Program-made: the position numbers and the translations under genes
Notes under the pieces: model-generated
The model's database searches: none
What the model saw: only the letters and a program-made list of their open reading frames with translations
Told to the model about the DNA's origin: nothing
Part shown: positions 1-64,000 of the stretch, in pieces
Position numbering within the stretch: the first letter of the stretch is position 1
Layout of the letters: each line of letters starts with the position of its first letter
Source of the DNA: Alteromonas sp. CI.11.F.A3
GTDB lineage: Bacteria > Pseudomonadota > Gammaproteobacteria > Enterobacterales > Alteromonadaceae
Reading direction: 5' to 3'
Assembly (NCBI RefSeq): GCF_032925565.1
Contig: NZ_CP136708.1
Coordinates: 3,534,001-3,598,000, forward strand
Length of the DNA: 64,000 nt

Positions 1-2
1 GT

Positions 3-500
3 CACGATAATATTATTGATTTGCTTGAACACAAAACTGATATTGCCATTCGGATTGGCGCCTTAAACGATTCTAATTTGCATGCCAAAACCTTGGGGCG
101 AAGTGCACTTCATTTGGTGGCGAGCCCAGCCTATTTAGCAAGTTCTAATATTGATGTGTCTATAACGTCATTGGGCGAACATCGACTCATTGGCTTTTCC
201 AGTGGCGCTAGCTTGAACCGCTGGCCTTTATCAGAAGAGGTAAAACTTAATTTCGATTTAAAAGCATCCAGCGGGGAAACCATCAGGCAGCTTTGTTTAG
301 CAGATCAAGGCATTGCCCTACTGTCGCACTTTATGGTGGCAGACGATTTAGAAAACGGTAAACTTGTCAGCGTATTAGGCGAGCACTTACTTACACCAAA
401 CAATCGAGAGCCCGTGCAAGCGGTGTACTACCGAAACAGTGCAGTGTCGTCACGTATCTCGGCTTTTTTAGATTTTATACAGCCACGTCTCAAGCTGTAG
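3..500 (+). CDS. LysR-family transcriptional regulator, C-terminal part (cut by window edge)
   Basis: This is the effector-binding half of a LysR-type transcriptional regulator. The reading frame is open to the window edge at codon 3, so the N-terminal winged helix lies outside. The piece carries the typical run DIAIRIG followed by an LVASPAYL segment, which is characteristic of the LysR substrate-binding domain (periplasmic-binding-protein fold), and later a CLADQGIALLSHFM segment, the usual second-lobe signature. About 165 residues remain of a normal length near 300. It ends 21 bases before the stop codon of a convergent EamA exporter. The regulated genes cannot be told from this window because its promoter lies outside. 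Confidence 0.85.
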   Translation, partial: HDNIIDLLEHKTDIAIRIGALNDSNLHAKTLGRSALHLVASPAYLASSNIDVSITSLGEHRLIGFSSGASLNRWPLSEEVKLNFDLKASSGETIRQLCLADQGIALLSHFMVADDLENGKLVSVLGEHLLTPNNREPVQAVYYRNSAVSSRISAFLDFIQPRLKL

Positions 501-521
501 CGACTTGTTTATTGGCCCAGT

Positions 522-1463
522 TTATTTGGTTTGACCAGGCACCTTGGATATCAATTTCTTTAGTGCCGACTTTGGCAACGCGTTGAGGGTAAGTGCACAA
601 AGCATTACAGTGGCGCCAACAATCACCATGGGCAGCAAGGTTTCACCTAGTAACAGTACCGAGCTTACGTAACCAATGATTGGCGTAAGCGTGCTAATAA
701 GTACGATGCGCTCAGGCGGAAGCTTAGGCCCTGCAGACACCATAAGACCAAAACCCAACCCAGTAGCGATTGGTCCAATGTAAGATAGTGACAACCAACC
801 TCGCGCCCCGTATTCAGCAAAGTTGGGGACACCCTCAATAGCACAGGCAATTGCTAGCATTACTACTCCAGCCAATGCAAATTGCCAGAACACCGCATCA
901 ATAACACTACCATGCCATTTGTGAAATGAAACACGCCTTATCGACACGGCCCACAATCCCGAAGCTAATAGCATGCCAAACAAAGGTAACCAAGCACCAG
1001 GCTGGCCCGACGCGAATAATATTAAGCCAACGCCAATTGTAGAGATACTCGTCAGTAAAAAACGTTTTGCTGCAGGTCGCTGTCGATACCACACGGTATC
1101 AATCACCAGCATCCACAGTGGTGTGGTGTAAATTAAAATACTCGCGGTACCGGCAGGAATGTACTGCAGGCAAACCGTGATTAACCCCATAGAGCCAATG
1201 AACTGCACCAAGGCTACCGTAAAGATAACCGCGCGATCGGGCCGTGAAAAAGTAGGTAATCGTTTTTTGGTGATAAACACAAACAAGGCGATAACAGGCA
1301 AGGCAAATAATAACCTAAGTGTCACCATCCAATACGCACTTACGGAATCTAAACCTAGCTTCATTGCTGGCCAACTTAAGCCTAAGCACAACACTGAAAC
1401 AAACAGCATTTTAATGCCTTTTGCTTGAACTGACGGAGGAGGCAACGCAGAAGACATATTCAA
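522..1463 (-). CDS. EamA-family (DMT superfamily) inner-membrane transporter
   Basis: The 313-residue product is almost wholly hydrophobic, with about ten predicted membrane spans in two similar halves, as in EamA/RhaT drug-metabolite transporters. Family hallmarks include the early GLSWPAMKLGLDSVSAYW segment, the first-half IPAGTASILIYTTPLWM segment and the second-half LISTLTPIIGYVSSVLLLGE segment. Members export amino acids, metabolites or drugs, and the substrate cannot be predicted here. The start ATG at 1463 gives a short polar N-terminus before the first span. It converges with the LysR-type regulator fragment. About 165 bases upstream separate it from the next gene, and I see no clear operator there. 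Confidence 0.85.
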   Translation of the reverse strand: MNMSSALPPPSVQAKGIKMLFVSVLCLGLSWPAMKLGLDSVSAYWMVTLRLLFALPVIALFVFITKKRLPTFSRPDRAVIFTVALVQFIGSMGLITVCLQYIPAGTASILIYTTPLWMLVIDTVWYRQRPAAKRFLLTSISTIGVGLILFASGQPGAWLPLFGMLLASGLWAVSIRRVSFHKWHGSVIDAVFWQFALAGVVMLAIACAIEGVPNFAEYGARGWLSLSYIGPIATGLGFGLMVSAGPKLPPERIVLISTLTPIIGYVSSVLLLGETLLPMVIVGATVMLCALTLNALPKSALKKLISKVPGQTK

Positions 1464-1629
1464 TACCTATAAAATGAAAAAGCATGCGCTATTTCACAAA
1501 AAATAAGACAGTAAGTGACATTTCACTTAGCCGCGCAATATACGCGAATAACCTGAAACCGGATATAGACCTTAACGACGTAATTAGGCGCCTTATCGCG
1601 CATAAAGGACAAGGGAAATAAAGGTTAAA

Positions 1630-1929
1630 CTAAGGTAATAATATTGCCACAGACAATAGTTTGCGTTGCCCTTGTTGAATGGGCGTAACACTATGACTGT
1701 ACAAATCAGGCCGAAAGAAATAAACACGGTTAAATAAGTTAAAAATAACCTTGTCGGCACAAAACACCCCACCTACTTTTGGCTGCTTTAATACCACATT
1801 AAACTTATAGTATTTCCCTTCGCTTACAGGGTCGTTATGTCTCATTACCCGATGACCTTCAGGATAGGTCACAAGATTAATGGCAAACCGTTTAAATCGC
1901 ACAATCTCCCGATTGATAACCTTTGGCAT
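1630..1929 (-). CDS. Very small 2OG-Fe(II) oxygenase-like protein (99 aa)
   Basis: A short single gene with a good ribosome binding site (GAGG five bases before the ATG). The product has the order of a double-stranded beta-helix iron oxygenase: H31-x-D33 in the segment VMRHND, a distal H79 in RPDLYSHSV, and R89 ten residues later in GQRKLL, the usual spacing for the 2-oxoglutarate carboxylate-binding arginine. At 99 residues it is about half the length of a normal oxygenase domain, with no N-terminal helical part. It could be an active minimal enzyme, a cupin-like binding protein or a remnant. No neighbour points to a substrate. I recognise the motif pattern, not the specific family. Confidence 0.6.
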   Translation of the reverse strand: MPKVINREIVRFKRFAINLVTYPEGHRVMRHNDPVSEGKYYKFNVVLKQPKVGGVFCADKVIFNLFNRVYFFRPDLYSHSVTPIQQGQRKLLSVAILLP

Positions 1930-2066
1930 TTATCCTCTTTAGTTAGTTTTTAACAACGTAAACATTGAATGTTATTGTCTCAGAGAACAGGAGTAGACTG
2001 ATAGTGCGCGGGTAGATCGAGAAGGTATAACTTGTGCGATTGCGTGTTTAGTTTAGCTTCTTGGGT

Positions 2067-2516
2067 TTAAAGCGAGGCTTTCATTATTTTAGCATCTTCT
2101 TTGCCGTTAGCGGTTTGATAATAGCTTTTTCTTACTTCGATATGCTCAAAACCGGTATGTTCGTAAAGGTTGATTGCCCCAATATTACTGGCGCGAACCT
2201 CTAACCACATTGAGGTCATTTCGTTGTGCTGGGCGTGTTGTTTTACGTACTCCACTAAAGCCCGCCCTATCCCTTCTTGGCGACAACGCTTATCTACCGC
2301 AATATCCATCAAGGTAGCTTCATCAACCACTTCAAGTACCAATGCGTATCCCACTACTTGATCATCTTTTATAGCAAGGGCACCGAAATAGGGAGCCGTA
2401 GTGCAATCAGCAAACGTTGCAAAAGACCAAGGTTTAAATTGGGAGGCTTCGTGAATACCGTGGGCTTGCGCTAAAGCACTTTGACAACTTGTATCTGAAA
2501 CTAATTGGATATGCAA
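2067..2516 (-). CDS. rimI: Ribosomal protein S18 alanine N-acetyltransferase RimI
   Basis: A GNAT acetyltransferase of 149 residues, the normal length for RimI, which acetylates the N-terminal alanine of ribosomal protein bS18 using acetyl-CoA. The acetyl-CoA binding signature is visible as DIAVDKRCRQEGIGRALVEYV (Q/R-x-x-G-x-G/A), followed by WLEVRASNIGAINLYEHTGF, the RimI/RimJ-type C-terminal pattern. The frame opens with TTG at 2516; there is no nearby ATG, so the start is slightly uncertain. It lies 24 bases downstream of holD on the same strand, matching the conserved holD-rimI pair of enterics. Confidence 0.9.
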   Translation of the reverse strand: MHIQLVSDTSCQSALAQAHGIHEASQFKPWSFATFADCTTAPYFGALAIKDDQVVGYALVLEVVDEATLMDIAVDKRCRQEGIGRALVEYVKQHAQHNEMTSMWLEVRASNIGAINLYEHTGFEHIEVRKSYYQTANGKEDAKIMKASL

Positions 2517-2540
2517 AATAGGTCAACCGAGTGAGGGAAT

Positions 2541-3224
2541 TTAACGTGCTTCTGGCGATTTTACATTGTTGGGCAAAGCACAAAGCATTTTCCACAGCTG
2601 CTTTTGCATCGCTGCCGTCAGTAAGTGAGGCGCTGACGGTATAACAATGCCACCGTTAGTTACTGCTACGTCTTGCCCTAGCTTCACCTGAGTACTGGTG
2701 AAGGGTAATTGAAGATAAGCGAGCGCAACATCTAAATCTTGCAGCCACTGCTTGCCCTGTAAGCGCTGTGCTTGGGTTAATTCAACCATAGCAGGTGTAT
2801 TTATCGAAGCAGGGTTGGACAACACATTCGATAATTGGCTGGATGATTGGCTCGAAGCATTAACAGACTTCGCTTTTGGTGCACTCTTGCTTGCAGCGCT
2901 ATCTGCGTTACTACCTACCGAGCGCGGTGTCGCTGACGACGAATCACTAGCGTTCGGGCTGGTAGCTTTTGTTTGGCCAGAGGCTTTGGTTGAATCTGAT
3001 GATACTTGAGCACGAAGTTGTGCCAACCGGCTTTGCTTTTCTTCATTAGAAGGCATGGCCGGTGAATGATTGCTGGTCGTTGCAAAAGAAACATTAGCAG
3101 AGGGCTTATTCTCAACATCAGTCGCAACCGAGTTCGTGTTTTCAACTTGCAGCGATGACTGGTTCACCCAGACAGGGATCCCCATTTCTTGCAACACAGC
3201 ACGCTGAAAAGTAGAAAGCGACAT
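2541..3224 (-). CDS. holD: DNA polymerase III psi subunit HolD
   Basis: The N-terminus (QRAVLQEMGIPVW) matches the short conserved motif with which HolD binds the chi subunit. The C-terminal 80 residues (LQGKQWLQDLDVALAYLQLPF onward) resemble the compact psi domain. HolD links the clamp loader to single-strand binding protein through chi. The product has 227 residues, longer than the roughly 137 of E. coli, because a low-complexity Ser/Ala/Thr/Asn-rich linker fills about residues 45-145. Synteny with rimI directly downstream supports the call, since HolD sequences are otherwise poorly conserved. Confidence 0.75.
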   Translation of the reverse strand: MSLSTFQRAVLQEMGIPVWVNQSSLQVENTNSVATDVENKPSANVSFATTSNHSPAMPSNEEKQSRLAQLRAQVSSDSTKASGQTKATSPNASDSSSATPRSVGSNADSAASKSAPKAKSVNASSQSSSQLSNVLSNPASINTPAMVELTQAQRLQGKQWLQDLDVALAYLQLPFTSTQVKLGQDVAVTNGGIVIPSAPHLLTAAMQKQLWKMLCALPNNVKSPEAR

Positions 3225-3389
3225 AAAAATCCAACCTCGTTTAATTACTTAACATTGTATAGCAACGCGATTAAAAATGGCAACGCGAATAAAAATGGCA
3301 GATACAGAATGACTAACTTGCTGAGTTTAACTTAGCTTAAGAAGAATAAATAATGATAAAAATTGAATTTAGAAAACAAGAAGGGAAAG

Positions 3390-3466
3390 TGGCAGGGGTG
3401 GAGGGACTCGAACCCCCAACCATCGGTTTTGGAGACCGCTGTTCTACCAATTCGAACTACACCCCT
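3390..3466 (-). tRNA. tRNA-Trp (anticodon CCA)
   Basis: Read on the minus strand, the 77-base segment folds into a cloverleaf. The acceptor arm AGGGGTG pairs with CACCCCT, followed by discriminator G and an encoded CCA end. The anticodon loop CTCCAAA gives anticodon CCA for tryptophan, and the T loop carries GGTTCGAGT. It stands alone between holD and the thiamine salvage operon. Confidence 0.95.
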
Positions 3467-3581
3467 AGCGCGCTGTGCATTATACGGATGACATATAAAA
3501 GGTAAAGCATTTTTCTACTACCTTATGCACTACCGCTTATTAAACAAACAAAGCGCTGTGAAAACAAACAAAAAGCGTATT

Positions 3582-4373
3582 TTAGCCAGCGTTTTGCTTG
3601 GTTGCCTCAAGCGCAGCCAGCCATAAATCGTTAGTTACGTTAACGATTTCCATGTGAAGTTGAACTTGCGATAAGACCTCATCTTCATCTTTACCTACTT
3701 CTTTTGCATAGGCGATGGCTAATGCCTGTGTTTGCGCTTCACTCATTGCGTTTATCTTTGCACACCCAGCCACATCGAAATAGCGATTACCCATGGCTGA
3801 GTATTCCCAGTCAACAATGAAAGGCGTTGAGTCACGTACCACATGATGAGCAAGTAGGTCGTTGTGACACAGCACATAGTCTTCTGTGCTACCTTCACTT
3901 TTCACTAAACTTGCCCGAAGTTGGATAGCGCGGTCGAAAAGCGCATCGCCTTCTTTCAATCCAGCGGAGTGCATATAGTGCAACCAACGAGAAAATAAAT
4001 TGAGAGGTCTAGCGGTGATAGGCAGGGCGTGGACACGGGCAAGTACTGATGCCAACGCTTCGGGAGAACGAATACTGGGATGAGGATCAGTTTCCTCCTC
4101 CCATTGCTCTACCCAAATTAATTCATCATCGCTTAACCAAATAGGCTTTGGTGCAATGCCTCGCTCAGCAAGTTGCTGTTGCAATACAAATTGATGGAAT
4201 CTGTCGATGCCGCTAAATGCATCTTCCCCCACCCATTTGACAGCAAACCCACGATTATCATCTTTAAGATGATACACCTGATTCACTATGCCAGCGGGGT
4301 GACGTTCCACTGTAGCTGAATCAGATAAATTAAGTGCTTCTTTCAAAAGCGGAATGATAGTTTCCGGTTTCAT
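3582..4373 (-). CDS. Aminoglycoside/choline kinase-fold phosphotransferase, probable thiamine kinase
   Basis: A 263-residue APH-fold kinase. The catalytic loop is seen as LCHNDLLAHHVV, with the Brenner-type H-x-D, and the metal-binding segment as PFIVDWEYSAMGNRYFDVA. Proteins of this fold phosphorylate small hydroxyl compounds, including thiamine (ThiK), choline and aminoglycosides. Its place as last gene of a TPP-riboswitch operon after PnuT makes thiamine the likely substrate: kinase trapping would follow facilitated entry. The Asn usually found five residues after the catalytic Asp is replaced by His, as far as I can align it. The gene overlaps the end of pnuT by 44 bases, which suggests translational coupling. 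Confidence 0.75.
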   Translation of the reverse strand: MKPETIIPLLKEALNLSDSATVERHPAGIVNQVYHLKDDNRGFAVKWVGEDAFSGIDRFHQFVLQQQLAERGIAPKPIWLSDDELIWVEQWEEETDPHPSIRSPEALASVLARVHALPITARPLNLFSRWLHYMHSAGLKEGDALFDRAIQLRASLVKSEGSTEDYVLCHNDLLAHHVVRDSTPFIVDWEYSAMGNRYFDVAGCAKINAMSEAQTQALAIAYAKEVGKDEDEVLSQVQLHMEIVNVTNDLWLAALEATKQNAG

Positions 4374-4974
4374 CTTGCTTATTCCATTGCGCTAACCATT
4401 GTAGATACCCAAAAATCGAGAATCCTACATACCCAAGGAACAAGCATGCTGATAATGCCATCCCCACTTGAAAGTATAGAAAGGCGGAGGCCAAATTAAT
4501 AAAGAACCAGTAAATCCAATTTTGTAAAACTTTATGCGCCACCATAAAAGTGGTAATTACACTCAAAAGATGGATACTCGCATCGAGTAGTAGATGATCA
4601 CTATTAAATTGGGAAGTGACTAATTTAGATAATCCCCACGCACAGCACAACAGCACAGGGACTATTGTAAGATGTATCCATAGCGGCCATGAACGCACTG
4701 GCTTTTCTGTGCCTTCATCCCCACCTTTCGTCCATTGATAGTAACCGTAGCCCGCCATTATCATATAGAAAAAATTCAGCATGGATTGAAACGGTAACGT
4801 CACCTGCCAAAACAGCCAGGTATAGATAGCCGTGCTGGCGAAGGCACAAAGCCAACACCAGCTATTCTGTTTTGCCGCAAGCAGCACATAGGCAATGGCA
4901 AGCACTACAGCCAACCATTCCAGTTTTGATGTGGCCGCTATCTGCGACAAAAATTCAGTGAAAAATGCACTCAT
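4330..4974 (-). CDS. pnuT: PnuC-family vitamin transporter, probable thiamine transporter PnuT
   Basis: A 214-residue membrane protein with about seven spans, rich in tryptophan and tyrosine, as in PnuC-type facilitators. The segments NSWCWLCAFASTAIYTWLFW and NWIYWFFINLASAFLYFQVG correspond to the repeated W-x-x-N/W-x-F membrane motifs that bind the vitamin ring. PnuC imports nicotinamide riboside, while PnuT variants import thiamine. The upstream TPP riboswitch and the downstream kinase point to thiamine. Its start overlaps the stop of the YkoF-like gene in an ATGA arrangement. Confidence 0.85.
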   Translation of the reverse strand: MSAFFTEFLSQIAATSKLEWLAVVLAIAYVLLAAKQNSWCWLCAFASTAIYTWLFWQVTLPFQSMLNFFYMIMAGYGYYQWTKGGDEGTEKPVRSWPLWIHLTIVPVLLCCAWGLSKLVTSQFNSDHLLLDASIHLLSVITTFMVAHKVLQNWIYWFFINLASAFLYFQVGMALSACLFLGYVGFSIFGYLQWLAQWNKQDETGNYHSAFERST

Positions 4975-5249
4975 GCTTCAGTTTTTCTGGCTTGCTTATT
5001 CGCCTGCATAGCATCGTAGTTTAGAAACTTCGCCACGAAAATAGCCTGTCCAACTTCTTCATGAGTGCGCTGCATTTCCTTACCAAGAATAGACATCACA
5101 TGTCCGTAATCACCGGATACTTGCGTGCTGGTAGAAGTAGTCAATACACCAATATCACCGTAGCTATTCAAGCGATCAATAAATTGCTGAATAGGCTCAA
5201 TATATTCACCTACTAATGGGTATAACGATAGCTCAACCATGACTTGCAT
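4971..5249 (-). CDS. YkoF/MTH1187-like thiamine-binding domain protein
   Basis: A 92-residue soluble protein with the ferredoxin-like pattern of the thiamine/HMP-binding YkoF-type family: an N-terminal beta strand VMVELSLYPLVGEYIEPIQ, then a central TTSTSTQVSGDYGHVMSIL segment. Family members bind thiamine or its hydroxymethylpyrimidine moiety. Here it probably acts as a cytoplasmic binder or chaperone for thiamine between outer-membrane uptake and the PnuT/kinase step, but that is inferred from position. It is nine bases downstream of the TBDR gene and overlaps pnuT by four bases. Confidence 0.75.
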   Translation of the reverse strand: MQVMVELSLYPLVGEYIEPIQQFIDRLNSYGDIGVLTTSTSTQVSGDYGHVMSILGKEMQRTHEEVGQAIFVAKFLNYDAMQANKQARKTEA

Positions 5250-5258
5250 AGCATACTC

Positions 5259-7358
5259 CTAGAATTGGTATTTAACGGTAACACCGAACTGTCGGCCATT
5301 ACCTAATTGATAATAAGGTTCTGCAAACGCATACTCATCACGAGGGTCATTGCTAAACCCACCAAAACCTCTGGTGTAATACTCATTATCGAAGGCATTT
5401 TTAACCCACAGGCTGGTTTGCCAGTTATCAGAAAACCATACTATTTCACTGTTTACTAGTGTTGTCGAAGGGGCTTCTACGTCATGCCCATCAGAAAAAC
5501 GGTAGCTATCTTTGAAATCAATATCAATGCGCCAAAGCACATCATCAGTAATGGATAGCTCACTAAATAAGTTAGCCGTGTATTCAGGTGCTTGTGCTTG
5601 GCGCTGTTTTTCAATCACAGTGCCATCGGTAAGCGTATAATCTTCAAAAGTTGCATCTAGGTAGCCCAAACTCATGTTCATGGTCCAGTTTTCATCTACC
5701 AGCCAACTTAACTCTAGCTCAGCACCTTTGTTAGTGCCTATATCTGCATTGTCTATAATGTCGATAAAATCAGCGGTACCATCTTCGCGTATTTGAACAT
5801 CAAAATTACTTACTTGCGTATCGTCCCTGTCCATATAGAAAAGGGCGGCTCGCATGGTAACTTCAGGCACCAATAAAGGCCCTTTTACACCAAGCTCGTA
5901 GTTCCAGTTATATTCTTCATCAAAGAATCGCTGCTCATCTGATACGCGTTCGTCAGGGTTATACCCTGCCCCTTTGTAGCCGCGAGAAATACTGGCGTAG
6001 TAAAAGTGGTTTTCACCTGTGTATTGCAATGCCACTTTACCGCCAGTCATCGTAGTATCATGACTACTTTCAAGGCCATTGTTATCTGAGTAATCAAAAC
6101 CGTAGTTTTCGACACGTAACCCTGCCACTAACGTTAGGCTAGTGGTAAGTGTAGATTCAGTCTGTAAATATACCGCCTTGGTGGTGGGTTCATACACACT
6201 GGTAAAATCACCTGAAGCATAGGTGTATTCACGTAGCAAATCTTCTTCACTGGTTTTATAAAAAGCGCCAAGTGTCCAAGCAGTGGCACCATTGAATAAC
6301 GCAGCACTGTCTGAAGATACAAACCTTACTTCTGCGGTTTGTGTGTCTACATCACGAAAATAAGCGTCAAATGAGGTATAGCCGAAAGGGTGAAAACCTT
6401 CGTAAGTCCAATCTTCGTCATATCCGTAACCGATATTATGGGAAGCGTGGGTGGCAATTAAAATAAAGTCACCGCCATTAGTGCTGGTGGTAGCTCGAGC
6501 ACTCACCGCATGAGTTTGATGAGTGTCAAAACCTGGCTCATCAGATAACGTCTGATTATTGTTATCTAGCGAAAACGCATCATAACCATTGTCGATGTCA
6601 TACCAACGATACGTCAGCGCCAAAGTGCTTCTTTCGTCGATATTCCCAGCAACACTTATGCGCGCTGCGGTTTCATCAAGATTATTCGTATCATCACGTT
6701 TTTGCTCGGCGCCGTCACTGTTAACTACGGTATTTTCTACAAAACCATCACTGCGGTTATGCATTAGTGCAACGCGATAACCCCAGTCCTGATTGATATC
6801 GTTGCCGGTAGCAGCTTCCACTCGATAACTGTCTTTATTGCCCGCTCTAAATTCGACGTAATCAGGGCCATCTGAACCGACTGCATTGCTGGAAAGCTTT
6901 ACTGCCCCAGCCAATGCGCCAGAACCAAATAACGTGGCTTGAGGACCGCGATATACTTCTAATTGCTGGGTATCAAATAACAGCCCTGCTGCCGCTAAAC
7001 CTGAGAAATCAAATTCATCCATAATAAAGCTAACAGACGGGTTAATAGGCTCTACAAATTGACTACGTTCACCGATACCGCGAATTTGAACAAAGCGGCC
7101 GCGAGAAGCGCCTGCGGCGAAGTTCACGTTCGGCACACTGTTCAGCACACTATCAATATGGGTAGGCTGGCGACTGCTTAAGCGCGTAGCGCTCATAACG
7201 GTAGCACTTGCACTTAGTTGGTCTAATACAGTTTCGCGAAAGTCTCCGCTAACGACAATACGTTCAACGTCTTCAAGTTGTGTTTCTTGCTGAGTAGTTT
7301 GTGCGCTAACTGAAAGCGATGCGGCAAGTAAAGAAAGACAAAATATAGGTTTTTGCAT
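5259..7358 (-). CDS. TonB-dependent outer-membrane receptor, probable thiamine receptor
   Basis: A 699-residue TBDR. A signal peptide (MQKPIFCLSLLAASLSVSAQ) is followed by a TonB-box-like EDVERIVVSGD, a plug domain with VQIRGIGERSQF and QLEVYRGPQATLFGSGALAGAV (residues about 60-160), and a 22-strand-type beta barrel ending in an aromatic residue (VTVKYQF). It would carry thiamine or a thiamine phosphate across the outer membrane with energy from TonB. Substrate assignment rests on the TPP riboswitch in its leader and on the downstream thiamine genes. It is first in a four-gene operon with near-zero spacing. A hairpin covering its ribosome binding site is listed separately. Confidence 0.88.
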   Translation of the reverse strand: MQKPIFCLSLLAASLSVSAQTTQQETQLEDVERIVVSGDFRETVLDQLSASATVMSATRLSSRQPTHIDSVLNSVPNVNFAAGASRGRFVQIRGIGERSQFVEPINPSVSFIMDEFDFSGLAAAGLLFDTQQLEVYRGPQATLFGSGALAGAVKLSSNAVGSDGPDYVEFRAGNKDSYRVEAATGNDINQDWGYRVALMHNRSDGFVENTVVNSDGAEQKRDDTNNLDETAARISVAGNIDERSTLALTYRWYDIDNGYDAFSLDNNNQTLSDEPGFDTHQTHAVSARATTSTNGGDFILIATHASHNIGYGYDEDWTYEGFHPFGYTSFDAYFRDVDTQTAEVRFVSSDSAALFNGATAWTLGAFYKTSEEDLLREYTYASGDFTSVYEPTTKAVYLQTESTLTTSLTLVAGLRVENYGFDYSDNNGLESSHDTTMTGGKVALQYTGENHFYYASISRGYKGAGYNPDERVSDEQRFFDEEYNWNYELGVKGPLLVPEVTMRAALFYMDRDDTQVSNFDVQIREDGTADFIDIIDNADIGTNKGAELELSWLVDENWTMNMSLGYLDATFEDYTLTDGTVIEKQRQAQAPEYTANLFSELSITDDVLWRIDIDFKDSYRFSDGHDVEAPSTTLVNSEIVWFSDNWQTSLWVKNAFDNEYYTRGFGGFSNDPRDEYAFAEPYYQLGNGRQFGVTVKYQF

Positions 7359-7393
7359 GGGATCTCTTATTCTTTTTTAAGAAAAAAGATCCG
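7359..7393 (-). promoter_or_regulatory. Hairpin around the receptor ribosome binding site (possible expression platform)
   Basis: On the minus strand GGATC-TTTTTT and AAAAAAGA-N6-GATCC can pair, closing a stem directly before the ATG at 7358. The AAGAG/AGAGA that would serve as Shine-Dalgarno lies in its 3' part. Since it sits just downstream of the TPP aptamer, it could be the translational switch. The pairing is seen, the regulatory role is inferred. Confidence 0.4.
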
Positions 7394-7425
7394 GGTGTAC
7401 GGCAGGTGATACGACTATGTGGTCA

Positions 7426-7515
7426 ACCATCCCTACGCCGGCATTATCCGGATCAGGTGTAAGGGTTCTCACAGTGATGATGTGAATCTCAGTCCGCGGT
7501 ACGGACACCCCTTGG
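7426..7515 (-). ncRNA. TPP riboswitch (THI element)
   Basis: On the minus strand the conserved THI-box blocks appear in order: GGGGTGTCC, CTGAGA, ACCCTT, ACCTGATCCGGATAAT and GCCGGCGTAGGGA. They form the P1 closing stem, the pyrimidine-sensing CTGAGA loop and the pyrophosphate-sensing GGATAAT/GCGTAGGGA helix. Thiamine pyrophosphate binding should switch off the downstream receptor, YkoF-like, pnuT and kinase genes. It lies about 70 bases before the receptor start. Confidence 0.95.
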
Positions 7516-7551
7516 TATATGCGTTCGGTTTGAATACCAAATACAGCGAGG

Positions 7552-7579
7552 AGTCTACCAGTTACGCCAAAACCGTCAA
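7552..7579 (-). promoter_or_regulatory. Predicted sigma-70 promoter of the thiamine operon
   Basis: On the minus strand TTGACG, a 16-base spacer and TAGACT (preceded by TGG, an extended -10 feature) lie 35-40 bases upstream of the riboswitch. The -35 hexamer is inside an inverted repeat (CGTCAAG at 7574-7580 against CTTGACG at 7596-7602). It is a good match by eye. Confidence 0.5.
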
Positions 7580-7635
7580 GATATTAAACGGTTAACTTGA
7601 CGTAACAATAGGCACGCTATTCGTGTTATGTAAGC

Positions 7636-8064
7636 TTATTTTTGTTCTTCTAATTCAAGATTAAGCTTTCGCACTTCTTCGTTAGTTTGAGACACTAGCG
7701 CCTCAAGGGTTTTACCATGGGCTGCAGGTTGACGTGATTCTGGGTCTACTTTAACGAAGACAATATCATCGGCGAAACAGATGGTTTTTTTAGTGGCTTT
7801 ATTGCGCACTAGACAACTTACCGTAATCGACGTTCTACCCACGGCTTTAGTCTCAAGACCAAACTCAACAATATCACCTTGCAGTGCAGGAGACTCAAAA
7901 CTAATTTCCCCAATATGTTTGGTTACCAAACAATTGGTTTCTAATTGGCAAATTGCCCAAATAGCAGCCTCTTCATCAATCCATTCAAGCGCGCGGCCGC
8001 CAAATAAAGAGTTGGCATAATTTAAGTCGTTTGGCATCACTAGACGCCGAGAAAGAAAGCGCAT
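7636..8064 (-). CDS. yciA: Acyl-CoA thioesterase, YciA-type hotdog protein
   Basis: A hotdog-fold thioesterase of 142 residues that hydrolyses acyl-CoA. Family features are MPNDLNYANSLFGGRALEWIDEEAA, in which the Asn/Gly-Gly and Asp of the active region are found, followed by the VGRTSITVSCLV strand and the IVFVKVD segment typical of YciA. The open frame extends to 8130, but the ATG at 8064 has an AAGGA six bases upstream and gives the standard N-terminus MRFLSRRLVMPNDLN, so I use it. The gene is divergent from tmcA with about 70 bases between, so the two promoters must overlap. Confidence 0.88.
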   Translation of the reverse strand: MRFLSRRLVMPNDLNYANSLFGGRALEWIDEEAAIWAICQLETNCLVTKHIGEISFESPALQGDIVEFGLETKAVGRTSITVSCLVRNKATKKTICFADDIVFVKVDPESRQPAAHGKTLEALVSQTNEEVRKLNLELEEQK

Positions 8065-8132
8065 TCGAATTCCTTTAGATAAGTAGTTACTATAAGCAGA
8101 GAAAGTCTTAATTATACCGAAAAAACTCACCT

Positions 8133-10574
8133 ATGGCGCCACCGGAATTAACTCAATGGTTGTTTAACCCTATTTATTCGCAAGCACGACATACTGAGCA
8201 TCGTCGTCTACTCGTGCTTTCTGGTGAATACGAGTGGGTAAATAAGAATTTAACGTCTATTTTAAGCGATATTCCCTCCACACTTATCGTCAAAGAAGTA
8301 GGCGCTCAGAACTCACTGCTCCGTAAACATTTGTTAGGTAATGAATGCGATATCGGGGTGGTACATGCCCATCAAGGGTTCAACCCTGGAAACCTCATGG
8401 CCATTGCTGGCACCATTCGATGGGGTGGGTGTCTTATTTTATGCTGCCCTACGCTCGACTCTTGGCATTTGCACACCCGCCCTAGTCACCTGTCACATGG
8501 TTTTACTGCATCACCAAGCCTGTATATAAAAAGACTTGTCGCAAGACTAAAAAACGATGCACATGTAGCCATTTGGAGTTCCAACAACTGCCATATTCCT
8601 GATTGGGTAGCTGGTGATACCGTAGATTCGTTAAACCGGCTAAACCCGGTTACCTCTGAGAGCTCTATCAATCAGGTACTATCAGAAAACGCACACGCAA
8701 CACAGCCATTAGATGGTGAGGAAACCCGTAGGCCACAGTTCAAATCAGTTGAACAGCAGGCGGCATTTGATTGCCTGACAAACAGATGGTCGCAAGGTAA
8801 TCGTAAAGCTGTCATCACAGCGCCTAGAGGCAGAGGAAAGTCTGCGCTTTTAGGGATGTTTGTTGCATCAAGGCTTAAAAAGGGCGAAAAAATAGTAATC
8901 ACTAGCGCCATTCGTGAAAACACGAGCACCCTTTTCAAGCATATTCGCATAGGCATAGGAATAGGAATAGACATAGAGTCATCAAATTCAGAGAAAAAGG
9001 CACAAGGAAGCCTGGCTGCTGATTGCGGTACTGATTCTAATGGTACTACTAATTTTAATAGTACTACTGATGCCAATGGTAGTACTGATGATGAGTCAGG
9101 TATTGCTGGAACTGTCACTAAAGTGGCTTTTGCTATTGAGGATTTTGTTAGTGAAGCAGTCTCTCATCAAACTTCAGAGAGTGAGAAAAGTGGATCTGCA
9201 CAGTGGCTTGCGCCAGATAACTCAACGCTTATCAATGGTGACTATGACTTACTTATTATTGACGAAGCAGCGTCCTTCCCCTTACCTGTACTTAAGTTAT
9301 TAATTGGCGCTCATGATAACTATGTGATCAGCACGACATTGCAGGGATACGAAGGAAGTGGACAAGGCTTTATGCAACGTATGCTACCGGCTTTTAACGC
9401 TGAAGGCGCTTTGCACCTTTCATTGAGCACACCGCTGCGATGGATACAGAACGATAAACTAGAAAGCCTCATACATATTATTTGCTTATTTGAAGGAACA
9501 GAGTCATTTAATACCTTTAGTGGAGCACCGCCAGAAATACTGCGAGAACTAAGGCAAGAACTACGGCAAAAATTACAACAAAAAGCACCGTCAGATAAAT
9601 TTAGCGGTGACTACAGGATAGGTTTGGTGTCTGCATTGTCGGAACACGAATTACATTGTGTGATGCAACTGTTAGCCACTGCACACTATCAAACCACTCC
9701 TGACGACTTCATGCGGCTTTGTGACAGCCCAGATATCGTATTGTTTACCCAATGGGTCGACTCTCGTTTAATCGCTGCAGCAATAATAAATTGTGAAGGC
9801 GGCGAGCCTTTAGCAGATGTACGTGAAGGAATTGCAGATGGTTCCCGCCGCCCTAAAGGCCATTTAGGGGCGCAGAGGCTTACACTACTCACGGCAAACC
9901 CCTCCACTGCATCATATCGGTACTGGAGAATAAACCGCATAGCAGTTGCTCCTCATCTACAAGGCCAAGGGCTAGGTAGAGGCCTGGTAAGCTTTATTAA
10001 CGAGCAAGCCTCTGCACAAAACATAGATGCACTGACTAGCTCTTATGGCGCTTCTGACAAGCTTAATCACTTTTGGCAGCAATGCGGATTTACGCTTGTG
10101 GATATGGGGGAAAAACCTAATAAAGCAAGCGGTGAAACCAGTGCATTGGTTGTAAAAAGTATCTCTGAACGCTTCGGTTCACAACAAGAAGTATTGTTAT
10201 GCTTGTTTACCCATAGCCAAGCAACCGACATTGTTCCTATGAGTAAGCTTCCAACCATCACTCGAAATACACTAATAAAAAAACTAAATCAGTTCGTTGA
10301 TGCGACTAGACCATTAAACCAAGTTAGCTTAGCAATAAACGCATTGGCTGCAGAGGTTTCTGTGTCCACCCAGAGTGCTAAGCATACTGAAAGAGCTACT
10401 AAAGCGTGCACGAGTGAAACGGATGAAGTCACGCCTGAACTTCTTTTGTTACTGACTAATTCCCCGCTACCTTCAAATAAGCTTATAAAGCTTTTAGGCG
10501 TGAATGGTCGTAAATCATTAACTGAGTCATTAAGAAAAAAGATAGGCAATATGTTGGCTTCTACAACAATATAA
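8133..10574 (+). CDS. tmcA: tRNA(Met) cytidine acetyltransferase TmcA
   Basis: TmcA makes N4-acetylcytidine at the wobble base of elongator tRNA-Met using ATP/GTP and acetyl-CoA. Visible in order: an N-terminal DUF1726-like domain, a Walker A APRGRGKSALLG (about residues 229-240), a Walker B LLIIDEAASFPLPVL (near 375), a GNAT domain with RIAVAPHLQGQGLGRGLV (about 602-618), and a C-terminal tRNA-binding part. The 813 residues exceed the E. coli length of 671, mainly because of an 80-residue low-complexity insert between Walker A and B. No strong Shine-Dalgarno precedes the ATG. A bidirectional terminator follows. Confidence 0.95.
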   Translation: MAPPELTQWLFNPIYSQARHTEHRRLLVLSGEYEWVNKNLTSILSDIPSTLIVKEVGAQNSLLRKHLLGNECDIGVVHAHQGFNPGNLMAIAGTIRWGGCLILCCPTLDSWHLHTRPSHLSHGFTASPSLYIKRLVARLKNDAHVAIWSSNNCHIPDWVAGDTVDSLNRLNPVTSESSINQVLSENAHATQPLDGEETRRPQFKSVEQQAAFDCLTNRWSQGNRKAVITAPRGRGKSALLGMFVASRLKKGEKIVITSAIRENTSTLFKHIRIGIGIGIDIESSNSEKKAQGSLAADCGTDSNGTTNFNSTTDANGSTDDESGIAGTVTKVAFAIEDFVSEAVSHQTSESEKSGSAQWLAPDNSTLINGDYDLLIIDEAASFPLPVLKLLIGAHDNYVISTTLQGYEGSGQGFMQRMLPAFNAEGALHLSLSTPLRWIQNDKLESLIHIICLFEGTESFNTFSGAPPEILRELRQELRQKLQQKAPSDKFSGDYRIGLVSALSEHELHCVMQLLATAHYQTTPDDFMRLCDSPDIVLFTQWVDSRLIAAAIINCEGGEPLADVREGIADGSRRPKGHLGAQRLTLLTANPSTASYRYWRINRIAVAPHLQGQGLGRGLVSFINEQASAQNIDALTSSYGASDKLNHFWQQCGFTLVDMGEKPNKASGETSALVVKSISERFGSQQEVLLCLFTHSQATDIVPMSKLPTITRNTLIKKLNQFVDATRPLNQVSLAINALAAEVSVSTQSAKHTERATKACTSETDEVTPELLLLLTNSPLPSNKLIKLLGVNGRKSLTESLRKKIGNMLASTTI

Positions 10575-10592
10575 ACCTGGGTCTATTTTTAG

Positions 10593-10626
10593 CAAAAAAA
10601 AGACCTCCAAATGGAGGCCTTTTTAT
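10593..10626. terminator. Bidirectional rho-independent terminator between tmcA and the TonB operon
   Basis: GACCTCC-AAAT-GGAGGCC forms a stem with one mismatch, flanked by an A-run on the left and a T-run on the right, so it can end transcripts from both tmcA and the converging TPR gene. Confidence 0.85.
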
Positions 10627-10641
10627 TTATCGGTATAACTA

Positions 10642-11913
10642 CTAAATGTTAATACCGCGGTTTTTAGCCTTCTCTTTAATGTAAGGCTCCCAAGCCGCCG
10701 CATTACGACGTAGCGAGCGATCTTTCTTCGCTTCTTGGATGTGCTTATAAGCTTCTCTGAAGTCGCCTGCATAGAAGTTCGCTTCCATAAGTGTGAAGTG
10801 AACTTTACCAGGGTTTTCTACACCACGCTCTAATGCATTGTTTAATGCTTTAATCGCGCCTTTGTAATCTTCAGCAACTAGCAACAAGGTACCTTGCTTT
10901 CTGTAATGCTCAGGGTCTGAACTCTTCGCAGCAGCTTTAGCGTAAAGCGTAGCAGCCTTGTCATAGTTTTTAGCCTGGTGATATGCGTTAGCAATGCTAG
11001 CTAGCATATCTGCATCTTCTTCTAGCAAACCAGATTTAACGTGTTTTTCCAAAATTTGAGCAGCTTTAAAAGGCATGCCGTTAGTTTGGAATAACTGAGA
11101 TAACGTTTTAATCTCGTTTACTTTCTTAAGGTAGCCTTGGATGTAAGCCATCTCAAACGTAGATAAGCCCTTCTCGAAGTCTTCTACTGAAAGGTAGAAG
11201 AAGCCAAGCTGAGTCCACCAGCGAGGTTCCTCAGGGAAATTGCGAACTAATTCTTCTGCAACTGCCACTGTTTGAGGAAACATCTTACGCTCGTAGTATG
11301 ACGTTAGCTTTAACACATAAGGGTTTTTGTTCGGCTCATCATACAAAGCTATCGCTCTGTCAGCTGGCTCAATCATCTTATCTAATTGGCCTGCTTCATA
11401 ATAAGCTTGCGCTAAACGGGTATAAACGTCTGCATCTTCTTTACACGTAAAGTCCATCCACGCGTTATACCATTTAATCGCATCAGTATATTTGTTCTCT
11501 TGCATGTTCAAATCACCTAATAACTTAAGTGTTTGAGAATGCTCAAGGTCATTCAATACTTTAGGTTCTACAGACTGGTTTAAATAACCAAGTGCTTTAG
11601 AACCTTTACCTTCTTGTGCAGCTAATAAGTTACCAATAAAGCGATTTACATACGCAGCATCGAAGTCTTCAGAAGGGTCAATTTCATATAAAATGTTTAA
11701 CGCTTCATCAACTTGATCTTCGTTGTAAAATTCAAATGCTTTTTGAACTTTTTTACCTGTACGCTCGCCTACTAAGGTTGTTTTGGCTTTTTCGTAACCA
11801 GGGCACATAACAGGTGAAGACTGCGCTAGTGCAGCTGGTGCAGAAAACACTGCACCGGCACCAAGCACTAAAGCAAATGCAGACATTTTGAATTTATTTT
11901 TCATCATGATCAT
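10642..11913 (-). CDS. Periplasmic TPR protein of the TonB operon
   Basis: A 423-residue exported protein: signal peptide ending ALAQS, then tandem tetratricopeptide-like helices through most of its length (for example DALNILYEIDPSEDFDAAYVN and AATLYAKAAAKSSDPEHYRKQG). It is last in the DUF3450-TtpC-ExbB-ExbD-TonB operon, where such TPR proteins are conserved in Vibrio TonB3-like and Alteromonadales clusters. It probably acts as a periplasmic scaffold for the TonB complex; the exact role is not known to me. The first ATG overlaps the tonB stop (ATGA), but the ATG two codons further in has a better-spaced GGAG, so the start may be 11907. Confidence 0.8.
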   Translation of the reverse strand: MIMMKNKFKMSAFALVLGAGAVFSAPAALAQSSPVMCPGYEKAKTTLVGERTGKKVQKAFEFYNEDQVDEALNILYEIDPSEDFDAAYVNRFIGNLLAAQEGKGSKALGYLNQSVEPKVLNDLEHSQTLKLLGDLNMQENKYTDAIKWYNAWMDFTCKEDADVYTRLAQAYYEAGQLDKMIEPADRAIALYDEPNKNPYVLKLTSYYERKMFPQTVAVAEELVRNFPEEPRWWTQLGFFYLSVEDFEKGLSTFEMAYIQGYLKKVNEIKTLSQLFQTNGMPFKAAQILEKHVKSGLLEEDADMLASIANAYHQAKNYDKAATLYAKAAAKSSDPEHYRKQGTLLLVAEDYKGAIKALNNALERGVENPGKVHFTLMEANFYAGDFREAYKHIQEAKKDRSLRRNAAAWEPYIKEKAKNRGINI

Positions 11914-12521
11914 TGCTCCAGTTTAAAGTCTAGCTGTACGAACATGCCAGTCTGCTTAACAGCTTTGCCGTCAACAATCTTAGGCTTGTATTTCCACTTA
12001 CGTAATGCACGTCGTGCCTCACGGTCGAATACACGCTTAGGTTCAGCTTCAATTACTTCGATATCGTCTACACCACCAATTTCATTAATAGTGAAAGACA
12101 ATCTTACCCAACCTTCACGGCCATCACGGGCTGCGTCAGGTGGATATTTCGGATCGATACGAACGATTGGAGTAGCATCGCCATCGCGCTGCATAGCGCC
12201 GACACCACCAATGTTTACACCAACACCACCAGTATCAATAGCTGGGATTGCTAGGCTAAAGCCATCTGCATCCGGTTCAGCTGCTTCTGGCTCAACAAGC
12301 TCCATTTTAGGAGGCTGCTGAGGCGGAGGTGGAGGTGGAGGCGGAACACGTTGACGCGTTTGCGTCTGATCGTCTGGTTCCTGCATCACAATATCGATTA
12401 CCGGTGCTTCAGGTACTTCGTCCGCCGGTCTGGCTGAGTTTTCAATCAACTTAGCCATAAGTACGAACAGGGCAAATGCAACACCAGCACCTAACAATAT
12501 AGATACAATTATACGTAACAT
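11910..12521 (-). CDS. tonB: TonB-like energy transducer
   Basis: A 203-residue TonB protein of the short TonB2 type. It has an N-terminal membrane anchor (VSILLGAGVAFALFVLMAKLI), a periplasmic proline-rich stretch with eight consecutive prolines (about residues 61-68), and a C-terminal TonB fold with the YPPDAARDGREGWVRLSF and ALRKWKYKP motifs. It carries proton-motive energy from ExbB/ExbD to outer-membrane receptors. It follows exbD by one base. The four TBDRs in this window are possible clients, the two at 21-29 kb being nearest. Confidence 0.95.
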   Translation of the reverse strand: MLRIIVSILLGAGVAFALFVLMAKLIENSARPADEVPEAPVIDIVMQEPDDQTQTRQRVPPPPPPPPQQPPKMELVEPEAAEPDADGFSLAIPAIDTGGVGVNIGGVGAMQRDGDATPIVRIDPKYPPDAARDGREGWVRLSFTINEIGGVDDIEVIEAEPKRVFDREARRALRKWKYKPKIVDGKAVKQTGMFVQLDFKLEQ

Positions 12522-12522
12522 C

Positions 12523-12921
12523 TTAACCCCTTGCCGCTACCGAGACACGGTTAACGCCTGCAGCTTTAACCTGGTCCATTATTTCCACTACCAAACCATG
12601 CTTGGCCTTAACATCAGCCTGAATGATTACATAGTCAGTTGGCTGCTCGGTAAGCAGTCGTTCAATATTCGCTCTAACGCTGTCCGGCGCTACTTCACGT
12701 TTATCTAACCAAACGCTCCCATCTTCTGTAACTGCTATGAAGATGTTCGCGTTCTTGTGAAGAACCGCCTGGCTCGCGTCGGGCTTATTAACTTCAATCC
12801 CTGCTTCTTTAACGAAAACAGTGGTAACGATAAAGAAGATCAGCATGATAAACACGATATCCAACATGGGTGTCATGTCAATCTGTGCGTCTTCTTCCTC
12901 GATTCTGACTTTTCGAGCCAT
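12523..12921 (-). CDS. exbD: ExbD-type biopolymer transport protein
   Basis: A 132-residue single-span protein. The membrane segment begins at DMTPMLDIVFIMLIFFIV and carries the essential aspartate of the proton path (D21), the hallmark of ExbD/TolR. The C-terminal periplasmic domain is of normal length. It sits between exbB (11 bases upstream) and tonB (one base downstream) and would form the ExbB-ExbD motor. Confidence 0.95.
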   Translation of the reverse strand: MARKVRIEEEDAQIDMTPMLDIVFIMLIFFIVTTVFVKEAGIEVNKPDASQAVLHKNANIFIAVTEDGSVWLDKREVAPDSVRANIERLLTEQPTDYVIIQADVKAKHGLVVEIMDQVKAAGVNRVSVAARG

Positions 12922-12932
12922 AATATCTCTCT

Positions 12933-13457
12933 CTAATGATGTGGCAGGCTATCAACTAACCCTTCGCGTGCCAGCTTCACTTTCGCTTCGAGACGAGAAC
13001 TGATGAACAGTCCAGAAAGCGCGGCTACCATTCCCGCCATAGTCGGGATTGTTGCCATGGAGATACCAGCTGCCATTAATCGTGCATTGCTGGTGCCTTG
13101 TGTCGCCATCGTCTCGAAAACACCGATCATACCGGTTACTGTTCCCAGTAGCCCGATTAACGGACACATTGCAATAATGGTGCGAATAATCAGCATTCTA
13201 GCGTTCAGATCATCTGACGCCTGAGAAATCCACGCGTCACGGATTCTATGCGCATACCAAGATGTGGTATCTGCTCGGGCATCCCAATTTTTGATGATGT
13301 TTTTCTTCACCGTTGGGAAGACCGAGGTTAAATACCAATAACGCTCAATCATTAAAACCCACATGAGAAAGAGCGCGGCAGCAACGAAATAAAGCACGTC
13401 ACCGCCGGTAGCGATAAAATCCCTGACCGATTCAAATAATCCAATCAGGTAATTCAT
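12933..13457 (-). CDS. exbB: ExbB-type proton channel protein
   Basis: A 174-residue MotA/TolQ/ExbB family protein with three membrane spans. The long conserved pair is LLGTVTGMIGVFETMATQGT and the following AGISMATIPTMAGMVAALSGLFI, which line the proton channel. The length fits the ExbB2 type of TonB2 operons (E. coli ExbB has 244). It is one base from the ttpC-like gene and would be the motor partner of ExbD. Confidence 0.95.
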   Translation of the reverse strand: MNYLIGLFESVRDFIATGGDVLYFVAAALFLMWVLMIERYWYLTSVFPTVKKNIIKNWDARADTTSWYAHRIRDAWISQASDDLNARMLIIRTIIAMCPLIGLLGTVTGMIGVFETMATQGTSNARLMAAGISMATIPTMAGMVAALSGLFISSRLEAKVKLAREGLVDSLPHH

Positions 13458-13458
13458 T

Positions 13459-14817
13459 CTACACTCTCTCCGACTCTGAATGAGCTGCTACGATACCCGC
13501 AGTTTGCTCATCAAGAATGTGGATGATTGATTTGCTACGTGAAGCTACGATGCTGTGAGTAAGAATCAGTGGCAATGCCGCGATAATACCTTGAGCCGTA
13601 GTTACAAGCGCCATAGAGATACTACCAGCCATCATACGAGGGTCGCCTGTACCGAACAATGTGATTGTTTGGAACGTCGCGATCATACCTAGTACTGTAC
13701 CTAGTAGACCTAGTAGAGGTGCAATTGCTGCGAAGATCTTAATTACGTTAATGCCGCTTTCGATACGTGGAAGTTCACGTAGGATAGCTTCATCAAGTTT
13801 AAGTTCTAAGTTTTCAGCATCAGCAGCTTTGTTCTCTTGATAAACTTTCAAGATGCGACCTAGAGGGTTGCCATCTGAAGGGTTACCTGGGTTTTTAAGC
13901 TGTGAACGCATTTTACCAGCAACTACTGTAAGCGTGATTAGCTTGTAAAGACCGATAAGTAGACCAATCGCTAGCATTACAGTGATTGTGTAACCTACTA
14001 CACCACCTGCATGATAACGCTCAGACATAGTCGCTTTTTGCTTCAACAGACCAAGGATAGCGCCTTGAGATGGGTCAGCGTAGAAAGGAACCATACCTGA
14101 AGTCGCAGCGATTAAATCGTCAGCTGAACTTACAAAGTGTCCGTCTGGTTGGCGACCAAGAGGCTGAACGATTTCGTTTTCAGCATCATAAGTTAGGTAG
14201 CCATCTTCGCCTACAAGGTTGAAAGTACCGATACGAACAACTTCTTGCTGTGAAGAACCGCCATCAAGGTTAACAACTTCTGTAGTGAAACGAACTGTTT
14301 CGCCACCTTCAGTCATTTCTTTCTGTAGAGCAAACCATAGGTCTTCTAGTTCTTGAATGTTAGGAAGACCTTTAGAGTCTTCTGCCATTCCAGCTAGGAA
14401 CTCACCACGGCCTGGGAATTGAGCACTAACGATTGATGTAGCAACACGGCCGTAAGCTTCAGAAGACGCTTGACGAACCACACCGAACATCTCACCAAGC
14501 GTACCAGTTGCCTGATCTAGCTCAGCTGCTTTCTCGTTTAGCGTTACTTCGTTGTCAGAGAATTGTTGTTGAAGACGGTCGCCACGACCTTGTTCAGCTT
14601 TCAATTCAGATTCTGCTTTGCGAAGAAGCGCTTGCTTGTCTGCACGAGCAGATTGGAATTCTGCTTCACGCTGTTTGTTGATACGTGTTTCAGAAACACG
14701 GTTATCCTGAACTTGGTCTAGAAGTTCTTTAAGGCTCTTTGCTTCCTGAGCCTGAGCTCCGGTTGCTACAACCGCAAGAGTGGCAGCGGTTAAAAGAGAT
14801 TTGAATACTGGTTTCAT
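13459..14817 (-). CDS. TtpC-like large ExbB-family protein
   Basis: A 452-residue protein with a signal peptide (AVVATGAQAQE), a coiled-coil periplasmic region (about residues 25-110, rich in Glu, Lys, Gln), a globular middle, and a C-terminal MotA/TolQ/ExbB channel with LLGLLGTVLGMIATFQTITLFG. This is the arrangement of TtpC, the extra component needed by Vibrio TonB2 systems. The frame opens at a TTG, but the ATG at 14817 has GGAG nine bases before it. It lies between the DUF3450 gene and exbB. Confidence 0.9.
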   Translation of the reverse strand: MKPVFKSLLTAATLAVVATGAQAQEAKSLKELLDQVQDNRVSETRINKQREAEFQSARADKQALLRKAESELKAEQGRGDRLQQQFSDNEVTLNEKAAELDQATGTLGEMFGVVRQASSEAYGRVATSIVSAQFPGRGEFLAGMAEDSKGLPNIQELEDLWFALQKEMTEGGETVRFTTEVVNLDGGSSQQEVVRIGTFNLVGEDGYLTYDAENEIVQPLGRQPDGHFVSSADDLIAATSGMVPFYADPSQGAILGLLKQKATMSERYHAGGVVGYTITVMLAIGLLIGLYKLITLTVVAGKMRSQLKNPGNPSDGNPLGRILKVYQENKAADAENLELKLDEAILRELPRIESGINVIKIFAAIAPLLGLLGTVLGMIATFQTITLFGTGDPRMMAGSISMALVTTAQGIIAALPLILTHSIVASRSKSIIHILDEQTAGIVAAHSESERV

Positions 14818-14823
14818 TAACAA

Positions 14824-15594
14824 TTACTCCGCTGCACTAATTGGTAGTTTGATCAGGTCCGCAGGAATGACGTTATTAGCCATTTTAACTGCGTCAACAA
14901 CTGAAGACACATACTCGTCTCCAAGCTGTTCCCATGCGCGGCTTTCATTGTTCCATGCCCAAGCGTTTTCTTGGTCAAGAGACAATGCCACTAGTGCAGT
15001 ACGACCTAGGTTAAAGAAGTCAACAGTCACTTCAGTGCCGTTGCTATCGATAGTACCTTGGTAAGAGTTAATCTTAGTGCCGTACTCAACTTCAACCAAG
15101 TATGCTTCGATTACTTGGCGGAACTGTTCTGAAACAGTTACGTTAGAGTTAGACATAACATCACGTAAACGCTGTACACGCTCTAGACGCTCATCTAAGT
15201 GAATAGGACGGTCAAGTTTGATGAATTTCTCAAGACTATCGATCATGCGGAACATAAGAGGAACGATGCCCTGCTTAGTTTGCTCGATGCTGTCAATCTG
15301 ACGTTGCAAAGAGTCAATTCCACGTTGTTGATCTGCTACAAGACTCGCAATGTAGTCATTGTATATTTTGAGGTTTTCTGTCTCATCTACTGTTTGACGG
15401 TATTCAACCAGTAATTCTTGAGACTGTTCAAACAACGTGTTGATTTTTTCCTGAGATTTCGCTGCAGCCGCGTGGATTTTCGCTTCTTCTTTATGAAGGT
15501 CATCAAGCGTATCTGCAGAGACTGCACTACCTGTTAGTGCGAAAGCACCGATAACAGTAGAAGCAATAAGAGTTCTCTTGCTCATTTTGGACAT
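14824..15594 (-). CDS. DUF3450 periplasmic protein of the TonB operon
   Basis: A secreted protein of about 256 residues with a signal peptide (ASTVIGAFALTGSAVSADTL) and a long coiled coil (about residues 28-115, KEEAKIHAAAAKSQEKINTL and on), then a small globular end. It matches DUF3450, the first gene of TonB3-like operons. The role is unknown; it probably contacts the coiled coil of the TtpC-like protein in the periplasm. The start at 15594 (ATG) is preferred over an in-frame TTG three codons earlier; a second ATG at 15585 is also possible. It heads a six-gene operon. Confidence 0.85.
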   Translation of the reverse strand: MSKMSKRTLIASTVIGAFALTGSAVSADTLDDLHKEEAKIHAAAAKSQEKINTLFEQSQELLVEYRQTVDETENLKIYNDYIASLVADQQRGIDSLQRQIDSIEQTKQGIVPLMFRMIDSLEKFIKLDRPIHLDERLERVQRLRDVMSNSNVTVSEQFRQVIEAYLVEVEYGTKINSYQGTIDSNGTEVTVDFFNLGRTALVALSLDQENAWAWNNESRAWEQLGDEYVSSVVDAVKMANNVIPADLIKLPISAAE

Positions 15595-15690
15595 AGTTCC
15601 CAACCAAATTTCTTATTTGAATCCTCGCCGATAAAGGAAAACAGTTCGGGCAAGGGGCGTATTAAACTTTTACAATTATGTTTTAGGAAT

Positions 15691-15719
15691 GTAGTACGGA
15701 CCTTAGCTTCCAGTACTAC
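15691..15719. repeat. Inverted repeat in the TonB operon leader
   Basis: Arms GTAGTAC and GTACTAC enclose a second short stem GGA/TCC. It lies about 100 bases upstream of the DUF3450 start. It could be an operator or an RNA hairpin in the leader. Confidence 0.45.
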
Positions 15720-15806
15720 GAACGTATTATACTCACACGGATTACAGCACTGAGTCAAGTAACACCCTGTTTACACCAAGTAGATTTTTCATCATCTGTT
15801 TAATAT

Positions 15807-15842
15807 ACGTTCGAATTCTCCTGCAGAATTCATTCCAACGTA
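15807..15842. repeat. Nested inverted repeat upstream of the TonB operon
   Basis: Inner arms GAATTCT and AGAATTC are perfect, with a CCTGC-type centre; outer arms ACGTT and AACGT also match. The position, about 215-250 bases upstream of the DUF3450 start, would suit a regulator site. Confidence 0.45.
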
Positions 15843-16409
15843 CAAATAACTGGCAAATACGGGGTTATTTTTTTGTCTATCAGCAAAAATATACCCTGTT
15901 TTTACTTGGCTTTAGGCCACCCTATCAGGGTGTATCGAGGTTTTTAGCGAAAGGTGTTAAATAAGTAACACTCAGGATATGTTTTACATCAAAAAAGCAT
16001 TTAGTGTTAAATTCAGGTGATCACGCTTCGGTGGTCTTACCATTTGGTCCGAAAATTAAAGCAAACCGATCTAGCGGAAGTTCCATTTTGGTGCAAGATG
16101 TAGAGTATAAACCTATCTACGCCCATTATTGAGCCTTATCATTTCACACCCGCTTCAAAATCAACCAACCGATGCGCTTTAGATGTGCGTTATAACTCTT
16201 TAAATTCTGTAGCACTTTTAGGTATCCCATTTCTGAGAATTTTTAGTTATGTGGAAATCTTATTTAAGATCCCCAGAACTTAGAAACAACCTCGCAACGA
16301 GATTCTATTATTTATCTTTTTCATTCGCGCACGATTTATTGGCGTATGGGTTTTGATTTGGTAATAATACGAATGCCTTAAACAATAAAACAACTAATCA
16401 AAATTATTT

Positions 16410-16967
16410 ATGAATCAATCACCGAAATACAATTGTCTGATTAATGATAAGCCAATATGGGTTTTTGATAACCTTTGCACAGTAGATGAAACAAGTACTA
16501 TTTTTAAAGGGTTAGAGATAAGCGCTTTTAAACGAAATGAAGTTGCTCGCCCAGATACCGCTCAGTTCCGACATTGGGCCGTCTCTCTTTCTGAAGAGCA
16601 AATTAACGGCTTAGCCGTGTATCAACGTGCTATTCGCCAAATTAGTCATACTACTGGTAAACAGTATCGTGCTTATCGTGGATACGTTAACTATGCATCC
16701 TATGGTGATATGCTTTTTACTCACACTGATTGCTTGCCTGAAGCGGATGAACTCACTGTGTTGGTATTCCTATGCCCGGAGTGGGATATCGAGTGGGGTG
16801 GAGAAACTTTATTTTACAACGAAGATGATGATTGTGAATTCGCATGTACTCCAAAACCAGGACGTACTGTCATATTTCATGGGGCGATCAAACATGTAGG
16901 CAGACCACCCAATCGAATCTGCTATACATCTAGATACACATTAGCCTTCAAATTAGAACTAGCCTAA
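16410..16967 (+). CDS. 2OG-Fe(II) oxygenase (prolyl-hydroxylase-like fold)
   Basis: A 185-residue cytoplasmic protein (no signal peptide) with the iron triad of 2-oxoglutarate oxygenases: H105-x-D107 in MLFTHTDC and H162 in AIKHVGRPP, with R175 (or R169) as the likely 2-oxoglutarate ligand in TSRYTLAFK. The segment ECGGETLF-like WGGETLFYNEDDD is the usual strand before the distal histidine. The substrate is unknown. It converges with a TPR-oxygenase gene seven bases away and belongs to a run of four oxygenase-type genes between the TonB operon and the two large TBDRs, suggesting a shared modification pathway. Confidence 0.8.
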   Translation: MNQSPKYNCLINDKPIWVFDNLCTVDETSTIFKGLEISAFKRNEVARPDTAQFRHWAVSLSEEQINGLAVYQRAIRQISHTTGKQYRAYRGYVNYASYGDMLFTHTDCLPEADELTVLVFLCPEWDIEWGGETLFYNEDDDCEFACTPKPGRTVIFHGAIKHVGRPPNRICYTSRYTLAFKLELA

Positions 16968-16974
16968 TCTTTAG

Positions 16975-18777
16975 TTATGACTCAGGTACTATATCAAATG
17001 CGACCGTTAATCTTTGAGTATCTGAGTAAATTGGGTTAGTTCCGTGCCACATGTAAGATGGAAAAAACACAACATTTCCGGCTATAGGCTTAATGGCGAA
17101 ATCTTCTAACATTTCGACACCCTTAATATCTGGGCGCCCGAAGACCAGCCAACCGTTGCCATTTTCCCTTACTTCATCGGGCACATCAACGTAAAGTACA
17201 CCGCTCAACCATCCTTCAGAATGATAATGCGACTTGTGAAACCCCGCCTTTCTCAACCTAACTGACCAACTCCCAATAAACCGCAAGTTAGAGTGAATAC
17301 GAGAGAGAAAAGGGTGTTTTTTTTGCGTTGAAAGAGAGCACACAAACGACTCTGCTCTATTTTTAAGGGCAGACTTAAGGGTTTGAATTAAATGATGTTC
17401 ACTGTCTAGTAGGTTTTCAAATGTTTGAGTGCCATTCCTGAGCGACTGCCCTATGGGGTGTTGAGTACTGCTATGCAATGTATTTAAATATTCCGCCAAC
17501 TCACCGATAAAAGATGTGTTTTCTTCAGAACCTTCCAATAGTGATGTAACATTAATAAAATCCTGATACTGACATAATGTTTGATATTTTATCTCATCAC
17601 CATTTGCTTTATAGGCAGTGGATAACAGCGTCCAGTAGCCTTGATTCAAAGGAGCAATTCGACATACTAATTCGAGCACGCTGATAGCTTCTTTAGCTCG
17701 GTCGAGGCTCAACAACGAATAGCTTTTTTCGATAAGTAATGGCAGTGACTCAGCACTTTTGGTGTTAGGAAGGCTATTTATAACATTGAGCGCTTCTTGG
17801 AATTGACCAAGTCCCCTTAAAGCGTTAGATAAACTAGCTACTGCTGCAATTTGGATGGTCGGGTCTTGCTTCGCAACAAGCTTTTCTAACCAGAGTTTAG
17901 CTTTTTCAAAGTCATCGACCTTGAGCATTAATTCCGCATAAGCCATTACTAAACCGGGTTGTTCGGTAGATAATACTTTTTCTAAAAGGGCAAAAGGATT
18001 ATTAACATTTTGTATCCAAGCAAAATGTGCATACTCCTTGTGAAGCGTGACATTCAAAGGATATTTTGACAGCCCTTGTTCATATACTTCAAATGACTCT
18101 TTATGGGTGCCTTTAAGCGCTAATATAGCCGCAAGATTCTGGTATATTTCTGCACCAGCAACTCCAGTATCCAAGGCGCGTTGGTAACAAATGAGCGCTT
18201 CGTCTTGTTGCCCAATCCTACGTTTAATGTTACCTAAATTATTGAGCGCCTTTATGTTTGACGGGTCTATTTCTAATATTTGTACTAAATATTTTTCTGC
18301 TTCTACGTTCTGTCCTTCCTGACTCAAAATAGACGACAGCATTAACAACAAATCTAACTTTAACGGGTGAGCCTTTATTAATTCCCGTACATTTTTTTCG
18401 GCTTCGGCATAACGTTCTTCAGCAAAAAATGTCCTTGCCAAATTATATTTATAATCATAACTCTTTGAGTTTATTTTGTTGGCTTTGCTAAATAACATTA
18501 GCGCCTTTTTATTCTGACCCGCCTCAAGTAAGAGATTTCCGAAACTATTCATCAAATCACACGCACTAGGAAAGCGCTTTAGCCCTTTTTCGTAAGCTTT
18601 CGTTGCTTCATTGACGAAACCCAACTTACGCAAAGCACTTGCTTGTAACTGAGGCACAACTGCATCTACACGGAGCAGTGTTGGATTTAATTTAATCATA
18701 TCCAACACCACATTGTATTCGCATTTATTATACGCCTGAATAAGTTGAGGAATGATTATAGAGGGCGAGTTTTGCAT
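16975..18777 (-). CDS. TPR-repeat protein with C-terminal 2OG-Fe(II) oxygenase domain
   Basis: A 600-residue two-part protein. Residues about 5-400 are tetratricopeptide repeats (for example NNLGNIKRRIGQQDEALICY); the last 110 residues form a TIGR02466-type 2OG-Fe(II) oxygenase with a KSHYHSEGWLSGVLYVDVP segment (H517/H519), distal H578 in MWHGTNP and R589 in QRLTVAFD. TPR-linked oxygenases of this type usually act on proteins held by the repeats, but the target here is not known. It is the last gene of a minus-strand run and overlaps the upstream AspH-like gene by one base (TAATG). Confidence 0.85.
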   Translation of the reverse strand: MQNSPSIIIPQLIQAYNKCEYNVVLDMIKLNPTLLRVDAVVPQLQASALRKLGFVNEATKAYEKGLKRFPSACDLMNSFGNLLLEAGQNKKALMLFSKANKINSKSYDYKYNLARTFFAEERYAEAEKNVRELIKAHPLKLDLLLMLSSILSQEGQNVEAEKYLVQILEIDPSNIKALNNLGNIKRRIGQQDEALICYQRALDTGVAGAEIYQNLAAILALKGTHKESFEVYEQGLSKYPLNVTLHKEYAHFAWIQNVNNPFALLEKVLSTEQPGLVMAYAELMLKVDDFEKAKLWLEKLVAKQDPTIQIAAVASLSNALRGLGQFQEALNVINSLPNTKSAESLPLLIEKSYSLLSLDRAKEAISVLELVCRIAPLNQGYWTLLSTAYKANGDEIKYQTLCQYQDFINVTSLLEGSEENTSFIGELAEYLNTLHSSTQHPIGQSLRNGTQTFENLLDSEHHLIQTLKSALKNRAESFVCSLSTQKKHPFLSRIHSNLRFIGSWSVRLRKAGFHKSHYHSEGWLSGVLYVDVPDEVRENGNGWLVFGRPDIKGVEMLEDFAIKPIAGNVVFFPSYMWHGTNPIYSDTQRLTVAFDIVPES

Positions 18778-19790
18778 TACTTATAAAGTCTCCGATCTAG
18801 TGTCGCTAAGCTGCCATATTGGGAAGACCATTTACTATATATCTCCATTAGGGCTTTAATGTCAGTACGTTCTTCTATAGATAGATGCGGATTCCATATA
18901 TCTAGGATCAATACCGCTCTTTTTTCATCGGCCCCGTTTTCTGCGCTATGTTTATAGCTATCATCAAATAGAAGCGCCTCTTTGTCTGGTGTCCAATACT
19001 CTCGCTCACCAGCGGCTTCTATGTATGATAATTCATTAACTAACAGGGGAATATGAAGCGTCCACTTAATATTGGAGATACCAAAATGCGGTGGTATTTT
19101 AGTTTTTGCATCAAGTACAGAAATAACGATCTCTGGGGCATGATCTGGGCAATCGGCTAATAAGGGCGAGCTTAATAACGCTTTAATTTCTTCAGGTAAC
19201 GATTCCCCATCAGGAGTCAACTTGCCACCTTTCATTAAATGCAACGAACTCCAGTTTTTCGCTAGCTCAAGCCATTCCTGTGTATCCGGCACTTTATCTA
19301 TATCGTGTATGTATTGTTCATTCGCATTTGAAACACACGATAAAAAATAGCCTTTATGATGTGAAACTTGCTGAATAAAATCACGCAGGTATTCAACGGA
19401 ATCTACTGATGGAAATGGGCTAGATGGCAACTCGGGGACAAACAGAAAACTAGGTGACTGGTGCTGCTTGTCAAAAACTTTTTGAGATACTCCACACAGC
19501 GCGTTTACTGACTCTTGAATTCTTTTTGTCGCGCATATCGATTTTGTTTTGATAATAAGATCACGACGTGCCAAATTTGCGGCATTATGTATGTGAGTAG
19601 CTTGCGACTTCGTGATGGGAAGTTCTTCAGAGGGCGCTAAAAAATTTGGTGACTGCTGATACAGACGACGATATTCCGCCAGAGCAGTGTCATAAAGGCC
19701 GTCTTGAACTAGATTGGCAATGTGAGCGAGTATTGTGTCTATTTTGCTTTTTTTCTGATTCATAAAAGTGGGAAGCATTTTGCCTCCCAT
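18777..19790 (-). CDS. Aspartyl/asparaginyl beta-hydroxylase-like protein
   Basis: A 337-residue protein whose C-terminal 110 residues match the AspH (PF05118) domain: WTLHIPLL with the first iron histidine H246, then LLFDDSYKHSAEN with the second, H281, and RAVLILDIWNPHLS with the 2-oxoglutarate-binding arginine. As in the family, only two histidines and no acidic ligand are expected. AspH enzymes hydroxylate Asp or Asn side chains of proteins or peptides. No signal peptide is seen, so it acts in the cytoplasm. The N-terminal part (about 1-130) looks helical and TPR-like. It is translationally coupled to the TPR-oxygenase. Confidence 0.85.
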   Translation of the reverse strand: MGGKMLPTFMNQKKSKIDTILAHIANLVQDGLYDTALAEYRRLYQQSPNFLAPSEELPITKSQATHIHNAANLARRDLIIKTKSICATKRIQESVNALCGVSQKVFDKQHQSPSFLFVPELPSSPFPSVDSVEYLRDFIQQVSHHKGYFLSCVSNANEQYIHDIDKVPDTQEWLELAKNWSSLHLMKGGKLTPDGESLPEEIKALLSSPLLADCPDHAPEIVISVLDAKTKIPPHFGISNIKWTLHIPLLVNELSYIEAAGEREYWTPDKEALLFDDSYKHSAENGADEKRAVLILDIWNPHLSIEERTDIKALMEIYSKWSSQYGSLATLDRRLYK

Positions 19791-19812
19791 TTTAAACTAA
19801 ATTGGCCGTTAA

Positions 19813-20085
19813 TTACATATCACCGCCACTTGTTTCTGTGCCGCGCTGCATACGAGTCCAACCCTCTCGACCTGCCTCACGCATTTGTTCTCTTTCTTCT
19901 GCCGAATAGCAAACACGCTGCATGCGATTGGAGCCAATCTTCTTTTCCATCTTACACTTCATACCATCATCTGTAGCGTTACTATCAGACTTAGCATATT
20001 GAGAAGATTCGTTACTCGTTGAGCCACATGCTCCAAGCGTTAACGCTAGACCTACAACTAGACATACTTGATTTAGCTTTTTCAT
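19813..20085 (-). CDS. Small lipoprotein with conserved Cys pair
   Basis: A 90-residue protein with a lipoprotein signal (lipobox LTLGACG). The mature part is short, with a KCKMEKKIGSNRMQRVCYSAEEREQ motif: Cys, then about 11 residues and GSN, then Cys. I have seen this GS-containing Cys-pair pattern in small uncharacterised proteins of Alteromonadales and Xanthomonadales. The frame runs back to 20130, but the ATG at 20085 has AAGGGAATAGGG upstream and begins the signal peptide. It lies 16 bases after the prolyl-hydroxylase-like gene and 22 before the AspH-like gene, so it belongs to the oxygenase operon. Function unknown. Confidence 0.7.
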   Translation of the reverse strand: MKKLNQVCLVVGLALTLGACGSTSNESSQYAKSDSNATDDGMKCKMEKKIGSNRMQRVCYSAEEREQMREAGREGWTRMQRGTETSGGDM

Positions 20086-20101
20086 CCCTATTCCCTTTTT
20101 T

Positions 20102-21244
20102 TTAGTGATTGCCATATAAGAATTTACCATAATTTGTTTTATGTTCTCTAATCCATTTTGTAACTAACCATTTATTTTCTTTTCGGGTCGATTCTCCAGC
20201 ATGATAACTGTTGGTCAGAACATTTCCCTTGTCATCACTGTTATTGAAAACAAGCATGTTTCCTTTATTAGGAGATACCCGCATACCTAATTTGGGGAAC
20301 GTGGTATTGCCACCTTCATCAACAGTATTTAAATAAATAATTGCAGTTTTTGTTCTTTGTCCACCATCTTCGAAAGTCTTAGCATCTTGTAATCTATTCA
20401 ATGCATCATAATGGGGTTTGTACTCTTGGCCTGGCACATACCTAAGTAAATTCAACGCCTCACCTTCACAACAACGTGTCTTAGTTGCTTTGGCAACAAG
20501 CTTATCAATTTTTCGCGTTAGCCAGTCACAGTGCTCAGGCGAAATAATAGCAACGTAACTGGTCCTAACTTTGTCTATTCGGCCTTGACCTGTAATGGGG
20601 TCAACCACCATGGACGGTTGTAATAATGCACTGAACTTAATGACAAGGTAATTACATTCAAAATCCGACAACGTATTCTCAAACAAACTTATAGGAAGCT
20701 CTTCGTTTAGTGTAGTCGGCAATGGCAACGGCTCGAACAGTTTACTCTCCAAACCCTGAGCTACTTTATCGTTATTCGATTCACATACTTTGCCATTTAC
20801 AAATTCGTCGAGTTTCAGTTGGTTGAATATATTTGGTGCGATATTTTTTACTTTGTTCGCTATAAAAGAAAACTCACTACTGCTTTGCTCTAAATATGAC
20901 AAAATAACTAAATATGCTTCAATTACACCTTTCTCGCCCAGAGCCACTAAGCTTTTCGCTACACTATTCGATTCTGTAATTAGATCGCAAAAATAAGCTA
21001 TCAATAATTTGTGATATTGAACAATTGGATTTTCAACGCATGAGAGGCTTTCTAAATATTGAACTGATTCAATAGGCTTAGAATGAGACATATAGTATGC
21101 ATAATCTAACGCGGCATTTACATCCCCCGCTTCACCGGCTTGCTTGAGAAAACCCATAGCCATAGAGGTATCGTTAGCCGCATGTGCTTCATTTGCTTTC
21201 GTGATCAATTGTTGAACATTCATAACGTGTACACCATATAGCAA
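20102..21244 (-). CDS. Prolyl 4-hydroxylase-like 2OG-Fe(II) oxygenase with Sel1/TPR-like N-terminus
   Basis: A 380-residue protein. The C-terminal 200 residues match the P4Hc domain: H278-Y-D280 in YKPHYDALN, strand KTAIIYLNTVDEGGNTTFP, distal H348 in SYHAGES and K358 in KENKWLVTKWI, the lysine that binds 2-oxoglutarate in collagen-type prolyl hydroxylases. The N-terminal 100 residues look like Sel1 or TPR helices (AMGFLKQAGEAGDVNAALDYA). It is cytoplasmic. The substrate is unknown. The first ATG at 21244 lies only a few bases past a terminator for the upstream TBDR; an inner ATG at 21223 is an alternative start. Confidence 0.85.
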   Translation of the reverse strand: MLYGVHVMNVQQLITKANEAHAANDTSMAMGFLKQAGEAGDVNAALDYAYYMSHSKPIESVQYLESLSCVENPIVQYHKLLIAYFCDLITESNSVAKSLVALGEKGVIEAYLVILSYLEQSSSEFSFIANKVKNIAPNIFNQLKLDEFVNGKVCESNNDKVAQGLESKLFEPLPLPTTLNEELPISLFENTLSDFECNYLVIKFSALLQPSMVVDPITGQGRIDKVRTSYVAIISPEHCDWLTRKIDKLVAKATKTRCCEGEALNLLRYVPGQEYKPHYDALNRLQDAKTFEDGGQRTKTAIIYLNTVDEGGNTTFPKLGMRVSPNKGNMLVFNNSDDKGNVLTNSYHAGESTRKENKWLVTKWIREHKTNYGKFLYGNH

Positions 21245-21270
21245 AAAAGCCTCCGAAGAGGCTTTTTAAA
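21243..21270 (-). terminator. Terminator between the TBDR and the prolyl-hydroxylase-like gene
   Basis: On the minus strand AAAAAGCCTC-TTC-GGAGGCTTTTTT is a strong hairpin with a T-run. It ends 20 bases past the receptor stop and reaches the region of the next start codon. The GGAGG of its right arm is 12 bases before the first ATG of the next gene. Confidence 0.85.
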
Positions 21271-21290
21271 GATTCAAACTACACTTTATA

Positions 21291-24095
21291 TTAGAAGTTT
21301 ACATTCAAACGTGTGTAGAAGAATTGTCCAGGAATTTCATACATAGACGGGTCAAAGCTGTTAGCAAACGTCGAGTAAGAAACTTCAGGGTCTGTATCAA
21401 ATAAGTTGTTAACACCTAGCGTGATACGAAGGTTATCGTTAACCGCGTAACCTAATGACACATCGTGATAAGCCATATCGTCAAGCTCGTTGTAGCTAGT
21501 TCCACCAACTTCAAGACTTGGGTCGCTACACAACTGTTGGTCAAGTACATCACCGTCAATTGAACAAAGTTCAGTAGTATGACCGATGAAGCGAACTAAC
21601 CAGTTTGCTGTGAAATCTTCGTAGCTCCACGTTACCGCTAAGTTAGTACGAAGACGTGGAACAACATCACGGTCGCCCGCTAAGCCAGCATCGTTAAACT
21701 CGGCAGTTGTGTTTGTTACTGGGTCGATAACGATAGTTGTACGTTCATCAACATACGTACCATCCCAGTTCACTCGGAAATCACCGTAATCAGTTTCGAA
21801 ATTATACGCAACGTTATAATCGAAGCCTGAAGTAGTTTGTCCACCTAGGTTTACCGCACCGTTGAACAAGTCAACAACGTTACCGCCTGCACCACGAGTA
21901 ATTAGTGAACATAAGTTCACACCAGTTTCCGCACATGCAGCAAGAATCGTTTGCGCACCAACAGTTGAAACCGCGTTATCTACTTCAATATCAAATACGT
22001 CAAACGTGATTGATAGGCCATCAATTTGCTCTGGAGAGTATACAAGTCCGTAAGTAAAGCTTTCAGCTTCTTCAGCTTGAAGGTCTGCATTTCCACCAAC
22101 AGTGGTACGGATTTGTGTATTCGGTTGCTCATAGTTTGCAGGTATGCCAGCACATCCAGGTAAGTCTGGGTTGGCTGCTTCACCGCCGTTACATGGATCA
22201 GTAAGCGGAGCAAAGCTATCACTGTTACCGGAGAACAATTCATCTAGAGATGGCGCACGGAATGCTTCAGACCACGTACCACGAACAATTAAGTCGTCGT
22301 TAACACGCCACTTAAGGCCTACTTTAGAGTTTGTAGTGTCGCCGAAGTTGCTGTAGTCCGAGTAACGTGTAGCAAGTTCAAGGTCTAACTGTTCAACAAA
22401 TTCAAGATCTGAAAGAAGTGGAATAGCTAGCTCTAGGTATACTTCTTCAACACTGAATGAACCTTCAGTTGGTTGACGCGCATTACCCGAAGTAATACCT
22501 GCTGCAATAATTGCATCTGGCTGGTCGTAACCTTCTTGCCAGCGCTTTTCGTACCCAGCAGCAAATGCTAAATAGCCTGCTGGTAATTCAAGTATTTCGC
22601 CCGAGATGTTTGCAGAGTAACTTTCTAGCGATGTGCTCTGCTCATCTTGTGCAGTGAAAGTAATGTAATCAAGCATTTCTTGCGTGATTGTACCTTCGCC
22701 AAGAGCAGTAGAACCACCAAATAGGTTTAGCGGAGTACAGTCGCCAGTACAGTTTGCAGGATCACCGATTGCAAGAGCAACGCGGTCCATGTTTAAAAGA
22801 CCATCTGTTAACTGGTTTTGAGTGATATCAGCATAAGTGTAGTTTGCATCCCAGTAGAACTCTCTGTCTGCAAACTCAAGAACACCGTCAAATCCACCAT
22901 TAAACTGGAATTGGTCAACGTTCTGTTTGAAGCTACGGAATCCGGCTTCCATCATACGACGACCAAATAAGAACATTTCACGTGCGTTTGGATCTGCATC
23001 TAGGACTGATTGGTCTGTAGAAATATCAACACCATATGGGTTGTATGGGTTATCAGCAGAAAGCGTGAAGCCTGAATCACCAAATGCCGTTCCGATAAAT
23101 AATGGCGTAGGTGCTAAGGCCTGCTCTGATTTACGGTTACCGTAGAAACCAGTTACATTTACACTTAGGTTATCAGTTAATTCATAACGCGCCTGCGAGT
23201 AAATATTTGTTCTTTCTTGAGGCGTTGATAAGTAGTTGAATGGAGCAAAGTTGAAACGGCTATCAGGCTCAACCCATGGTTCTAAACCACCTGCATTATT
23301 ACCTTGTTCATTGTATCCAACATCAGCTTGGTCAAAAGTCCAAAAACGACCTTGAGGCGGCGCAGATGAACCACCGAAACCTTCTGGCGTACCAAAAGTT
23401 GGAACTGAAGAAATAGCACGGTCACCAGCTAGTGTTGCTTCTTCTTCTACATAACTAACGTTGAAGTAAACGTTACCTTTGTCATTCGCAGCACCAAAAC
23501 CAATATCCCACTGTTCTTTGTTACCGTCGCCTTCATCGTATTGGCCGATATAGCCAGAAGCATGAACGCCTTCGAAATCTTGACGAGTAATGATGTTTAC
23601 AACACCGGCAACCGCGTCAGAACCATATACCGCTGAAGCACCATCTTTAAGTACTTCAATACGCTCGATGATTGATGCTGGGATGTTGTTTAGATCAACT
23701 GAGCCCGTTAGGCCTGGAGACCAACGCTTACCATTTACAAGAACAAGAGTACGGTTTGAACCTATACCACGAATGTTAATAGTCGTTGTACCATTACCAC
23801 CGTTGTTGTTGTTGGTGTTGATTGCTGAACCAGCAGATGGGATTGCTTGAAGAACATCACCGATTGAAGTAATACCGAATTTTTCGATATCTACACGTGA
23901 CATAACCGTTACTGGGTTAGCACCTTCAATGTCTGTACGACGGATACGAGAACCAGTTACTTCGATTTTTTCAACAGAATCGGCTGCTTCTTCGGCTTCT
24001 TGTGCAGCAACTGCACCAGAAAAACTTATTGTTGAAACCGCGCCGAACGCGCAGGCCAACCTAACTGACTTAGCCAGCTTAGAATTTGTAAACAT
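21291..24095 (-). CDS. TonB-dependent receptor (Alteromonadales-type, 934 aa)
   Basis: A large TBDR. A signal peptide ends near AVAAQE; a TonB-box-like KIEVTGSRI and the plug hallmark NTNNNNGGNGTTTINIRGIG and RIEVLKDGASAVYGSDAVAGVVNI follow (residues about 45-175), then the barrel, ending with aromatic residues (YTRLNVNF). This TGSRIRR class is abundant in Alteromonadales and Caulobacterales and imports oligosaccharides, peptides or other large nutrients. Several cysteine pairs occur in the extracellular loops. A GGGAG eight bases before the ATG sets the start. It lies directly upstream of the oxygenase operon, separated by a terminator. Confidence 0.9.
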   Translation of the reverse strand: MFTNSKLAKSVRLACAFGAVSTISFSGAVAAQEAEEAADSVEKIEVTGSRIRRTDIEGANPVTVMSRVDIEKFGITSIGDVLQAIPSAGSAINTNNNNGGNGTTTINIRGIGSNRTLVLVNGKRWSPGLTGSVDLNNIPASIIERIEVLKDGASAVYGSDAVAGVVNIITRQDFEGVHASGYIGQYDEGDGNKEQWDIGFGAANDKGNVYFNVSYVEEEATLAGDRAISSVPTFGTPEGFGGSSAPPQGRFWTFDQADVGYNEQGNNAGGLEPWVEPDSRFNFAPFNYLSTPQERTNIYSQARYELTDNLSVNVTGFYGNRKSEQALAPTPLFIGTAFGDSGFTLSADNPYNPYGVDISTDQSVLDADPNAREMFLFGRRMMEAGFRSFKQNVDQFQFNGGFDGVLEFADREFYWDANYTYADITQNQLTDGLLNMDRVALAIGDPANCTGDCTPLNLFGGSTALGEGTITQEMLDYITFTAQDEQSTSLESYSANISGEILELPAGYLAFAAGYEKRWQEGYDQPDAIIAAGITSGNARQPTEGSFSVEEVYLELAIPLLSDLEFVEQLDLELATRYSDYSNFGDTTNSKVGLKWRVNDDLIVRGTWSEAFRAPSLDELFSGNSDSFAPLTDPCNGGEAANPDLPGCAGIPANYEQPNTQIRTTVGGNADLQAEEAESFTYGLVYSPEQIDGLSITFDVFDIEVDNAVSTVGAQTILAACAETGVNLCSLITRGAGGNVVDLFNGAVNLGGQTTSGFDYNVAYNFETDYGDFRVNWDGTYVDERTTIVIDPVTNTTAEFNDAGLAGDRDVVPRLRTNLAVTWSYEDFTANWLVRFIGHTTELCSIDGDVLDQQLCSDPSLEVGGTSYNELDDMAYHDVSLGYAVNDNLRITLGVNNLFDTDPEVSYSTFANSFDPSMYEIPGQFFYTRLNVNF

Positions 24096-24112
24096 GTGTT
24101 GTCTCCCTGGAC

Positions 24113-24131
24113 CACTAAAGCTCGTTTAGTG
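24113..24131 (-). repeat. Inverted repeat in the receptor 5' leader
   Basis: Arms CACTAAA and TTTAGTG with a 5-base loop lie directly before the GGGAG ribosome binding site of the TBDR starting at 24095. It could be a leader RNA hairpin or operator. The rest of the 310-base gap up to 24405 is AT-rich and shows no gene. Confidence 0.45.
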
Positions 24132-24405
24132 TGTATTTCTAAAATCGTTTATAACGAATTATTATTAGTAAGGTCAAAGCCTCACTAAGATAATAAACAC
24201 AACATGAGTAAACGGTCAACTGAGATCGGGAGGGGAATAATTAAAAGTTCAATTTTTTTCGTTTATTTTTCCTTTTTCTGTAAATGTTTACTTACAATTT
24301 ACATATCAAACACATTTTACTGTTTACTTTTCGGCCAATTCAGTTGAGGCGACTTATTATCACGATAAGAAACGGAAATTAGGTTAAAAGACTTTTTACC
24401 TACGT

Positions 24406-25839
24406 TTATAGATTTCCGTATAGTTCTAGAAATGGTTTTGGAACCCTGGAACTATTTGTGTTAATTGCATTTAACGGTTGCCTAATTTGAGACATGCTCG
24501 CAGTTTTCACAACTGTGGACTTTTTATGAAAATATGTGTGATTGTTTTGGTAATTTAGACCAATTGAATCAAATACTCTGTGGAGCACTAATTCAGGTTC
24601 TGCCTTCAACGCTTCGAGTTCAACTACCTCTATTTTAATAATCGTTTGTAGTTGCTCTATTGCTTTATTGTCCATTTGAATCGCTCGTTTAACTGAGAGA
24701 ATGTCAAAAGACCAATGCAAATTGCTGCTAAAAAAGGTTTTGTAGATTGACCATGCATTTTCAAGCTCGTTTCGCCTAGTCGCGATAAATTTAGCGTTAG
24801 GAAAGACTCGCTGTACCATCAATGCACTATGACTGTTGTTTAAACTTTTATTTACGCATACGCTTTCTGTACATCCTAACTCTCTTGCGATCCGCTCGTA
24901 CTCTTTTGCAATTGCATTTAGTTCAACGCTTTGACAATTGAGTATGGTGTCTAAATCGTAAGCTGAATTTTTCTTTTTAAGGACTGTGTCACAGGCAATA
25001 GTAAATGCATCCGTTTCACCGACTGAGTTAACAGCTTTATCAGAGCACAAAATATTGTTCAACAAGGTGGTACCAGAACGGGGCAGTCCCATTATAAATA
25101 CTGGCGTGAAAGTATTCGATGTAAAGCTACTCTGCTCAGTATCTTTTAATACTTTGGTAATTTTTGTGTAGTTCGCATCTATGTTAAAAGGCTTTGTGGG
25201 GGCATTTGAGCTTGTGATTTGCCTCATAGCATTTGCTGATTTCTCGTAAAAAGCGAACGCACTTTTCTCATCACCATTTAACCAGTTTACATTTCCCATA
25301 GCGTTTAGAAAGCAAGCTTTAGATACACAGTTAGACAACTGATTAAATTTTTCCGTTTGCGCACTAATGAAATTTTGAAAATCAGGTTGAGTGATCACAT
25401 TTTGCAGAGTTGATAGCATGTGCCACGCTTCGCCCGCTAATGGTGCTGTCTTAACTACCTTTTTAAGTAATGTTTCCGCTTCTTCAAGTAGCCCTTTTTG
25501 ATAAGCAAGTACACCAGTGATATGAAGTGCTGCAACTGATGTCGGAGCCTTGTTCGCCCACTGTTTTGCGCTCTGGTATGCACCATCATCTTTACCACAA
25601 TCGGCTAGCATACCAATTTGCTTTGCTATTGTCGTATCATCACACTTTGATTGATCTAGCATATGTAAACACTTAACAGCTAAATCATAACATCCAACTG
25701 TCATTGCCAAACGCGCTACTCCTAACCAGTTTTCTTTGAGTTCTAACTCAGTATTCAAAAAGCCGGTAATTAAAGAAACAACCAATGTTTGGTCCATTGC
25801 TCGCGTCGCATGTACTAATTTCTGTAGTTCTAGTTTCAT
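24406..25839 (-). CDS. TPR-containing sulfotransferase
   Basis: A 477-residue protein. The first 210 residues carry TPR-like helices (AVKCLHMLDQ, LLEEAETLLKKVVKTAPL). The C-terminal half is a PAPS-dependent sulfotransferase: a 5'-phosphosulfate loop MGLPRSGTTLLNN (about residues 250-262) and a later 3'-phosphate-like FIATRRNELENAWSIYKTFF segment. This domain order is shared with bacterial TPR-sulfotransferases, which may sulfate proteins or glycans. It starts 12 bases after the terminator that follows the next TBDR, so it is transcribed, if at all, by read-through or a hidden promoter. No signal peptide. Confidence 0.85.
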   Translation of the reverse strand: MKLELQKLVHATRAMDQTLVVSLITGFLNTELELKENWLGVARLAMTVGCYDLAVKCLHMLDQSKCDDTTIAKQIGMLADCGKDDGAYQSAKQWANKAPTSVAALHITGVLAYQKGLLEEAETLLKKVVKTAPLAGEAWHMLSTLQNVITQPDFQNFISAQTEKFNQLSNCVSKACFLNAMGNVNWLNGDEKSAFAFYEKSANAMRQITSSNAPTKPFNIDANYTKITKVLKDTEQSSFTSNTFTPVFIMGLPRSGTTLLNNILCSDKAVNSVGETDAFTIACDTVLKKKNSAYDLDTILNCQSVELNAIAKEYERIARELGCTESVCVNKSLNNSHSALMVQRVFPNAKFIATRRNELENAWSIYKTFFSSNLHWSFDILSVKRAIQMDNKAIEQLQTIIKIEVVELEALKAEPELVLHRVFDSIGLNYQNNHTYFHKKSTVVKTASMSQIRQPLNAINTNSSRVPKPFLELYGNL

Positions 25840-25849
25840 AAGCCTAAAT

Positions 25850-25878
25850 AAAAGCCCAGCATGAGCTGGGCTTTTTCA
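25850..25878 (-). terminator. Terminator between the Oar-like receptor and the TPR-sulfotransferase
   Basis: On the minus strand AAAAAGCCCAGC-TCAT-GCTGGGCTTTT is a strong hairpin with T-run, located between the receptor stop at 25890 and the sulfotransferase ATG at 25839. Confidence 0.9.
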
Positions 25879-25889
25879 TTACTCAATTA

Positions 25890-28862
25890 TTAAAATGTAA
25901 CTTCAACACTAAAACGCACGTAACGAGGCGTTTGGAAAGAAGTTGGTAGGCCATAACTAGGGTTAGATTCACCGCGAGCAATATAGCCAAATGGAGCAAA
26001 TTGTTCGCCGTCTTCATATCCTGATAGTCGTTCATTAACTTCATTCAATTGTGTTGCTTCATCATTATTGAACACATTGAAGATATCAGCACGAAGAGCA
26101 ATATCAGCTTCTTCAAGTTCTATCAAATATTTAGCGCTTAAATCAAGGTTCCAAACATTTGGTGTTCTACCTTGAGAGCCACGAGGAGCAATCTCACCTT
26201 CATAAACGAATGATTCTGCATCATATAGAGACGCAAACACATCAGTTGGGTGGTAACCAAATGAGCTTAGTGGGCGACCTGATGTCCAACGGAAATTAGC
26301 GCCTAACGAGAAATTTTCTGTTAATTGATACGCACCATTTAATTTAAATGAGTGGCGACGATCATTAGGAAGATTACCAGAAGCTCCGTCCGTTAACCCT
26401 GGTTGATCAAAGTTAGTTGTTAATCCAGAATCGTCCTGATCATTGTCTGAACGAACGAAACCTTCATTGTTACCCCAACTATGGCTCCACGTATAGGTAA
26501 AGCTCATCATCCACACGTCATCCCATGCACGGTCGACAGTGAAATCAACAGAGGCATATTGGCGCTCCGCTTCAGGATAACCTAGCATATCTGCAGGAAT
26601 AGTATATGTTCCAAAAGGAACTGGACCGTCGCCATCTGGATCAGTAGTGATTGTTACATCGTTGCCCGGGTTGGTTAGCACGTAGTAGTGGAAGCCAGAG
26701 TCACACATAGTACAAGAGGAACCAAACTCTTGCTCAATAAACTCGTTAAAGCCTGCATCAATGGCAATGTCTTCTAGTGAGCTACCAAGGTCACGGTAAG
26801 TGGCTTTAACACCAAAGCTCCATGATTCATTAAGTACTTGCTCGTAACCAAGTATAAATTCATCTTGATACATTGGGTCTAAATCGGCATTAACCGTTTC
26901 TGTTGTGCTTTTAAGTGTGCCATCAGAGTATACCGTCATGCCACCAACCTCATCACCTAGTACTGGTGTGAAATCAGCATTAATTGACTCTACTTCATAG
27001 TACTGACGAGTATAAAGTTCATCACCCGCTAAACGAATGTTTGTATTTGTCGCAACTGGAAGGTAGTAACGACCATAGTTGGCAAAAATTTTGCTTTCGC
27101 CATCACCTTTAACGTCCCAACTAAGCCCTAGACGAGGAGCCCACTGGTCAGTAACGTCAACAAATTTATCACCTGCTTTGTTGTAGTTTTCAAAGCTCTC
27201 ATTACGCAAGCCGATACGTGCTGTAATATTATCAGTTACGGTCCAAGTATCTTCGATATAGTACGCGAAGCTTTTCGTTTCAAAATCGCCTTGGTTTATG
27301 TAGTACTCTTGACGAACTAAGCAATCTTCGTTTCCTGCTTCATCAAGATTAGCACCACAGTTTTCATAGCGATAGGCTACACCACCCGCTCTTTGAGTAT
27401 TTTCAGACGCTTCTAGATCTTCGTTATCCACACCAAATTTCAATACGTGGTCAGCATTGACATACCATTCAACATCAAAACGAATAGCGGTACGCTTATC
27501 TTCTTGAATAGAAGGTGTAGCTAAACCGTATGCGCCGTATTCGACGTTTGTAAATCTGTCGAAAATAACAGGAGCATCACCAAGCGGATTACTTCCATCA
27601 TTTAAATTACTGTAGCTTGTTTCGTTAATTGAGTATTGGGTGCTAATAGTAATATCATCGGTAATAATACCTGTGTACTGAATACCCCAAGTTTTACCAC
27701 CGCGCTCTAGTGTATAATTACCTAAAGAGTTTCCTATTTCATCCGAATCAGGGCTGTATAAGAACTTTTCAGATTCAAGCTCTTCGGTATTGTCCCATGC
27801 TGTAATTTCTAGGATGTGCTCTGGCGTAATGTACCAGTCGAGCTTTGCACTTAGTAATGTATCGTTACCTTCACGATCATAAATTACTGCAGTATCACCA
27901 TAATCTCTTTGACGAAGTTTTTGGTTAATTAAACCGAAAAAGAAAAGCTTATCTTCAACAAGTGCGCCGCTAGCCCACAAGTTTACATTTGTTTCACTGC
28001 GCTCATCTTCTTTGAATACTTCATAATAAGCTGTTCCTGCTTCGTCAGCATCAGCCTGGGTTCTATAAAAGACGTCGGGGCTATGTGCTCTTAACGCAGC
28101 TGGCTCATAGTAAGCGCTCGCGCCCCACTTAAATTCGTTGCTACCACTTTTCGTTCTTGCGTTAATAACACCGCCCGTAGAACGGCCATATTCAGCAGAG
28201 TAGCCACCTGTCTTCACTTCAAACGATTCATACATTTCAAATGGAAGTTCTGATCCACCAAGACCGTTTCTGAAGTTAGTTACGTTAATACCATTTACGT
28301 AATAAACGTTTTCACCTACAGATGAACCACCAAAGGATGCATAGTTCCCGAAGTCGGAATCACCAGATACCGTACCTGGCGCTAAAAGTGCGACAGAAGC
28401 GATATCACGTGGTACAGGAACTTTTGCAATGAAATCTTGGTCTACATAAAGCTGTGATTCGCTTGAAGTAACATCAATATTCGAAATTGACGTTCCGCTT
28501 ACTGAAATTCGCTCAATATCCCCAGACTCTAGAGCCACATCTAAGTTGGTTCTTCCTGATGGACGCACTGTAAATTGCTTTTCTTGAGCAACGGTAAACC
28601 CTGCTTTTTGAGCTGAAAGGCTGTATTGGCCTGGTGGTAACAATGGAAAAGTGAATCGGCCATCTGAATCTGTCACCACACTACGTGTTAGACCTGTTTC
28701 AAGGTTGATAATTGTGACTTCAACATCACCAAGTAATTGATTAGTACTTGCAGATACAGAAGTACCAACAATAGTACCTTTTGACTCTTGTGCGAATGAA
28801 GGTGCAGCAACACCTAAAGACGCTGCCACAGCTAATGCTGTGAGCGTTTTATTATTTATCAT
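25890..28862 (-). CDS. Oar-like TonB-dependent receptor with carboxypeptidase regulatory-like domain
   Basis: A 990-residue TBDR of the Oar type. After the signal peptide (ASLGVAAPSFAQE) comes a carboxypeptidase-D regulatory-like domain (TIVGTSVSASTNQLLGDVEV to PSGRTNLDVAL, residues about 28-115), then a plug with VYYVNGINVTNF and EVKTGGYSAEYGRSTGGVIN, then a barrel ending PRYVRFSVEVTF. Oar-like receptors import peptides, proteins or complex glycans. An in-frame GTG lies eight codons earlier, but the ATG at 28862 has GGGG six bases before it and begins a normal signal peptide. Followed by a terminator and the sulfotransferase gene. Confidence 0.92.
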   Translation of the reverse strand: MINNKTLTALAVAASLGVAAPSFAQESKGTIVGTSVSASTNQLLGDVEVTIINLETGLTRSVVTDSDGRFTFPLLPPGQYSLSAQKAGFTVAQEKQFTVRPSGRTNLDVALESGDIERISVSGTSISNIDVTSSESQLYVDQDFIAKVPVPRDIASVALLAPGTVSGDSDFGNYASFGGSSVGENVYYVNGINVTNFRNGLGGSELPFEMYESFEVKTGGYSAEYGRSTGGVINARTKSGSNEFKWGASAYYEPAALRAHSPDVFYRTQADADEAGTAYYEVFKEDERSETNVNLWASGALVEDKLFFFGLINQKLRQRDYGDTAVIYDREGNDTLLSAKLDWYITPEHILEITAWDNTEELESEKFLYSPDSDEIGNSLGNYTLERGGKTWGIQYTGIITDDITISTQYSINETSYSNLNDGSNPLGDAPVIFDRFTNVEYGAYGLATPSIQEDKRTAIRFDVEWYVNADHVLKFGVDNEDLEASENTQRAGGVAYRYENCGANLDEAGNEDCLVRQEYYINQGDFETKSFAYYIEDTWTVTDNITARIGLRNESFENYNKAGDKFVDVTDQWAPRLGLSWDVKGDGESKIFANYGRYYLPVATNTNIRLAGDELYTRQYYEVESINADFTPVLGDEVGGMTVYSDGTLKSTTETVNADLDPMYQDEFILGYEQVLNESWSFGVKATYRDLGSSLEDIAIDAGFNEFIEQEFGSSCTMCDSGFHYYVLTNPGNDVTITTDPDGDGPVPFGTYTIPADMLGYPEAERQYASVDFTVDRAWDDVWMMSFTYTWSHSWGNNEGFVRSDNDQDDSGLTTNFDQPGLTDGASGNLPNDRRHSFKLNGAYQLTENFSLGANFRWTSGRPLSSFGYHPTDVFASLYDAESFVYEGEIAPRGSQGRTPNVWNLDLSAKYLIELEEADIALRADIFNVFNNDEATQLNEVNERLSGYEDGEQFAPFGYIARGESNPSYGLPTSFQTPRYVRFSVEVTF

Positions 28863-29189
28863 GTGTTTCCCCGGCTTTATATTCACCCTTCAACGGTAAC
28901 TGAAAGTTATCGATGAGAGCAGACTTTTAAATTTTATTAAACTAACCATTAAAACTTTCTAAACGATTGTTTTTTATACGGATTTTTATGATTATCCGAA
29001 AGGATAATTGACATATGCAAAGGGGGCAAATCAAGTGTAAAGTGGATTTTTGTCGACGAGCGACAGTGCAGTGAAGTAGGGAAATCACACGTGAGCTAGT
29101 GTGTTAATTGGCTTTGCGGGATATTTAAAGAGTTCCCCATTTGCGACGAATTGCATTCATCGCAAATGCAGAAATGTCGCATTTTTCGT
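28863..29189. other. Intergenic region with inverted repeats between the Oar-like receptor and tryptophan dioxygenase
   Basis: No gene is seen. It should hold the receptor promoter (minus strand). Inverted repeats: TAACT-GAA-AGTTA at 28897-28909, ATTATCC-GAAA-GGATAAT at 28991-29008, and CATTTGCGA/TCGCAAATG at 29138-29168. The last is just past the dioxygenase stop and could be part of its transcript end, though it lacks a clear T-run. Confidence 0.45.
28991..29008. repeat. Inverted repeat upstream of the Oar-like receptor
   Basis: Arms ATTATCC and GGATAAT with a 4-base centre, about 130 bases before the receptor start. Possible operator. A related TATCC core occurs in the palindrome at 32159-32180. 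Confidence 0.4.
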
Positions 29190-30278
29190 CTATTGTAAGT
29201 AAAATCCTAAGCTGCGTTTTACCGATTCAGGCAATTCTGGAAGTGAACTTTTTGGCAAAAGGAACGTAGCCATGTTGAAAAAGTCTAAAAACACCCTGTT
29301 TGATTCAGTCGTTTTCTTCAAATAATGATGGCCAGATGACCCTCCAGTTCCTATTTTAGTTCCCAGCATTCGTTGCACCATCATGGCATGGCGATAACGC
29401 CACAACGTTAACTGTTCATCTATTTCTGTTAGTGCAGTAATAAGCTGGAACGGCAGATTAAAAACAGGCTCTTCTGAATACTGCTTTATAAATAAAGCTG
29501 ACAATAATGCTTCATGAGACAAGCGGAATTTCCCCTGATTAAGAAGCCCTTCATAGGTATCATGGTTAAACAGCCCGTCAAAGTTCTCTCTGGTCGATTG
29601 CCAGTCTTTAAGCTCTTGTCGGCGTTCTACTTCAGACAGAAACGCATTTTTTTCAATGGTTTCTTTGTCATCGTTTAGCATTTCATCTGTTGCTTTTCGG
29701 TAGTAATCCCAAAAATGAAAATCCTCGGTTTTAAGCAATGGCATACGTGCCAACCACTTATCCACTAACTCGAACAAGCTTGGCTTTTCTTCTAACGCTT
29801 CCAGTAGGCTGCGATCATCATCACTTAAACGGTTATAAAAGCTTTGTTTATCGAAATCGATACGGTATTCCCTTTTAAGGCCCAACGAAATTTCAAGCTG
29901 CTTAAACTGAATACTTTGGAAGCCTGAAGCGGGAACCAAATAGTCTCTGAAGGAAAGAAACTGTTGTGGGGTCATGGTTTCCATAATGCCAATTTGGTCG
30001 TTCATCAGCTTTTGAATTTGAATAACGCGATGTAGCCTATGTACTACCGAAGTGAGTTGCTGATCTTTTACTGATGCTTGATTAAATGTATCGATAACCG
30101 CATTGAGTTCGTGCAGAAGTTGCTTAAACCATAGTTCATACACTTGGTGCACTACGATAAATAGCATTTCTTCATGGGCAGGTTCGCCGTACTTAGTACT
30201 TTGAAGCTTTTGTGCGCCAAGTATTTTATCTAACGCTAGGTAATCACCGTAATAGCAGGGTTCTATATTTTTTTTCAT
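29190..30278 (-). CDS. kynA: Tryptophan 2,3-dioxygenase
   Basis: A heme dioxygenase that opens the indole ring of tryptophan to N-formylkynurenine, the first step of the kynurenine pathway. Family motifs are clear: the N-terminal YGDYLALDKILGAQ, the heme-pocket EEMLFIVVHQVYELWFKQLL, and the C-terminal YRHAMMVQRMLGTKIGTGGS followed by SGHHYLKKT. At 362 residues it has a longer middle than the usual 280, but remains intact, as in several marine gammaproteobacteria. No kynureninase or formamidase is in the window, so the pathway continues elsewhere. It is the first gene of an aromatic amino acid catabolism stretch. Confidence 0.95.
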   Translation of the reverse strand: MKKNIEPCYYGDYLALDKILGAQKLQSTKYGEPAHEEMLFIVVHQVYELWFKQLLHELNAVIDTFNQASVKDQQLTSVVHRLHRVIQIQKLMNDQIGIMETMTPQQFLSFRDYLVPASGFQSIQFKQLEISLGLKREYRIDFDKQSFYNRLSDDDRSLLEALEEKPSLFELVDKWLARMPLLKTEDFHFWDYYRKATDEMLNDDKETIEKNAFLSEVERRQELKDWQSTRENFDGLFNHDTYEGLLNQGKFRLSHEALLSALFIKQYSEEPVFNLPFQLITALTEIDEQLTLWRYRHAMMVQRMLGTKIGTGGSSGHHYLKKTTESNRVFLDFFNMATFLLPKSSLPELPESVKRSLGFYLQ

Positions 30279-30436
30279 GCCGATTGTTCTTATCGTCGTT
30301 ATGCACAGAAGGAAATTCTAACATCGCTAACTCGACATCGACAAAATACAGGCTATAAATTATCTAGGGGCGTTATTAAAAATATACACACCCATAAAAA
30401 ATAACATCGCGTTAAAATTTAAATTAGGGCACAAAT

Positions 30437-30724
30437 ATGAAGCTTGATGATGACATTCATAATTATTACGAACATCTTGTACTGCAACGTGTAACAGAAC
30501 TTGGACTCGACAATACTAAAAGTCCTGATTATTTAGCTGACTTATGCTGCTTGGCACTTAACCAAGTTCCTCCGCGCTACATTCGCTACGAAGTCGATAT
30601 GGCTTTTTACCTTCCCCAGAGTGAACGGAACCAAATGGAAATGAATGTTACGTATGCTATCGATAATGCGATGAAGTATTTAAACGATACAGATAAAACA
30701 TCGGTAAGCGAGAAGGCAGAGTAA
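30437..30724 (+). CDS. ComFB-domain protein
   Basis: A 95-residue soluble protein of the late-competence ComFB family (PF10719). The diagnostic start IHNYYEHLVLQRV and the central DLCCLALNQVPPRYIRYEVDMAFYL are present, the LN-x-x-PPRY core being the family signature. ComFB proteins are small helical domains; some cyanobacterial members bind cyclic dinucleotides, but no function can be claimed here. It stands alone between kynA (divergent) and the 4.5S RNA gene (convergent). Confidence 0.85.
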   Translation: MKLDDDIHNYYEHLVLQRVTELGLDNTKSPDYLADLCCLALNQVPPRYIRYEVDMAFYLPQSERNQMEMNVTYAIDNAMKYLNDTDKTSVSEKAE

Positions 30725-30787
30725 TGCCAAACACAGTTGTGTAAGTTAAAAATACGGTTGTGGGACTAAAATACGGGGGAGTAAATT

Positions 30788-30900
30788 GGGTGGCGGGCTC
30801 CCAGCCACATCCCGGCACATGAGTCGTCTGCTGCGGCTGCTCCCTTCCAGGCCTGACCGAGTTCACAGAGTATCATTGCGGGAGGACCAAAAGCCCACCA
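30788..30900 (-). ncRNA. ffs: 4.5S RNA of the signal recognition particle
   Basis: On the minus strand the small bacterial SRP RNA is clear. GGTGGGC at the 5' end pairs with GCCCGCCACCC at the 3' end, TCCTCCCGCAATGATACTC follows, and the Ffh-binding domain has GGTCAGGCCTGGAAGGGAGCAGCC with its GGAAG tetraloop region. About 113 bases, as in E. coli (114). It is convergent with the ComFB gene. Confidence 0.95.
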
Positions 30901-30977
30901 TAGAAAGCGAATAAAATGCTAACAGGCGTCAGCAGTCTTAAGCGCGGGGCGCATTATGACTACTTGCCCGATAAGTT

Positions 30978-32036
30978 TCAACCCTTTAACGAAAATCTCT
31001 CTTCTGCAATAATGTTTGCCACACGATTTGTGGCTGCTTTTTGGGCATCAGCACGGGTATAAATCTCTTTTAGCGTAGTGCCAATGTCTTCGATATGCTT
31101 GCGCAGCGCCGCATTAGAGCTTTGTTCCATACGCTGATGGAAGATATCGATAATACCCCCTGCATTAATCACATAGTCAGGCGCATACAAAATGCCACGT
31201 TCAACTAACATATCGCCAATTTCTTCACGTGCGAGTTGATTGTTTGCCGCACCAGCAATGACCTTAGCTTTAATCGTAGGCAATGTTTGGTCATTAATGG
31301 CCGCGCCCAATGCACAAGGCGCTAGTACATCAACGTCTAGACCTAGAATATCTTCAGGCGCAACTGCTGTAGCGCCAAGTTCTGCTACCGCCTTTTCAAC
31401 ACCTTCGGGGAAAATATCAGCTACATACAGTTTTGCACCCGCTGCGTGAAGGTGTGACGCTAGTCGATAACCAACATGCCCCATACCTTGAATTGCTACG
31501 CTTACGCCCTCTAAGCTGCGATTTAACCCGTGCTCTACGCTGGCCTTTAAGCCAACAAACACACCATAAGCGGTAGATGGTGCTGGATTACCGTCTGGCT
31601 GTTCGTCAGCGTAATGATATTGCGCATTTACCCCAGCAATGTAGTCAGATTGAGTCGCCATGGTTTGTAAATCGGTAACTGAAATGCCCGAGTCTTCTGC
31701 GGTAAAATATTTGCCGCCCAATGAATCAACAAATTTCCCCATAGCTTCCATCATTGCCGGCGTTTTTTGTTTGCGAGGATCGCCGATAATCACTGACTTA
31801 CCACCGCCTAATGCGATATTGGCCATGGCGGCTTTGTAGGTCATTCCTTTAGAAAGGCGGAGTACATCGGTTAGTGCTTCTGCACTACTTACATAGGGCC
31901 ACATTCTACAACCACCCAATGCAGGGCCTAGGTTTGTATTATGAATGGCAATAATGGCACTTAAGCCTGCTTCTTTATCGTGATAAAAAGCGACATGCTC
32001 GTGATTATCAAACTCTATGTGATCGAAAACCGACAT
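30978..32036 (-). CDS. Glu/Leu/Phe/Val dehydrogenase family (leucine/phenylalanine-type)
   Basis: An NAD-dependent amino acid dehydrogenase of 352 residues that deaminates a branched-chain or aromatic amino acid to its keto acid. The substrate loop LGPALGGCRMWPY, the lysine motif IALGGGKSVIIGDP and the dinucleotide fold VAIQGMGHVGYRLASHL are present. Leucine, valine and phenylalanine dehydrogenases share these. The frame goes back to 32087, but the ATG at 32036 has AGGG upstream and gives the typical MSVFDHIEFDNHEHVAF start. A divergent Lrp-type regulator and a palindrome between them suggest local control by an amino acid. Confidence 0.9.
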   Translation of the reverse strand: MSVFDHIEFDNHEHVAFYHDKEAGLSAIIAIHNTNLGPALGGCRMWPYVSSAEALTDVLRLSKGMTYKAAMANIALGGGKSVIIGDPRKQKTPAMMEAMGKFVDSLGGKYFTAEDSGISVTDLQTMATQSDYIAGVNAQYHYADEQPDGNPAPSTAYGVFVGLKASVEHGLNRSLEGVSVAIQGMGHVGYRLASHLHAAGAKLYVADIFPEGVEKAVAELGATAVAPEDILGLDVDVLAPCALGAAINDQTLPTIKAKVIAGAANNQLAREEIGDMLVERGILYAPDYVINAGGIIDIFHQRMEQSSNAALRKHIEDIGTTLKEIYTRADAQKAATNRVANIIAEERFSLKG

Positions 32037-32158
32037 ACTTTCCCTATTAATAATGTGATGGATTTTGCCCAAGTGTAGCCCAACCACCAGAGGACACGCC
32101 TTGCTAAGTTATTAACCCACTCTCGTAAAGTGAAATACACAAAGTATGAATACTATTT

Positions 32159-32180
32159 TTCTAGGATATCTATCCTAGAA
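32159..32180. promoter_or_regulatory. Palindrome between the dehydrogenase and Lrp-type genes, likely operator
   Basis: Arms TTCTAGGATA and TATCCTAGAA are perfect, ten bases each, with a TC centre. It is 51 bases before the Lrp-type start and 123 before the dehydrogenase start. The length and symmetry suit an Lrp/AsnC-type dimer site; the binding protein is inferred. Confidence 0.6.
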
Positions 32181-32230
32181 TTTATTTTTCTATATAATAA
32201 ACATCATAAAAACGACGGAAGCTGCGTTCA

Positions 32231-32698
32231 ATGAAATTAGATAAATTCGATCGTGAGATTTTACGAGTACTTCAACAAGATGCCACTGTCTCTATGGCTG
32301 AGTTGAGTCAGAAGGTGGGGCTTTCCCATACCCCATGTTGGCGACGAGTAAAAAGGATGGAAGCCGATGGCATTATCATCGGTAAAGTTACCTTATTAAA
32401 CAGTAAAAAGTTGAACCTTGGGGTGTCGGTTTTTATTTATGTCACCCTTAAAAATCATGATGGTGACTCCCTTACCGATTTTGAAAATGCAGTACAAAGT
32501 ATTGATGAAATTGTTGAGTGCCACACCACCAGCGGCGAGAAAGACTATTTGCTCAAAGTGATTGTGGAAAGTATTGAAGAATATGAATTTTTACTGAAAA
32601 CGAAGCTTACTCATCTTCCCTTGGTTGATCATGTCAGCTCCACCTTCGCGTTAAAACAAGTGAAGAACACCACAGAGCTGCCTATCAAACGACAGTAG
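32231..32698 (+). CDS. Lrp/AsnC-family transcriptional regulator
   Basis: A 155-residue Lrp-type regulator. The N-terminal helix-turn-helix runs LDKFDREILRVLQQDATVSM with recognition helix GLSHTPCWRRVKRME, and the C-terminal RAM domain (about 70-150, VSVFIYVTLKNHDGDSL to HVSSTFALKQ) binds amino acids and drives oligomer formation. It is divergent from the Leu/Phe dehydrogenase gene with a strong palindrome between, the arrangement seen for BkdR-like or Lrp-like activators of amino acid catabolism. The effector is probably one of the dehydrogenase substrates. Confidence 0.92.
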   Translation: MKLDKFDREILRVLQQDATVSMAELSQKVGLSHTPCWRRVKRMEADGIIIGKVTLLNSKKLNLGVSVFIYVTLKNHDGDSLTDFENAVQSIDEIVECHTTSGEKDYLLKVIVESIEEYEFLLKTKLTHLPLVDHVSSTFALKQVKNTTELPIKRQ

Positions 32699-32753
32699 GT
32701 TTCATTGAAACCTACGCCCTGCTGCCTATCGACTGCCCTTCTTTCTTACTTTA

Positions 32754-33410
32754 TTAAAACACGCTATCAATCTGGTTCTCAGGCAGGGCTTTTTCAAAAG
32801 CAGGTAGTGCATTGCAGTTATCTGTTATTTTCTGAATAAGCGGATATCGTGTCATATCCACATTAAAGCGATGCGCGTTATACACTTGTGGAACTAAACA
32901 CAAATCAGCCATGGTCACGTCAAAGTCAAAGCAATACTTCCCCGCTTGGGTTTGTAGCCGCTTTTCAATGGCATCGAAGCTCAGCGTTATCCAATGCGCT
33001 GCCCATTTATTCACACTTTCTTGTTCAGCACTATACTCACTTTTAAGTTGATTAAGTACACGTAGGTTACTTAGAGGTTGGGTGTCACAGGCAATATCTT
33101 GAGCCAGCGCCCTTACCCTTGCCCGCTCTGTCTTATGCGATGGTATTAAGTGATACGGAGAGGGAAAACGTTCATCTAAGTATTCGATAATGGCTAAAGA
33201 CTGATTAAGAATAATATCTTCATCATCGTCAACCAAAGTGGGCACTAGCTGAGCGGGGTTTAACTGCTTATAGGGTGCAATGTGCTGCTGGCCACCTTCA
33301 TTCACAAGGTGCACTGGCATATATTGGTACTCTACACCTTTTAAATTAAGTGCAATTCTTACTCTGTAAGACGCCGTTGAGCGCCAATAACCATATAAAG
33401 TTAAACTCAT
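32754..33410 (-). CDS. maiA: Maleylacetoacetate isomerase (zeta-class GST)
   Basis: A 218-residue zeta-class glutathione transferase. The signature WRSTASYRVRIALNLKGVEY is visible, with the Ser-Ser/Ser-Thr-Ala-Ser active site, then the glutathione-binding LVPTLVDDDEDIILNQSLAIIEYLDE. It turns maleylacetoacetate into fumarylacetoacetate with glutathione as cofactor, the penultimate step of tyrosine breakdown. It lies 100 bases downstream of fumarylacetoacetase on the same strand, as in other proteobacteria. Confidence 0.93.
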   Translation of the reverse strand: MSLTLYGYWRSTASYRVRIALNLKGVEYQYMPVHLVNEGGQQHIAPYKQLNPAQLVPTLVDDDEDIILNQSLAIIEYLDERFPSPYHLIPSHKTERARVRALAQDIACDTQPLSNLRVLNQLKSEYSAEQESVNKWAAHWITLSFDAIEKRLQTQAGKYCFDFDVTMADLCLVPQVYNAHRFNVDMTRYPLIQKITDNCNALPAFEKALPENQIDSVF

Positions 33411-33513
33411 AACTCACCGCCGCCTTACGTGTGTGTTGTGCTACTTATTATAAACATAGCGTAATTTGCAAAGGGCGGCGCATGCCCGCCTCCTCTGCTT
33501 GCATTAAATGGGT

Positions 33514-34524
33514 TTAGCTTAAAGGCTTAACCTGCTGCTCGATGGCACCGAAAATACTTTGCCCGTTACTATCAAACATTTCTATTCTAATTCGATCGCC
33601 AAATTGCATAAACGGTGTAGAGGGCTTACCGTCTCTGATGGTTTCAATCATGCGCACTTCAGCAATACACGAGTAGCCAAGCCCCCCCTCAGCGATGGCT
33701 GAGCCATGGTCAGTACCTTGTTTGTTCGATACGGTACCGGAACCAATAATGGTACCAGCGCCTAAATTACGACTCTTAGCAGCATGTGACACCAGCTTTG
33801 CGAAGCTAAATGTCATGTCTTCGCCTGCTTGTGGTTTACCAAACAACTCGCCGTTGTAGGTGGAACGAAGCGGTAAATGCACTTTTTCTTGCTCCCACGC
33901 ATCCCCGAGTTCATCAGGCGTTACCGCCACGGGTGAAAAGCTAGAGGCCGGTTTTGACTGGAAGAACCCAAACCCTTTCGCCAACTCGCCTGGAATTAAC
34001 CCTCTTAGGGATACATCATTCACAAGCATCACTAATCTAATGCGCTCTGCCGCTTGAGCATCAGTACAGGCCATAGGAATATCGTCGGTGACAACCGCGA
34101 CCTCACCTTCAAAATCAATACCCCACTCATCGCTGGGCAAAATAATATCATCACGGGGACCGATAAAATCGTCAGATCCCCCTTGATACATGAGTGGGTC
34201 ACTCCAGAAACTTTCAGGAATTTCAGCGCCTCGTGCTTTTCTTACTAGCTCAACATGGTTCACATACGCACTGCCATCAGCCCATTGATAAGCGCGCGGT
34301 AAAGGCGATTCACAGCGGGTAGCATCAAACTCAATACTGTCTATTACCCCATTATTAAGTTGTTCGTAGCGCATATGTAGCTGTGGCGCAGTGACCTGCC
34401 AGCTATCCAGTGCTTGTTGCATAGTGTGAGCAATATCTTCTACTGAACAGGTACGCGTTAAATCTTTAGATACCAACATCAAACGGCCGTCTCGGCTATC
34501 GTTCTTATAAGTAGCTAGTTTCAT
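33514..34524 (-). CDS. fahA: Fumarylacetoacetase (FAH family)
   Basis: A 336-residue FAH-fold hydrolase, the short bacterial type. Metal-binding residues of the family are found in the segment IDFEGEVAVVTDDIP (E-x-E) and the later LVMLVNDVSLRGL, with LGAGTIIGSGTVSNKQGTD as the C-terminal active-site strand. It cleaves fumarylacetoacetate to fumarate and acetoacetate, ending tyrosine catabolism. It precedes maiA on the same strand. The intermediate enzymes HPD and homogentisate dioxygenase are not in this window. Confidence 0.9.
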   Translation of the reverse strand: MKLATYKNDSRDGRLMLVSKDLTRTCSVEDIAHTMQQALDSWQVTAPQLHMRYEQLNNGVIDSIEFDATRCESPLPRAYQWADGSAYVNHVELVRKARGAEIPESFWSDPLMYQGGSDDFIGPRDDIILPSDEWGIDFEGEVAVVTDDIPMACTDAQAAERIRLVMLVNDVSLRGLIPGELAKGFGFFQSKPASSFSPVAVTPDELGDAWEQEKVHLPLRSTYNGELFGKPQAGEDMTFSFAKLVSHAAKSRNLGAGTIIGSGTVSNKQGTDHGSAIAEGGLGYSCIAEVRMIETIRDGKPSTPFMQFGDRIRIEMFDSNGQSIFGAIEQQVKPLS

Positions 34525-34651
34525 AAATTGGATCCTTACTGTGATCAGCGCTTTTGCGTATGTAACATTTATTATTCTTTATGCATCACCCGCATCAAGA
34601 TGAAAAGTCGGGAGCACACGACAATAATTTTCACTGTAAGCTTGGTTGTAC

Positions 34652-34690
34652 AAAAAAAGGCGGCACTTCCTATTGAAGTACCGCCCTTAT
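34652..34690 (-). terminator. Terminator downstream of tyrR
   Basis: On the minus strand GGGCGGTACTTC-AATAG-GAAGTGCCGCC is followed by seven T, a strong rho-independent terminator, about 50 bases past the tyrR stop. Confidence 0.9.
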
Positions 34691-34731
34691 TGGTTAAGCA
34701 AGGCAACGTAAATTTAACGAAACAGTGAAAC

Positions 34732-36288
34732 CTACATTTTTATTGATGCTTTATTTATACCGTACTCACGTAATTTATTCGCAATCGCGGTATGACTTAA
34801 TCCCAACTTTCTCGCCAATTGACGAGTACTAGGGTAGAAAGGATAAAGCCGCTTCAGTAAATCTTTTTCAAATTTCTTCACTTCATCGTCTAACGTACCT
34901 TCAAAGTTTTCGTCAATAAAGGTCACACTAGGAGCACAACTAGGAAGCTGGATATCTTCTTTGGTTATTTCCTTGCCGTCTAGCAAAGACAGCGCTCTGA
35001 ACAACGCATTTTGCAACTGACGGACATTGCCCGGCCAAGGATATTGTTGCAGAAAATCAACGCAGGACTTACTCAATTTAGCCGGCCTACGGCCTAACTT
35101 TGTGCTGTGCTGCGCAATAAAGGATTCTGCTAGAGGTACAATATCGTGGCGGCGTTCTTTTAACGATGGCATCACTAAGCTCAGAACATTTAAGCGGTAA
35201 TATAATTCTTTTCGAAAACGCCCTTCTTCTACTAGTTGCCCTAGGTCGCGACAAGTAGTGCAAATGAATCGAACATCTACCGTAACAGGTTCTGCATCGC
35301 CTACTCGCCTAAACTCGCCATCTTCCAATACCCGGAGCAGTTTAGCTTGTAGCTGAGAACTCATATCTGCAATTTCATCAAGCAGCAGCGTACCGCCTCT
35401 CGCTTGTTCTAGCAGCCCTTCTTTAGCATTCGGTTGATTGAAAGCACCTTGTGCGTAACCAAATAATTCGGTTTCCGCCACACTGTCAGGTAGTGATGCA
35501 CAATTGAGCGCTAAAAAAGCCCCCTCACTGCGGCGACTTGATTGATGACACGCGCGGGCAATCATTTCTTTACCTGTGCCTGTTTCACCGAAAATAAGCA
35601 CTGGTGCATCAAGATCAGCAATACGCTTAGCTTCACTTACTACGCGTTTCATGGCCTGAGATTCCACTACGAATCTATCAAAGCTGTCAGTGGGAGATTG
35701 ATGAAACACACTAAACTGTTGGCCTAAGCGCATTTCCGATTTTAAAATGACCACTGCTCCGGCCATAATAATGTTGTTGTCACCGTCAGGTACTGTGATG
35801 GGTAACATGTCAGCTACATAGTCTTGTTGGATAAACTTTACTTTAGAAGACTGAGCTCGAGGCAGCTTGCCATCCATCCAGCGAGTGAAGTTAAAGCCCT
35901 TCACTACTTCACCTATTTCTACGCCTTCAACATCGTGGGCACTTTGTTCTAACCCAGAGGTTACCGCTTCATTGCACAATAAGATTTGTCCACGAGCATC
36001 AATGGAAAATACCGGATCGGGAAGCGTGCGCAGTATGGCAGAAAGCTGGGTTTTCTCTCTTTCACTTGGCATAAAATGCGTAGTTTTCACATCAGAAATA
36101 CCGTCAATGCGACGAATTTTCGGCATTAAATGCTGGAAGTCTGCAAATTCAATATTGGGAAAATTAAGAAAAATTTTACCTGTCTCATCAATCTCAATAC
36201 CTCTTAGATCGATTTCATGGGTAACGAGGATATCCAACACATCTTGAGTAATACCCAGTCTGTCCTGACAACTGATTTCTAATCGCAT
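34732..36288 (-). CDS. tyrR: Aromatic amino acid regulator TyrR
   Basis: A 518-residue regulator with the TyrR order: N-terminal ACT domain (about 1-70, RLEISCQDRLGITQDVLDIL), PAS domain (about 80-190), a sigma-54-type AAA domain with Walker A GETGTGKE (about 234-241), and a C-terminal Fis-type helix-turn-helix (QLARKLGLSHTAIANKLREY). The usual sigma-54 contact motif GAFTGA is replaced by GAFNQP (281-286), as expected for TyrR, which acts on sigma-70 promoters. It binds tyrosine, phenylalanine or tryptophan and controls aromatic amino acid genes. A TyrR box overlaps its promoter, suggesting autoregulation, and phhA lies just upstream. Confidence 0.95.
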   Translation of the reverse strand: MRLEISCQDRLGITQDVLDILVTHEIDLRGIEIDETGKIFLNFPNIEFADFQHLMPKIRRIDGISDVKTTHFMPSEREKTQLSAILRTLPDPVFSIDARGQILLCNEAVTSGLEQSAHDVEGVEIGEVVKGFNFTRWMDGKLPRAQSSKVKFIQQDYVADMLPITVPDGDNNIIMAGAVVILKSEMRLGQQFSVFHQSPTDSFDRFVVESQAMKRVVSEAKRIADLDAPVLIFGETGTGKEMIARACHQSSRRSEGAFLALNCASLPDSVAETELFGYAQGAFNQPNAKEGLLEQARGGTLLLDEIADMSSQLQAKLLRVLEDGEFRRVGDAEPVTVDVRFICTTCRDLGQLVEEGRFRKELYYRLNVLSLVMPSLKERRHDIVPLAESFIAQHSTKLGRRPAKLSKSCVDFLQQYPWPGNVRQLQNALFRALSLLDGKEITKEDIQLPSCAPSVTFIDENFEGTLDDEVKKFEKDLLKRLYPFYPSTRQLARKLGLSHTAIANKLREYGINKASIKM

Positions 36289-36308
36289 GGGTGTGACTTC
36301 ACATCTCT

Positions 36309-36326
36309 TGTAAACTTATATGTACA
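36309..36326. promoter_or_regulatory. TyrR box upstream of tyrR
   Basis: TGTAAA-N6-TGTACA matches the TyrR consensus TGTAAA-N6-TTTACA at 11 of 12 positions. It is about 20 bases before the tyrR start and would allow autoregulation. Confidence 0.7.
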
Positions 36327-36468
36327 CAATATCACACTTTTACAAAAAGATAACAAGTTAATTATGTCAAATTATCACCTTGGAAGACTGGTATTTAAAG
36401 CGGTTCCGCGCAACGTGAGGTGTGAAAACGTTTCCCCCAAACACGCCACGCTGTAACATAATGTTAAC

Positions 36469-37287
36469 TTAAGCCTGCTTTTTGGCGTCAAATAAGGCCG
36501 GATATAGCCCAAGCCCTTTCGCTTTATTCACTAGGCTCATAATATCCATATCAGCCAACTCGAACAGATAATCAAAGTCAGGAAGTACGTAATACAAGGG
36601 CTGCATGATATCAATTCTATAGGGTGTGCGTAACGCATCTGTCGCTGTAAGCGGTTTTCTGATTGCCTCGTTGCTATCTAATGCATAAAGCGTTTCACCC
36701 GGGGAAGACAATATACCACCGCCATAAATTTCCAGTTTTTCTGGGTTTGCTTTACTTCGAACTAACCCAAACTCAACCGTGAACCAATAAAGTCGTGCTA
36801 GATAGATTCGGTCTTCTTTGCTCGCCGCTAAGCCGAGTTTTCCGTAGGTATGAGTAAAGTGCGCGAAAGCAGGATTCGTTAGCAAAGGACAATGACCGAA
36901 AACCTCATGAAAAATATCCGGCTCTTGTAGGTAATCAAATTCATCTTTCGAGCGAATGAAGGTTGCAACAGGAAATTGCTTGTTGGCTAATAATCTAAAA
37001 AATTCACCAAAATTGATGAGGGCGGGAACTTCGGCGGTTTTCCACCCGGTTTGTGCTAACAGTACTTTATCGATATCCGGTAGCTGAGGGATGCGATCAT
37101 CAGGCAGTGCCAGTAACGACAACCCTTCCATATATTGTTCGCAGGCCCGGGTTTTCAATAACGGAAGTTGCCTCGCGTACAAGGCTGCCCAGATTTGATT
37201 TTCTTCTTCTGACCAGCTTATAACGCCTTTGCTGTCTGAGGTTTTTGATTGATAAACGCTAGATTTTGCCATAACTACTTTCGACAT
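36469..37287 (-). CDS. phhA: Phenylalanine 4-monooxygenase
   Basis: A 272-residue pterin-dependent aromatic amino acid hydroxylase that converts phenylalanine to tyrosine. The iron ligands are H127 and H132 in DIFHEVFGHCPLL and E172 in YWFTVEFGL. Length is normal for the bacterial single-domain enzyme. The pterin recycling partner PhhB (carbinolamine dehydratase) is not next to it here. It is upstream of tyrR on the same strand with about 180 bases between, and a weak TyrR-box-like site lies before it, consistent with TyrR-controlled feeding of phenylalanine into the tyrosine pathway. Confidence 0.95.
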   Translation of the reverse strand: MSKVVMAKSSVYQSKTSDSKGVISWSEEENQIWAALYARQLPLLKTRACEQYMEGLSLLALPDDRIPQLPDIDKVLLAQTGWKTAEVPALINFGEFFRLLANKQFPVATFIRSKDEFDYLQEPDIFHEVFGHCPLLTNPAFAHFTHTYGKLGLAASKEDRIYLARLYWFTVEFGLVRSKANPEKLEIYGGGILSSPGETLYALDSNEAIRKPLTATDALRTPYRIDIMQPLYYVLPDFDYLFELADMDIMSLVNKAKGLGLYPALFDAKKQA

Positions 37288-37371
37288 ATTCAGTGACTGA
37301 CTTCTGCCAAATAGTCTAATGAAAAGCGCGCTAACAGGAAGTGTTTACCTATTCTTGTTACGCGGCCAAGC

Positions 37372-37389
37372 CGTAACAACTTATTTACA
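37372..37389 (-). promoter_or_regulatory. Possible TyrR box upstream of phhA
   Basis: On the minus strand TGTAAA-N6-GTTACG fits the TyrR consensus in 10 of 12 positions, 85 bases before the phhA start. It is a weak match and depends on the role of TyrR in phhA control known from other bacteria. Confidence 0.35.
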
Positions 37390-37419
37390 AACACACTTAA
37401 CTCGATGCTTTACATATAA

Positions 37420-37447
37420 AAAACCGCTCTTAAAAAAGAGCGGTTTT
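37420..37447. terminator. Terminator downstream of pspC
   Basis: AAAACCGCTCTT and AAGAGCGGTTTT form a long perfect stem with a short A-rich loop. T-runs on both strands make it a good terminator for the minus-strand psp operon. Confidence 0.88.
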
Positions 37448-37493
37448 GGTTTTATCGGGGAGTTGCTAGCGAATGTGTTTCAAAGACACTTAA

Positions 37494-37946
37494 CTATAAT
37501 CTACTGATTTCTCGGTTAAGCTCAAATTCTCTTGAGGTCACATACGTTTCCATCTTGCGTAGTCGTATTTCAGATTTTTGAAAGCGATTACGAATATCGT
37601 GAAAAGCCTGTTTAGGTGGCTCACCAGCCTGCCAAACTTTGGTTTTCACTTCGACCTTATGACGACTATTGCTTGATGGAGAACTTGTGTTTTTCCATCC
37701 CTTGCCGCGACTTTGATGTACAGTGGTTTGTTCTTCTGGAGCGTCACCTAAAGGCTTCTTATCCAAAATGAACCAGCCCGCTATGTAAGCAACAAACATG
37801 AATGGACCCGCAAGTAAGAAAAAGCCTGTCACCGCTAGAATTCGCACCAACCATGTTTCTAAACCAAAGTAGTGCGCAATTCCTGAACATACACCCGCTA
37901 TTCTTGCGTTGTCTGTATCTCGGTATAACTGCTTGCCGTTTCTCAT
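37494..37946 (-). CDS. pspC: Phage shock protein C (PspC)
   Basis: A 150-residue inner-membrane protein with a PspC domain: cytoplasmic KQLYRDTDNARIAGVCSGIAHYFG, a long hydrophobic span LVRILAVTGFFLLAGPFMFVAYIAGW, and a C-terminal basic tail with a helix. It senses membrane stress with PspB and releases PspF from PspA. The tail is somewhat longer than in E. coli (119 residues in total). The ATG at 37946 has a GGAGG eight bases before it and overlaps the pspB stop (ATGA). Confidence 0.92.
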   Translation of the reverse strand: MRNGKQLYRDTDNARIAGVCSGIAHYFGLETWLVRILAVTGFFLLAGPFMFVAYIAGWFILDKKPLGDAPEEQTTVHQSRGKGWKNTSSPSSNSRHKVEVKTKVWQAGEPPKQAFHDIRNRFQKSEIRLRKMETYVTSREFELNREISRL

Positions 37947-38182
37947 GCGCGATTCCTCCACTCTGGAGCTTCGCTATCTAAAATAGCTTCAAGGGTTTGA
38001 ATTCTGTCACTCATTTTTTCAGCTTGTTCAGCAAGTGATTGTAGTGAAGCTTGTTCTTCAACACTCAAACCTTGATTAACTTGTTTTTTACTTCGGTAAT
38101 GCAAAATTAACCAAATCGGCGCCACAAAAATCATAAAGATGACTAAGGGCATTACCAACATTGCAATGATACCTTCATCCAT
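37943..38182 (-). CDS. pspB: Phage shock protein B (PspB)
   Basis: A 79-residue protein with one N-terminal membrane span (AMLVMPLVIFMIFVAPIWLIL) followed by a leucine-zipper-like cytoplasmic helix (SVEEQASLQSLAEQAEKMSDR). This is the standard PspB layout. PspB and PspC form the membrane sensor of the Psp response. The upstream GGAGG eight bases before the ATG at 38182 decides the start, rejecting a TTG five codons earlier. It lies about 85 bases after pspA. Confidence 0.92.
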   Translation of the reverse strand: MDEGIIAMLVMPLVIFMIFVAPIWLILHYRSKKQVNQGLSVEEQASLQSLAEQAEKMSDRIQTLEAILDSEAPEWRNRA

Positions 38183-38267
38183 TGTAAATACCTCCAATAA
38201 ACCCCGATTAGCCTGCCTAGTGCACTAACACTAAAAATCTAATGCTTCAGCAGGCTACCTATAATTA

Positions 38268-38951
38268 TTATTCTGATGTTGAAGATGAACTTGTGTCACC
38301 TTTCACTCTTGCTTTAAGCGCAGCTAGCTCTTCGTCTATCTTATCGCCAGTTTCTAATTCTGCAAATTCATCATTTAAGGTTTTCTTACCTAGGTCGTAA
38401 GCATCTACCTGCGACTCTAAATCGTCAATCTTACGCTCGTATTGTTCAAAGCGCCCCATTGCTGAATCTACTTTTGTGCTATCTAACGTGCGTTTCACTT
38501 CTAAGCGTGAACTCGCTGTTTTCTGACGCATAATAATCGTTTTTTGACGACTCTTCGCATCAGCTAGCTTGTCTTGAAGCTGACCAATTTCATCCTGAAG
38601 CTTGCTAATTTGCTGTTCAACAACCGTTAGCTCGTTATTCAATGTTTCAGCAGCTTCTGCTGATTTCTTTTTTTCTTGCAATGCTGCGCGGGCTAAATCA
38701 TCACGGTCTTTACTTAATGCAAGTTCCGCTTTCGCCTGCCAATCGTTAGCGTCTGCTTCATATTTATTAATTTGGCTTACAATTTCCTTTTTGTTCGCCA
38801 AAGTTTTAGCCGATGCTGAGCGCACCTCTACTAATGTGTCTTCCATTTCCTGAATAATCAACCGGACCATTTTCTCCGGATCTTCCGCTTTATCTAAAAG
38901 CGCATTAATATTCGAATTCACAATGTCAGTGAAACGCGAGAAGATACCCAT
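38268..38951 (-). CDS. pspA: Phage shock protein A (PspA)
   Basis: A 227-residue PspA/IM30 protein. The amphipathic N-terminal helix MGIFSRFTDIVNSNINALLDK binds damaged membrane, and the rest is a long coiled coil (AEDPEKMVRLIIQEMEDTL, KLADAKSRQKTIIMRQKTASS). It stabilises the inner membrane and inhibits PspF when stress is absent. The frame extends to 38987, but the ATG at 38951 has GAGG upstream and starts the known N-terminus. The sigma-54 promoter upstream and the divergent pspF gene complete the usual psp locus. Confidence 0.96.
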   Translation of the reverse strand: MGIFSRFTDIVNSNINALLDKAEDPEKMVRLIIQEMEDTLVEVRSASAKTLANKKEIVSQINKYEADANDWQAKAELALSKDRDDLARAALQEKKKSAEAAETLNNELTVVEQQISKLQDEIGQLQDKLADAKSRQKTIIMRQKTASSRLEVKRTLDSTKVDSAMGRFEQYERKIDDLESQVDAYDLGKKTLNDEFAELETGDKIDEELAALKARVKGDTSSSSTSE

Positions 38952-39008
38952 AATAATTACCTCATAGTCGAAAACTGGTTGTACCAAGATAAACTTGTAA
39001 TAAGACTA

Positions 39009-39024
39009 TTCAATATGCTTGCCA
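39009..39024 (-). promoter_or_regulatory. Sigma-54 promoter of pspA
   Basis: On the minus strand TGGCAAG-N4-TTGAA matches the -24/-12 consensus TGGCACG-N4-TTGCW except at two positions, one of which is the -12 C. The spacing is correct and it ends about 57 bases before the pspA ATG. PspF upstream is the expected activator. Confidence 0.75.
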
Positions 39025-39150
39025 GTTTTTCAAATTACCCTAACTTGATAATTTTAAAAGATATTCGTTTAGTTTAAATAATGCTCGAACAACAAGTTTT
39101 TTTACTCTACACTATTAATTGGTCGAAATGACTAATATTTGAGGGATTTA

Positions 39151-40320
39151 ATGAGTAGGTATCGTCAGCAGGATAATTTGCTAGGCCAAGCGAATAGTTT
39201 TTTAGAAGTGCTTGAGCAAATTTCACAAATAGCACCACTAGATAAACCCGTATTGGTTATTGGTGAGCGCGGAACCGGTAAAGAGCTTATTGCAGCACGT
39301 TTACACTTTCTGTCTAAGCGCTGGGATCAAAATTACGTCAAACTCAATTGTGCCGCACTTAACGAAAGCTTATTGGAAAGTGAGTTATTTGGTTATGAAG
39401 CAGGCGCATTTACTGGCGCAGCAAAACGCCGAGAAGGACGTTTTGAGATTGCCCACAATGGCACCTTGTTTCTTGATGAGCTGGCGAACACGTCTGGTTT
39501 AATCCAAGAAAAGTTATTGCGGGTAGTGGAATACGGCGAATTTGAACGGGTAGGCGGTAATAAAACCGTTAAAACCGATGTACGCTTGGTAGCGGCTACA
39601 AATGAAGATTTACCTGCATTGGCTGACGCGGGCGAATTTCGTGCTGACTTACTCGACAGGCTCGCTTTCGATGTTATTACCATCCCTCCTTTAAGAGAGC
39701 GACGTGATGATATCATGATGCTTGCTGAGAACTTTGCCATTAGCATGGCAAGAGAAATGGAAATGGAGCTTTTTAGCGGCTTTACTGAAAAAGCAAAACG
39801 CACCTTGCTTGATTATGATTGGCCAGGGAATATTCGAGAGCTTAAAAACGTGGTTGAACGTGCGGTTTATAGAACGAACAACCCACATTTGCCCGTACAC
39901 GATATTGTTCTAGACCCGTTTGAATCTTTATTTAGACCCACCTCTCGTATCAAAACAAACGACAGAACCTCGAGTACGTCTGAAGCCGAGTCGACGTTAG
40001 CTTCCAATACAGTGCCGTCCAATACAGTAGCGGCCAATGTAGAGAACATCGCTAAAAATAACGCCAACAATAGTGAAGCTGCTGCGAATTCACCCTCGGC
40101 GGTGTTACCCTCGTTAAAACCCGATACGGTAGAATACCCAATTGATTTAAAAGACCGCTCTCAGCAATACGAAATTGATATGATTAAGCAAGCGTTATCC
40201 GACAGCCAATTCAACCAGAAAAAGACTGCTGAGAAACTTAGTCTCACTTATCATCAACTTCGAGGTTATCTAAAAAAATACAACCTGTTAGACTCTTCAC
40301 CTGAATCGATGGAGTGCTAA
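39151..40320 (+). CDS. pspF: Psp operon transcriptional activator PspF
   Basis: A sigma-54 activator of 389 residues without a regulatory receiver domain, as for PspF. Walker A GERGTGKE (38-45), the sigma-54 contact GAFTGA (85-90) and Walker B LFLDELAN are present, with a C-terminal Fis-type helix-turn-helix (QKKTAEKLSLTYHQLRGYLKKY). It is longer than E. coli PspF (325) because a roughly 70-residue Thr/Asn/Ser-rich linker sits between the AAA and DNA-binding parts. The ATG at 39151 has GAGGGA upstream; an earlier TTG is rejected. It is divergent from pspA and leads into the sap genes. Confidence 0.95.
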   Translation: MSRYRQQDNLLGQANSFLEVLEQISQIAPLDKPVLVIGERGTGKELIAARLHFLSKRWDQNYVKLNCAALNESLLESELFGYEAGAFTGAAKRREGRFEIAHNGTLFLDELANTSGLIQEKLLRVVEYGEFERVGGNKTVKTDVRLVAATNEDLPALADAGEFRADLLDRLAFDVITIPPLRERRDDIMMLAENFAISMAREMEMELFSGFTEKAKRTLLDYDWPGNIRELKNVVERAVYRTNNPHLPVHDIVLDPFESLFRPTSRIKTNDRTSSTSEAESTLASNTVPSNTVAANVENIAKNNANNSEAAANSPSAVLPSLKPDTVEYPIDLKDRSQQYEIDMIKQALSDSQFNQKKTAEKLSLTYHQLRGYLKKYNLLDSSPESMEC

Positions 40321-40324
40321 CTAA

Positions 40325-41947
40325 ATGCCCGTAAAACCGCTTTTTTATGCTGCCTTTACTGTTGTTATGGTAATGCTGGTAGCTGCCTGTTCAAAACAAG
40401 ATGAACATGCATTTTATAATAGCGGTTTAGTGTATTGCTCTGAAAGCAACCCCGTTACCTTTAACCCTCAGTTAGATACGTCTAGCACCACAACCGATGC
40501 GTCATCGCATCAATTGTATGACAGATTGCTAGATTTCGATCCAGATTCTGGCCGTATTATACCTAGTGTGGCCAGTAGCTGGTTAGTGTCTGATGATGGC
40601 TTAACCTACACTTTTCAACTGAGAAAAGACGTAGAGTTTCATACCACCAGCTATTTCACCCCTAGCCGAAATTTCAATGCTGATGATGTCATTTTTAGCA
40701 TTGATAGATGGCGACTTACCTCGCACCCATACCATTACGTGTCTGGCGGGCGTTACCCGTATTTTGAAAGTTTGGGGCTTGCTCAAAATATCGCTTCAGT
40801 TGAGCGGTTAAATGGATACCGAGTAGAGATAAATTTAAAACGTCGAGACAGTTCTTTTTTAGCTAACTTAGCTACTGACTTTTCGGTGATGTTGTCACAA
40901 GAGTACGGTGAAGCGTTGTTACAACAAGGCTTGCCCAATCGAATTGACCAATACCCTATTGGTACAGGCCCATTCAAATTCGAAAACTACCGTAAAGATC
41001 ACTACATTCGCTACCAGCGTCACCAAACCTATTGGGGTGAACAAGATAATGCTGAACGCTTAATTTATGACATCACGCCGAAGAGCTCATTACGTTTGGC
41101 TAAGCTAATGACTGGTGAATGTGACGCTACGGCTTTTCCTGCCCAAACGGAATTGGAAATTATCCGTTCCCGTGACGATTTATTACTGGCTGAAAAGCCA
41201 GGTTTGAATGTAGGCTTTTGGGCATTTAATACCCAGCGTCCTCCGTTCGACAACCCTGATGTTAGGCGTGCACTAGCCGCGGCTATCGACAAAAACACCT
41301 TATTAGAAGCGGTCTACTTCGACAGTGCTACCCGCGCAAAAACACTGCTACCCGCCGCTAGCTGGGCCTTTCAAAATGATGCAGATGATACAGCTTACAA
41401 TCCTGTGCTAGCGAGAAAGCTACTTGAAAATGCGGGCGTGGAGCCTGGGTTTACTATGACCATATGGGCTATGCCCATTGAACGTGCTTATAATCCTAAT
41501 GCCGCTAAGATGGCAGAGCTTATTCAACGATATTTACGTGAGGTGGGCGTAACTGCCACTATAGTTAGCTACGACTGGGCTACATTTAGACGTCACTTGC
41601 AAGAGGGGCTTCATGATTCGGTCTTAATAGGCTGGTCTGCCGATAATGGCGATCCTGATAACTTTTATCGACCATTGCTTAGTTGTGGCGCCATTCCCTC
41701 TGGTACTAATCGCGCGATGTGGTGTGATAGCGATTATGACGAACTTTTAGATAAAGCTTTGCAAACAGAAGATCTTGAAGCACGTCGCTTAATCTATCAA
41801 CAAGTGAATAGACTTCTGTACGAACGGTTGCCATTGGTGCCTATTGCTCACGCATATCGTTATCAAGCCTATAGAAATGAACTTGAGGGCATGACCATTA
41901 ACCCCTTTGGCGGCGTTAGATTTGGCGGAGTAGGTAAATCACTGTGA
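40325..41947 (+). CDS. sapA: SapA-like peptide-binding lipoprotein of an ABC importer
   Basis: A 540-residue solute-binding protein of the Opp/Dpp family (SBP_bac_5). The N-terminus is a lipoprotein signal with lipobox LVAACS. The family signature YDRLLDFDPDSGRIIPSVASSW and the typical NPDVRRALAAAIDKNTLLEAVYF segment are present. In enterics SapA binds antimicrobial peptides, heme or putrescine-related ligands; the ligand here is unknown. It starts four bases after the pspF stop and overlaps sapB by four bases, so pspF-sapABCDF is one transcription unit. Confidence 0.9.
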   Translation: MPVKPLFYAAFTVVMVMLVAACSKQDEHAFYNSGLVYCSESNPVTFNPQLDTSSTTTDASSHQLYDRLLDFDPDSGRIIPSVASSWLVSDDGLTYTFQLRKDVEFHTTSYFTPSRNFNADDVIFSIDRWRLTSHPYHYVSGGRYPYFESLGLAQNIASVERLNGYRVEINLKRRDSSFLANLATDFSVMLSQEYGEALLQQGLPNRIDQYPIGTGPFKFENYRKDHYIRYQRHQTYWGEQDNAERLIYDITPKSSLRLAKLMTGECDATAFPAQTELEIIRSRDDLLLAEKPGLNVGFWAFNTQRPPFDNPDVRRALAAAIDKNTLLEAVYFDSATRAKTLLPAASWAFQNDADDTAYNPVLARKLLENAGVEPGFTMTIWAMPIERAYNPNAAKMAELIQRYLREVGVTATIVSYDWATFRRHLQEGLHDSVLIGWSADNGDPDNFYRPLLSCGAIPSGTNRAMWCDSDYDELLDKALQTEDLEARRLIYQQVNRLLYERLPLVPIAHAYRYQAYRNELEGMTINPFGGVRFGGVGKSL

Positions 41948-42975
41948 TTCAAATATTATCGCGATACGGTGTGTTATTTATCTTAACCCTTTTGGTATTA
42001 ACCGCCATGTCATTCTCGTTGGTGTATCTGTTTCCCGGTGATGTACTAGAAAACCTTACCGGCATTGTGCCGCAGAATGAGATTCAGCGTGAGGCGCTTA
42101 TGCGCCAATTTCGCCTAGACCAACCCTATATAGTACAGTTTTTTTACTATTTATCGTCGTTACTACAAGGTGATTGGGGTTACAGCCTAGCGTCAGGATT
42201 GCCCCTTCGAGAAGAAATTGGCATCGCCATGCCCGCCACTATCGAGCTAAGCACTTATGCGATGCTGATGGCGCTTTTCATTGGCATCCCATTGGGATAT
42301 TACGCAGGGCTGAAAAGTTACTCTACTACCGACCACACCATTAATGCTTTAAGCATTACCACCTATTCGTTTCCTGTTTTTTGGTTGGCACTTATTCTAA
42401 TCCTGTTTTTTAGCTTACACCTTGATATTGCGCCTTTGTCGGGTCGGATTAGTTTATTGTTCGATATTGAACCCGTTACCGGCTTCGTGCTTATTGATAT
42501 TATGCTGGCAGAGGGTATTGACCATGGGCTAGCCTACCGTGATGCTATTTCACATCTTGCATTGCCTACGCTGGCAATTGGGGCAATAACAACCGCTTCA
42601 ATGGTGCGAATTACGCGTCGCTCGGTTATTGATGTTATTCACCGCCCGTATATTGTGGCTGCGCGCTCTAGAGGTGTGTCTGAATGGCAGATTTTCTTTA
42701 GGCATGTATTACGTAACGCGTTGCTGCCTATTTTGCCTTTAATGGCAATCCAAATTACCACGCTCATCACCAATGCCATGATAGTAGAAACCTTATTTTC
42801 ATGGCCAGGGATTGGTAGCTGGTTAATTCAAGCAATTTATCAACGAGACTTCCCTGCGCTTCGAGTAGGAATGTTGGCGGTATCAACCCTCGTTATTACG
42901 TTAACTATTATGGTCGACTTGTTTAATCGCATTATCGATCCTAGCCGAGAAAAGTACGAACGTGCCACAGTTTAG
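41944..42975 (+). CDS. sapB: SapB-like ABC transporter permease
   Basis: A 343-residue inner-membrane permease of the OppB/DppB type. It has six or so spans, with the EAA loop in the segment YIVAARSRGVSEWQIFFRHVLRNALLP, which contacts the ATPase. The N-terminal half has the usual FPGDVLENLTG and LRQFRLDQPYIVQFFYYL-like motifs. It partners SapC. The gene overlaps sapA by four bases and sapC by 14 bases. Confidence 0.92.
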   Translation: MIQILSRYGVLFILTLLVLTAMSFSLVYLFPGDVLENLTGIVPQNEIQREALMRQFRLDQPYIVQFFYYLSSLLQGDWGYSLASGLPLREEIGIAMPATIELSTYAMLMALFIGIPLGYYAGLKSYSTTDHTINALSITTYSFPVFWLALILILFFSLHLDIAPLSGRISLLFDIEPVTGFVLIDIMLAEGIDHGLAYRDAISHLALPTLAIGAITTASMVRITRRSVIDVIHRPYIVAARSRGVSEWQIFFRHVLRNALLPILPLMAIQITTLITNAMIVETLFSWPGIGSWLIQAIYQRDFPALRVGMLAVSTLVITLTIMVDLFNRIIDPSREKYERATV

Positions 42976-43855
42976 TTTATACGAAGAGGAGTTTCATCCA
43001 TCTCCCTGGCAACGCACTTGGGCAGCTTTCCGTGGCAGCCACATTGCCATTGTTGGTCTTATTTTGCTTGGCTTCTTTATCATCTTTTCGCTGTTCGCAC
43101 CGGTGGTGTCGCCCTACAACCCTGCGGAACAGAATATCGATGCGTTACTTATTCCCCCTAGTTGGGAAAGCAGCGGCTCAATAACCCATTTATTTGGCAC
43201 CGATCCCCTCGGCCGAGATGTTTTCTCTCGTATTATTTACGGCTGTCGCACTACGTTAGGATCTGGATTTCTAATGGTAGTGCTAGCCATGCTGATTGGC
43301 GTAAGCATAGGTACATTTGCAGGCATGCTGCGGGGCGTGCGTTCAAGTATTGTGAACCACTTACTGGATGCTTTAATGGCTATTCCAACCCTGTTGATTG
43401 CTATTATTATCGTGGCGATTCTTGGAACAGGGTTGGTCAATAGCATGTGGGCTATTACCCTTGCGCTCATTCCACAGTTTGTTCACCGCACGCGCACATT
43501 TGTTCGCGCTGAAATGAAAAAAGAATACATTATGGCGTCGAAATTAGACGGCGCAAATAGATGGCACTTGTTCGTGCATTCTATTCTTCCTAACATGACA
43601 GAAATGCTTGTGGTACAAGGTACTGTGGCACTATCGATTGCGGTGATTGATGTATCTGCACTAGGCTTTTTAAACTTAGGGGCACAATCACCACTTGCCG
43701 AGCTTGGGGCTATTTTGGGCGATGGTCTTGATGTGGCCTACCTAGCACCTTGGAATGTGGCATTGCCTGGCATTGCCATTTTTTTATTGGTGTTGTCGAT
43801 AAATATTGTGGGGGACGGCCTTCGTTCTGCACTCAGAAAAAGAGTGAGCCACTAA
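42962..43855 (+). CDS. sapC: SapC-like ABC transporter permease
   Basis: A 297-residue OppC/DppC-type permease. The N-terminal cytoplasmic segment (SPWQRTWAAFRGSHIAIVG) is typical, then the FGTDPLGRDVFSRIIYG motif and an EAA-type loop in YIMASKLDGANRWHLFVHSILPN. It forms the membrane channel with SapB. It overlaps sapB by 14 bases and ends one base before sapD. Confidence 0.92.
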   Translation: MPQFSLYEEEFHPSPWQRTWAAFRGSHIAIVGLILLGFFIIFSLFAPVVSPYNPAEQNIDALLIPPSWESSGSITHLFGTDPLGRDVFSRIIYGCRTTLGSGFLMVVLAMLIGVSIGTFAGMLRGVRSSIVNHLLDALMAIPTLLIAIIIVAILGTGLVNSMWAITLALIPQFVHRTRTFVRAEMKKEYIMASKLDGANRWHLFVHSILPNMTEMLVVQGTVALSIAVIDVSALGFLNLGAQSPLAELGAILGDGLDVAYLAPWNVALPGIAIFLLVLSINIVGDGLRSALRKRVSH

Positions 43856-43856
43856 T

Positions 43857-44852
43857 ATGCCAATGTTAGATATTAAAAATTTAACCTTAGAAATGGTGGC
43901 TGGCGACACAACGATTAAAGCCCTCGATAAAGTCAATTTAACCGTTAATACAGGTGAAATTCGAGCGCTTGTCGGCGAGTCTGGCTCCGGAAAAAGCCTA
44001 ATAGTGTCTGCCATATGTGGCGCCCTGCCCTCGCAGTGGAGAATGACTGCAGATCGCATGAGTTGGAAAGGCGAGAACTTACTGAGCATGTCAAAATATC
44101 AACGCCGAGAAGTAATGCGCCGAGATATTGCCGTTGTATTTCAAAACCCTCAAACTAGCTTAGACCCCTCTGCCACATTAGGTGAACAGCTAGTAGAAAG
44201 TATTCCTGATGAATTTGTAGAAGGTTACTGGTTTTGGCAGCGTGCTCAGCATAGAAAGCGTATTGCCATAAGTACAGTACACAAGGTAGGTATAAAACAA
44301 CACAAGCATTATTTAAATGCTTATCCTCACCAAATTCCAAGCGATATAGGCCAAAAGTTCATGATTGCCATGGCCTTGGTGTCTCAGCCAAAACTATTGA
44401 TTGCTGATGATCCCACACGAGGGATGGAGCCAACCACAAAAACGCAAATTCTTAAGTTATTTACGCGTTTAAACCAAACCCGTTCGTTAAGTATTTTATT
44501 CGTAAGCCATGACTTGTTAGCGATTGCCAGTATGTCGCACTCTATGACGGTGCTCTACGCGGGACAGACTGTAGAATCGGGTAAAATGAAACATATTAAG
44601 AAACGCCCGCTTCACCCTTACACTAAGGCGCTGCTAGATAGTGCGCCAAGCTTCAGGAAAGATTTGCCGCCCAAATCACAACTCCCTACGCTGGGAGGCT
44701 CTATTCCTACATTGCAGCATTTGCCAATTGGGTGCCGATTAGGTCCACGCTGCCCACGCGCTCAGCGTGCCTGTGTCTCTAGGCCTGCAGTGAGGCATAT
44801 TCACGACCATACCTATAACTGCCACTTCCCACTGCATATGGAGAAGTTATGA
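43857..44852 (+). CDS. sapD: SapD-like ABC transporter ATPase
   Basis: A 331-residue ATPase of the Opp/Dpp family. Walker A GESGSGKS is intact. The signature motif LSGGQ is degenerate (IPSDIGQ), and Walker B LLIADDPTRGM has Asp in place of the catalytic Glu. The C-terminal oligopeptide-type region with CRLGPRCPRAQRAC is present, as in oligopeptide-transporter ATPases with the cysteine-rich end. The degenerate site suggests that SapF supplies most hydrolysis. It is one base after sapC and overlaps sapF by four bases. Confidence 0.9.
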   Translation: MPMLDIKNLTLEMVAGDTTIKALDKVNLTVNTGEIRALVGESGSGKSLIVSAICGALPSQWRMTADRMSWKGENLLSMSKYQRREVMRRDIAVVFQNPQTSLDPSATLGEQLVESIPDEFVEGYWFWQRAQHRKRIAISTVHKVGIKQHKHYLNAYPHQIPSDIGQKFMIAMALVSQPKLLIADDPTRGMEPTTKTQILKLFTRLNQTRSLSILFVSHDLLAIASMSHSMTVLYAGQTVESGKMKHIKKRPLHPYTKALLDSAPSFRKDLPPKSQLPTLGGSIPTLQHLPIGCRLGPRCPRAQRACVSRPAVRHIHDHTYNCHFPLHMEKL

Positions 44853-45655
44853 CAGATATCATGCAGGTAGATGGATTAACGTTTAGACATAACGATAAGA
44901 AACGTTGGTTAAAGAAGCCGGAAATATTTGAACTAGGCCCTATCGACTTGACTGTGCAACGCGGCGAAACTATCGCAATTATTGGTGAAAACCGCGCGGG
45001 TAAATCATTGTTAGCAAAATTATTGGTAGGCGCTATTCCTGCTGATGAAGGGGTTATTGAACTAAATAACCACAAATATTTGGCGAAATATAACCAGCAC
45101 AACAATCAACAAAAACGTACTCATGATATTCGCATGATATTGCAACACAGCAGTGAATCAATGAACCCTTCTGTGCCTGTGGGTAAAGTACTCGACGAAC
45201 CCCTTCGCTTAAATACAGATTTAACGGAAGCGGAACGTAAATCTCTTATTGAAGAAATGCTGACAAAAGTGGGCTTGTTACGCGAGCATTATTATTTCTA
45301 TCGTCATATGTTATCTGATGGCCAACAGCAGCGTGTATCCCTCGCTCGCGCCATTATATTGAAACCGAAAGTACTTATTGCCGATGAGCCGTTTGCAGCC
45401 TTAGACCCGTCTATACGCTCTCAAACGGTAAATCTTATTTTGAAGCTACAACAAGAAATGGGGTTGGCGTTTATTTTCATTAGCCATAACTTGGGAATAG
45501 TTCGACATATCGCCGATCGGGTTATTGTGATGGAAAATGGCAATATTGTAGAAGAAGGGAAAACCGAAACAATTTTTCGTTGGCCGGAGCATACGATTAC
45601 TAAAAAGCTCATTTTGGCCTACCAGTCGTTAATTACGAGCAATACTATCAGTTAG
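44849..45655 (+). CDS. sapF: SapF-like ABC transporter ATPase
   Basis: A 268-residue ATPase that partners SapD. Its Walker A is GENRAGKS rather than GENGSGKS, but the lysine is kept; the signature LSDGQQQR and Walker B VLIADEPFAALD look functional. A typical H-loop IFISHNLGIVRH follows. It is the last gene of the pspF-sapABCDF unit and ends just before a tandem repeat and a terminator. Confidence 0.9.
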   Translation: MTDIMQVDGLTFRHNDKKRWLKKPEIFELGPIDLTVQRGETIAIIGENRAGKSLLAKLLVGAIPADEGVIELNNHKYLAKYNQHNNQQKRTHDIRMILQHSSESMNPSVPVGKVLDEPLRLNTDLTEAERKSLIEEMLTKVGLLREHYYFYRHMLSDGQQQRVSLARAIILKPKVLIADEPFAALDPSIRSQTVNLILKLQQEMGLAFIFISHNLGIVRHIADRVIVMENGNIVEEGKTETIFRWPEHTITKKLILAYQSLITSNTIS

Positions 45656-45663
45656 CTAAGATT

Positions 45664-45717
45664 AATTTAAAGATGCTTGGTAATTTAAAGGTGCTTGGTA
45701 ATTTAAAGGTGCTTGGT
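45664..45717. repeat. Three tandem copies of an 18-base unit after sapF
   Basis: The unit AATTTAAAGGTGCTTGGT occurs three times in a row, with one base different in the first copy. It lies 8 bases past the sapF stop. It is not a CRISPR (no spacers) and encodes nothing clear. Confidence 0.85.
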
Positions 45718-45822
45718 AATTGATTTGAAGCTACCCTTGAAACGATTTTGACGTTACCTTATGCAGCGATTCTGACGTCATTTTTTATAACGCTTTTTAC
45801 ATTGTGCTTTATGCAAAAACAA

Positions 45823-45853
45823 AAAATGCGGCCTAGTGAAGAGGCCGCATTTT
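45823..45853. terminator. Bidirectional terminator between sapF and oadB
   Basis: AAAATGCGGCC and GGCCGCATTTT are perfect 11-base arms with a 9-base loop and T-runs both ways. It separates the converging sap and oad transcripts. Confidence 0.9.
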
Positions 45854-45918
45854 GCTTTTTATATAAGCGAGTTTACTACTCCTCGCCCTGTCGCCAATTA
45901 AATAAATTGGCCAACGTA

Positions 45919-47049
45919 TTAGCCTACTAGCGCCAGCAAGATACCCGCGGCAACTGCTGATCCAAGTACTCCAGCTACATTCGGCCCCATGGCATGCATA
46001 AGTAGAAAGTTATGAGGGTTAGCTTCAAGTCCAACCTTATTCACAACCCTTGCAGCCATTGGTACTGCCGATACACCAGCGGCACCAATCAGTGGGTTTA
46101 TCTTTCCACCACTCATACGGCTCATTAACTTAGCCATTAACACGCCAGTTGCAGTACCAATAGCGAACGCTACTGCACCTAAACCAAGAATACCCAAGGT
46201 TTCAACGGTTAAGAATTTGTCTGCAGATAGCTTTGAACCTACTGCTAGCCCTAAGAAAATAGTAACAATGTTAATCAGCTCGTTTTGTGCTGTTTTGCTA
46301 AGCCTATCTACTACACCACACTCTTTCAGTAAGTTACCAAAGCAAAACATACCCACTAGAGGCGTTGCTGAAGGCAAAAACAAGATAGTTAGGAATAGTG
46401 TAGCCAGTGGAAAGATAATCTTCTCACGTTGCGATACAGGGCGTAATTGCGCCATTTCTATGGTGCGTTCTTCTTTGCTGGTTAACGCTTTCATAATTGG
46501 AGGCTGAATAATAGGTACCAGCGCCATGTATGAATAAGCTGCTACCGCAATTGCACCTAATAAATCGGGCGCTAATCGAGAGGCTAGAAAGATAGCCGTA
46601 GGGCCATCAGCACCACCAATAATAGCAATCGCGCTGGCATCTTTGAGAGTGAACTCAAAACCAGGGATCATGTTGAGTGCAATAGCACCGAACAAGGTCG
46701 CAAAAATACCAAACTGCGCTGCGGCTCCTAACAACAACATTCTAGGATTAGCAATTAGGGCACTGAAGTCCGTCATTGCGCCCACGCCCATAAAGATAAG
46801 CAGCGGAAAAACCCCAGTGTCTATACCGATAGCATAAATGTAATGGAGTAATCCTCCCGCTTCTGAAAATCCTGCTAATGGGATATTGGTTAACAATGCA
46901 CCAAACCCAATAGGGATTAACAACAGCGGTTCAAACTTTTTCACAATCGCTAAGAATAGCAACAGGAAACCTACTGCCATCATGATTAACTGGCCTGACT
47001 CAAAATGCGCCAGTGCAGTGCTGTCCCACAGCACCATCAACTTATCCAT
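45919..47049 (-). CDS. oadB: Oxaloacetate decarboxylase, beta subunit (sodium pump)
   Basis: A 376-residue inner-membrane protein of the OadB/MmdB/GcdB family. Key segments include [22 protein letters not shown], the cation-binding [15 protein letters not shown] with the essential Asp, and [15 protein letters not shown]. It couples decarboxylation of carboxybiotin to sodium export from the cell. It follows oadA by three bases. Such pumps suit a marine sodium-based membrane economy. Confidence 0.95.
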
Positions 47050-47052
47050 GAA

Positions 47053-48855
47053 TTACCCCAGCGCAATAAGTGGTTGAGCACTGGCTACGGCATCGCCTTC
47101 ACCCACAAGTACTTCACTAACGGTACCGGAAACAGCAGAGCGAATTTCAGTTTCCATTTTCATGGCTTCTAAAATAATCACCACATCACCTTCATTCACT
47201 ACATCGCCAGCACGCACAAGTATTTTGAACACATTACCGGCTAACGGTGCGTTAATGCTTTGTGCACTTTCATTACTGGATGAGGATGCCGGCTGAGCCG
47301 CTGGCGCTGCTGTAGATGGCTGACTTGGGGTTATGCTAGATAACTCCCCTGATGCTGCTACTTCAACATGGTATACCTTGCCTTCAACTTTTACATCGTA
47401 TGCCGCTGGTGCGCCGGTAGCTGAAACAGGCGTAGCCGCTGGTGCACTTGATGCTACATCAGCTTCAGTGCCAGGCGCAGGTTCAAATGCGTCAGGGTTG
47501 CCCCGATTCTCAAGGAACTTCAGACCAATTTGTGGGAACAAAGCATAGGTAAGCACATCGTCAATCTTAGCATCTGATAGCGTAATACTTTTCTCTGATG
47601 CTAACTTAGTCAGCTCTGTTTCAAGGCTGTCTAGTTCAGGCGCAATATTATCTGCCGGACGACAGGTAATGGGTTGCCCACCATCTAGCACACGGTCTTG
47701 CAATTCTTTGTTCACTGGTGCAGCCGTAGCACCATATTCGCCCTTAAGGACACCCGCCGTTTCTTTGGTGATGCTCTTATAACGCTCACCAGTAAGTACG
47801 TTTAATACAGACTGCGTACCCACAATTTGTGACGTTGGAGTAACCAAAGGAATAAAGCCTAAATCTTCACGTACGCGAGGAATTTCTTTTAGTACTTCTT
47901 CAAACTTATCTTCAGCGCCTTGCTCTTTTAACTGGCTTTCCATGTTGGTCAACATGCCGCCAGGCACTTGAGCTAGTAAGATACGGGCATCAACCCCTTT
48001 CAAGCTACCTTCAAATTTACTGTATTTTTTGCGCACGCCGCGGAAGTAGCTAGCGATTTCTTCGAGATCCGGTAATGACATACCCGTATCTCGTTCTGTG
48101 CCCTCAACAATAGACACCATGGTTTCAGTTGCGGTGTGACCATACGTCATACTCATTGAAGAGATGGCTGTATCAAGCATGTCGATGCCAGCATCAATGG
48201 CTTTTTGGTAAGTTGCCGTGCTTAAGCCTGTAGTGGCATGACACTGCATAGCAATAGGCACATTGACGGTTTCTTTCAAACCCGTTATTAGGGCTTCACA
48301 GTCGTAAGGCTTTAACAGCCCCGCCATATCTTTTACGCAAATAGAGTGAACACCCATATCTTCAAGTTGCTTGGCCATATCTAGCCAAAGCTGAAGGTTG
48401 TGCACTGGGCTCACGGTGTAAGAGATTGTACCTTGCGCATGAGCACCGCTGTCGACGGTGGCTTTAATCGCCGTTTTCAGATTACGCATATCGTTCATGG
48501 CGTCGAAGATACGAAATACATCAACCCCATTTTCATGTGCACGCTCAACAAAGCGTGTCACTACATCATCAGCGTAATGGCGATAGCCTAATAAATTTTG
48601 ACCACGCAACAACATCTGTTGCTTCGTGTTTGGCATTGCCGCTTTAAGCTGGCGAATGCGATCCCAAGGATCTTCCCCTAAATAGCGAATACAGGAATCA
48701 AATGTCGCCCCGCCCCAAGATTCAACAGACCAAAAACCTGCTTTATCAAGTTTTTCGGCAATAGGCAGCATATCTTCTATACGCATACGCGTAGCAAGCA
48801 GCGATTGATGGGCATCACGCAAGACTAGCTCGGTTAAGGCCAGTGGCTTAGACAT
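47053..48855 (-). CDS. oadA: Oxaloacetate decarboxylase, alpha subunit
   Basis: A 600-residue soluble subunit with an N-terminal carboxyltransferase domain ([48 protein letters not shown]) and a C-terminal biotin domain whose EAMKMET motif holds the biotinylated K566. A Pro/Ala/Ser-rich flexible linker (about residues 465-530) joins them. It transfers the carboxyl group of oxaloacetate to biotin, giving pyruvate. It sits between oadG and oadB, the usual gamma-alpha-beta order. Confidence 0.96.
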
Positions 48856-48880
48856 GGTAACTCCTGAATGATTTGTTTAA

Positions 48881-49141
48881 TTAATTTTTATTGGTTTGAC
48901 GATGAGTATGAACAGCAGCGGTGATAGCAGCAACAACGTTACCATCGACACCAGCTTGAACCGCTTTTCTTCGGGGTGCAGCGTACTGCGGTGCGGCTTC
49001 GCCCGGAAATGCTTCACAAAACTTTGCAATTAGGTGAATTCCAACGATTAACAATGCTAAGAATGAAAAAACAAATACCATTCCTATTAGCATCAGTGAG
49101 CCGGCTTCAAGCAGCAAACTGCTAACTGATTCTGATCCCAT
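48881..49141 (-). CDS. oadG: Oxaloacetate decarboxylase, gamma subunit
   Basis: An 86-residue single-span membrane protein. The hydrophobic segment LMLIGMVFVFSFLALLIVGI is followed by a short hydrophilic tail ending AITAAVHTHRQTNKN. OadG anchors the complex and binds metal through its C-terminal residues. It is 25 bases upstream of oadA. A promoter for the operon should lie in the 400-base region before it. Confidence 0.88.
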   Translation of the reverse strand: MGSESVSSLLLEAGSLMLIGMVFVFSFLALLIVGIHLIAKFCEAFPGEAAPQYAAPRRKAVQAGVDGNVVAAITAAVHTHRQTNKN

Positions 49142-49515
49142 GGCGAACCCTCAAATATTTTGATGAGGAATAAGTATCACGCTCATTTATAAAACACAAC
49201 CAGAAAAGCGCCAGCAATGCATAAAACCAGCCATTTATGCGAAAACTATCAAAAATTCATGCTTTTTATGCATTATGTCTAAATATTTTTTCAAACTCTT
49301 CAGGAAAGGAAAAACGAAATACACTCATTGGAAGAGGTATAACGAGAAAACCCGATAAGAGAAGTGTAAGTGGGTATTTATATTAACAAGGTGGGAAAGT
49401 TAAGCAGCGAAAGCAGTTAACCAAAACGGTACTGCGCTGACCTTTCAAAGCCTAAAGCTTAACGAGTCAGGGCTTAAAAAGCTAATTATACAGAAAGAAA
49501 CTAAATGTCAGGCAT
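49142..49515. other. Intergenic region before oadG
   Basis: About 370 bases without a supported gene. It should hold the oad promoter on the minus strand. No clear operator, repeat or RNA is seen. The tRNA operon terminator follows at its end. Confidence 0.4.
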
Positions 49516-49545
49516 AAAAAAACCCACCAGATGGTGGGTTTTCTT
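49516..49545 (-). terminator. Terminator of the tRNA operon
   Basis: AAAACCCACC-AGAT-GGTGGGTTTT is a strong stem; read on the minus strand a T-run follows. It ends the Ser-Arg-Arg tRNA transcript. Confidence 0.88.
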
Positions 49546-49548
49546 ATA

Positions 49549-49625
49549 TGGCGCGTGTGGAAGGATTCGAACCTCCGACCGCCTGGTTCGTAGCCAGGTA
49601 CTCTATCCAGCTGAGCTACACACGC
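49549..49625 (-). tRNA. tRNA-Arg (anticodon ACG), copy 2
   Basis: A 77-base cloverleaf on the minus strand: acceptor GCGTGTG/CACACGC, D arm AGCTCAGCTGGATAGAG, anticodon loop CTACGAA (ACG, read as ICG), T arm GGTTCGAAT, encoded CCA. It is nearly identical to the tRNA at 49680, so the pair is a recent duplication or kept by gene conversion. Confidence 0.95.
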
Positions 49626-49679
49626 GTAAACTTTTTTACTTTAAGGTGTTATCCCCAAAGGTGACGCATTTAAAAGAAG

Positions 49680-49756
49680 TGGCGCGTGTGGAAGGATTCG
49701 AACCTCCGACCGCCTGGTTCGTAGCCAGGTACTCTATCCAGCTGAGCTACACACGC
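49680..49756 (-). tRNA. tRNA-Arg (anticodon ACG), copy 1
   Basis: Same 77-base sequence and fold as the tRNA at 49549, with anticodon ACG and encoded CCA. It is transcribed after tRNA-Ser. Confidence 0.95.
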
Positions 49757-49795
49757 GCAATAAAACTTTTGTTGACCGTCACACCATCAACGAAC

Positions 49796-49888
<93 letters not shown>

Positions 49889-50137
49889 TTAAGTGGTGCC
49901 GCATTTTACGGATTCACTGGCCGGAGTCAAACCTTTTTTAGATAAAAATGTTTACTCGCTGTCATTTTGTACGATTCGTACAAAAAACCTGTGTTTTGGT
50001 TAGGTTATAATCAAATTTTAGCGGGTTAATTTAAGATTGCACGCAGTAATGCGAAATGAACTTTTTTAAGAAATATCGAAAAATATCGAAAAACATCTAA
50101 ATTTTTTTGAAATTAATTTTAAAAAAGGCCCAAAAAC

Positions 50138-50168
50138 AAAAAAGGCCAGCATGAGCTGACCGATTTTT
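50138..50168 (-). terminator. Probable terminator of csrA
   Basis: On the minus strand GGTCAGC-TCAT-GCTGGCC is followed by six T. One mismatched pair in the stem. It lies about 20 bases past the csrA stop. Confidence 0.7.
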
Positions 50169-50182
50169 GTGCAGAAATTTGA

Positions 50183-50374
50183 TTACTCAGCCGTTCCAGG
50201 TTGTCCACCTTTCTCAGCTTGAATTCTCATATAAATCTCTTCACGGTGCACAGAAACTTCTTTCGGTGCATTCACACCAATTCGGACCTGATTCCCTTTA
50301 ACACCTAGAACAGTGACAGTTACATCATCACCAACCATAAGTGTTTCACCAACTCGACGAGTCAAAATAAGCAT
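50183..50374 (-). CDS. csrA: Carbon storage regulator CsrA
   Basis: A 63-residue RNA-binding protein with the CsrA sequence [20 protein letters not shown] and the RNA-contact segment [15 protein letters not shown]. It binds GGA motifs in mRNA leaders and controls translation and stability of central metabolism and motility genes. Located between alaS and tRNA-Ser, the conserved gammaproteobacterial position. Its N-terminal Leu4/Arg6 and Arg44 residues that touch RNA are kept. Confidence 0.97.
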
Positions 50375-50507
50375 TCGCTTGCTCCTGTTCCTTAATACTG
50401 AACATATCCTTAATTACTCCGCCACTCATCGGCACGACCCGACAGTAGCAACAGTGATTCCATGTTTCTGTGTCACTTCAAAAACTCACTGCAAGTTTCA
50501 GATTTGA

Positions 50508-53105
50508 TTATAGCTTATCTTCTAACCAAGCGTTAACTGAATCTAACGCTGTGCCTAGACACTCTGGCTTATCGCCACCCGCTTGAGCCATATCAGGGCG
50601 ACCTCCTCCCTTTCCGCCAACTTGCGCAGCGATAAAGTTAACCAGTTCTCCTGCTTTCACTTTACCGGTAAGGTTTTTCGTCACCCCAGTGATAAGATTC
50701 ACCTTATCTTCACTTGCCACACCTAGTACTACGATGCCTTCGCCAATTCGGTTTTTAATATCATCCATCATTGAACGCAGTGATTTCGCTTCAACACCTT
50801 CTAACTTAGCTATAAGTACTTTTACACCATTTATTTCAATAGCGTTACTAAGCATATCAGCACCTTGCTGACTCGCCAGTTTTTGTGTCGCAGAAGTGAG
50901 TGATTTTTCTAGTTCTTTAGTATGAGTCTGTACCGCAGCCACACGTTCAACCAAGTTTTGCGTGTCAGTTTTTAACAAACTAGACAGCTCTGTCAGCGTG
51001 GCTTGCTGGTCTTGAACATAATATAGCGCCTGCTCACCGGTAATCGCTTCAATACGGCGTACACCTGATGCTATGCCCGCTTCGCTGGTAATTTTAAACA
51101 AACCAATATCGCCAGTACGGTTAACATGGGTTCCACCACATAGCTCTACAGAGAAAGGCCCCATAGTCACTACACGTACTTTCTCATCGTACTTTTCACC
51201 GAATAACGCCATTGCGCCTGATGCTTTGGCTTCATCTAAGTCCATCAGTTGGGTTTTTAACTCATGGTTAGCTCGAATTTCTTCGTTAACTCTACGCTCA
51301 ACCTGAATAAGCTGCGCGGGTGTTACTGCTTCAAAGTGAGAGAAGTCAAAACGCATACGCTGCGCTTCTACTAACGACCCTTTTTGCGTGACATGATCAC
51401 CTAAGGTTTCGCGAAGTGCAGCGTGAAGTAAATGAGTCGCACTATGGTTTTTCTTCACAGCATCACGGTTTGAATTATCGATAGCAGATGTAACTCGATC
51501 ACCTTTTGTGATGGTGCCTTTTACTTTTCCTTTGTGAGCGAAAGCATTACCCATTTTTTGAGTATCGGTAACGATAAACTCACCATTCGCAACACGAAGT
51601 ACCCCTTTGTCACCCGACTGACCACCGCTTTCAGCGTAGAAAGGCGTTTGGTCTAATACCACTACCCCTTCTTGTCCGTCTTCTAAACGCTCACAAAAGG
51701 CGTTATCTGCAATAAGCTCTACAATGTTTGCTTCGCCTTCTACATCGCTGTATCCCGTGAAAGATGTCGTATGGTCAACCGCAAGCGTGTTGTTGTAGTC
51801 AGCACCAAAGTTACTGGCTTGTTGCGCACGAGCACGCTGTGCCTGCATAGCACTTTCAAACCCTTCCACATCGATTTTAAGGTCGTGTTCACGGGCAACA
51901 TCGTTGGTGAGGTCGGTAGGGAAACCGTAAGTGTCATAAAGCTTAAACACCACGTCACCTGGAATAGTGTCACCTTCAAGAGTTTCTAGCGTGTCGTTTA
52001 GCATTGCCATACCACGGGCTAGAGTTTTGCTAAACTGCTCTTCTTCTACTCGTAGTACTTTTTCAACTACCGGTAGTTGGTCTACAAGCTCTGGATAAGC
52101 TTCGCCCATTTCTTTGCTAAGTGCTGAAGCCAGTTTGTAGAAGAAAATATCGCTGGCACCTAACTGGTAACCATGACGTACAGCACGGCGAATAATACGA
52201 CGAAGTACATAGCCTCTGCCTTCGTTAGATGGCATCACACCATCACAAATTAAGAAGCTACAAGAACGAATGTGGTCAGCAATAACACGTAAAGATTTAT
52301 TCTCTAAATCTTCAGTGCCTACAATTGTCGCCGCCGCTTGAATAAGGTTTTGGAACAAATCAATTTCGTAGTTGCTGTGCACGTTTTGCAAGATAGCTGA
52401 AATACGCTCAAGCCCCATACCGGTATCGATAGAAGGCTTAGGCAATGGCTCCATCGTGCCATCAGCTTGCTTGTTGTACTGCATGAATACCAGGTTCCAG
52501 ATTTCGATGAAACGATCACCGTCTTCTTCTGGTGTTCCTGGAGGTCCGCCCCAAATATGGGCACCGTGGTCGTAGAATATTTCTGAACACGGACCACATG
52601 GCCCTGTATCACCCATAGACCAGAAATTATCTGATGTACTGATGCGGATAATCTTCTCTTTGGGTACACCAATATGGTTTTCCCAAATATCAAAGGCTTC
52701 ATCGTCTTCCGAATATACGGTAACCAGGAGTTTTTCTTTTGGTAGGCCAATTTCTGATGTTAAGAAATTCCACGCAAACTCAATGGCTTCTTTTTTAAAG
52801 TAATCACCAAAGCTGAAGTTACCTAGCATTTCAAAGAAAGTATGGTGACGGGCAGTATAACCAACGTTTTCTAAATCGTTATGCTTACCACCAGCACGAA
52901 CACAGCGCTGAGAAGAAACCGCACGGGTGTAGCTGCGTTTTTCCGCACCTAAAAACGTATCTTTAAACTGGTTCATTCCCGCGTTAGTAAAAAGAAGGGT
53001 TGGATCATCTGCTGGTACGAGAGACGAGCTAGCCACAGGCTGGTGACCATGACTCTTGAAATAATCTTTAAACTTTTGGCGTAAGTCAGCAGTTGATAAT
53101 GTCAT
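50508..53105 (-). CDS. alaS: Alanyl-tRNA synthetase
   Basis: An 865-residue class II synthetase. The N-terminal catalytic domain has [15 protein letters not shown] and the [16 protein letters not shown] segment; the editing domain has [13 protein letters not shown] and the Cys/His zinc-type site [16 protein letters not shown]; the C-terminal part ends with [15 protein letters not shown]. It charges tRNA-Ala and edits misacylated Ser and Gly. Complete, of the normal length. It is upstream of csrA and downstream of recX on the same strand. Confidence 0.98.
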
Positions 53106-53307
53106 TGAAAACCTAACTTCCTTAATACATTGAATGAGAATGTGCGAGATTGATGCTACTGGCCGATTAATCGTTAGATTAACTTTTCTAAGATTAACCT
53201 ACTAATAACCGCCTAGTTGTTTATGCATTTCATACCCTCGCACGGATGTGCGCAACAATACCATGGTTAGCGCTTTTTTGTTAAGCCCATAGCCTGCTCT
53301 AGCATTA

Positions 53308-53341
53308 TAAATAAGCCCTTTTATACCCGTTATAAAGGGCA
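53308..53341 (-). terminator. Terminator downstream of recX
   Basis: On the minus strand GCCCTTTATA-ACGGG-TATAAAAGGGC forms a stem, with a T-rich tail after. It is just past the recX stop. Confidence 0.7.
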
Positions 53342-53362
53342 TAAATGAATTTTATGCGATTT

Positions 53363-53812
53363 TTATTCACCCTTAACGGCAAATTCGATGTGTTCGCTAT
53401 AGAAACCACGGTATTGAAGAAACTGCTTTTGCTTCATCAGCAGCTTGAAATCGGTTTCTTGAAACGGGCCGAACTTTTTATCTTTAACCCATTTCGCTTT
53501 TTCGAACCAATCAGGTTCTATTTCATCAAGGGCACGTTCAGCCGCAATTTCATCAACACCGTATTGCTGTAAATCAAGTTTGATTTTTCTAGGGCCAGAG
53601 CCCTTCATATACAAAGCGCGGGCACGACTTTCAGCAAAGCGTTCATCACTTTGAATATCAGCTTCTCGAAAGGCTTCCAGCACGGGCATAAAAGCCTCAC
53701 TTTCAATGCCTTTTTGGGAAAGCTTGCGGCAAACTTCTGAAAAGCTATGCTCTCGTCGTGCAAGCATGCGGGTAATCGCGTCGGTAATGAATTTTCTGTC
53801 AAATTCTGACAT
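53363..53812 (-). CDS. recX: Regulatory protein RecX
   Basis: A 149-residue helical protein of the RecX family that modulates RecA filament activity. Visible repeats are the three-helix segments ITRMLARREHSFSEVCRKL, SDERFAESRARALYMKGSG and KQKQFLQYRGFYSEHIEFAV, and the motif GPRKIKLDLQQYGVDEIAAERAL. Length is normal. It is upstream of alaS and csrA as in E. coli, but recA is not adjacent: the gene before it points the other way. Confidence 0.92.
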   Translation of the reverse strand: MSEFDRKFITDAITRMLARREHSFSEVCRKLSQKGIESEAFMPVLEAFREADIQSDERFAESRARALYMKGSGPRKIKLDLQQYGVDEIAAERALDEIEPDWFEKAKWVKDKKFGPFQETDFKLLMKQKQFLQYRGFYSEHIEFAVKGE

Positions 53813-53895
53813 TTTATTAATCGAAACCTTCTTAAAATACTTTTCAATCTCGTTATATTACTATTAATGGTAATCTTTAGCGTCGTTGAACGAAA

Positions 53896-55263
53896 GTGAA
53901 TAAAGTAAACGTGAGCATGGAATATAAGGTAAAAGTTGTCAGTGCGGTGTCGGATATTCCCCAAGCTATATGGGATGACCTTGCTAGAGGCGAAGGCCCT
54001 TTCTTACGTTACGACTTTTTAAATGCGTTAGAACAAAGTGGATGCTGCAATGAAGCTTCTGGTTGGATACCGCAACATCTTGTCATTGAAAAAGCTGCTG
54101 TAGCTGACCAATGCCATGCAAATGACCGAGCGCCTCTATCTGACCAATCGCTTATAACTGAACAAGCCCTTGCAAATGATCAAGCCTCGTCTAACGAAGA
54201 AGCATTCTCTGCATCAGATGAAAGTACGGTAATCGCCATTATTCCCGGTTATTTAAAAACCCACAGCTATGGCGAATACGTGTTTGACCATTCATGGGCC
54301 AATGCATACCACCAGCATGGTATTCCTTATTATCCGAAGTGGATTGCCGCAATCCCCTTTACGCCCGTTACCGGATCACGAATATTAACCCGTGAAGAGG
54401 CATCATTTAACGAAGCGCTTATAACGCTCATTTCTGATACCGTGCAATCGATTGGCGAAGAAACCGTCTCTTCCTGCCATTGGCTATTTACCGATGCCCG
54501 CACGCAAAGAATCCTCGGCAATAACTCAGATTTGCTCACTCGATACGCTGTTCAATTTCAATGGCATAATTATCAATACACCAATTTCGACAGCTTTTTA
54601 AATGCGCTAACGTCGCGCAAACGTCGTGACATGAAAAAAACACAACGAAAGCTGGTTGAACAAGGCATTCACTACCGCCATTTATGTGGGAATGAAATCA
54701 CCGATGAGGTACTCGATTTCTTCTTGCAGTGCTACCAAGCAACGTATTTAAAACGTAGCGGCCACACAGGCTATTTGAATGAGGCATTTTTTCATCAGTT
54801 GCGCGATACCATGGCCAACAATATGCTTATTATCACTGCGTTTAAGCATGATTGCCTGATGGCCAGCGCGTTGTTTTTTTATGATGACTCGGGGTTATAT
54901 GGCAGATACTGGGGGGCATTAGAGGAAGTCAGCGGACTACATTTTGCGTGTTGTTACTTTGAAGGCATTGCGTTTGCGATAGAGAAAAAGCTTCCACTTT
55001 TTAACCCTGGCACTCAAGGCGAGCATAAGATTCTCCGGGGGTTTGAACCTATTTACTGCCAGTCGCAACATCAATTGTTTTCGGCCCCCTTTCATGATGC
55101 TGTAGCGTCATTTTTACAACAAGAATCAGAACATATTGTTGCGTATTTCAATCAAGCCCAAGATGTTTTACCTTTTAATAACGATATAACACCTACCCTT
55201 AAAACGACAAACACCCCTAACCCTTTGTTAGCGGTGAATAATCATAATGAGAAAACGATATGA
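53896..55263 (+). CDS. COG3146-type acyl-CoA N-acyltransferase-like protein
   Basis: A 455-residue protein of the DUF482/COG3146 family (FemAB-like GNAT fold). The family block YVFDHSWANAYHQHGIPYYPKW and the ITAFKHDCLMASALFFYDDSGLYGRYWGA segment are recognisable. The family is sometimes called peptidoglycan biosynthesis-like, but no reaction is proved. Residues about 70-100 are an imperfect Asp-Gln-Ala-rich repeat insert that family members usually lack. The start is a GTG at 53896; the ATG at 53917 is an alternative. Its stop overlaps the ATG of the M13 peptidase gene, so the two are translationally coupled. Confidence 0.8.
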   Translation: MNKVNVSMEYKVKVVSAVSDIPQAIWDDLARGEGPFLRYDFLNALEQSGCCNEASGWIPQHLVIEKAAVADQCHANDRAPLSDQSLITEQALANDQASSNEEAFSASDESTVIAIIPGYLKTHSYGEYVFDHSWANAYHQHGIPYYPKWIAAIPFTPVTGSRILTREEASFNEALITLISDTVQSIGEETVSSCHWLFTDARTQRILGNNSDLLTRYAVQFQWHNYQYTNFDSFLNALTSRKRRDMKKTQRKLVEQGIHYRHLCGNEITDEVLDFFLQCYQATYLKRSGHTGYLNEAFFHQLRDTMANNMLIITAFKHDCLMASALFFYDDSGLYGRYWGALEEVSGLHFACCYFEGIAFAIEKKLPLFNPGTQGEHKILRGFEPIYCQSQHQLFSAPFHDAVASFLQQESEHIVAYFNQAQDVLPFNNDITPTLKTTNTPNPLLAVNNHNEKTI

Positions 55264-57338
55264 AACAAAAACTACTCGCGCTAGCCATAGCAGCATCGCT
55301 AGGCTTAGCAGGCTGTGGTCAGCCAGAACAAAATAAACAACAAGCTGCTGACAAGATGGCAATGGAAGAAGAGCAAGGTCAAGCTGAACTAGGTTCATTT
55401 GGCGTAGACTTATCTGCCCGAAACGAAGCCGTTAAACCTGGCGACGACTTCTTCATGTACGCTGGCGGTACCTGGTACGACAATTATGAGCTTCCTGCCG
55501 ATAAAACCCGATTCGGTGCCTTCACTGCCCTTGCTGAGCGCAGTGAAGAGCAGGTCAAAAATATTATTGACGGGTTAATGGAAAAAGAAGACTTGAACGC
55601 TGATGAACAGCTAGTTCATGATTTTTTCGTGTCTTATATGGATGTCGAAACCCTTAACGAAAAAGGGCTTACACCGATTTCTGATGTGCTGTCATCTATT
55701 GATGCTATTGCGTCAACCAAAGACTTAACTGAAGTATTTGGTAAAAGTTGGCTCACCGGTGCGAGTTCTCCTATTGATACTGGCATGTGGTACAACCGTT
55801 TAGATCCGAATGAGTACCAGCTTAGCGTTGGTGTGGGCGGCCTTAGTTTACCTGATCGCGATTACTACATTAGCGATCATGAAAGGTTCGTGAAAATTCG
55901 TGAAGCTTACTTGGCGCACATCGAACAAATGTTGAACTTTGCGGGCGTAGAAAATGCGGCTGAACAAGCTGCCACCATTCTTAAGCTTGAAACTGAGATA
56001 GCAAACATTCAGTGGCCTCGTGAGAAACGTCGCGACCGCGACCTTACATTAAATCAAATTGAGCGCAGCAAACTTACTGATGCTTATCCTCAATTTGATT
56101 GGGACACATTTTTAGCCCAAACCGGCTTTAAAGCGCCTGAACTTAACATCACCCAGCCTGAACCCATCAATGATGTTATTGATATTATCAATGAAACCAG
56201 CCTTGATGATTGGAAGGCTTACTTGACTTACCACACCATTAAAAACAATGCAGGCTTACTATCAGAAGATATTTATCTGGCCAACTTTGACTTTTATGGC
56301 ACAACGTTAAGTGGTCAGCAGGAGCCTCGCCCTCGCTGGAAGCGTGCCGTAAGCCAAATGGCTGGTACTGAGTCTTTAGGGTTTGCCATTGGTAAGATAT
56401 ACGTTACTGAGTATTTCCCTGAAAGTTCGAAAGCACAAATGGCCGAGTTGGTTGAAAATTTACGTACGGCACTGAACGAACGTATCGATAACCTAGATTG
56501 GATGAGTGAAGACACCAAAGTTAATGCGAAAGAAAAGCTGATGGCGTTTCGCCCTAAGATTGGCTACCCAGACAAATGGCAATCTTTCGATGGCTTAACC
56601 ATCAACAGTGATGACTTGCTAGGAAACGTGCGTAATCTTAGAGAGTTTTTCAAAGCTGAAGGTATTGCGAAAGAGCTAGAAAAAACCGACCGTGAGCGTT
56701 GGGGCATGACGCCACAACGTGTTAACGCGTATTACAACAGTTCGTTTAACGAAATTGTTTTCCCTGCCGCTATTCTTCAGCCGCCGTTTTTCGATCCTAA
56801 TGCTGATGCTGCAGTAAACTATGGTGCAATTGGCGCTGTTATTGGCCATGAAATGGGTCATGGTTTTGACGATCAGGGTTCTAAGTCTGATGCTAACGGT
56901 ATTCAGCGTAACTGGTGGACTGACGAAGACCGCGCTGCATTTGAGAAAAAAGCCGATATGCTGGCCGAGCAATACAACCAATACGAGCCGATTGAAGGTA
57001 ACTTCGTTAATGGTCGTAACAGCTTAGGCGAAAACATTGGTGATGTAGGTGGTTTGTCTATGGCTTATCATGCTTACAAACTAAGCTTAAATGGTGAAGA
57101 AGCGCCGGTTATTGATGGCCTAACTGGCGATCAACGTTTCTTCCTTGCATGGGCGCAAGTGTGGCGTGAAAAGCGTACTGAGGAAAGCATGTTGAACCAG
57201 CTACGTGGTGGAACGCATGCTCCAGGTCGTTACCGTGCGCAAGCACCACGAAACCACGATGCTTGGTACGAAGCTTTTAACGTTCAACCTGGCGATGATT
57301 TGTATCTTGAGCCAGAAGAACGAGTTCGTATTTGGTAA
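55260..57338 (+). CDS. pepO: M13-family zinc metallopeptidase lipoprotein (PepO-like)
   Basis: A 692-residue neprilysin-like peptidase. The N-terminus is a lipoprotein signal with lipobox LAGCG, so the enzyme is probably anchored in the cell envelope. The zinc site is HEMGH (530-534, catalytic E531), the third ligand E591 lies in GENIGDVGG, and the substrate-binding NAYYN segment is at about 490. These residues complete the M13 active site. It cleaves short peptides. It overlaps the preceding gene by four bases. Confidence 0.95.
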   Translation: MKQKLLALAIAASLGLAGCGQPEQNKQQAADKMAMEEEQGQAELGSFGVDLSARNEAVKPGDDFFMYAGGTWYDNYELPADKTRFGAFTALAERSEEQVKNIIDGLMEKEDLNADEQLVHDFFVSYMDVETLNEKGLTPISDVLSSIDAIASTKDLTEVFGKSWLTGASSPIDTGMWYNRLDPNEYQLSVGVGGLSLPDRDYYISDHERFVKIREAYLAHIEQMLNFAGVENAAEQAATILKLETEIANIQWPREKRRDRDLTLNQIERSKLTDAYPQFDWDTFLAQTGFKAPELNITQPEPINDVIDIINETSLDDWKAYLTYHTIKNNAGLLSEDIYLANFDFYGTTLSGQQEPRPRWKRAVSQMAGTESLGFAIGKIYVTEYFPESSKAQMAELVENLRTALNERIDNLDWMSEDTKVNAKEKLMAFRPKIGYPDKWQSFDGLTINSDDLLGNVRNLREFFKAEGIAKELEKTDRERWGMTPQRVNAYYNSSFNEIVFPAAILQPPFFDPNADAAVNYGAIGAVIGHEMGHGFDDQGSKSDANGIQRNWWTDEDRAAFEKKADMLAEQYNQYEPIEGNFVNGRNSLGENIGDVGGLSMAYHAYKLSLNGEEAPVIDGLTGDQRFFLAWAQVWREKRTEESMLNQLRGGTHAPGRYRAQAPRNHDAWYEAFNVQPGDDLYLEPEERVRIW

Positions 57339-57350
57339 TGTTAGTGGATA

Positions 57351-57377
57351 CCCATGCGGACGCTTTGTCCGTGTGGG
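57351..57377 (+). terminator. Probable terminator after the M13 peptidase gene
   Basis: CCCATGCGGAC and GTCCGTGTGGG pair with one mismatch around a 5-base loop, followed by CTTCTTT, a weak T-tract. It lies 12 bases past the stop. Confidence 0.6.
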
Positions 57378-57458
57378 CTTCTTTGATGACAATATTTGTA
57401 TTTGCAGCTTTTATAGTTAAAGGCTTTTAACCCCACACTCCCGACTACCACGCCGCTT

Positions 57459-58040
57459 TTATTGATATTGTGATAGCACCAATCGTACATAACGCTTCAC
57501 CGCGTTACTCGTCCTAATCACATTTTCCTTATTATTTTGCTTTTCACCTTCAAGGGCATTGCGTAACCAAAAACCATCTATCATAGCTGCGGTAGACAAC
57601 GCTGCCTCTTTGGCATGCTCCCTAGGAATAAGGTTTGCAAAACTATAGGTTAAGTTACTTTCTAACCGTTTGTGGTTTATTCGTTGAAGACGGTGTAAGC
57701 CTTTATTGTGCAATGATAACGCCCAAAAATTCAGCCATGTATTGGTGGCTGAGGATTCTTGCTGTTCACCGGAAAAATTGCTTTCAATAATGGCGTCTAA
57801 GCGCTCTAAATGGCTGCTAAAACTACCCTGCAGTTTCAACTTTTCAAGCAGGTATCGCATAGCGGCTTCAATTAGCCCCTGTTTATCACCAAAATAATGG
57901 CTAATAATACCGGTTGAAAGACCCGCTTGTTTACTAATCAAACTAATGGTGGCGCTGTGAAACCCGTGCTCAGCTATGACCACCAAGGTGGCATCGATTA
58001 GCTGCTGCTTTCGAATGGGCTCCATTCCTACTTTAGGCAT
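57459..58040 (-). CDS. betI: BetI-type TetR-family regulator
   Basis: A 193-residue TetR repressor. The N-terminus MPKVGMEPIRKQQLIDATL and helix-turn-helix TISLISKQAGLSTGIISHYFGDKQGL are very close to BetI, the choline-sensing repressor of glycine betaine synthesis. Length is that of BetI (195 in E. coli). The frame runs to 58166 through the end of the next gene; the ATG at 58040 with GGAG eight bases upstream gives the standard N-terminus. No betA, betB or betT lies in the window. It is 74 bases downstream of a TBDR gene on the same strand and may regulate it. Confidence 0.85.
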   Translation of the reverse strand: MPKVGMEPIRKQQLIDATLVVIAEHGFHSATISLISKQAGLSTGIISHYFGDKQGLIEAAMRYLLEKLKLQGSFSSHLERLDAIIESNFSGEQQESSATNTWLNFWALSLHNKGLHRLQRINHKRLESNLTYSFANLIPREHAKEAALSTAAMIDGFWLRNALEGEKQNNKENVIRTSNAVKRYVRLVLSQYQ

Positions 58041-58114
58041 GTAACTGCTCCATACCGTATGAGCCGCTGCAACGCACTTTTCATGTACGTTGCAACAACC
58101 CGTCTTACAGTGAA

Positions 58115-60529
58115 TTAAAACGTTAAACGTGCATTGATGGCGACTGCGCGTGGCGCACCTATCCAAAATGCGTTAGGGGCGATGGTAGAAGCATAATCCT
58201 CATCTAGCACATTGTTTACGGTTAGGCGAACTTCAAGCTCTTCCATGCCTTGACCTATATTGCTAATGTATCCACCAATATAAAGGTCGCTAACCAAATA
58301 GTCATCTACTTCAGCGGTATTGTAAATATCGATGAAACGAGAGTCGACATACTTTGTCGATATACCGGCGAAATAATTGTTTTTACTCCAATCTAGGCTA
58401 ATAACTGCCATGGTATCTGGCGTACCTATCACCATATTCCCTTTTACTGCTACCAATGAAGATTCAGAGTTTGTGGTATCTGCAATAGCGGCTTGGGCAT
58501 TGGCTAGTGAGTCGTACTGGGTACCTGTGCCACCAATGGTTTCAATGTATTCCGATTCACTTAATGTTAGCGAGGTAAATACAGTAAGGTTGTCGGTAAT
58601 CGCAAAGTCAGCAGACATTTCAAAACCGCTAGACTCAATCCCCCCTACATTTCGATATCCACCTGCCGCGGCTTCTAAAAAGTCGATACCGCTAGCAGTT
58701 TCATTGCTGGTGAATTGAATGCGGTTATTAAACTCAATGGTGTAGTAAGTAATATTGGCATTGAATTTAGCGCTTGAATAACGAAGACCTACATCAATAT
58801 TCTCTGCAGTTTCTGGTTCAATAAAGCGCAAGTCCGTATCGTCACGCTCAAGTTGTGCGTCTTTTATTGATGCGAAGTTTTCACCGTAGCCAGCGAACAG
58901 TTCCAAGCCATCTATGGCGATAGGTGCTACAAAGCCAGCAGAAAATAGCGTGTCTGAATCAGAATTAACGTCAAGGTTATTAGCGCTGTCGAAGTTGTCG
59001 TTCTTAGCAATATCAACATTAAAGCGCTTAGCGCCTAGACGTACTTTCGCTATTCCAAAATCAATTTCGTCTTCTACGTAATACATTAAGGTATCAATAG
59101 GGAAACTGCGATCATACTGCACCCAGTAAGGCGAGTTATTAAAATCGTAACCAATCGCCGAATCAGTGATTTTGTGCCAATCTCGGTATTCATCACGCTC
59201 ATAATCTTCCCACCACAATCCAAAGCGAAGCGTATTATCGAACTCGCCTAACTTGGCATACCAGATGCCATCTGCATTAAAACCAAGGCGCTCTTTGTTG
59301 TAATGTGTGTGTCGGTACGAGCCAACTGGAATTGCACCTTGTTCGTGACAGCTTGGGTCGTACTCGGCCCCTGCCCCGCCATAAGGAAAGGTAATTGAAC
59401 TTGCACAGCCAGCAATAGGAGAAAGCTGCATGCCATCGCGGTCTACAAAGTAGATATTGCCAAGTGCACTACCACCATAGACCGTGTTTCCGTTGACCAA
59501 CTCTGAGTGACCGTCAGCGCCGTCATCTTTTACGTCTACAAGATACGGTGGCACCCAATCACCACGTCCTTCGTTTTCGTGATAATAGACACTTGTCGAC
59601 ATATCGACGGCGCCAATAGAAAACTCTGCTTTCAAGTAAGCTAATAGATTTTCACGTAAAGTAGACCAGCCACGACGATAAGATTGGTCTTGGTAGGGGA
59701 TACCGGTCCATTCACTGGTGAGCTGATCCCAGTCAGGGTTTTGCGCATATTGCTCTAGGCTATAAATTCGTTGGTAGTTTTCTTCATGGGTATCGTCATA
59801 TGACACATAGCCGGTTAGCGCAACGTCTTCCACCATAGAGGTTACTTTCAACGCCAGGTGATCACGGGTATTTTCAGCCACTTGATCCATGAAGTCGCTG
59901 CTTTCTTGTGTAGATAGACTGATCCACGCGTACGTATCTTTTAAGATTTCGCCGGTGTCATAACGCACATAGTATTTTGAAGCATCAAACTCCCCCGCCG
60001 TCACGCTCGCGACAAAGCCTTCTTCATCGCTCGGATTAATAGTCGTAAAGTTTAGCGTACCGCCTAGCGCTTCATGAGAGCGAGAGGCAATATCAGACGT
60101 ACCTTGTGATACTTCTATGGTTTGTAGGTTTTCAGTATCAATATAGCGGTTTGCTTTAGCACCGCCGCCATAGTTCGAGTTGCCGTTGGCAATACCATCT
60201 ACCGTCATACCGATTTGCTGTTCATTAAGGTTAACTTGAAAACCACGAATAACAATAGAAGTAGACCAATCATCGGCCCCAAAGGTATCACCTTCGTTAA
60301 TTAGCACACCCGGTAAGTTATCTACCACGGCAAGCACACTGCTTAAATTTGCTTGCTGTTTTTGCATGTCGTCAGAAGCCGCGTTATTGGCGTATGACAC
60401 ACTTCGCCCAACAACCGTAATTTCTTCTATTTCGGTAGATTTATTTTCCGTAACAGCTTCTGCATGGCTATTTGAAACACCTGATAATCCGGCAAGTACA
60501 CTAAGTGCAATAAGATGGTAACGCGTCAT
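58115..60529 (-). CDS. TonB-dependent receptor linked to BetI
   Basis: An 804-residue TBDR. The signal peptide is MTRYHLIALSVLAGLSGVSNSHA; a TonB-box-like EEITVVGRS follows, then the plug with IVIRGFQVNLNEQQIGMTVDGIA and TIEVSQGTSDIASRSHEALGG, and the barrel, ending ARLTF. The frame opens at 60568, but the ATG at 60529 (with AAGGGA upstream) starts the signal peptide. The substrate is unknown; a BetI-type regulator directly downstream and a BetI-like palindrome upstream suggest choline or a related quaternary amine or phospholipid headgroup compound. This is inferred. Confidence 0.88.
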   Translation of the reverse strand: MTRYHLIALSVLAGLSGVSNSHAEAVTENKSTEIEEITVVGRSVSYANNAASDDMQKQQANLSSVLAVVDNLPGVLINEGDTFGADDWSTSIVIRGFQVNLNEQQIGMTVDGIANGNSNYGGGAKANRYIDTENLQTIEVSQGTSDIASRSHEALGGTLNFTTINPSDEEGFVASVTAGEFDASKYYVRYDTGEILKDTYAWISLSTQESSDFMDQVAENTRDHLALKVTSMVEDVALTGYVSYDDTHEENYQRIYSLEQYAQNPDWDQLTSEWTGIPYQDQSYRRGWSTLRENLLAYLKAEFSIGAVDMSTSVYYHENEGRGDWVPPYLVDVKDDGADGHSELVNGNTVYGGSALGNIYFVDRDGMQLSPIAGCASSITFPYGGAGAEYDPSCHEQGAIPVGSYRHTHYNKERLGFNADGIWYAKLGEFDNTLRFGLWWEDYERDEYRDWHKITDSAIGYDFNNSPYWVQYDRSFPIDTLMYYVEDEIDFGIAKVRLGAKRFNVDIAKNDNFDSANNLDVNSDSDTLFSAGFVAPIAIDGLELFAGYGENFASIKDAQLERDDTDLRFIEPETAENIDVGLRYSSAKFNANITYYTIEFNNRIQFTSNETASGIDFLEAAAGGYRNVGGIESSGFEMSADFAITDNLTVFTSLTLSESEYIETIGGTGTQYDSLANAQAAIADTTNSESSLVAVKGNMVIGTPDTMAVISLDWSKNNYFAGISTKYVDSRFIDIYNTAEVDDYLVSDLYIGGYISNIGQGMEELEVRLTVNNVLDEDYASTIAPNAFWIGAPRAVAINARLTF

Positions 60530-60610
60530 GTGTATGTTTCCCTTTTTAATAGTTTGAGTATTTTTCACCCAATCAGCTTAAAAAGCGGATGTGACAGTTA
60601 CGTTAAGTTA

Positions 60611-60626
60611 AATTGAACATTCAATT
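60611..60626. promoter_or_regulatory. BetI-like palindrome upstream of the receptor
   Basis: Arms AATTGAA and TTCAATT with a two-base CA centre, 82 bases before the receptor start. From memory BetI operators have a similar ATTGRACGTTCAAT-like core. The match is by eye only. Confidence 0.5.
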
Positions 60627-60660
60627 AATAAAAAATGACAGATTATGAAAAAAGCACCAA

Positions 60661-60690
60661 AAAAAAGCCCTTCGCGAGAAGGGCTTTTAT
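60661..60690. terminator. Terminator downstream of the SulP gene
   Basis: AAAAAAGCCCTTC-GCGA-GAAGGGCTTTT is a strong hairpin with A/T runs on both sides, so it works for the minus-strand SulP transcript. Confidence 0.88.
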
Positions 60691-60714
60691 TAAATACACT
60701 TAATTATCATAAAG

Positions 60715-62352
60715 TTAAGATTGCGATACAGCGTTAAAATTAACTTCTTGATTCGGTGATTCCGTCACTTTTTTTTTCGCATAAAGTAATGCGTCGTGCA
60801 AGTTATCGTAAATAACGATACCTGGATGGTTAACACAGATGCTCTCTAGCACTTCGTTCACCGCGGCATTAGCACCGCAAATCACTAGTTGTCTACCTGC
60901 CGCCATAGCATCCACAGTTACCGTTTCTACCGCCATTGCCGCAGACACATCCACAGTAGGCACACGGGTGAAATCTAAGATCATCACCTTAGAACCTGCT
61001 TTTACGTTGTCTCTTACATGGTGACCTACATCAGCAGCGGCACCAAAACTTAACGGACCGCCGAAGCTGAAGATAGAGACCTTGCCTTTTAGCGACTCAA
61101 GTAACGCATTTTCTTCCGGGTCGTTAAGCGACTCAGGAATTTTACGAAGCTCTTCAAGTTGTAAGTGAGCAACTTGACGGACGTAAGCTAACGCAGCAAA
61201 TACCACGCCCACACCCACAGCAGTGATTAGGTCAACAAACACAGTAAGTGCAAGTACTAGGATCATTAAACCGAAATCCCAGCGAGGACCTTTGTGAGCG
61301 CGCTTTAAGTAGCTCCAATCAATAATGTCTAAACCGACTTTAACCAAAATACCGGCTAGTACAGCATGAGGGATTTTCGCCGCAAGTGGGCTAAGACCCA
61401 ACACAATCGCAAGTAATACCAATGCGTGGACCATACCCGAAATACGGTCTTTACCACCGCTGCGAATATTTACAACCGTTCGCATGGTGGCACCAGCCCC
61501 AGCAATACCGCCAATGAAACCCGCTACAGTGTTACCAATACCCTGACCGATTAGCTCTCTATTGCTATCGTGGCGGGTACGGGTCATGTTGTCGGCAACC
61601 AATGAGGTCAATAAACTATCGATAGCACCTAGAATCGCAAGAATAAACGCAGCTTCTAAGATTAATAATGCTGTACCTTGCTCGAATACTGGCATTTGGA
61701 TGCTAGGTAAACCTGTTGGGATCTGACCTAAGATAGGCACAGATAACGCTAAGCTTGCAAGCGTACCGATGATAAGTGCTGCTAGCGCACCCGGTACATA
61801 TTTACCTAATGATGCTGGCCATTTGTAGGCAATAATTAGTGTACCAATACCTAAACCTAGGGTGGCAAAATTAATATCTGCAAGCGCAGTTGGTAAATAA
61901 CTTAATGCACCAATAGTACCGCCTGGAGGCTCATGCCCTAAAAGACGACCTAATTGTAGAATAATAATAATGGCACCTATACCCGACATAAAGCCCGATA
62001 TAACAGGGTATGGTACTAGCCGGATGTATTCTCCAACCTTTAAGAAGCCGAAGATAATCTGAAAAATACCGGCAAGTATAACTGCGGTAAAGATCAAGCT
62101 TGCATCACCAGATAGGCTAGCAAACAAACCGGCTAATACCACCACCATAGGCCCAGTTGGCCCAGAAATTTGTGACGGCGTACCACCAAACAATGCGGCG
62201 AAGAACCCTACCGCAATGGCGCCATAAAGACCGGCCATCGGGCCAAGTCCTGAGGCTACCCCTAGCGCCAAGGCTAGCGGTAAAGCAACAATACCGGCGG
62301 TTAAACCACCGGTAATGTCACCCCGTAAATTACTTACATTTAACTTAAACAT
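60715..62352 (-). CDS. SulP-family anion transporter, possible bicarbonate transporter
   Basis: A 545-residue SLC26/SulP permease with 14-span-type membrane part and a C-terminal STAS domain (about 410-525, VMILDFTRVPTVDVSAAMAVETV). The family start GDITGGLTAGIVALPLALALGVASG and the GGTPSQISGPTGPMVVVLA segment are present. SulP proteins import sulfate, bicarbonate (BicA) or dicarboxylates. A beta-carbonic anhydrase 35 bases upstream in the same operon suggests bicarbonate. The substrate cannot be fixed from sequence alone. Confidence 0.9.
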   Translation of the reverse strand: MFKLNVSNLRGDITGGLTAGIVALPLALALGVASGLGPMAGLYGAIAVGFFAALFGGTPSQISGPTGPMVVVLAGLFASLSGDASLIFTAVILAGIFQIIFGFLKVGEYIRLVPYPVISGFMSGIGAIIIILQLGRLLGHEPPGGTIGALSYLPTALADINFATLGLGIGTLIIAYKWPASLGKYVPGALAALIIGTLASLALSVPILGQIPTGLPSIQMPVFEQGTALLILEAAFILAILGAIDSLLTSLVADNMTRTRHDSNRELIGQGIGNTVAGFIGGIAGAGATMRTVVNIRSGGKDRISGMVHALVLLAIVLGLSPLAAKIPHAVLAGILVKVGLDIIDWSYLKRAHKGPRWDFGLMILVLALTVFVDLITAVGVGVVFAALAYVRQVAHLQLEELRKIPESLNDPEENALLESLKGKVSIFSFGGPLSFGAAADVGHHVRDNVKAGSKVMILDFTRVPTVDVSAAMAVETVTVDAMAAGRQLVICGANAAVNEVLESICVNHPGIVIYDNLHDALLYAKKKVTESPNQEVNFNAVSQS

Positions 62353-62387
62353 GGAATGTTTCCTAAGTTCTTAACGCGCAAAAGTGC

Positions 62388-63035
62388 TTAGCGTGCAAGC
62401 TGCGCTTCTGCGTGAGATTGATCCATTACCTCAAACTCACCAGACTCGCTGTTGTAGCACAACACTTCGCCACTACCTATATTATAAACCCAACCATGAA
62501 GAGTAACTTGTTTGTTCGCAATTTTTGCGGCAACAGCAGGATGTGTACGTAAATGCTGAATTTGCTGTACCACGTTTTCTTTTGTTACATCTTCTAAATG
62601 ATCGTGGGTTAGTTCAGAACAACCACTACGCTCTTTAACAACTTCAGTCGCAGCGCGACAATGGCCTAGCCACTCTTTAACATGAGGCAATGAAGCGAGC
62701 CCTTCAGGCTTTAACGCACCTTTCATTGCGCCACAATCTGTGTGCCCGCAAACAACGATATGCGTAACGCCCAGTGCTGCAACAGCAAATTCGATTGAGG
62801 CGGTCATACCACCTGTTTGGTTGCTATGCGGAGGCACGATGTTGCCTGCGTTACGACAGATAAACAGTTCGCCTGGTTCGGTTTGCGTCACCAAATTAGG
62901 ATCGATACGAGAGTCTGAACACGTGATGAAAAGCACTTCTGGGTTCTGACCATTCGCCAGCTTTTGGAAGGCCGCTTTTTTCCCCGGATAAACTTCCTTC
63001 TGGAATTTAGCAACACCCGAAATTACGTGATCCAT
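62388..63035 (-). CDS. Beta-class carbonic anhydrase
   Basis: A 215-residue zinc enzyme that interconverts CO2 and bicarbonate. The zinc ligands are C39 (in FITCSDSRID, with D41 and R43 forming the dyad), H98 and C101 in CGHTDCGAMKG. The frame extends to 63080, but the ATG at 63035 has GGAG seven bases upstream and begins the usual MDHVISGVAKFQKEVYPGK. It is the first gene of the carbonic anhydrase-SulP operon and is divergent from an OxyR-like regulator. An inverted repeat CGACAC-CA-GTGTCG lies at 63075-63088 in its leader. Confidence 0.96.
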   Translation of the reverse strand: MDHVISGVAKFQKEVYPGKKAAFQKLANGQNPEVLFITCSDSRIDPNLVTQTEPGELFICRNAGNIVPPHSNQTGGMTASIEFAVAALGVTHIVVCGHTDCGAMKGALKPEGLASLPHVKEWLGHCRAATEVVKERSGCSELTHDHLEDVTKENVVQQIQHLRTHPAVAAKIANKQVTLHGWVYNIGSGEVLCYNSESGEFEVMDQSHAEAQLAR

Positions 63036-63119
63036 AAATTTCTCCATTAAATAATAATTATTGTCTTTTACTGTCGACACCAGTGTCGCCTGATAGATTA
63101 ATAGTTTAATATACTAGTT

Positions 63120-63142
63120 CGTGATAGCTCTTAACTATCACG
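63120..63142. promoter_or_regulatory. OxyR-type inverted repeat between carbonic anhydrase and the OxyR-like gene
   Basis: Perfect arms CGTGATAG and CTATCACG with a 7-base centre contain ATAG-N7-CTAT, including the internal T and A positions of the OxyR consensus. A weaker second half (ATAG-N9-CTAG) lies to the left. It is about 37 bases before the regulator start. Confidence 0.65.
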
Positions 63143-63178
63143 CTATTTGAATTATAAAATTAAGGCGACGTAATCACC

Positions 63179-64000
63179 ATGTTACTGAACGGTAAAACTC
63201 CATCGATTAACCAAATTCGTTATTTTGTTGCGGTAGCTAAATACCTAAGCTTTCGGCAAGCGGCCACGAGCCTAGGTATTAGCCAGCCTACTTTAACGAG
63301 TCAAATTAATACCCTTGAAACGAGTTTGGACTTAGTGTTATTTGAACGTTCAAGAACTGGCACCTTATTATCGCCCCAAGGCAAAGCACTTTTCGAAGCG
63401 GCCGAAGAAGTACTTCAAGCAAATCACCGTTTCAATGAAATTGCGCGGGACCTGGCTGAAGGTGAAGTGGTTACCTTCCGCCTTGGTATTCCCCCTACTC
63501 TTGGCCCTTATTTGTTGCCCCATATTTTGCCTGAGTTACATCAGCGCAAGCCGGGACTACGTTTCTACGTGCGAGAAGCTGCACCGCAGGCGCTACAACA
63601 TGGATTGCTGCATGGCGAGTACGATTTAATTATCTCACCACTTTCCAGTGAATATTCGCAGCTAATAACCGAGCCGTTATTTAACGAACCCCTTAAATTT
63701 GTTGTGCCCTCCGATCACCATCTTGCTGGTAATGCCTTTGTGCGCCCTGAACAAATAGCTGGAGAAAAAGTACTTACCTTAGAAGATAGACACCATTTTC
63801 ATCATCAAGTGCAACATATTTGCGACGAAATTGGCGCAAACCTGCAACGGGACTACGAAGGAACAAGCTTAGATACACTGCGACAAATGGTAGTAATGGG
63901 TATGGGGGTAGCATTTTTGCCGGGGCTATATATACATTCAGAGTTGCATCACCCCGAGGCACTTCATGTTTGTGAAATAGAAGGTATGCCCATTGAAAGA
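63179..64000 (+). CDS. OxyR-like LysR-family regulator without peroxidatic cysteine (cut by window edge)
   Basis: The first 274 codons of a LysR regulator whose reading frame runs past the window end. The helix-turn-helix (LSFRQAATSLGISQPTLTSQINTLE) and the domain-hinge pattern resemble OxyR, including the segment LTLEDRHHFHHQ. In OxyR this is LEDGHCLRDQ with the peroxidatic Cys199; here His (H206) takes its place, while the second cysteine (C215, matching Cys208) is kept. Redox switching by the OxyR disulfide is therefore unlikely. It is divergent from the carbonic anhydrase-SulP operon with an OxyR-type site between. A CO2- or bicarbonate-linked signal is possible. The start is ATG at 63179; its Shine-Dalgarno is weak. 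Confidence 0.85.
   Translation, partial: MLLNGKTPSINQIRYFVAVAKYLSFRQAATSLGISQPTLTSQINTLETSLDLVLFERSRTGTLLSPQGKALFEAAEEVLQANHRFNEIARDLAEGEVVTFRLGIPPTLGPYLLPHILPELHQRKPGLRFYVREAAPQALQHGLLHGEYDLIISPLSSEYSQLITEPLFNEPLKFVVPSDHHLAGNAFVRPEQIAGEKVLTLEDRHHFHHQVQHICDEIGANLQRDYEGTSLDTLRQMVVMGMGVAFLPGLYIHSELHHPEALHVCEIEGMPIER

Follow-up and report, generated by a model that had tools for sequence, protein, structure and literature searches.

Between a TtpC-type TonB operon and the tryptophan 2,3-dioxygenase gene tdo, Alteromonas sp. CI.11.F.A3 carries two TBDR genes, four oxygenase genes, a TPR-sulfotransferase gene and a gene for a small lipoprotein, which raises the question of whether these genes form one functional unit and what the oxygenases modify. 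We addressed this in the window, by which we mean the whole stretch of 64,000 nucleotides that was analysed (Table 1). Every gene named in the initial annotation was present and intact in its place, as judged by domain matches. The annotation had taken 28862 as the end of TBDR_A, which is an internal ATG. TonB, ExbB, ExbD and a long ExbB-like protein share one operon, as in TtpC-type systems. Genes for aromatic amino-acid catabolism lie nearby (tdo, maiA, phhA and tyrR).

Table 1. Features of the receptor slot and its surroundings, in window coordinates
Feature	Position	Strand	Remarks
TtpC-type TonB (ttp) operon	10642-15603	-	fixed flank of the slot
ttp operon TPR protein	10642-11913	-	
ttp operon TonB_C gene	11910-12521	-	
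ttp operon ExbD	12523-12921	-	
ttp operon ExbB	12933-13457	-	
ttp operon long ExbB/TtpC-like gene	13459-14823	-	
ttp operon DUF3450 gene	14824-15603	-	
Cassette B exchange block	about 15.9-23.9 kb (15900..23900, ends approximate)	.	identity drop vs MMG017, G038, G033
Free 2OG oxygenase	16410-16967	+	PF13640; convergent to TPR-2OG, divergent from ttp operon
TPR-2OG oxygenase	16975-18777	-	TPR repeats and PF13759; stop/start overlap with AspH
AspH-like 2OG oxygenase	18777-19790	-	PF05118
90-aa Cys lipoprotein	19813-20085	-	candidate substrate
P4H-like 2OG oxygenase	20102-21244	-	long N-terminal region; PF13640 1.8e-13; likely ATG start near 21223
TBDR_B	21291-24095	-	PF00593/PF07715; leading gene of the cassette B run
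TyrR-like box TGTAA-N8-TTACA	24279-24296	.	1 mismatch; upstream of TBDR_B
Cassette A	about 24.3-28.9 kb		TBDR_A and TPR-sulfotransferase
TPR-sulfotransferase	24406-25839	-	PF13469 2.5e-22
TBDR_A	25890-28886	-	CarboxypepD_reg domain
tdo, tryptophan 2,3-dioxygenase	29190-30278	-	second fixed flank
tyrR regulator	34732-36288	-	NF008085 656.8 bits, cut-off 576
Second TyrR-like box	36309-36326		at tyrR

Exchange of receptor cassettes in the slot

The locus had been read as a single functional module of 18 kb. Its genes are present and the oxygenases are linked to TBDR_B, but one module is ruled out because TBDR_A and the sulfotransferase exchange independently of the oxygenase block. Judged by sequence comparison, the slot between tdo and the TtpC operon holds two independently exchanged receptor cassettes, A and B, between fixed flanks. 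The TonB operon of Alteromonas sp. MMG017 is 98.8% identical to that of the window and its cassette A 98-100% identical, while its P4H, AspH and TPR-2OG enzymes are merely 37-40% identical; near-identical flanks around such divergent enzymes therefore indicate a block swap. Against MMG017, G038 and G033, identity is lost sharply near 15.9 kb and changes gradually between 23.4 and 23.9 kb. The genes for TBDR_B, P4H, lipoprotein, AspH and TPR-2OG are tightly packed in a single run, which was replaced, together with the opposing free-2OG gene, between near-identical strains. The TonB operon and tdo were retained, as was, in MMG017 and G038, the pair of TBDR_A and sulfotransferase. Such a swap is a natural experiment, in which the slots of near-identical strains differ only in cassette B.

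The TtpC operon, proposed at first as a partner of the oxygenases, goes with the slot and is present whichever cassette occupies it. Its proteins are 98-100% identical in G033 and G038 despite a different cassette B, and likewise in G010; the Rheinheimera baltica cassette has no adjacent TtpC operon in the 20.9 kb read. A match to tdo was found in 44 of 59 genomes of the genus, including that of the window. Among 29 slots with the ttp operon, 28 hold a TBDR and 20 a TPR-2OG gene, and the other enzymes vary with the receptor. This survey set aside G098 (same species) and, G049 excepted, the 15 of 59 genus genomes lacking tdo, and its cut-off misses a second sulfotransferase in G028 and a distant lipoprotein copy in one further variant slot (L040), both seen otherwise.

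The sulfotransferase, once grouped with the oxygenases, is instead inherited with TBDR_A. TBDR_A is at least 81% identical in 5 of 98 genomes, with the sulfotransferase adjacent in all five; the pair lies at another locus in G015, where 19.9 kb contained no match to the window's oxygenases. Longer, different TPR-sulfotransferases occur within the oxygenase run in 2 of 18 cassette loci (R. baltica and G028), and the R. baltica run ends in a fragment resembling the window's TPR-sulfotransferase. The PF13469 match and a retained PRSGTT loop indicate a sulfotransferase fold with a PAPS P-loop, and the protein aligns weakly to protein-tyrosine sulfotransferase 2 (TPST2, 2.7e-4). Nine tyrosines of TBDR_A are specific to the five close sulfotransferase-linked receptors, only three of them common to the distant linked receptor of G086.

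Within cassette B, the linkage of AspH, P4H, lipoprotein and TBDR_B, as measured by sequence matches, is far beyond chance. Strong matches to the four (E<1e-50 for AspH and P4H, E<1e-15 for the lipoprotein, at least 75% identity for TBDR_B) occurred in one and the same set of 12 genomes out of 98, the window's own included. TBDR_B orthologues at this level were confined to these 12, the next best reaching 53% with up to nine candidates scored per genome. Gene order was retained in the cassettes read, that of R. baltica included. The comparison of gene neighbourhoods, chosen beforehand as the test that could refute the association, found the linkage of TBDR_B, P4H, lipoprotein, AspH and TPR-2OG conserved in the genomes having them and in R. 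baltica. Pairwise distances for these five correlated with each other at r 0.87-0.97 (partial r 0.83-0.96) and with the ttp operon at 0.44-0.65, in 9 of the 12 taxa (G028, G012 and G042 left out) and with the free 2OG gene not included. An order-wide search of 394 genomes gave 17 match places, 10 read at about 20 kb (including G000, G088 and G001) and seven at 3.6-3.7 kb.

The window contains tyrR and a putative box in the promoter of TBDR_B, the two features by which we tentatively assigned the cassette to a TyrR regulon; the consensus used is one we take to be that of TyrR. The box has the same position in 9 of the 12 cassette genomes (at most one mismatch), and 13 further loci, some in the same genomes, have a similar box 184-203 bases ahead of their slot TBDR. 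Over the window as a whole, TyrR-like sites with up to two mismatches numbered 12, which is no excess over the 6.7 expected; 10 of 100 shuffles reached this number.

The oxygenases and the small lipoprotein

That all four oxygenases keep their iron-binding residues was borne out. The presumed iron and 2OG ligands, whose roles we assume by analogy, are invariant across relatives in the P4H-like (H278/D280/H348/K358, 13 sequences), TPR-2OG (H517/H519/H578/R589, 13 sequences), free 2OG (H105/D107/H162/R175, 11 sequences) and AspH-like enzymes (H235/H246/H281/R291, 11 sequences), even though overall identity is 30-40%. Domain matches together with these residues place the enzymes in PF13640, PF05118 and PF13759. 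The P4H-like enzyme matches solved prolyl 4-hydroxylases (2e-24), the AspH-like profile matches the solved AspH catalytic domain (1.5e-20), and the free 2OG enzyme matches an NCBIfam FlmC-type 2OG model at 1.8e-39, under that model's cutoff. For the block genes, dN/dS was 0.04-0.16. The AspH gene of G042 is in two reading frames and was excluded from alignment A2, and free-2OG counts omit G030 and G028 (gene decayed or not found). Searching genome contigs for AspH recovered 15 loci with an alignment as query and none with a single protein. An anti-phage library gave only generic 2OG and TPR matches.

In each of the 18 loci read, the lipoprotein gene is flanked by P4H on one side and AspH on the other. 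C20 is invariant in 28 sequences, with the lipobox judged by eye. The predicted model (mean pLDDT 67.7, 80-86 in the core, residues 41-80) has a beta hairpin whose two strands carry C44 and C59 and whose tip carries an invariant GSN; a helix follows. An AlphaFold model of TBDR_B was discarded (mean pLDDT 39). BLAST and a pattern search both failed to find the lipoprotein in 31 tdo-anchored slots holding other cassette types and in four slots in other genera; used by itself, the pattern picks up 20 of 24 known loci, six of the 24 being second copies in the same genomes.

A. oceanisediminis has a close paralogue that neighbours a TonB_C protein and keeps C..GSN..C, with no match to the oxygenases of the window or the slots within 20 kb; distant relatives are orphans too. 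Because the orphan keeps them, these residues need not be modification sites, and we dropped GSN as a proven hydroxylation site. The mature part of the window's lipoprotein lacks proline, so the P4H-like enzyme would need another target residue. What we take to be the EGF-type AspH consensus is also absent from it.

Possible substrates of the cassette enzymes

The substrate and chemistry of the cassette enzymes are what we infer here; the receptor, the lipoprotein or a peptide remain the best target candidates. We tentatively favour, at somewhat under an even chance, a recombination-exchanged receptor-plus-maturation cassette whose enzymes hydroxylate, ahead of export, an envelope protein that the cassette itself encodes, with the lipoprotein as the foremost candidate. 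TyrR would couple cassette expression to aromatic amino-acid supply, and cytoplasmic 2OG enzymes would hydroxylate envelope proteins of the cassette ahead of Sec export. P4H, and probably AspH too, would act on the small lipoprotein, and TPR-2OG, the companion of most TBDR sets in the slot, would act on the receptor or the lipoprotein. Once lipidated and sent to the outer membrane, the modified lipoprotein would work with TBDR_B in ligand binding or import, perhaps of a peptide, the adjacent TtpC-type TonB system supplying the energy. We propose that block swapping of alleles reflects a need for receptor, lipoprotein and private enzymes to fit one another. This reading draws support from the shared genome set and retained order of the cassette genes, their replacement as a block, their correlated distances, the invariant catalytic residues and dN/dS values, the near-restriction of the lipoprotein to P4H/AspH loci, and the MNIO precedent described below. 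Counted against this are the orphan lipoprotein paralogue without oxygenases and its distant orphan relatives; the missing proline in the mature lipoprotein of the window; the cassettes of other genera, with AspH and TPR-2OG present and the lipoprotein not found; G012, where the lipoprotein has outlasted a decayed in-place P4H (a 33%-identical P4H lies elsewhere in that genome); and free-2OG and AspH relatives that are paired beside a ferredoxin gene with no adjoining TBDR.

It is possible, if rather unlikely, that the slot works combinatorially: each allele of the TonB-dependent receptor would come with a private set of enzymes for protein modification (hydroxylases, sulfotransferases, methyltransferases), one class would add a dedicated lipoprotein, and strains would exchange chemically decorated receptor complexes next to a TonB motor that stays in place, with TyrR as the regulator.

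Alternatively, TBDR_B may import a peptide or aromatic compound that cytosolic oxygenases modify or degrade, the lipoprotein being a mere receptor accessory. The methyltransferases and sulfotransferases of other cassettes, whose enzyme sets vary with the receptor, would suit such a role, as would the aromatic catabolism genes nearby, the TyrR-like box, which in several cassette types keeps a constant distance to the slot TBDR, and the presence in L123 of a prolyl oligopeptidase and oxygenases alongside a TBDR_B relative. In Shewanellaceae, the tdo-kyn genes and peptidase genes are reported to be under the control of TyrR (PMC5343134). We nevertheless consider this reading unlikely: neither an inner-membrane transporter nor a core enzyme of catabolism is among the cassette proteins scanned, the TPR domains suggest that the partner is a polypeptide, and the strict pairing of P4H and lipoprotein is left unexplained.

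Modification of the receptors only, with hydroxyl, methyl or sulfate groups added to TBDR precursors in the cytoplasm to alter surface loops for ligand choice or phage/bacteriocin evasion and the lipoprotein a bystander, appears improbable. The TBDR is the sole non-enzyme component common to the cassette types, and the sulfotransferase goes with the TBDR_A allele. However, TBDR_B (mean distance 0.18) is far more conserved than P4H, AspH and TPR-2OG (0.53-0.55), unlike a receptor under diversifying pressure. Very unlikely is a secreted, for example siderophore-like, small molecule made by the cluster and re-imported via TBDR_B; tailoring-type enzymes do adjoin a TBDR and a TonB system, but no scaffold-making enzyme or exporter was among the proteins scanned and the promoter carries a TyrR-like box. 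Although the slot collects many different gene sets, a chance gathering of unrelated genes in a recombination hot spot is scarcely credible given the identical presence and absence, kept order and co-replacement of the block and its preservation in Rheinheimera without the ttp operon.

Block exchange of receptor, lipoprotein and hydroxylases in this marine Alteromonas cassette suggests an undescribed modification of a surface protein or an imported nutrient. Should the enzymes modify the lipoprotein or receptor, receptor cassettes would encode 2OG oxygenases that hydroxylate uptake components of the outer membrane post-translationally, adding receptor diversity that gene sequences alone do not reveal, and bacterial AspH- and P4H-type enzymes of unknown role would gain a testable substrate. 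If the cargo is the target, the cassette would mark a new peptide-utilisation route in marine bacteria.

Comparison with known systems

SusC is a TonB-dependent receptor. Iron oxygenases are reported to modify peptides with lipoprotein signals prior to lipidation, in clusters that co-occur with SusC/SusD importers (PMC12636315). These MNIO-made lipoprotein RiPPs (DAG-RiPPs or RiPP-lipoprotein hybrids) are, by analogy, the closest precedent: there too a small protein with a lipoprotein signal and internal cysteines is encoded beside cytosolic iron-dependent oxygenases (PMC12636315). In the cassette, a small, lipobox-bearing candidate precursor adjoins putative modifying enzymes; its C..GSN..C residues are conserved, in the orphan paralogue as well. 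DAG-RiPPs use an MNIO (DUF692) (PMC12636315), a family absent from those listed for the window's proteins (the best 25 for two TPR proteins); the cassette has 2OG oxygenases of several families as candidate modifying enzymes. Bufferins are likewise exported Cys proteins modified by iron oxygenases, and about 16% of Buf2 have predicted lipoprotein signals; they differ in using an MNIO and in the 6 or 12 Cys of Buf2 (PMC12452194), where the cassette lipoprotein has one Cys pair plus the lipobox Cys and no adjacent MNIO. No title or abstract start describing the cassette gene set was found among open-licence papers, a search that leaves absence unproven.

AspH and prolyl 4-hydroxylases are the closest solved structures by sequence, and their ligand residues are retained in the cassette enzymes, which differ in being bacterial and in accompanying a lipoprotein without mature proline. 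TBDR clusters with tryptophan halogenase also exist, in which TBDRs likewise accompany sets of tailoring enzymes; the enzymes differ, the slots scanned contain no halogenase, and no paper on such clusters was found by title among the matches listed. The TonB operon resembles Vibrio TonB2/TtpC in joining TonB, ExbB and ExbD to an extra TtpC protein; unlike the Vibrio system, it flanks a variable receptor slot and includes a DUF3450 and a TPR protein.

Gene content and co-occurrence of the cassettes

The initial annotation had listed a TtpC-type TonB operon (ttp), four oxygenase-type genes, a small lipoprotein, a sulfotransferase and two TonB-dependent receptors (TBDRs) within 18 kb. This gene list proved correct, with Pfam matches for every named gene except the small Cys lipoprotein, for which the Pfam search returned no match. 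From coordinates and sequence, TBDR_B, the P4H-like gene, the lipoprotein, the AspH-like gene and the TPR-2OG gene form one tight run, in which the lipoprotein starts 16 bases past the P4H stop, 22 bases separate it from AspH, and AspH and TPR-2OG overlap. With the free 2OG oxygenase gene these make up cassette B. TBDR_A and the sulfotransferase form a second pair, cassette A, separated by a 310-base gap from the TBDR_B run. The leader ahead of the TBDR_B start codon, AGTGGTCCAGGGAGA, is identical in 13 of 13 aligned sequences, Rheinheimera included, a conservation that exceeds the need of a ribosome site.

Features of the window
Feature	Position	Strand	Basis
tmcA (tRNA-Met cytidine acetyltransferase)	8133-10574		
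TtpC-type TonB operon, six genes	10642-15603		Pfam
Free 2OG oxygenase	16410-16967	+	Pfam
TPR-2OG		-	Pfam
AspH-like		-	Pfam
P4H-like		-	Pfam
TBDR_B		-	Pfam
TPR-sulfotransferase		-	Pfam
TBDR_A		-	Pfam
Small Cys lipoprotein, ATG	20085		
TBDR_B leader	24096-24140		
TGTAA-N8-TTACA box	24279-24296		

The search covered 98 genomes, the window's own and 97 relatives. AspH, P4H (both E<1e-50), the lipoprotein (E<1e-15) and TBDR_B (at least 75% identity) gave strong matches in the identical 12 of 98 genomes, all from a single genus (Alteromonas). Looser cut-offs gave AspH in 18 and P4H in 48 genomes (E<=0.001) and the lipoprotein in 19 (E<=0.01), the extra matches being distant relatives elsewhere. The order TBDR_B, P4H, lipoprotein, AspH, TPR-2OG, ttp operon was kept in the 11 other cassette genomes with some exceptions: G012 has a decayed P4H in place and a second P4H, 33% identical, elsewhere in the genome; AspH is broken into two frames in G042; and the free 2OG gene is decayed or not found in G030 and G028, where a different 2OG gene takes its place.

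A scan of named genomes yielded six more cassette loci, from Alteromonas sp. MMG017, A. oceanisediminis, Aestuariibacter sp. GS-14, a Thalassotalea-labelled MAG (two contigs) and Rheinheimera baltica. The R. baltica cassette keeps TBDR_B (66%), P4H, lipoprotein, AspH, TPR-2OG and free 2OG. It also has a long TPR-sulfotransferase and a fragment of a sulfotransferase, and no ttp operon lies beside it in the 20.9 kb read. The lipoprotein was present in loci L090 and L091, and in 18 of 18 cassette loci read it sits between P4H (a remnant in G012) and AspH.

Exchange of cassettes between tdo and the ttp operon

Relative to the window, MMG017 is 98.8% identical across 8731-15914 and, in 500-base steps, 98-100% identical from 24.0 kb across the sulfotransferase, TBDR_A and tdo. 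From ~15.9 to 23.4 kb, identity is 60-78% or the sequences are unalignable, with protein identities of 37-40% for P4H, AspH and TPR-2OG, 57% for the lipoprotein, 71% for free 2OG and 78% for TBDR_B. Identity drops abruptly at the left edge of cassette B, which falls between the divergent ttp and free-2OG genes. On the right the change is gradual, with 82-93% identity from 23.4 to 23.9 kb, close to the 5' end of TBDR_B. The exchange pattern of MMG017 recurs in G038 and G033. In G010 and G033 the TBDR_A/sulfotransferase stretch (~24.3-28.9 kb) differs and has no sulfotransferase. The two receptor cassettes therefore swap independently.

Protein distances among the five block genes (9 of the 12 taxa) correlate with one another at 0.87-0.97 and with those of the ttp operon at 0.44-0.65; with the ttp signal removed, the partial r among block genes is 0.83-0.96. 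Because dN/dS of the block genes is 0.04-0.16 (two strain pairs, free 2OG in one pair) and the catalytic residues of the block oxygenases are invariant, the diverged cassette enzymes look like constrained, working genes.

TBDR_A was found at 81% identity or more in 5 of 98 genomes, and the sulfotransferase adjoins it in all five; in G015 the pair lies at a different locus without a match to the window's oxygenases. Of the genomes whose TBDR_A relative is more distant, G086 alone gives a strong match to the sulfotransferase (2.4e-50), and there too the two genes adjoin. TPR-sulfotransferases of weaker similarity are present in several slots between tdo and ttp. In R. baltica and G028 they lie inside the oxygenase run, so hydroxylases and sulfotransferases do come together in some cassettes. 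In its catalytic half, the window's sulfotransferase aligns weakly to protein-tyrosine sulfotransferase 2, with the PRSGTT loop matched.

The tdo gene is present in 44 of 59 genus genomes. We read 31 tdo-anchored loci without the window's cassette, plus L040, scoring slot contents by BLAST and representative domains by Pfam, and reached the ttp operon in 29 of the 31. One to several TBDRs lay between tdo and ttp in 28 of these 29, TPR-2OG in 20, a methyltransferase in 13, and AspH and sulfotransferase in 2; one slot was empty. Four loci from three other genera of the family contained TBDR, TPR-2OG, methyltransferase, AspH and 2OG genes and the ttp operon, with TPR-sulfotransferase and tdo additionally in three; the lipoprotein was not found in these four. 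The receptors had been described as lying next to their own TonB system. The adjacency holds, but since the ttp operon borders slots of varied content, the link belongs to the slot.

Several other arrangements were seen at these loci. In L066 (12267-14477) a sulfotransferase and an AspH-like enzyme each carry a C-terminal SEC-C motif (Pfam) beside a methyltransferase, and L062 has a similar slot cassette, its SEC-C termini on both enzymes assigned by similarity only. Relatives of free 2OG and AspH are paired beside a ferredoxin gene in L121 (9486-11539) and L035 (8341-10448), with no TBDR or lipoprotein beside either pair. The flanking tmcA gene is 70-87% identical in its matched parts in G010, G033 and G038, versus 98-100% for the ttp operon that separates it from the slot.

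A TyrR-like box upstream of TBDR_B

We take TGTAA-N8-TTACA to be the TyrR consensus. The box upstream of TBDR_B recurs at the same place, with one mismatch, in 9 of 12 cassette genomes, and is not found at that level in G012, G035 and G049. Scanning 43 further loci (814,658 bases, some genomes repeated) gave 17 such boxes. Thirteen of them lie 184-203 bases ahead of a slot TBDR, and six of the thirteen belong to slots of other cassette types. Three of the rest are within genes (two in R. baltica, which has no such box ahead of TBDR_B) and one is near a contig end. The window's other one-mismatch site precedes the tyrR gene itself. When up to two mismatches are allowed, the window as a whole shows no excess of sites (12 versus 6.7 expected, with 12 reached in 10 of 100 shuffles), so the case for this putative TyrR-like box rests on position. 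In Shewanellaceae, TyrR is reported to control tdo-kyn and peptidase genes (PMC5343134).

The lipoprotein and candidate substrates

The lipoprotein has 90 residues, with a lipobox Cys followed by a conserved C-x14-C segment containing GSN. A predicted model (pLDDT 80-86 for residues 41-80, mean 67.7) places one Cys on each strand of a hairpin, GSN at its tip and a helix after it. A pattern search that recovered 20 of 24 known loci found the lipoprotein in none of the 31 tdo-anchored slots of other types and in none of the 4 slots from other genera; the variant slot of L040 holds a distant copy. Two tandem family members lie beside genes that by eye resemble cytochrome oxidase assembly genes (L044, 6001-6820), so the family extends beyond the cassette. 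In A. oceanisediminis a paralogue adjoins a TonB_C protein; the 20 kb around it gave no match to the cassette oxygenases. The distant relatives are orphans as well. This paralogue and its neighbor (L126, 9805-10588) lie 5 kb past a TBDR and an adjoining protein with a GGGTAGW start (153-4732), the latter presumably akin to flavin-dependent tryptophan halogenases.

In inheritance and in exchange, the four conserved hydroxylase-type enzymes, which lack signal peptides as judged by eye, stay together with one receptor and one lipoprotein. Because these two are the only co-inherited polypeptides that cross the cytoplasm and then leave it, our leading but tentative reading, which we hold at somewhat less than an even chance, is that the lipoprotein, and possibly also the receptor, would be hydroxylated by the cassette enzymes before export. 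The orphan paralogue and orphan distant relatives count against the lipoprotein as a dedicated substrate. The chief alternative, that imported cargo is what the enzymes process, fits the aromatic amino-acid gene surroundings.

Directly beside the R. baltica hydroxylase cassette (L088, 16183-18279) are a small exported protein and then a putative enzyme and partner. This enzyme resembles the DUF692/MNIO type, which would make the locus a bufferin-type cluster. No title or abstract found among the open-licence literature matches described the cassette gene set. The closest shown precedent for cassette B is the MNIO-modified lipoprotein peptides of PMC12636315, whose clusters also co-occur with SusC/SusD importers. 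Cassette B has other enzyme families and showed no DUF692, so we do not claim membership in that system.
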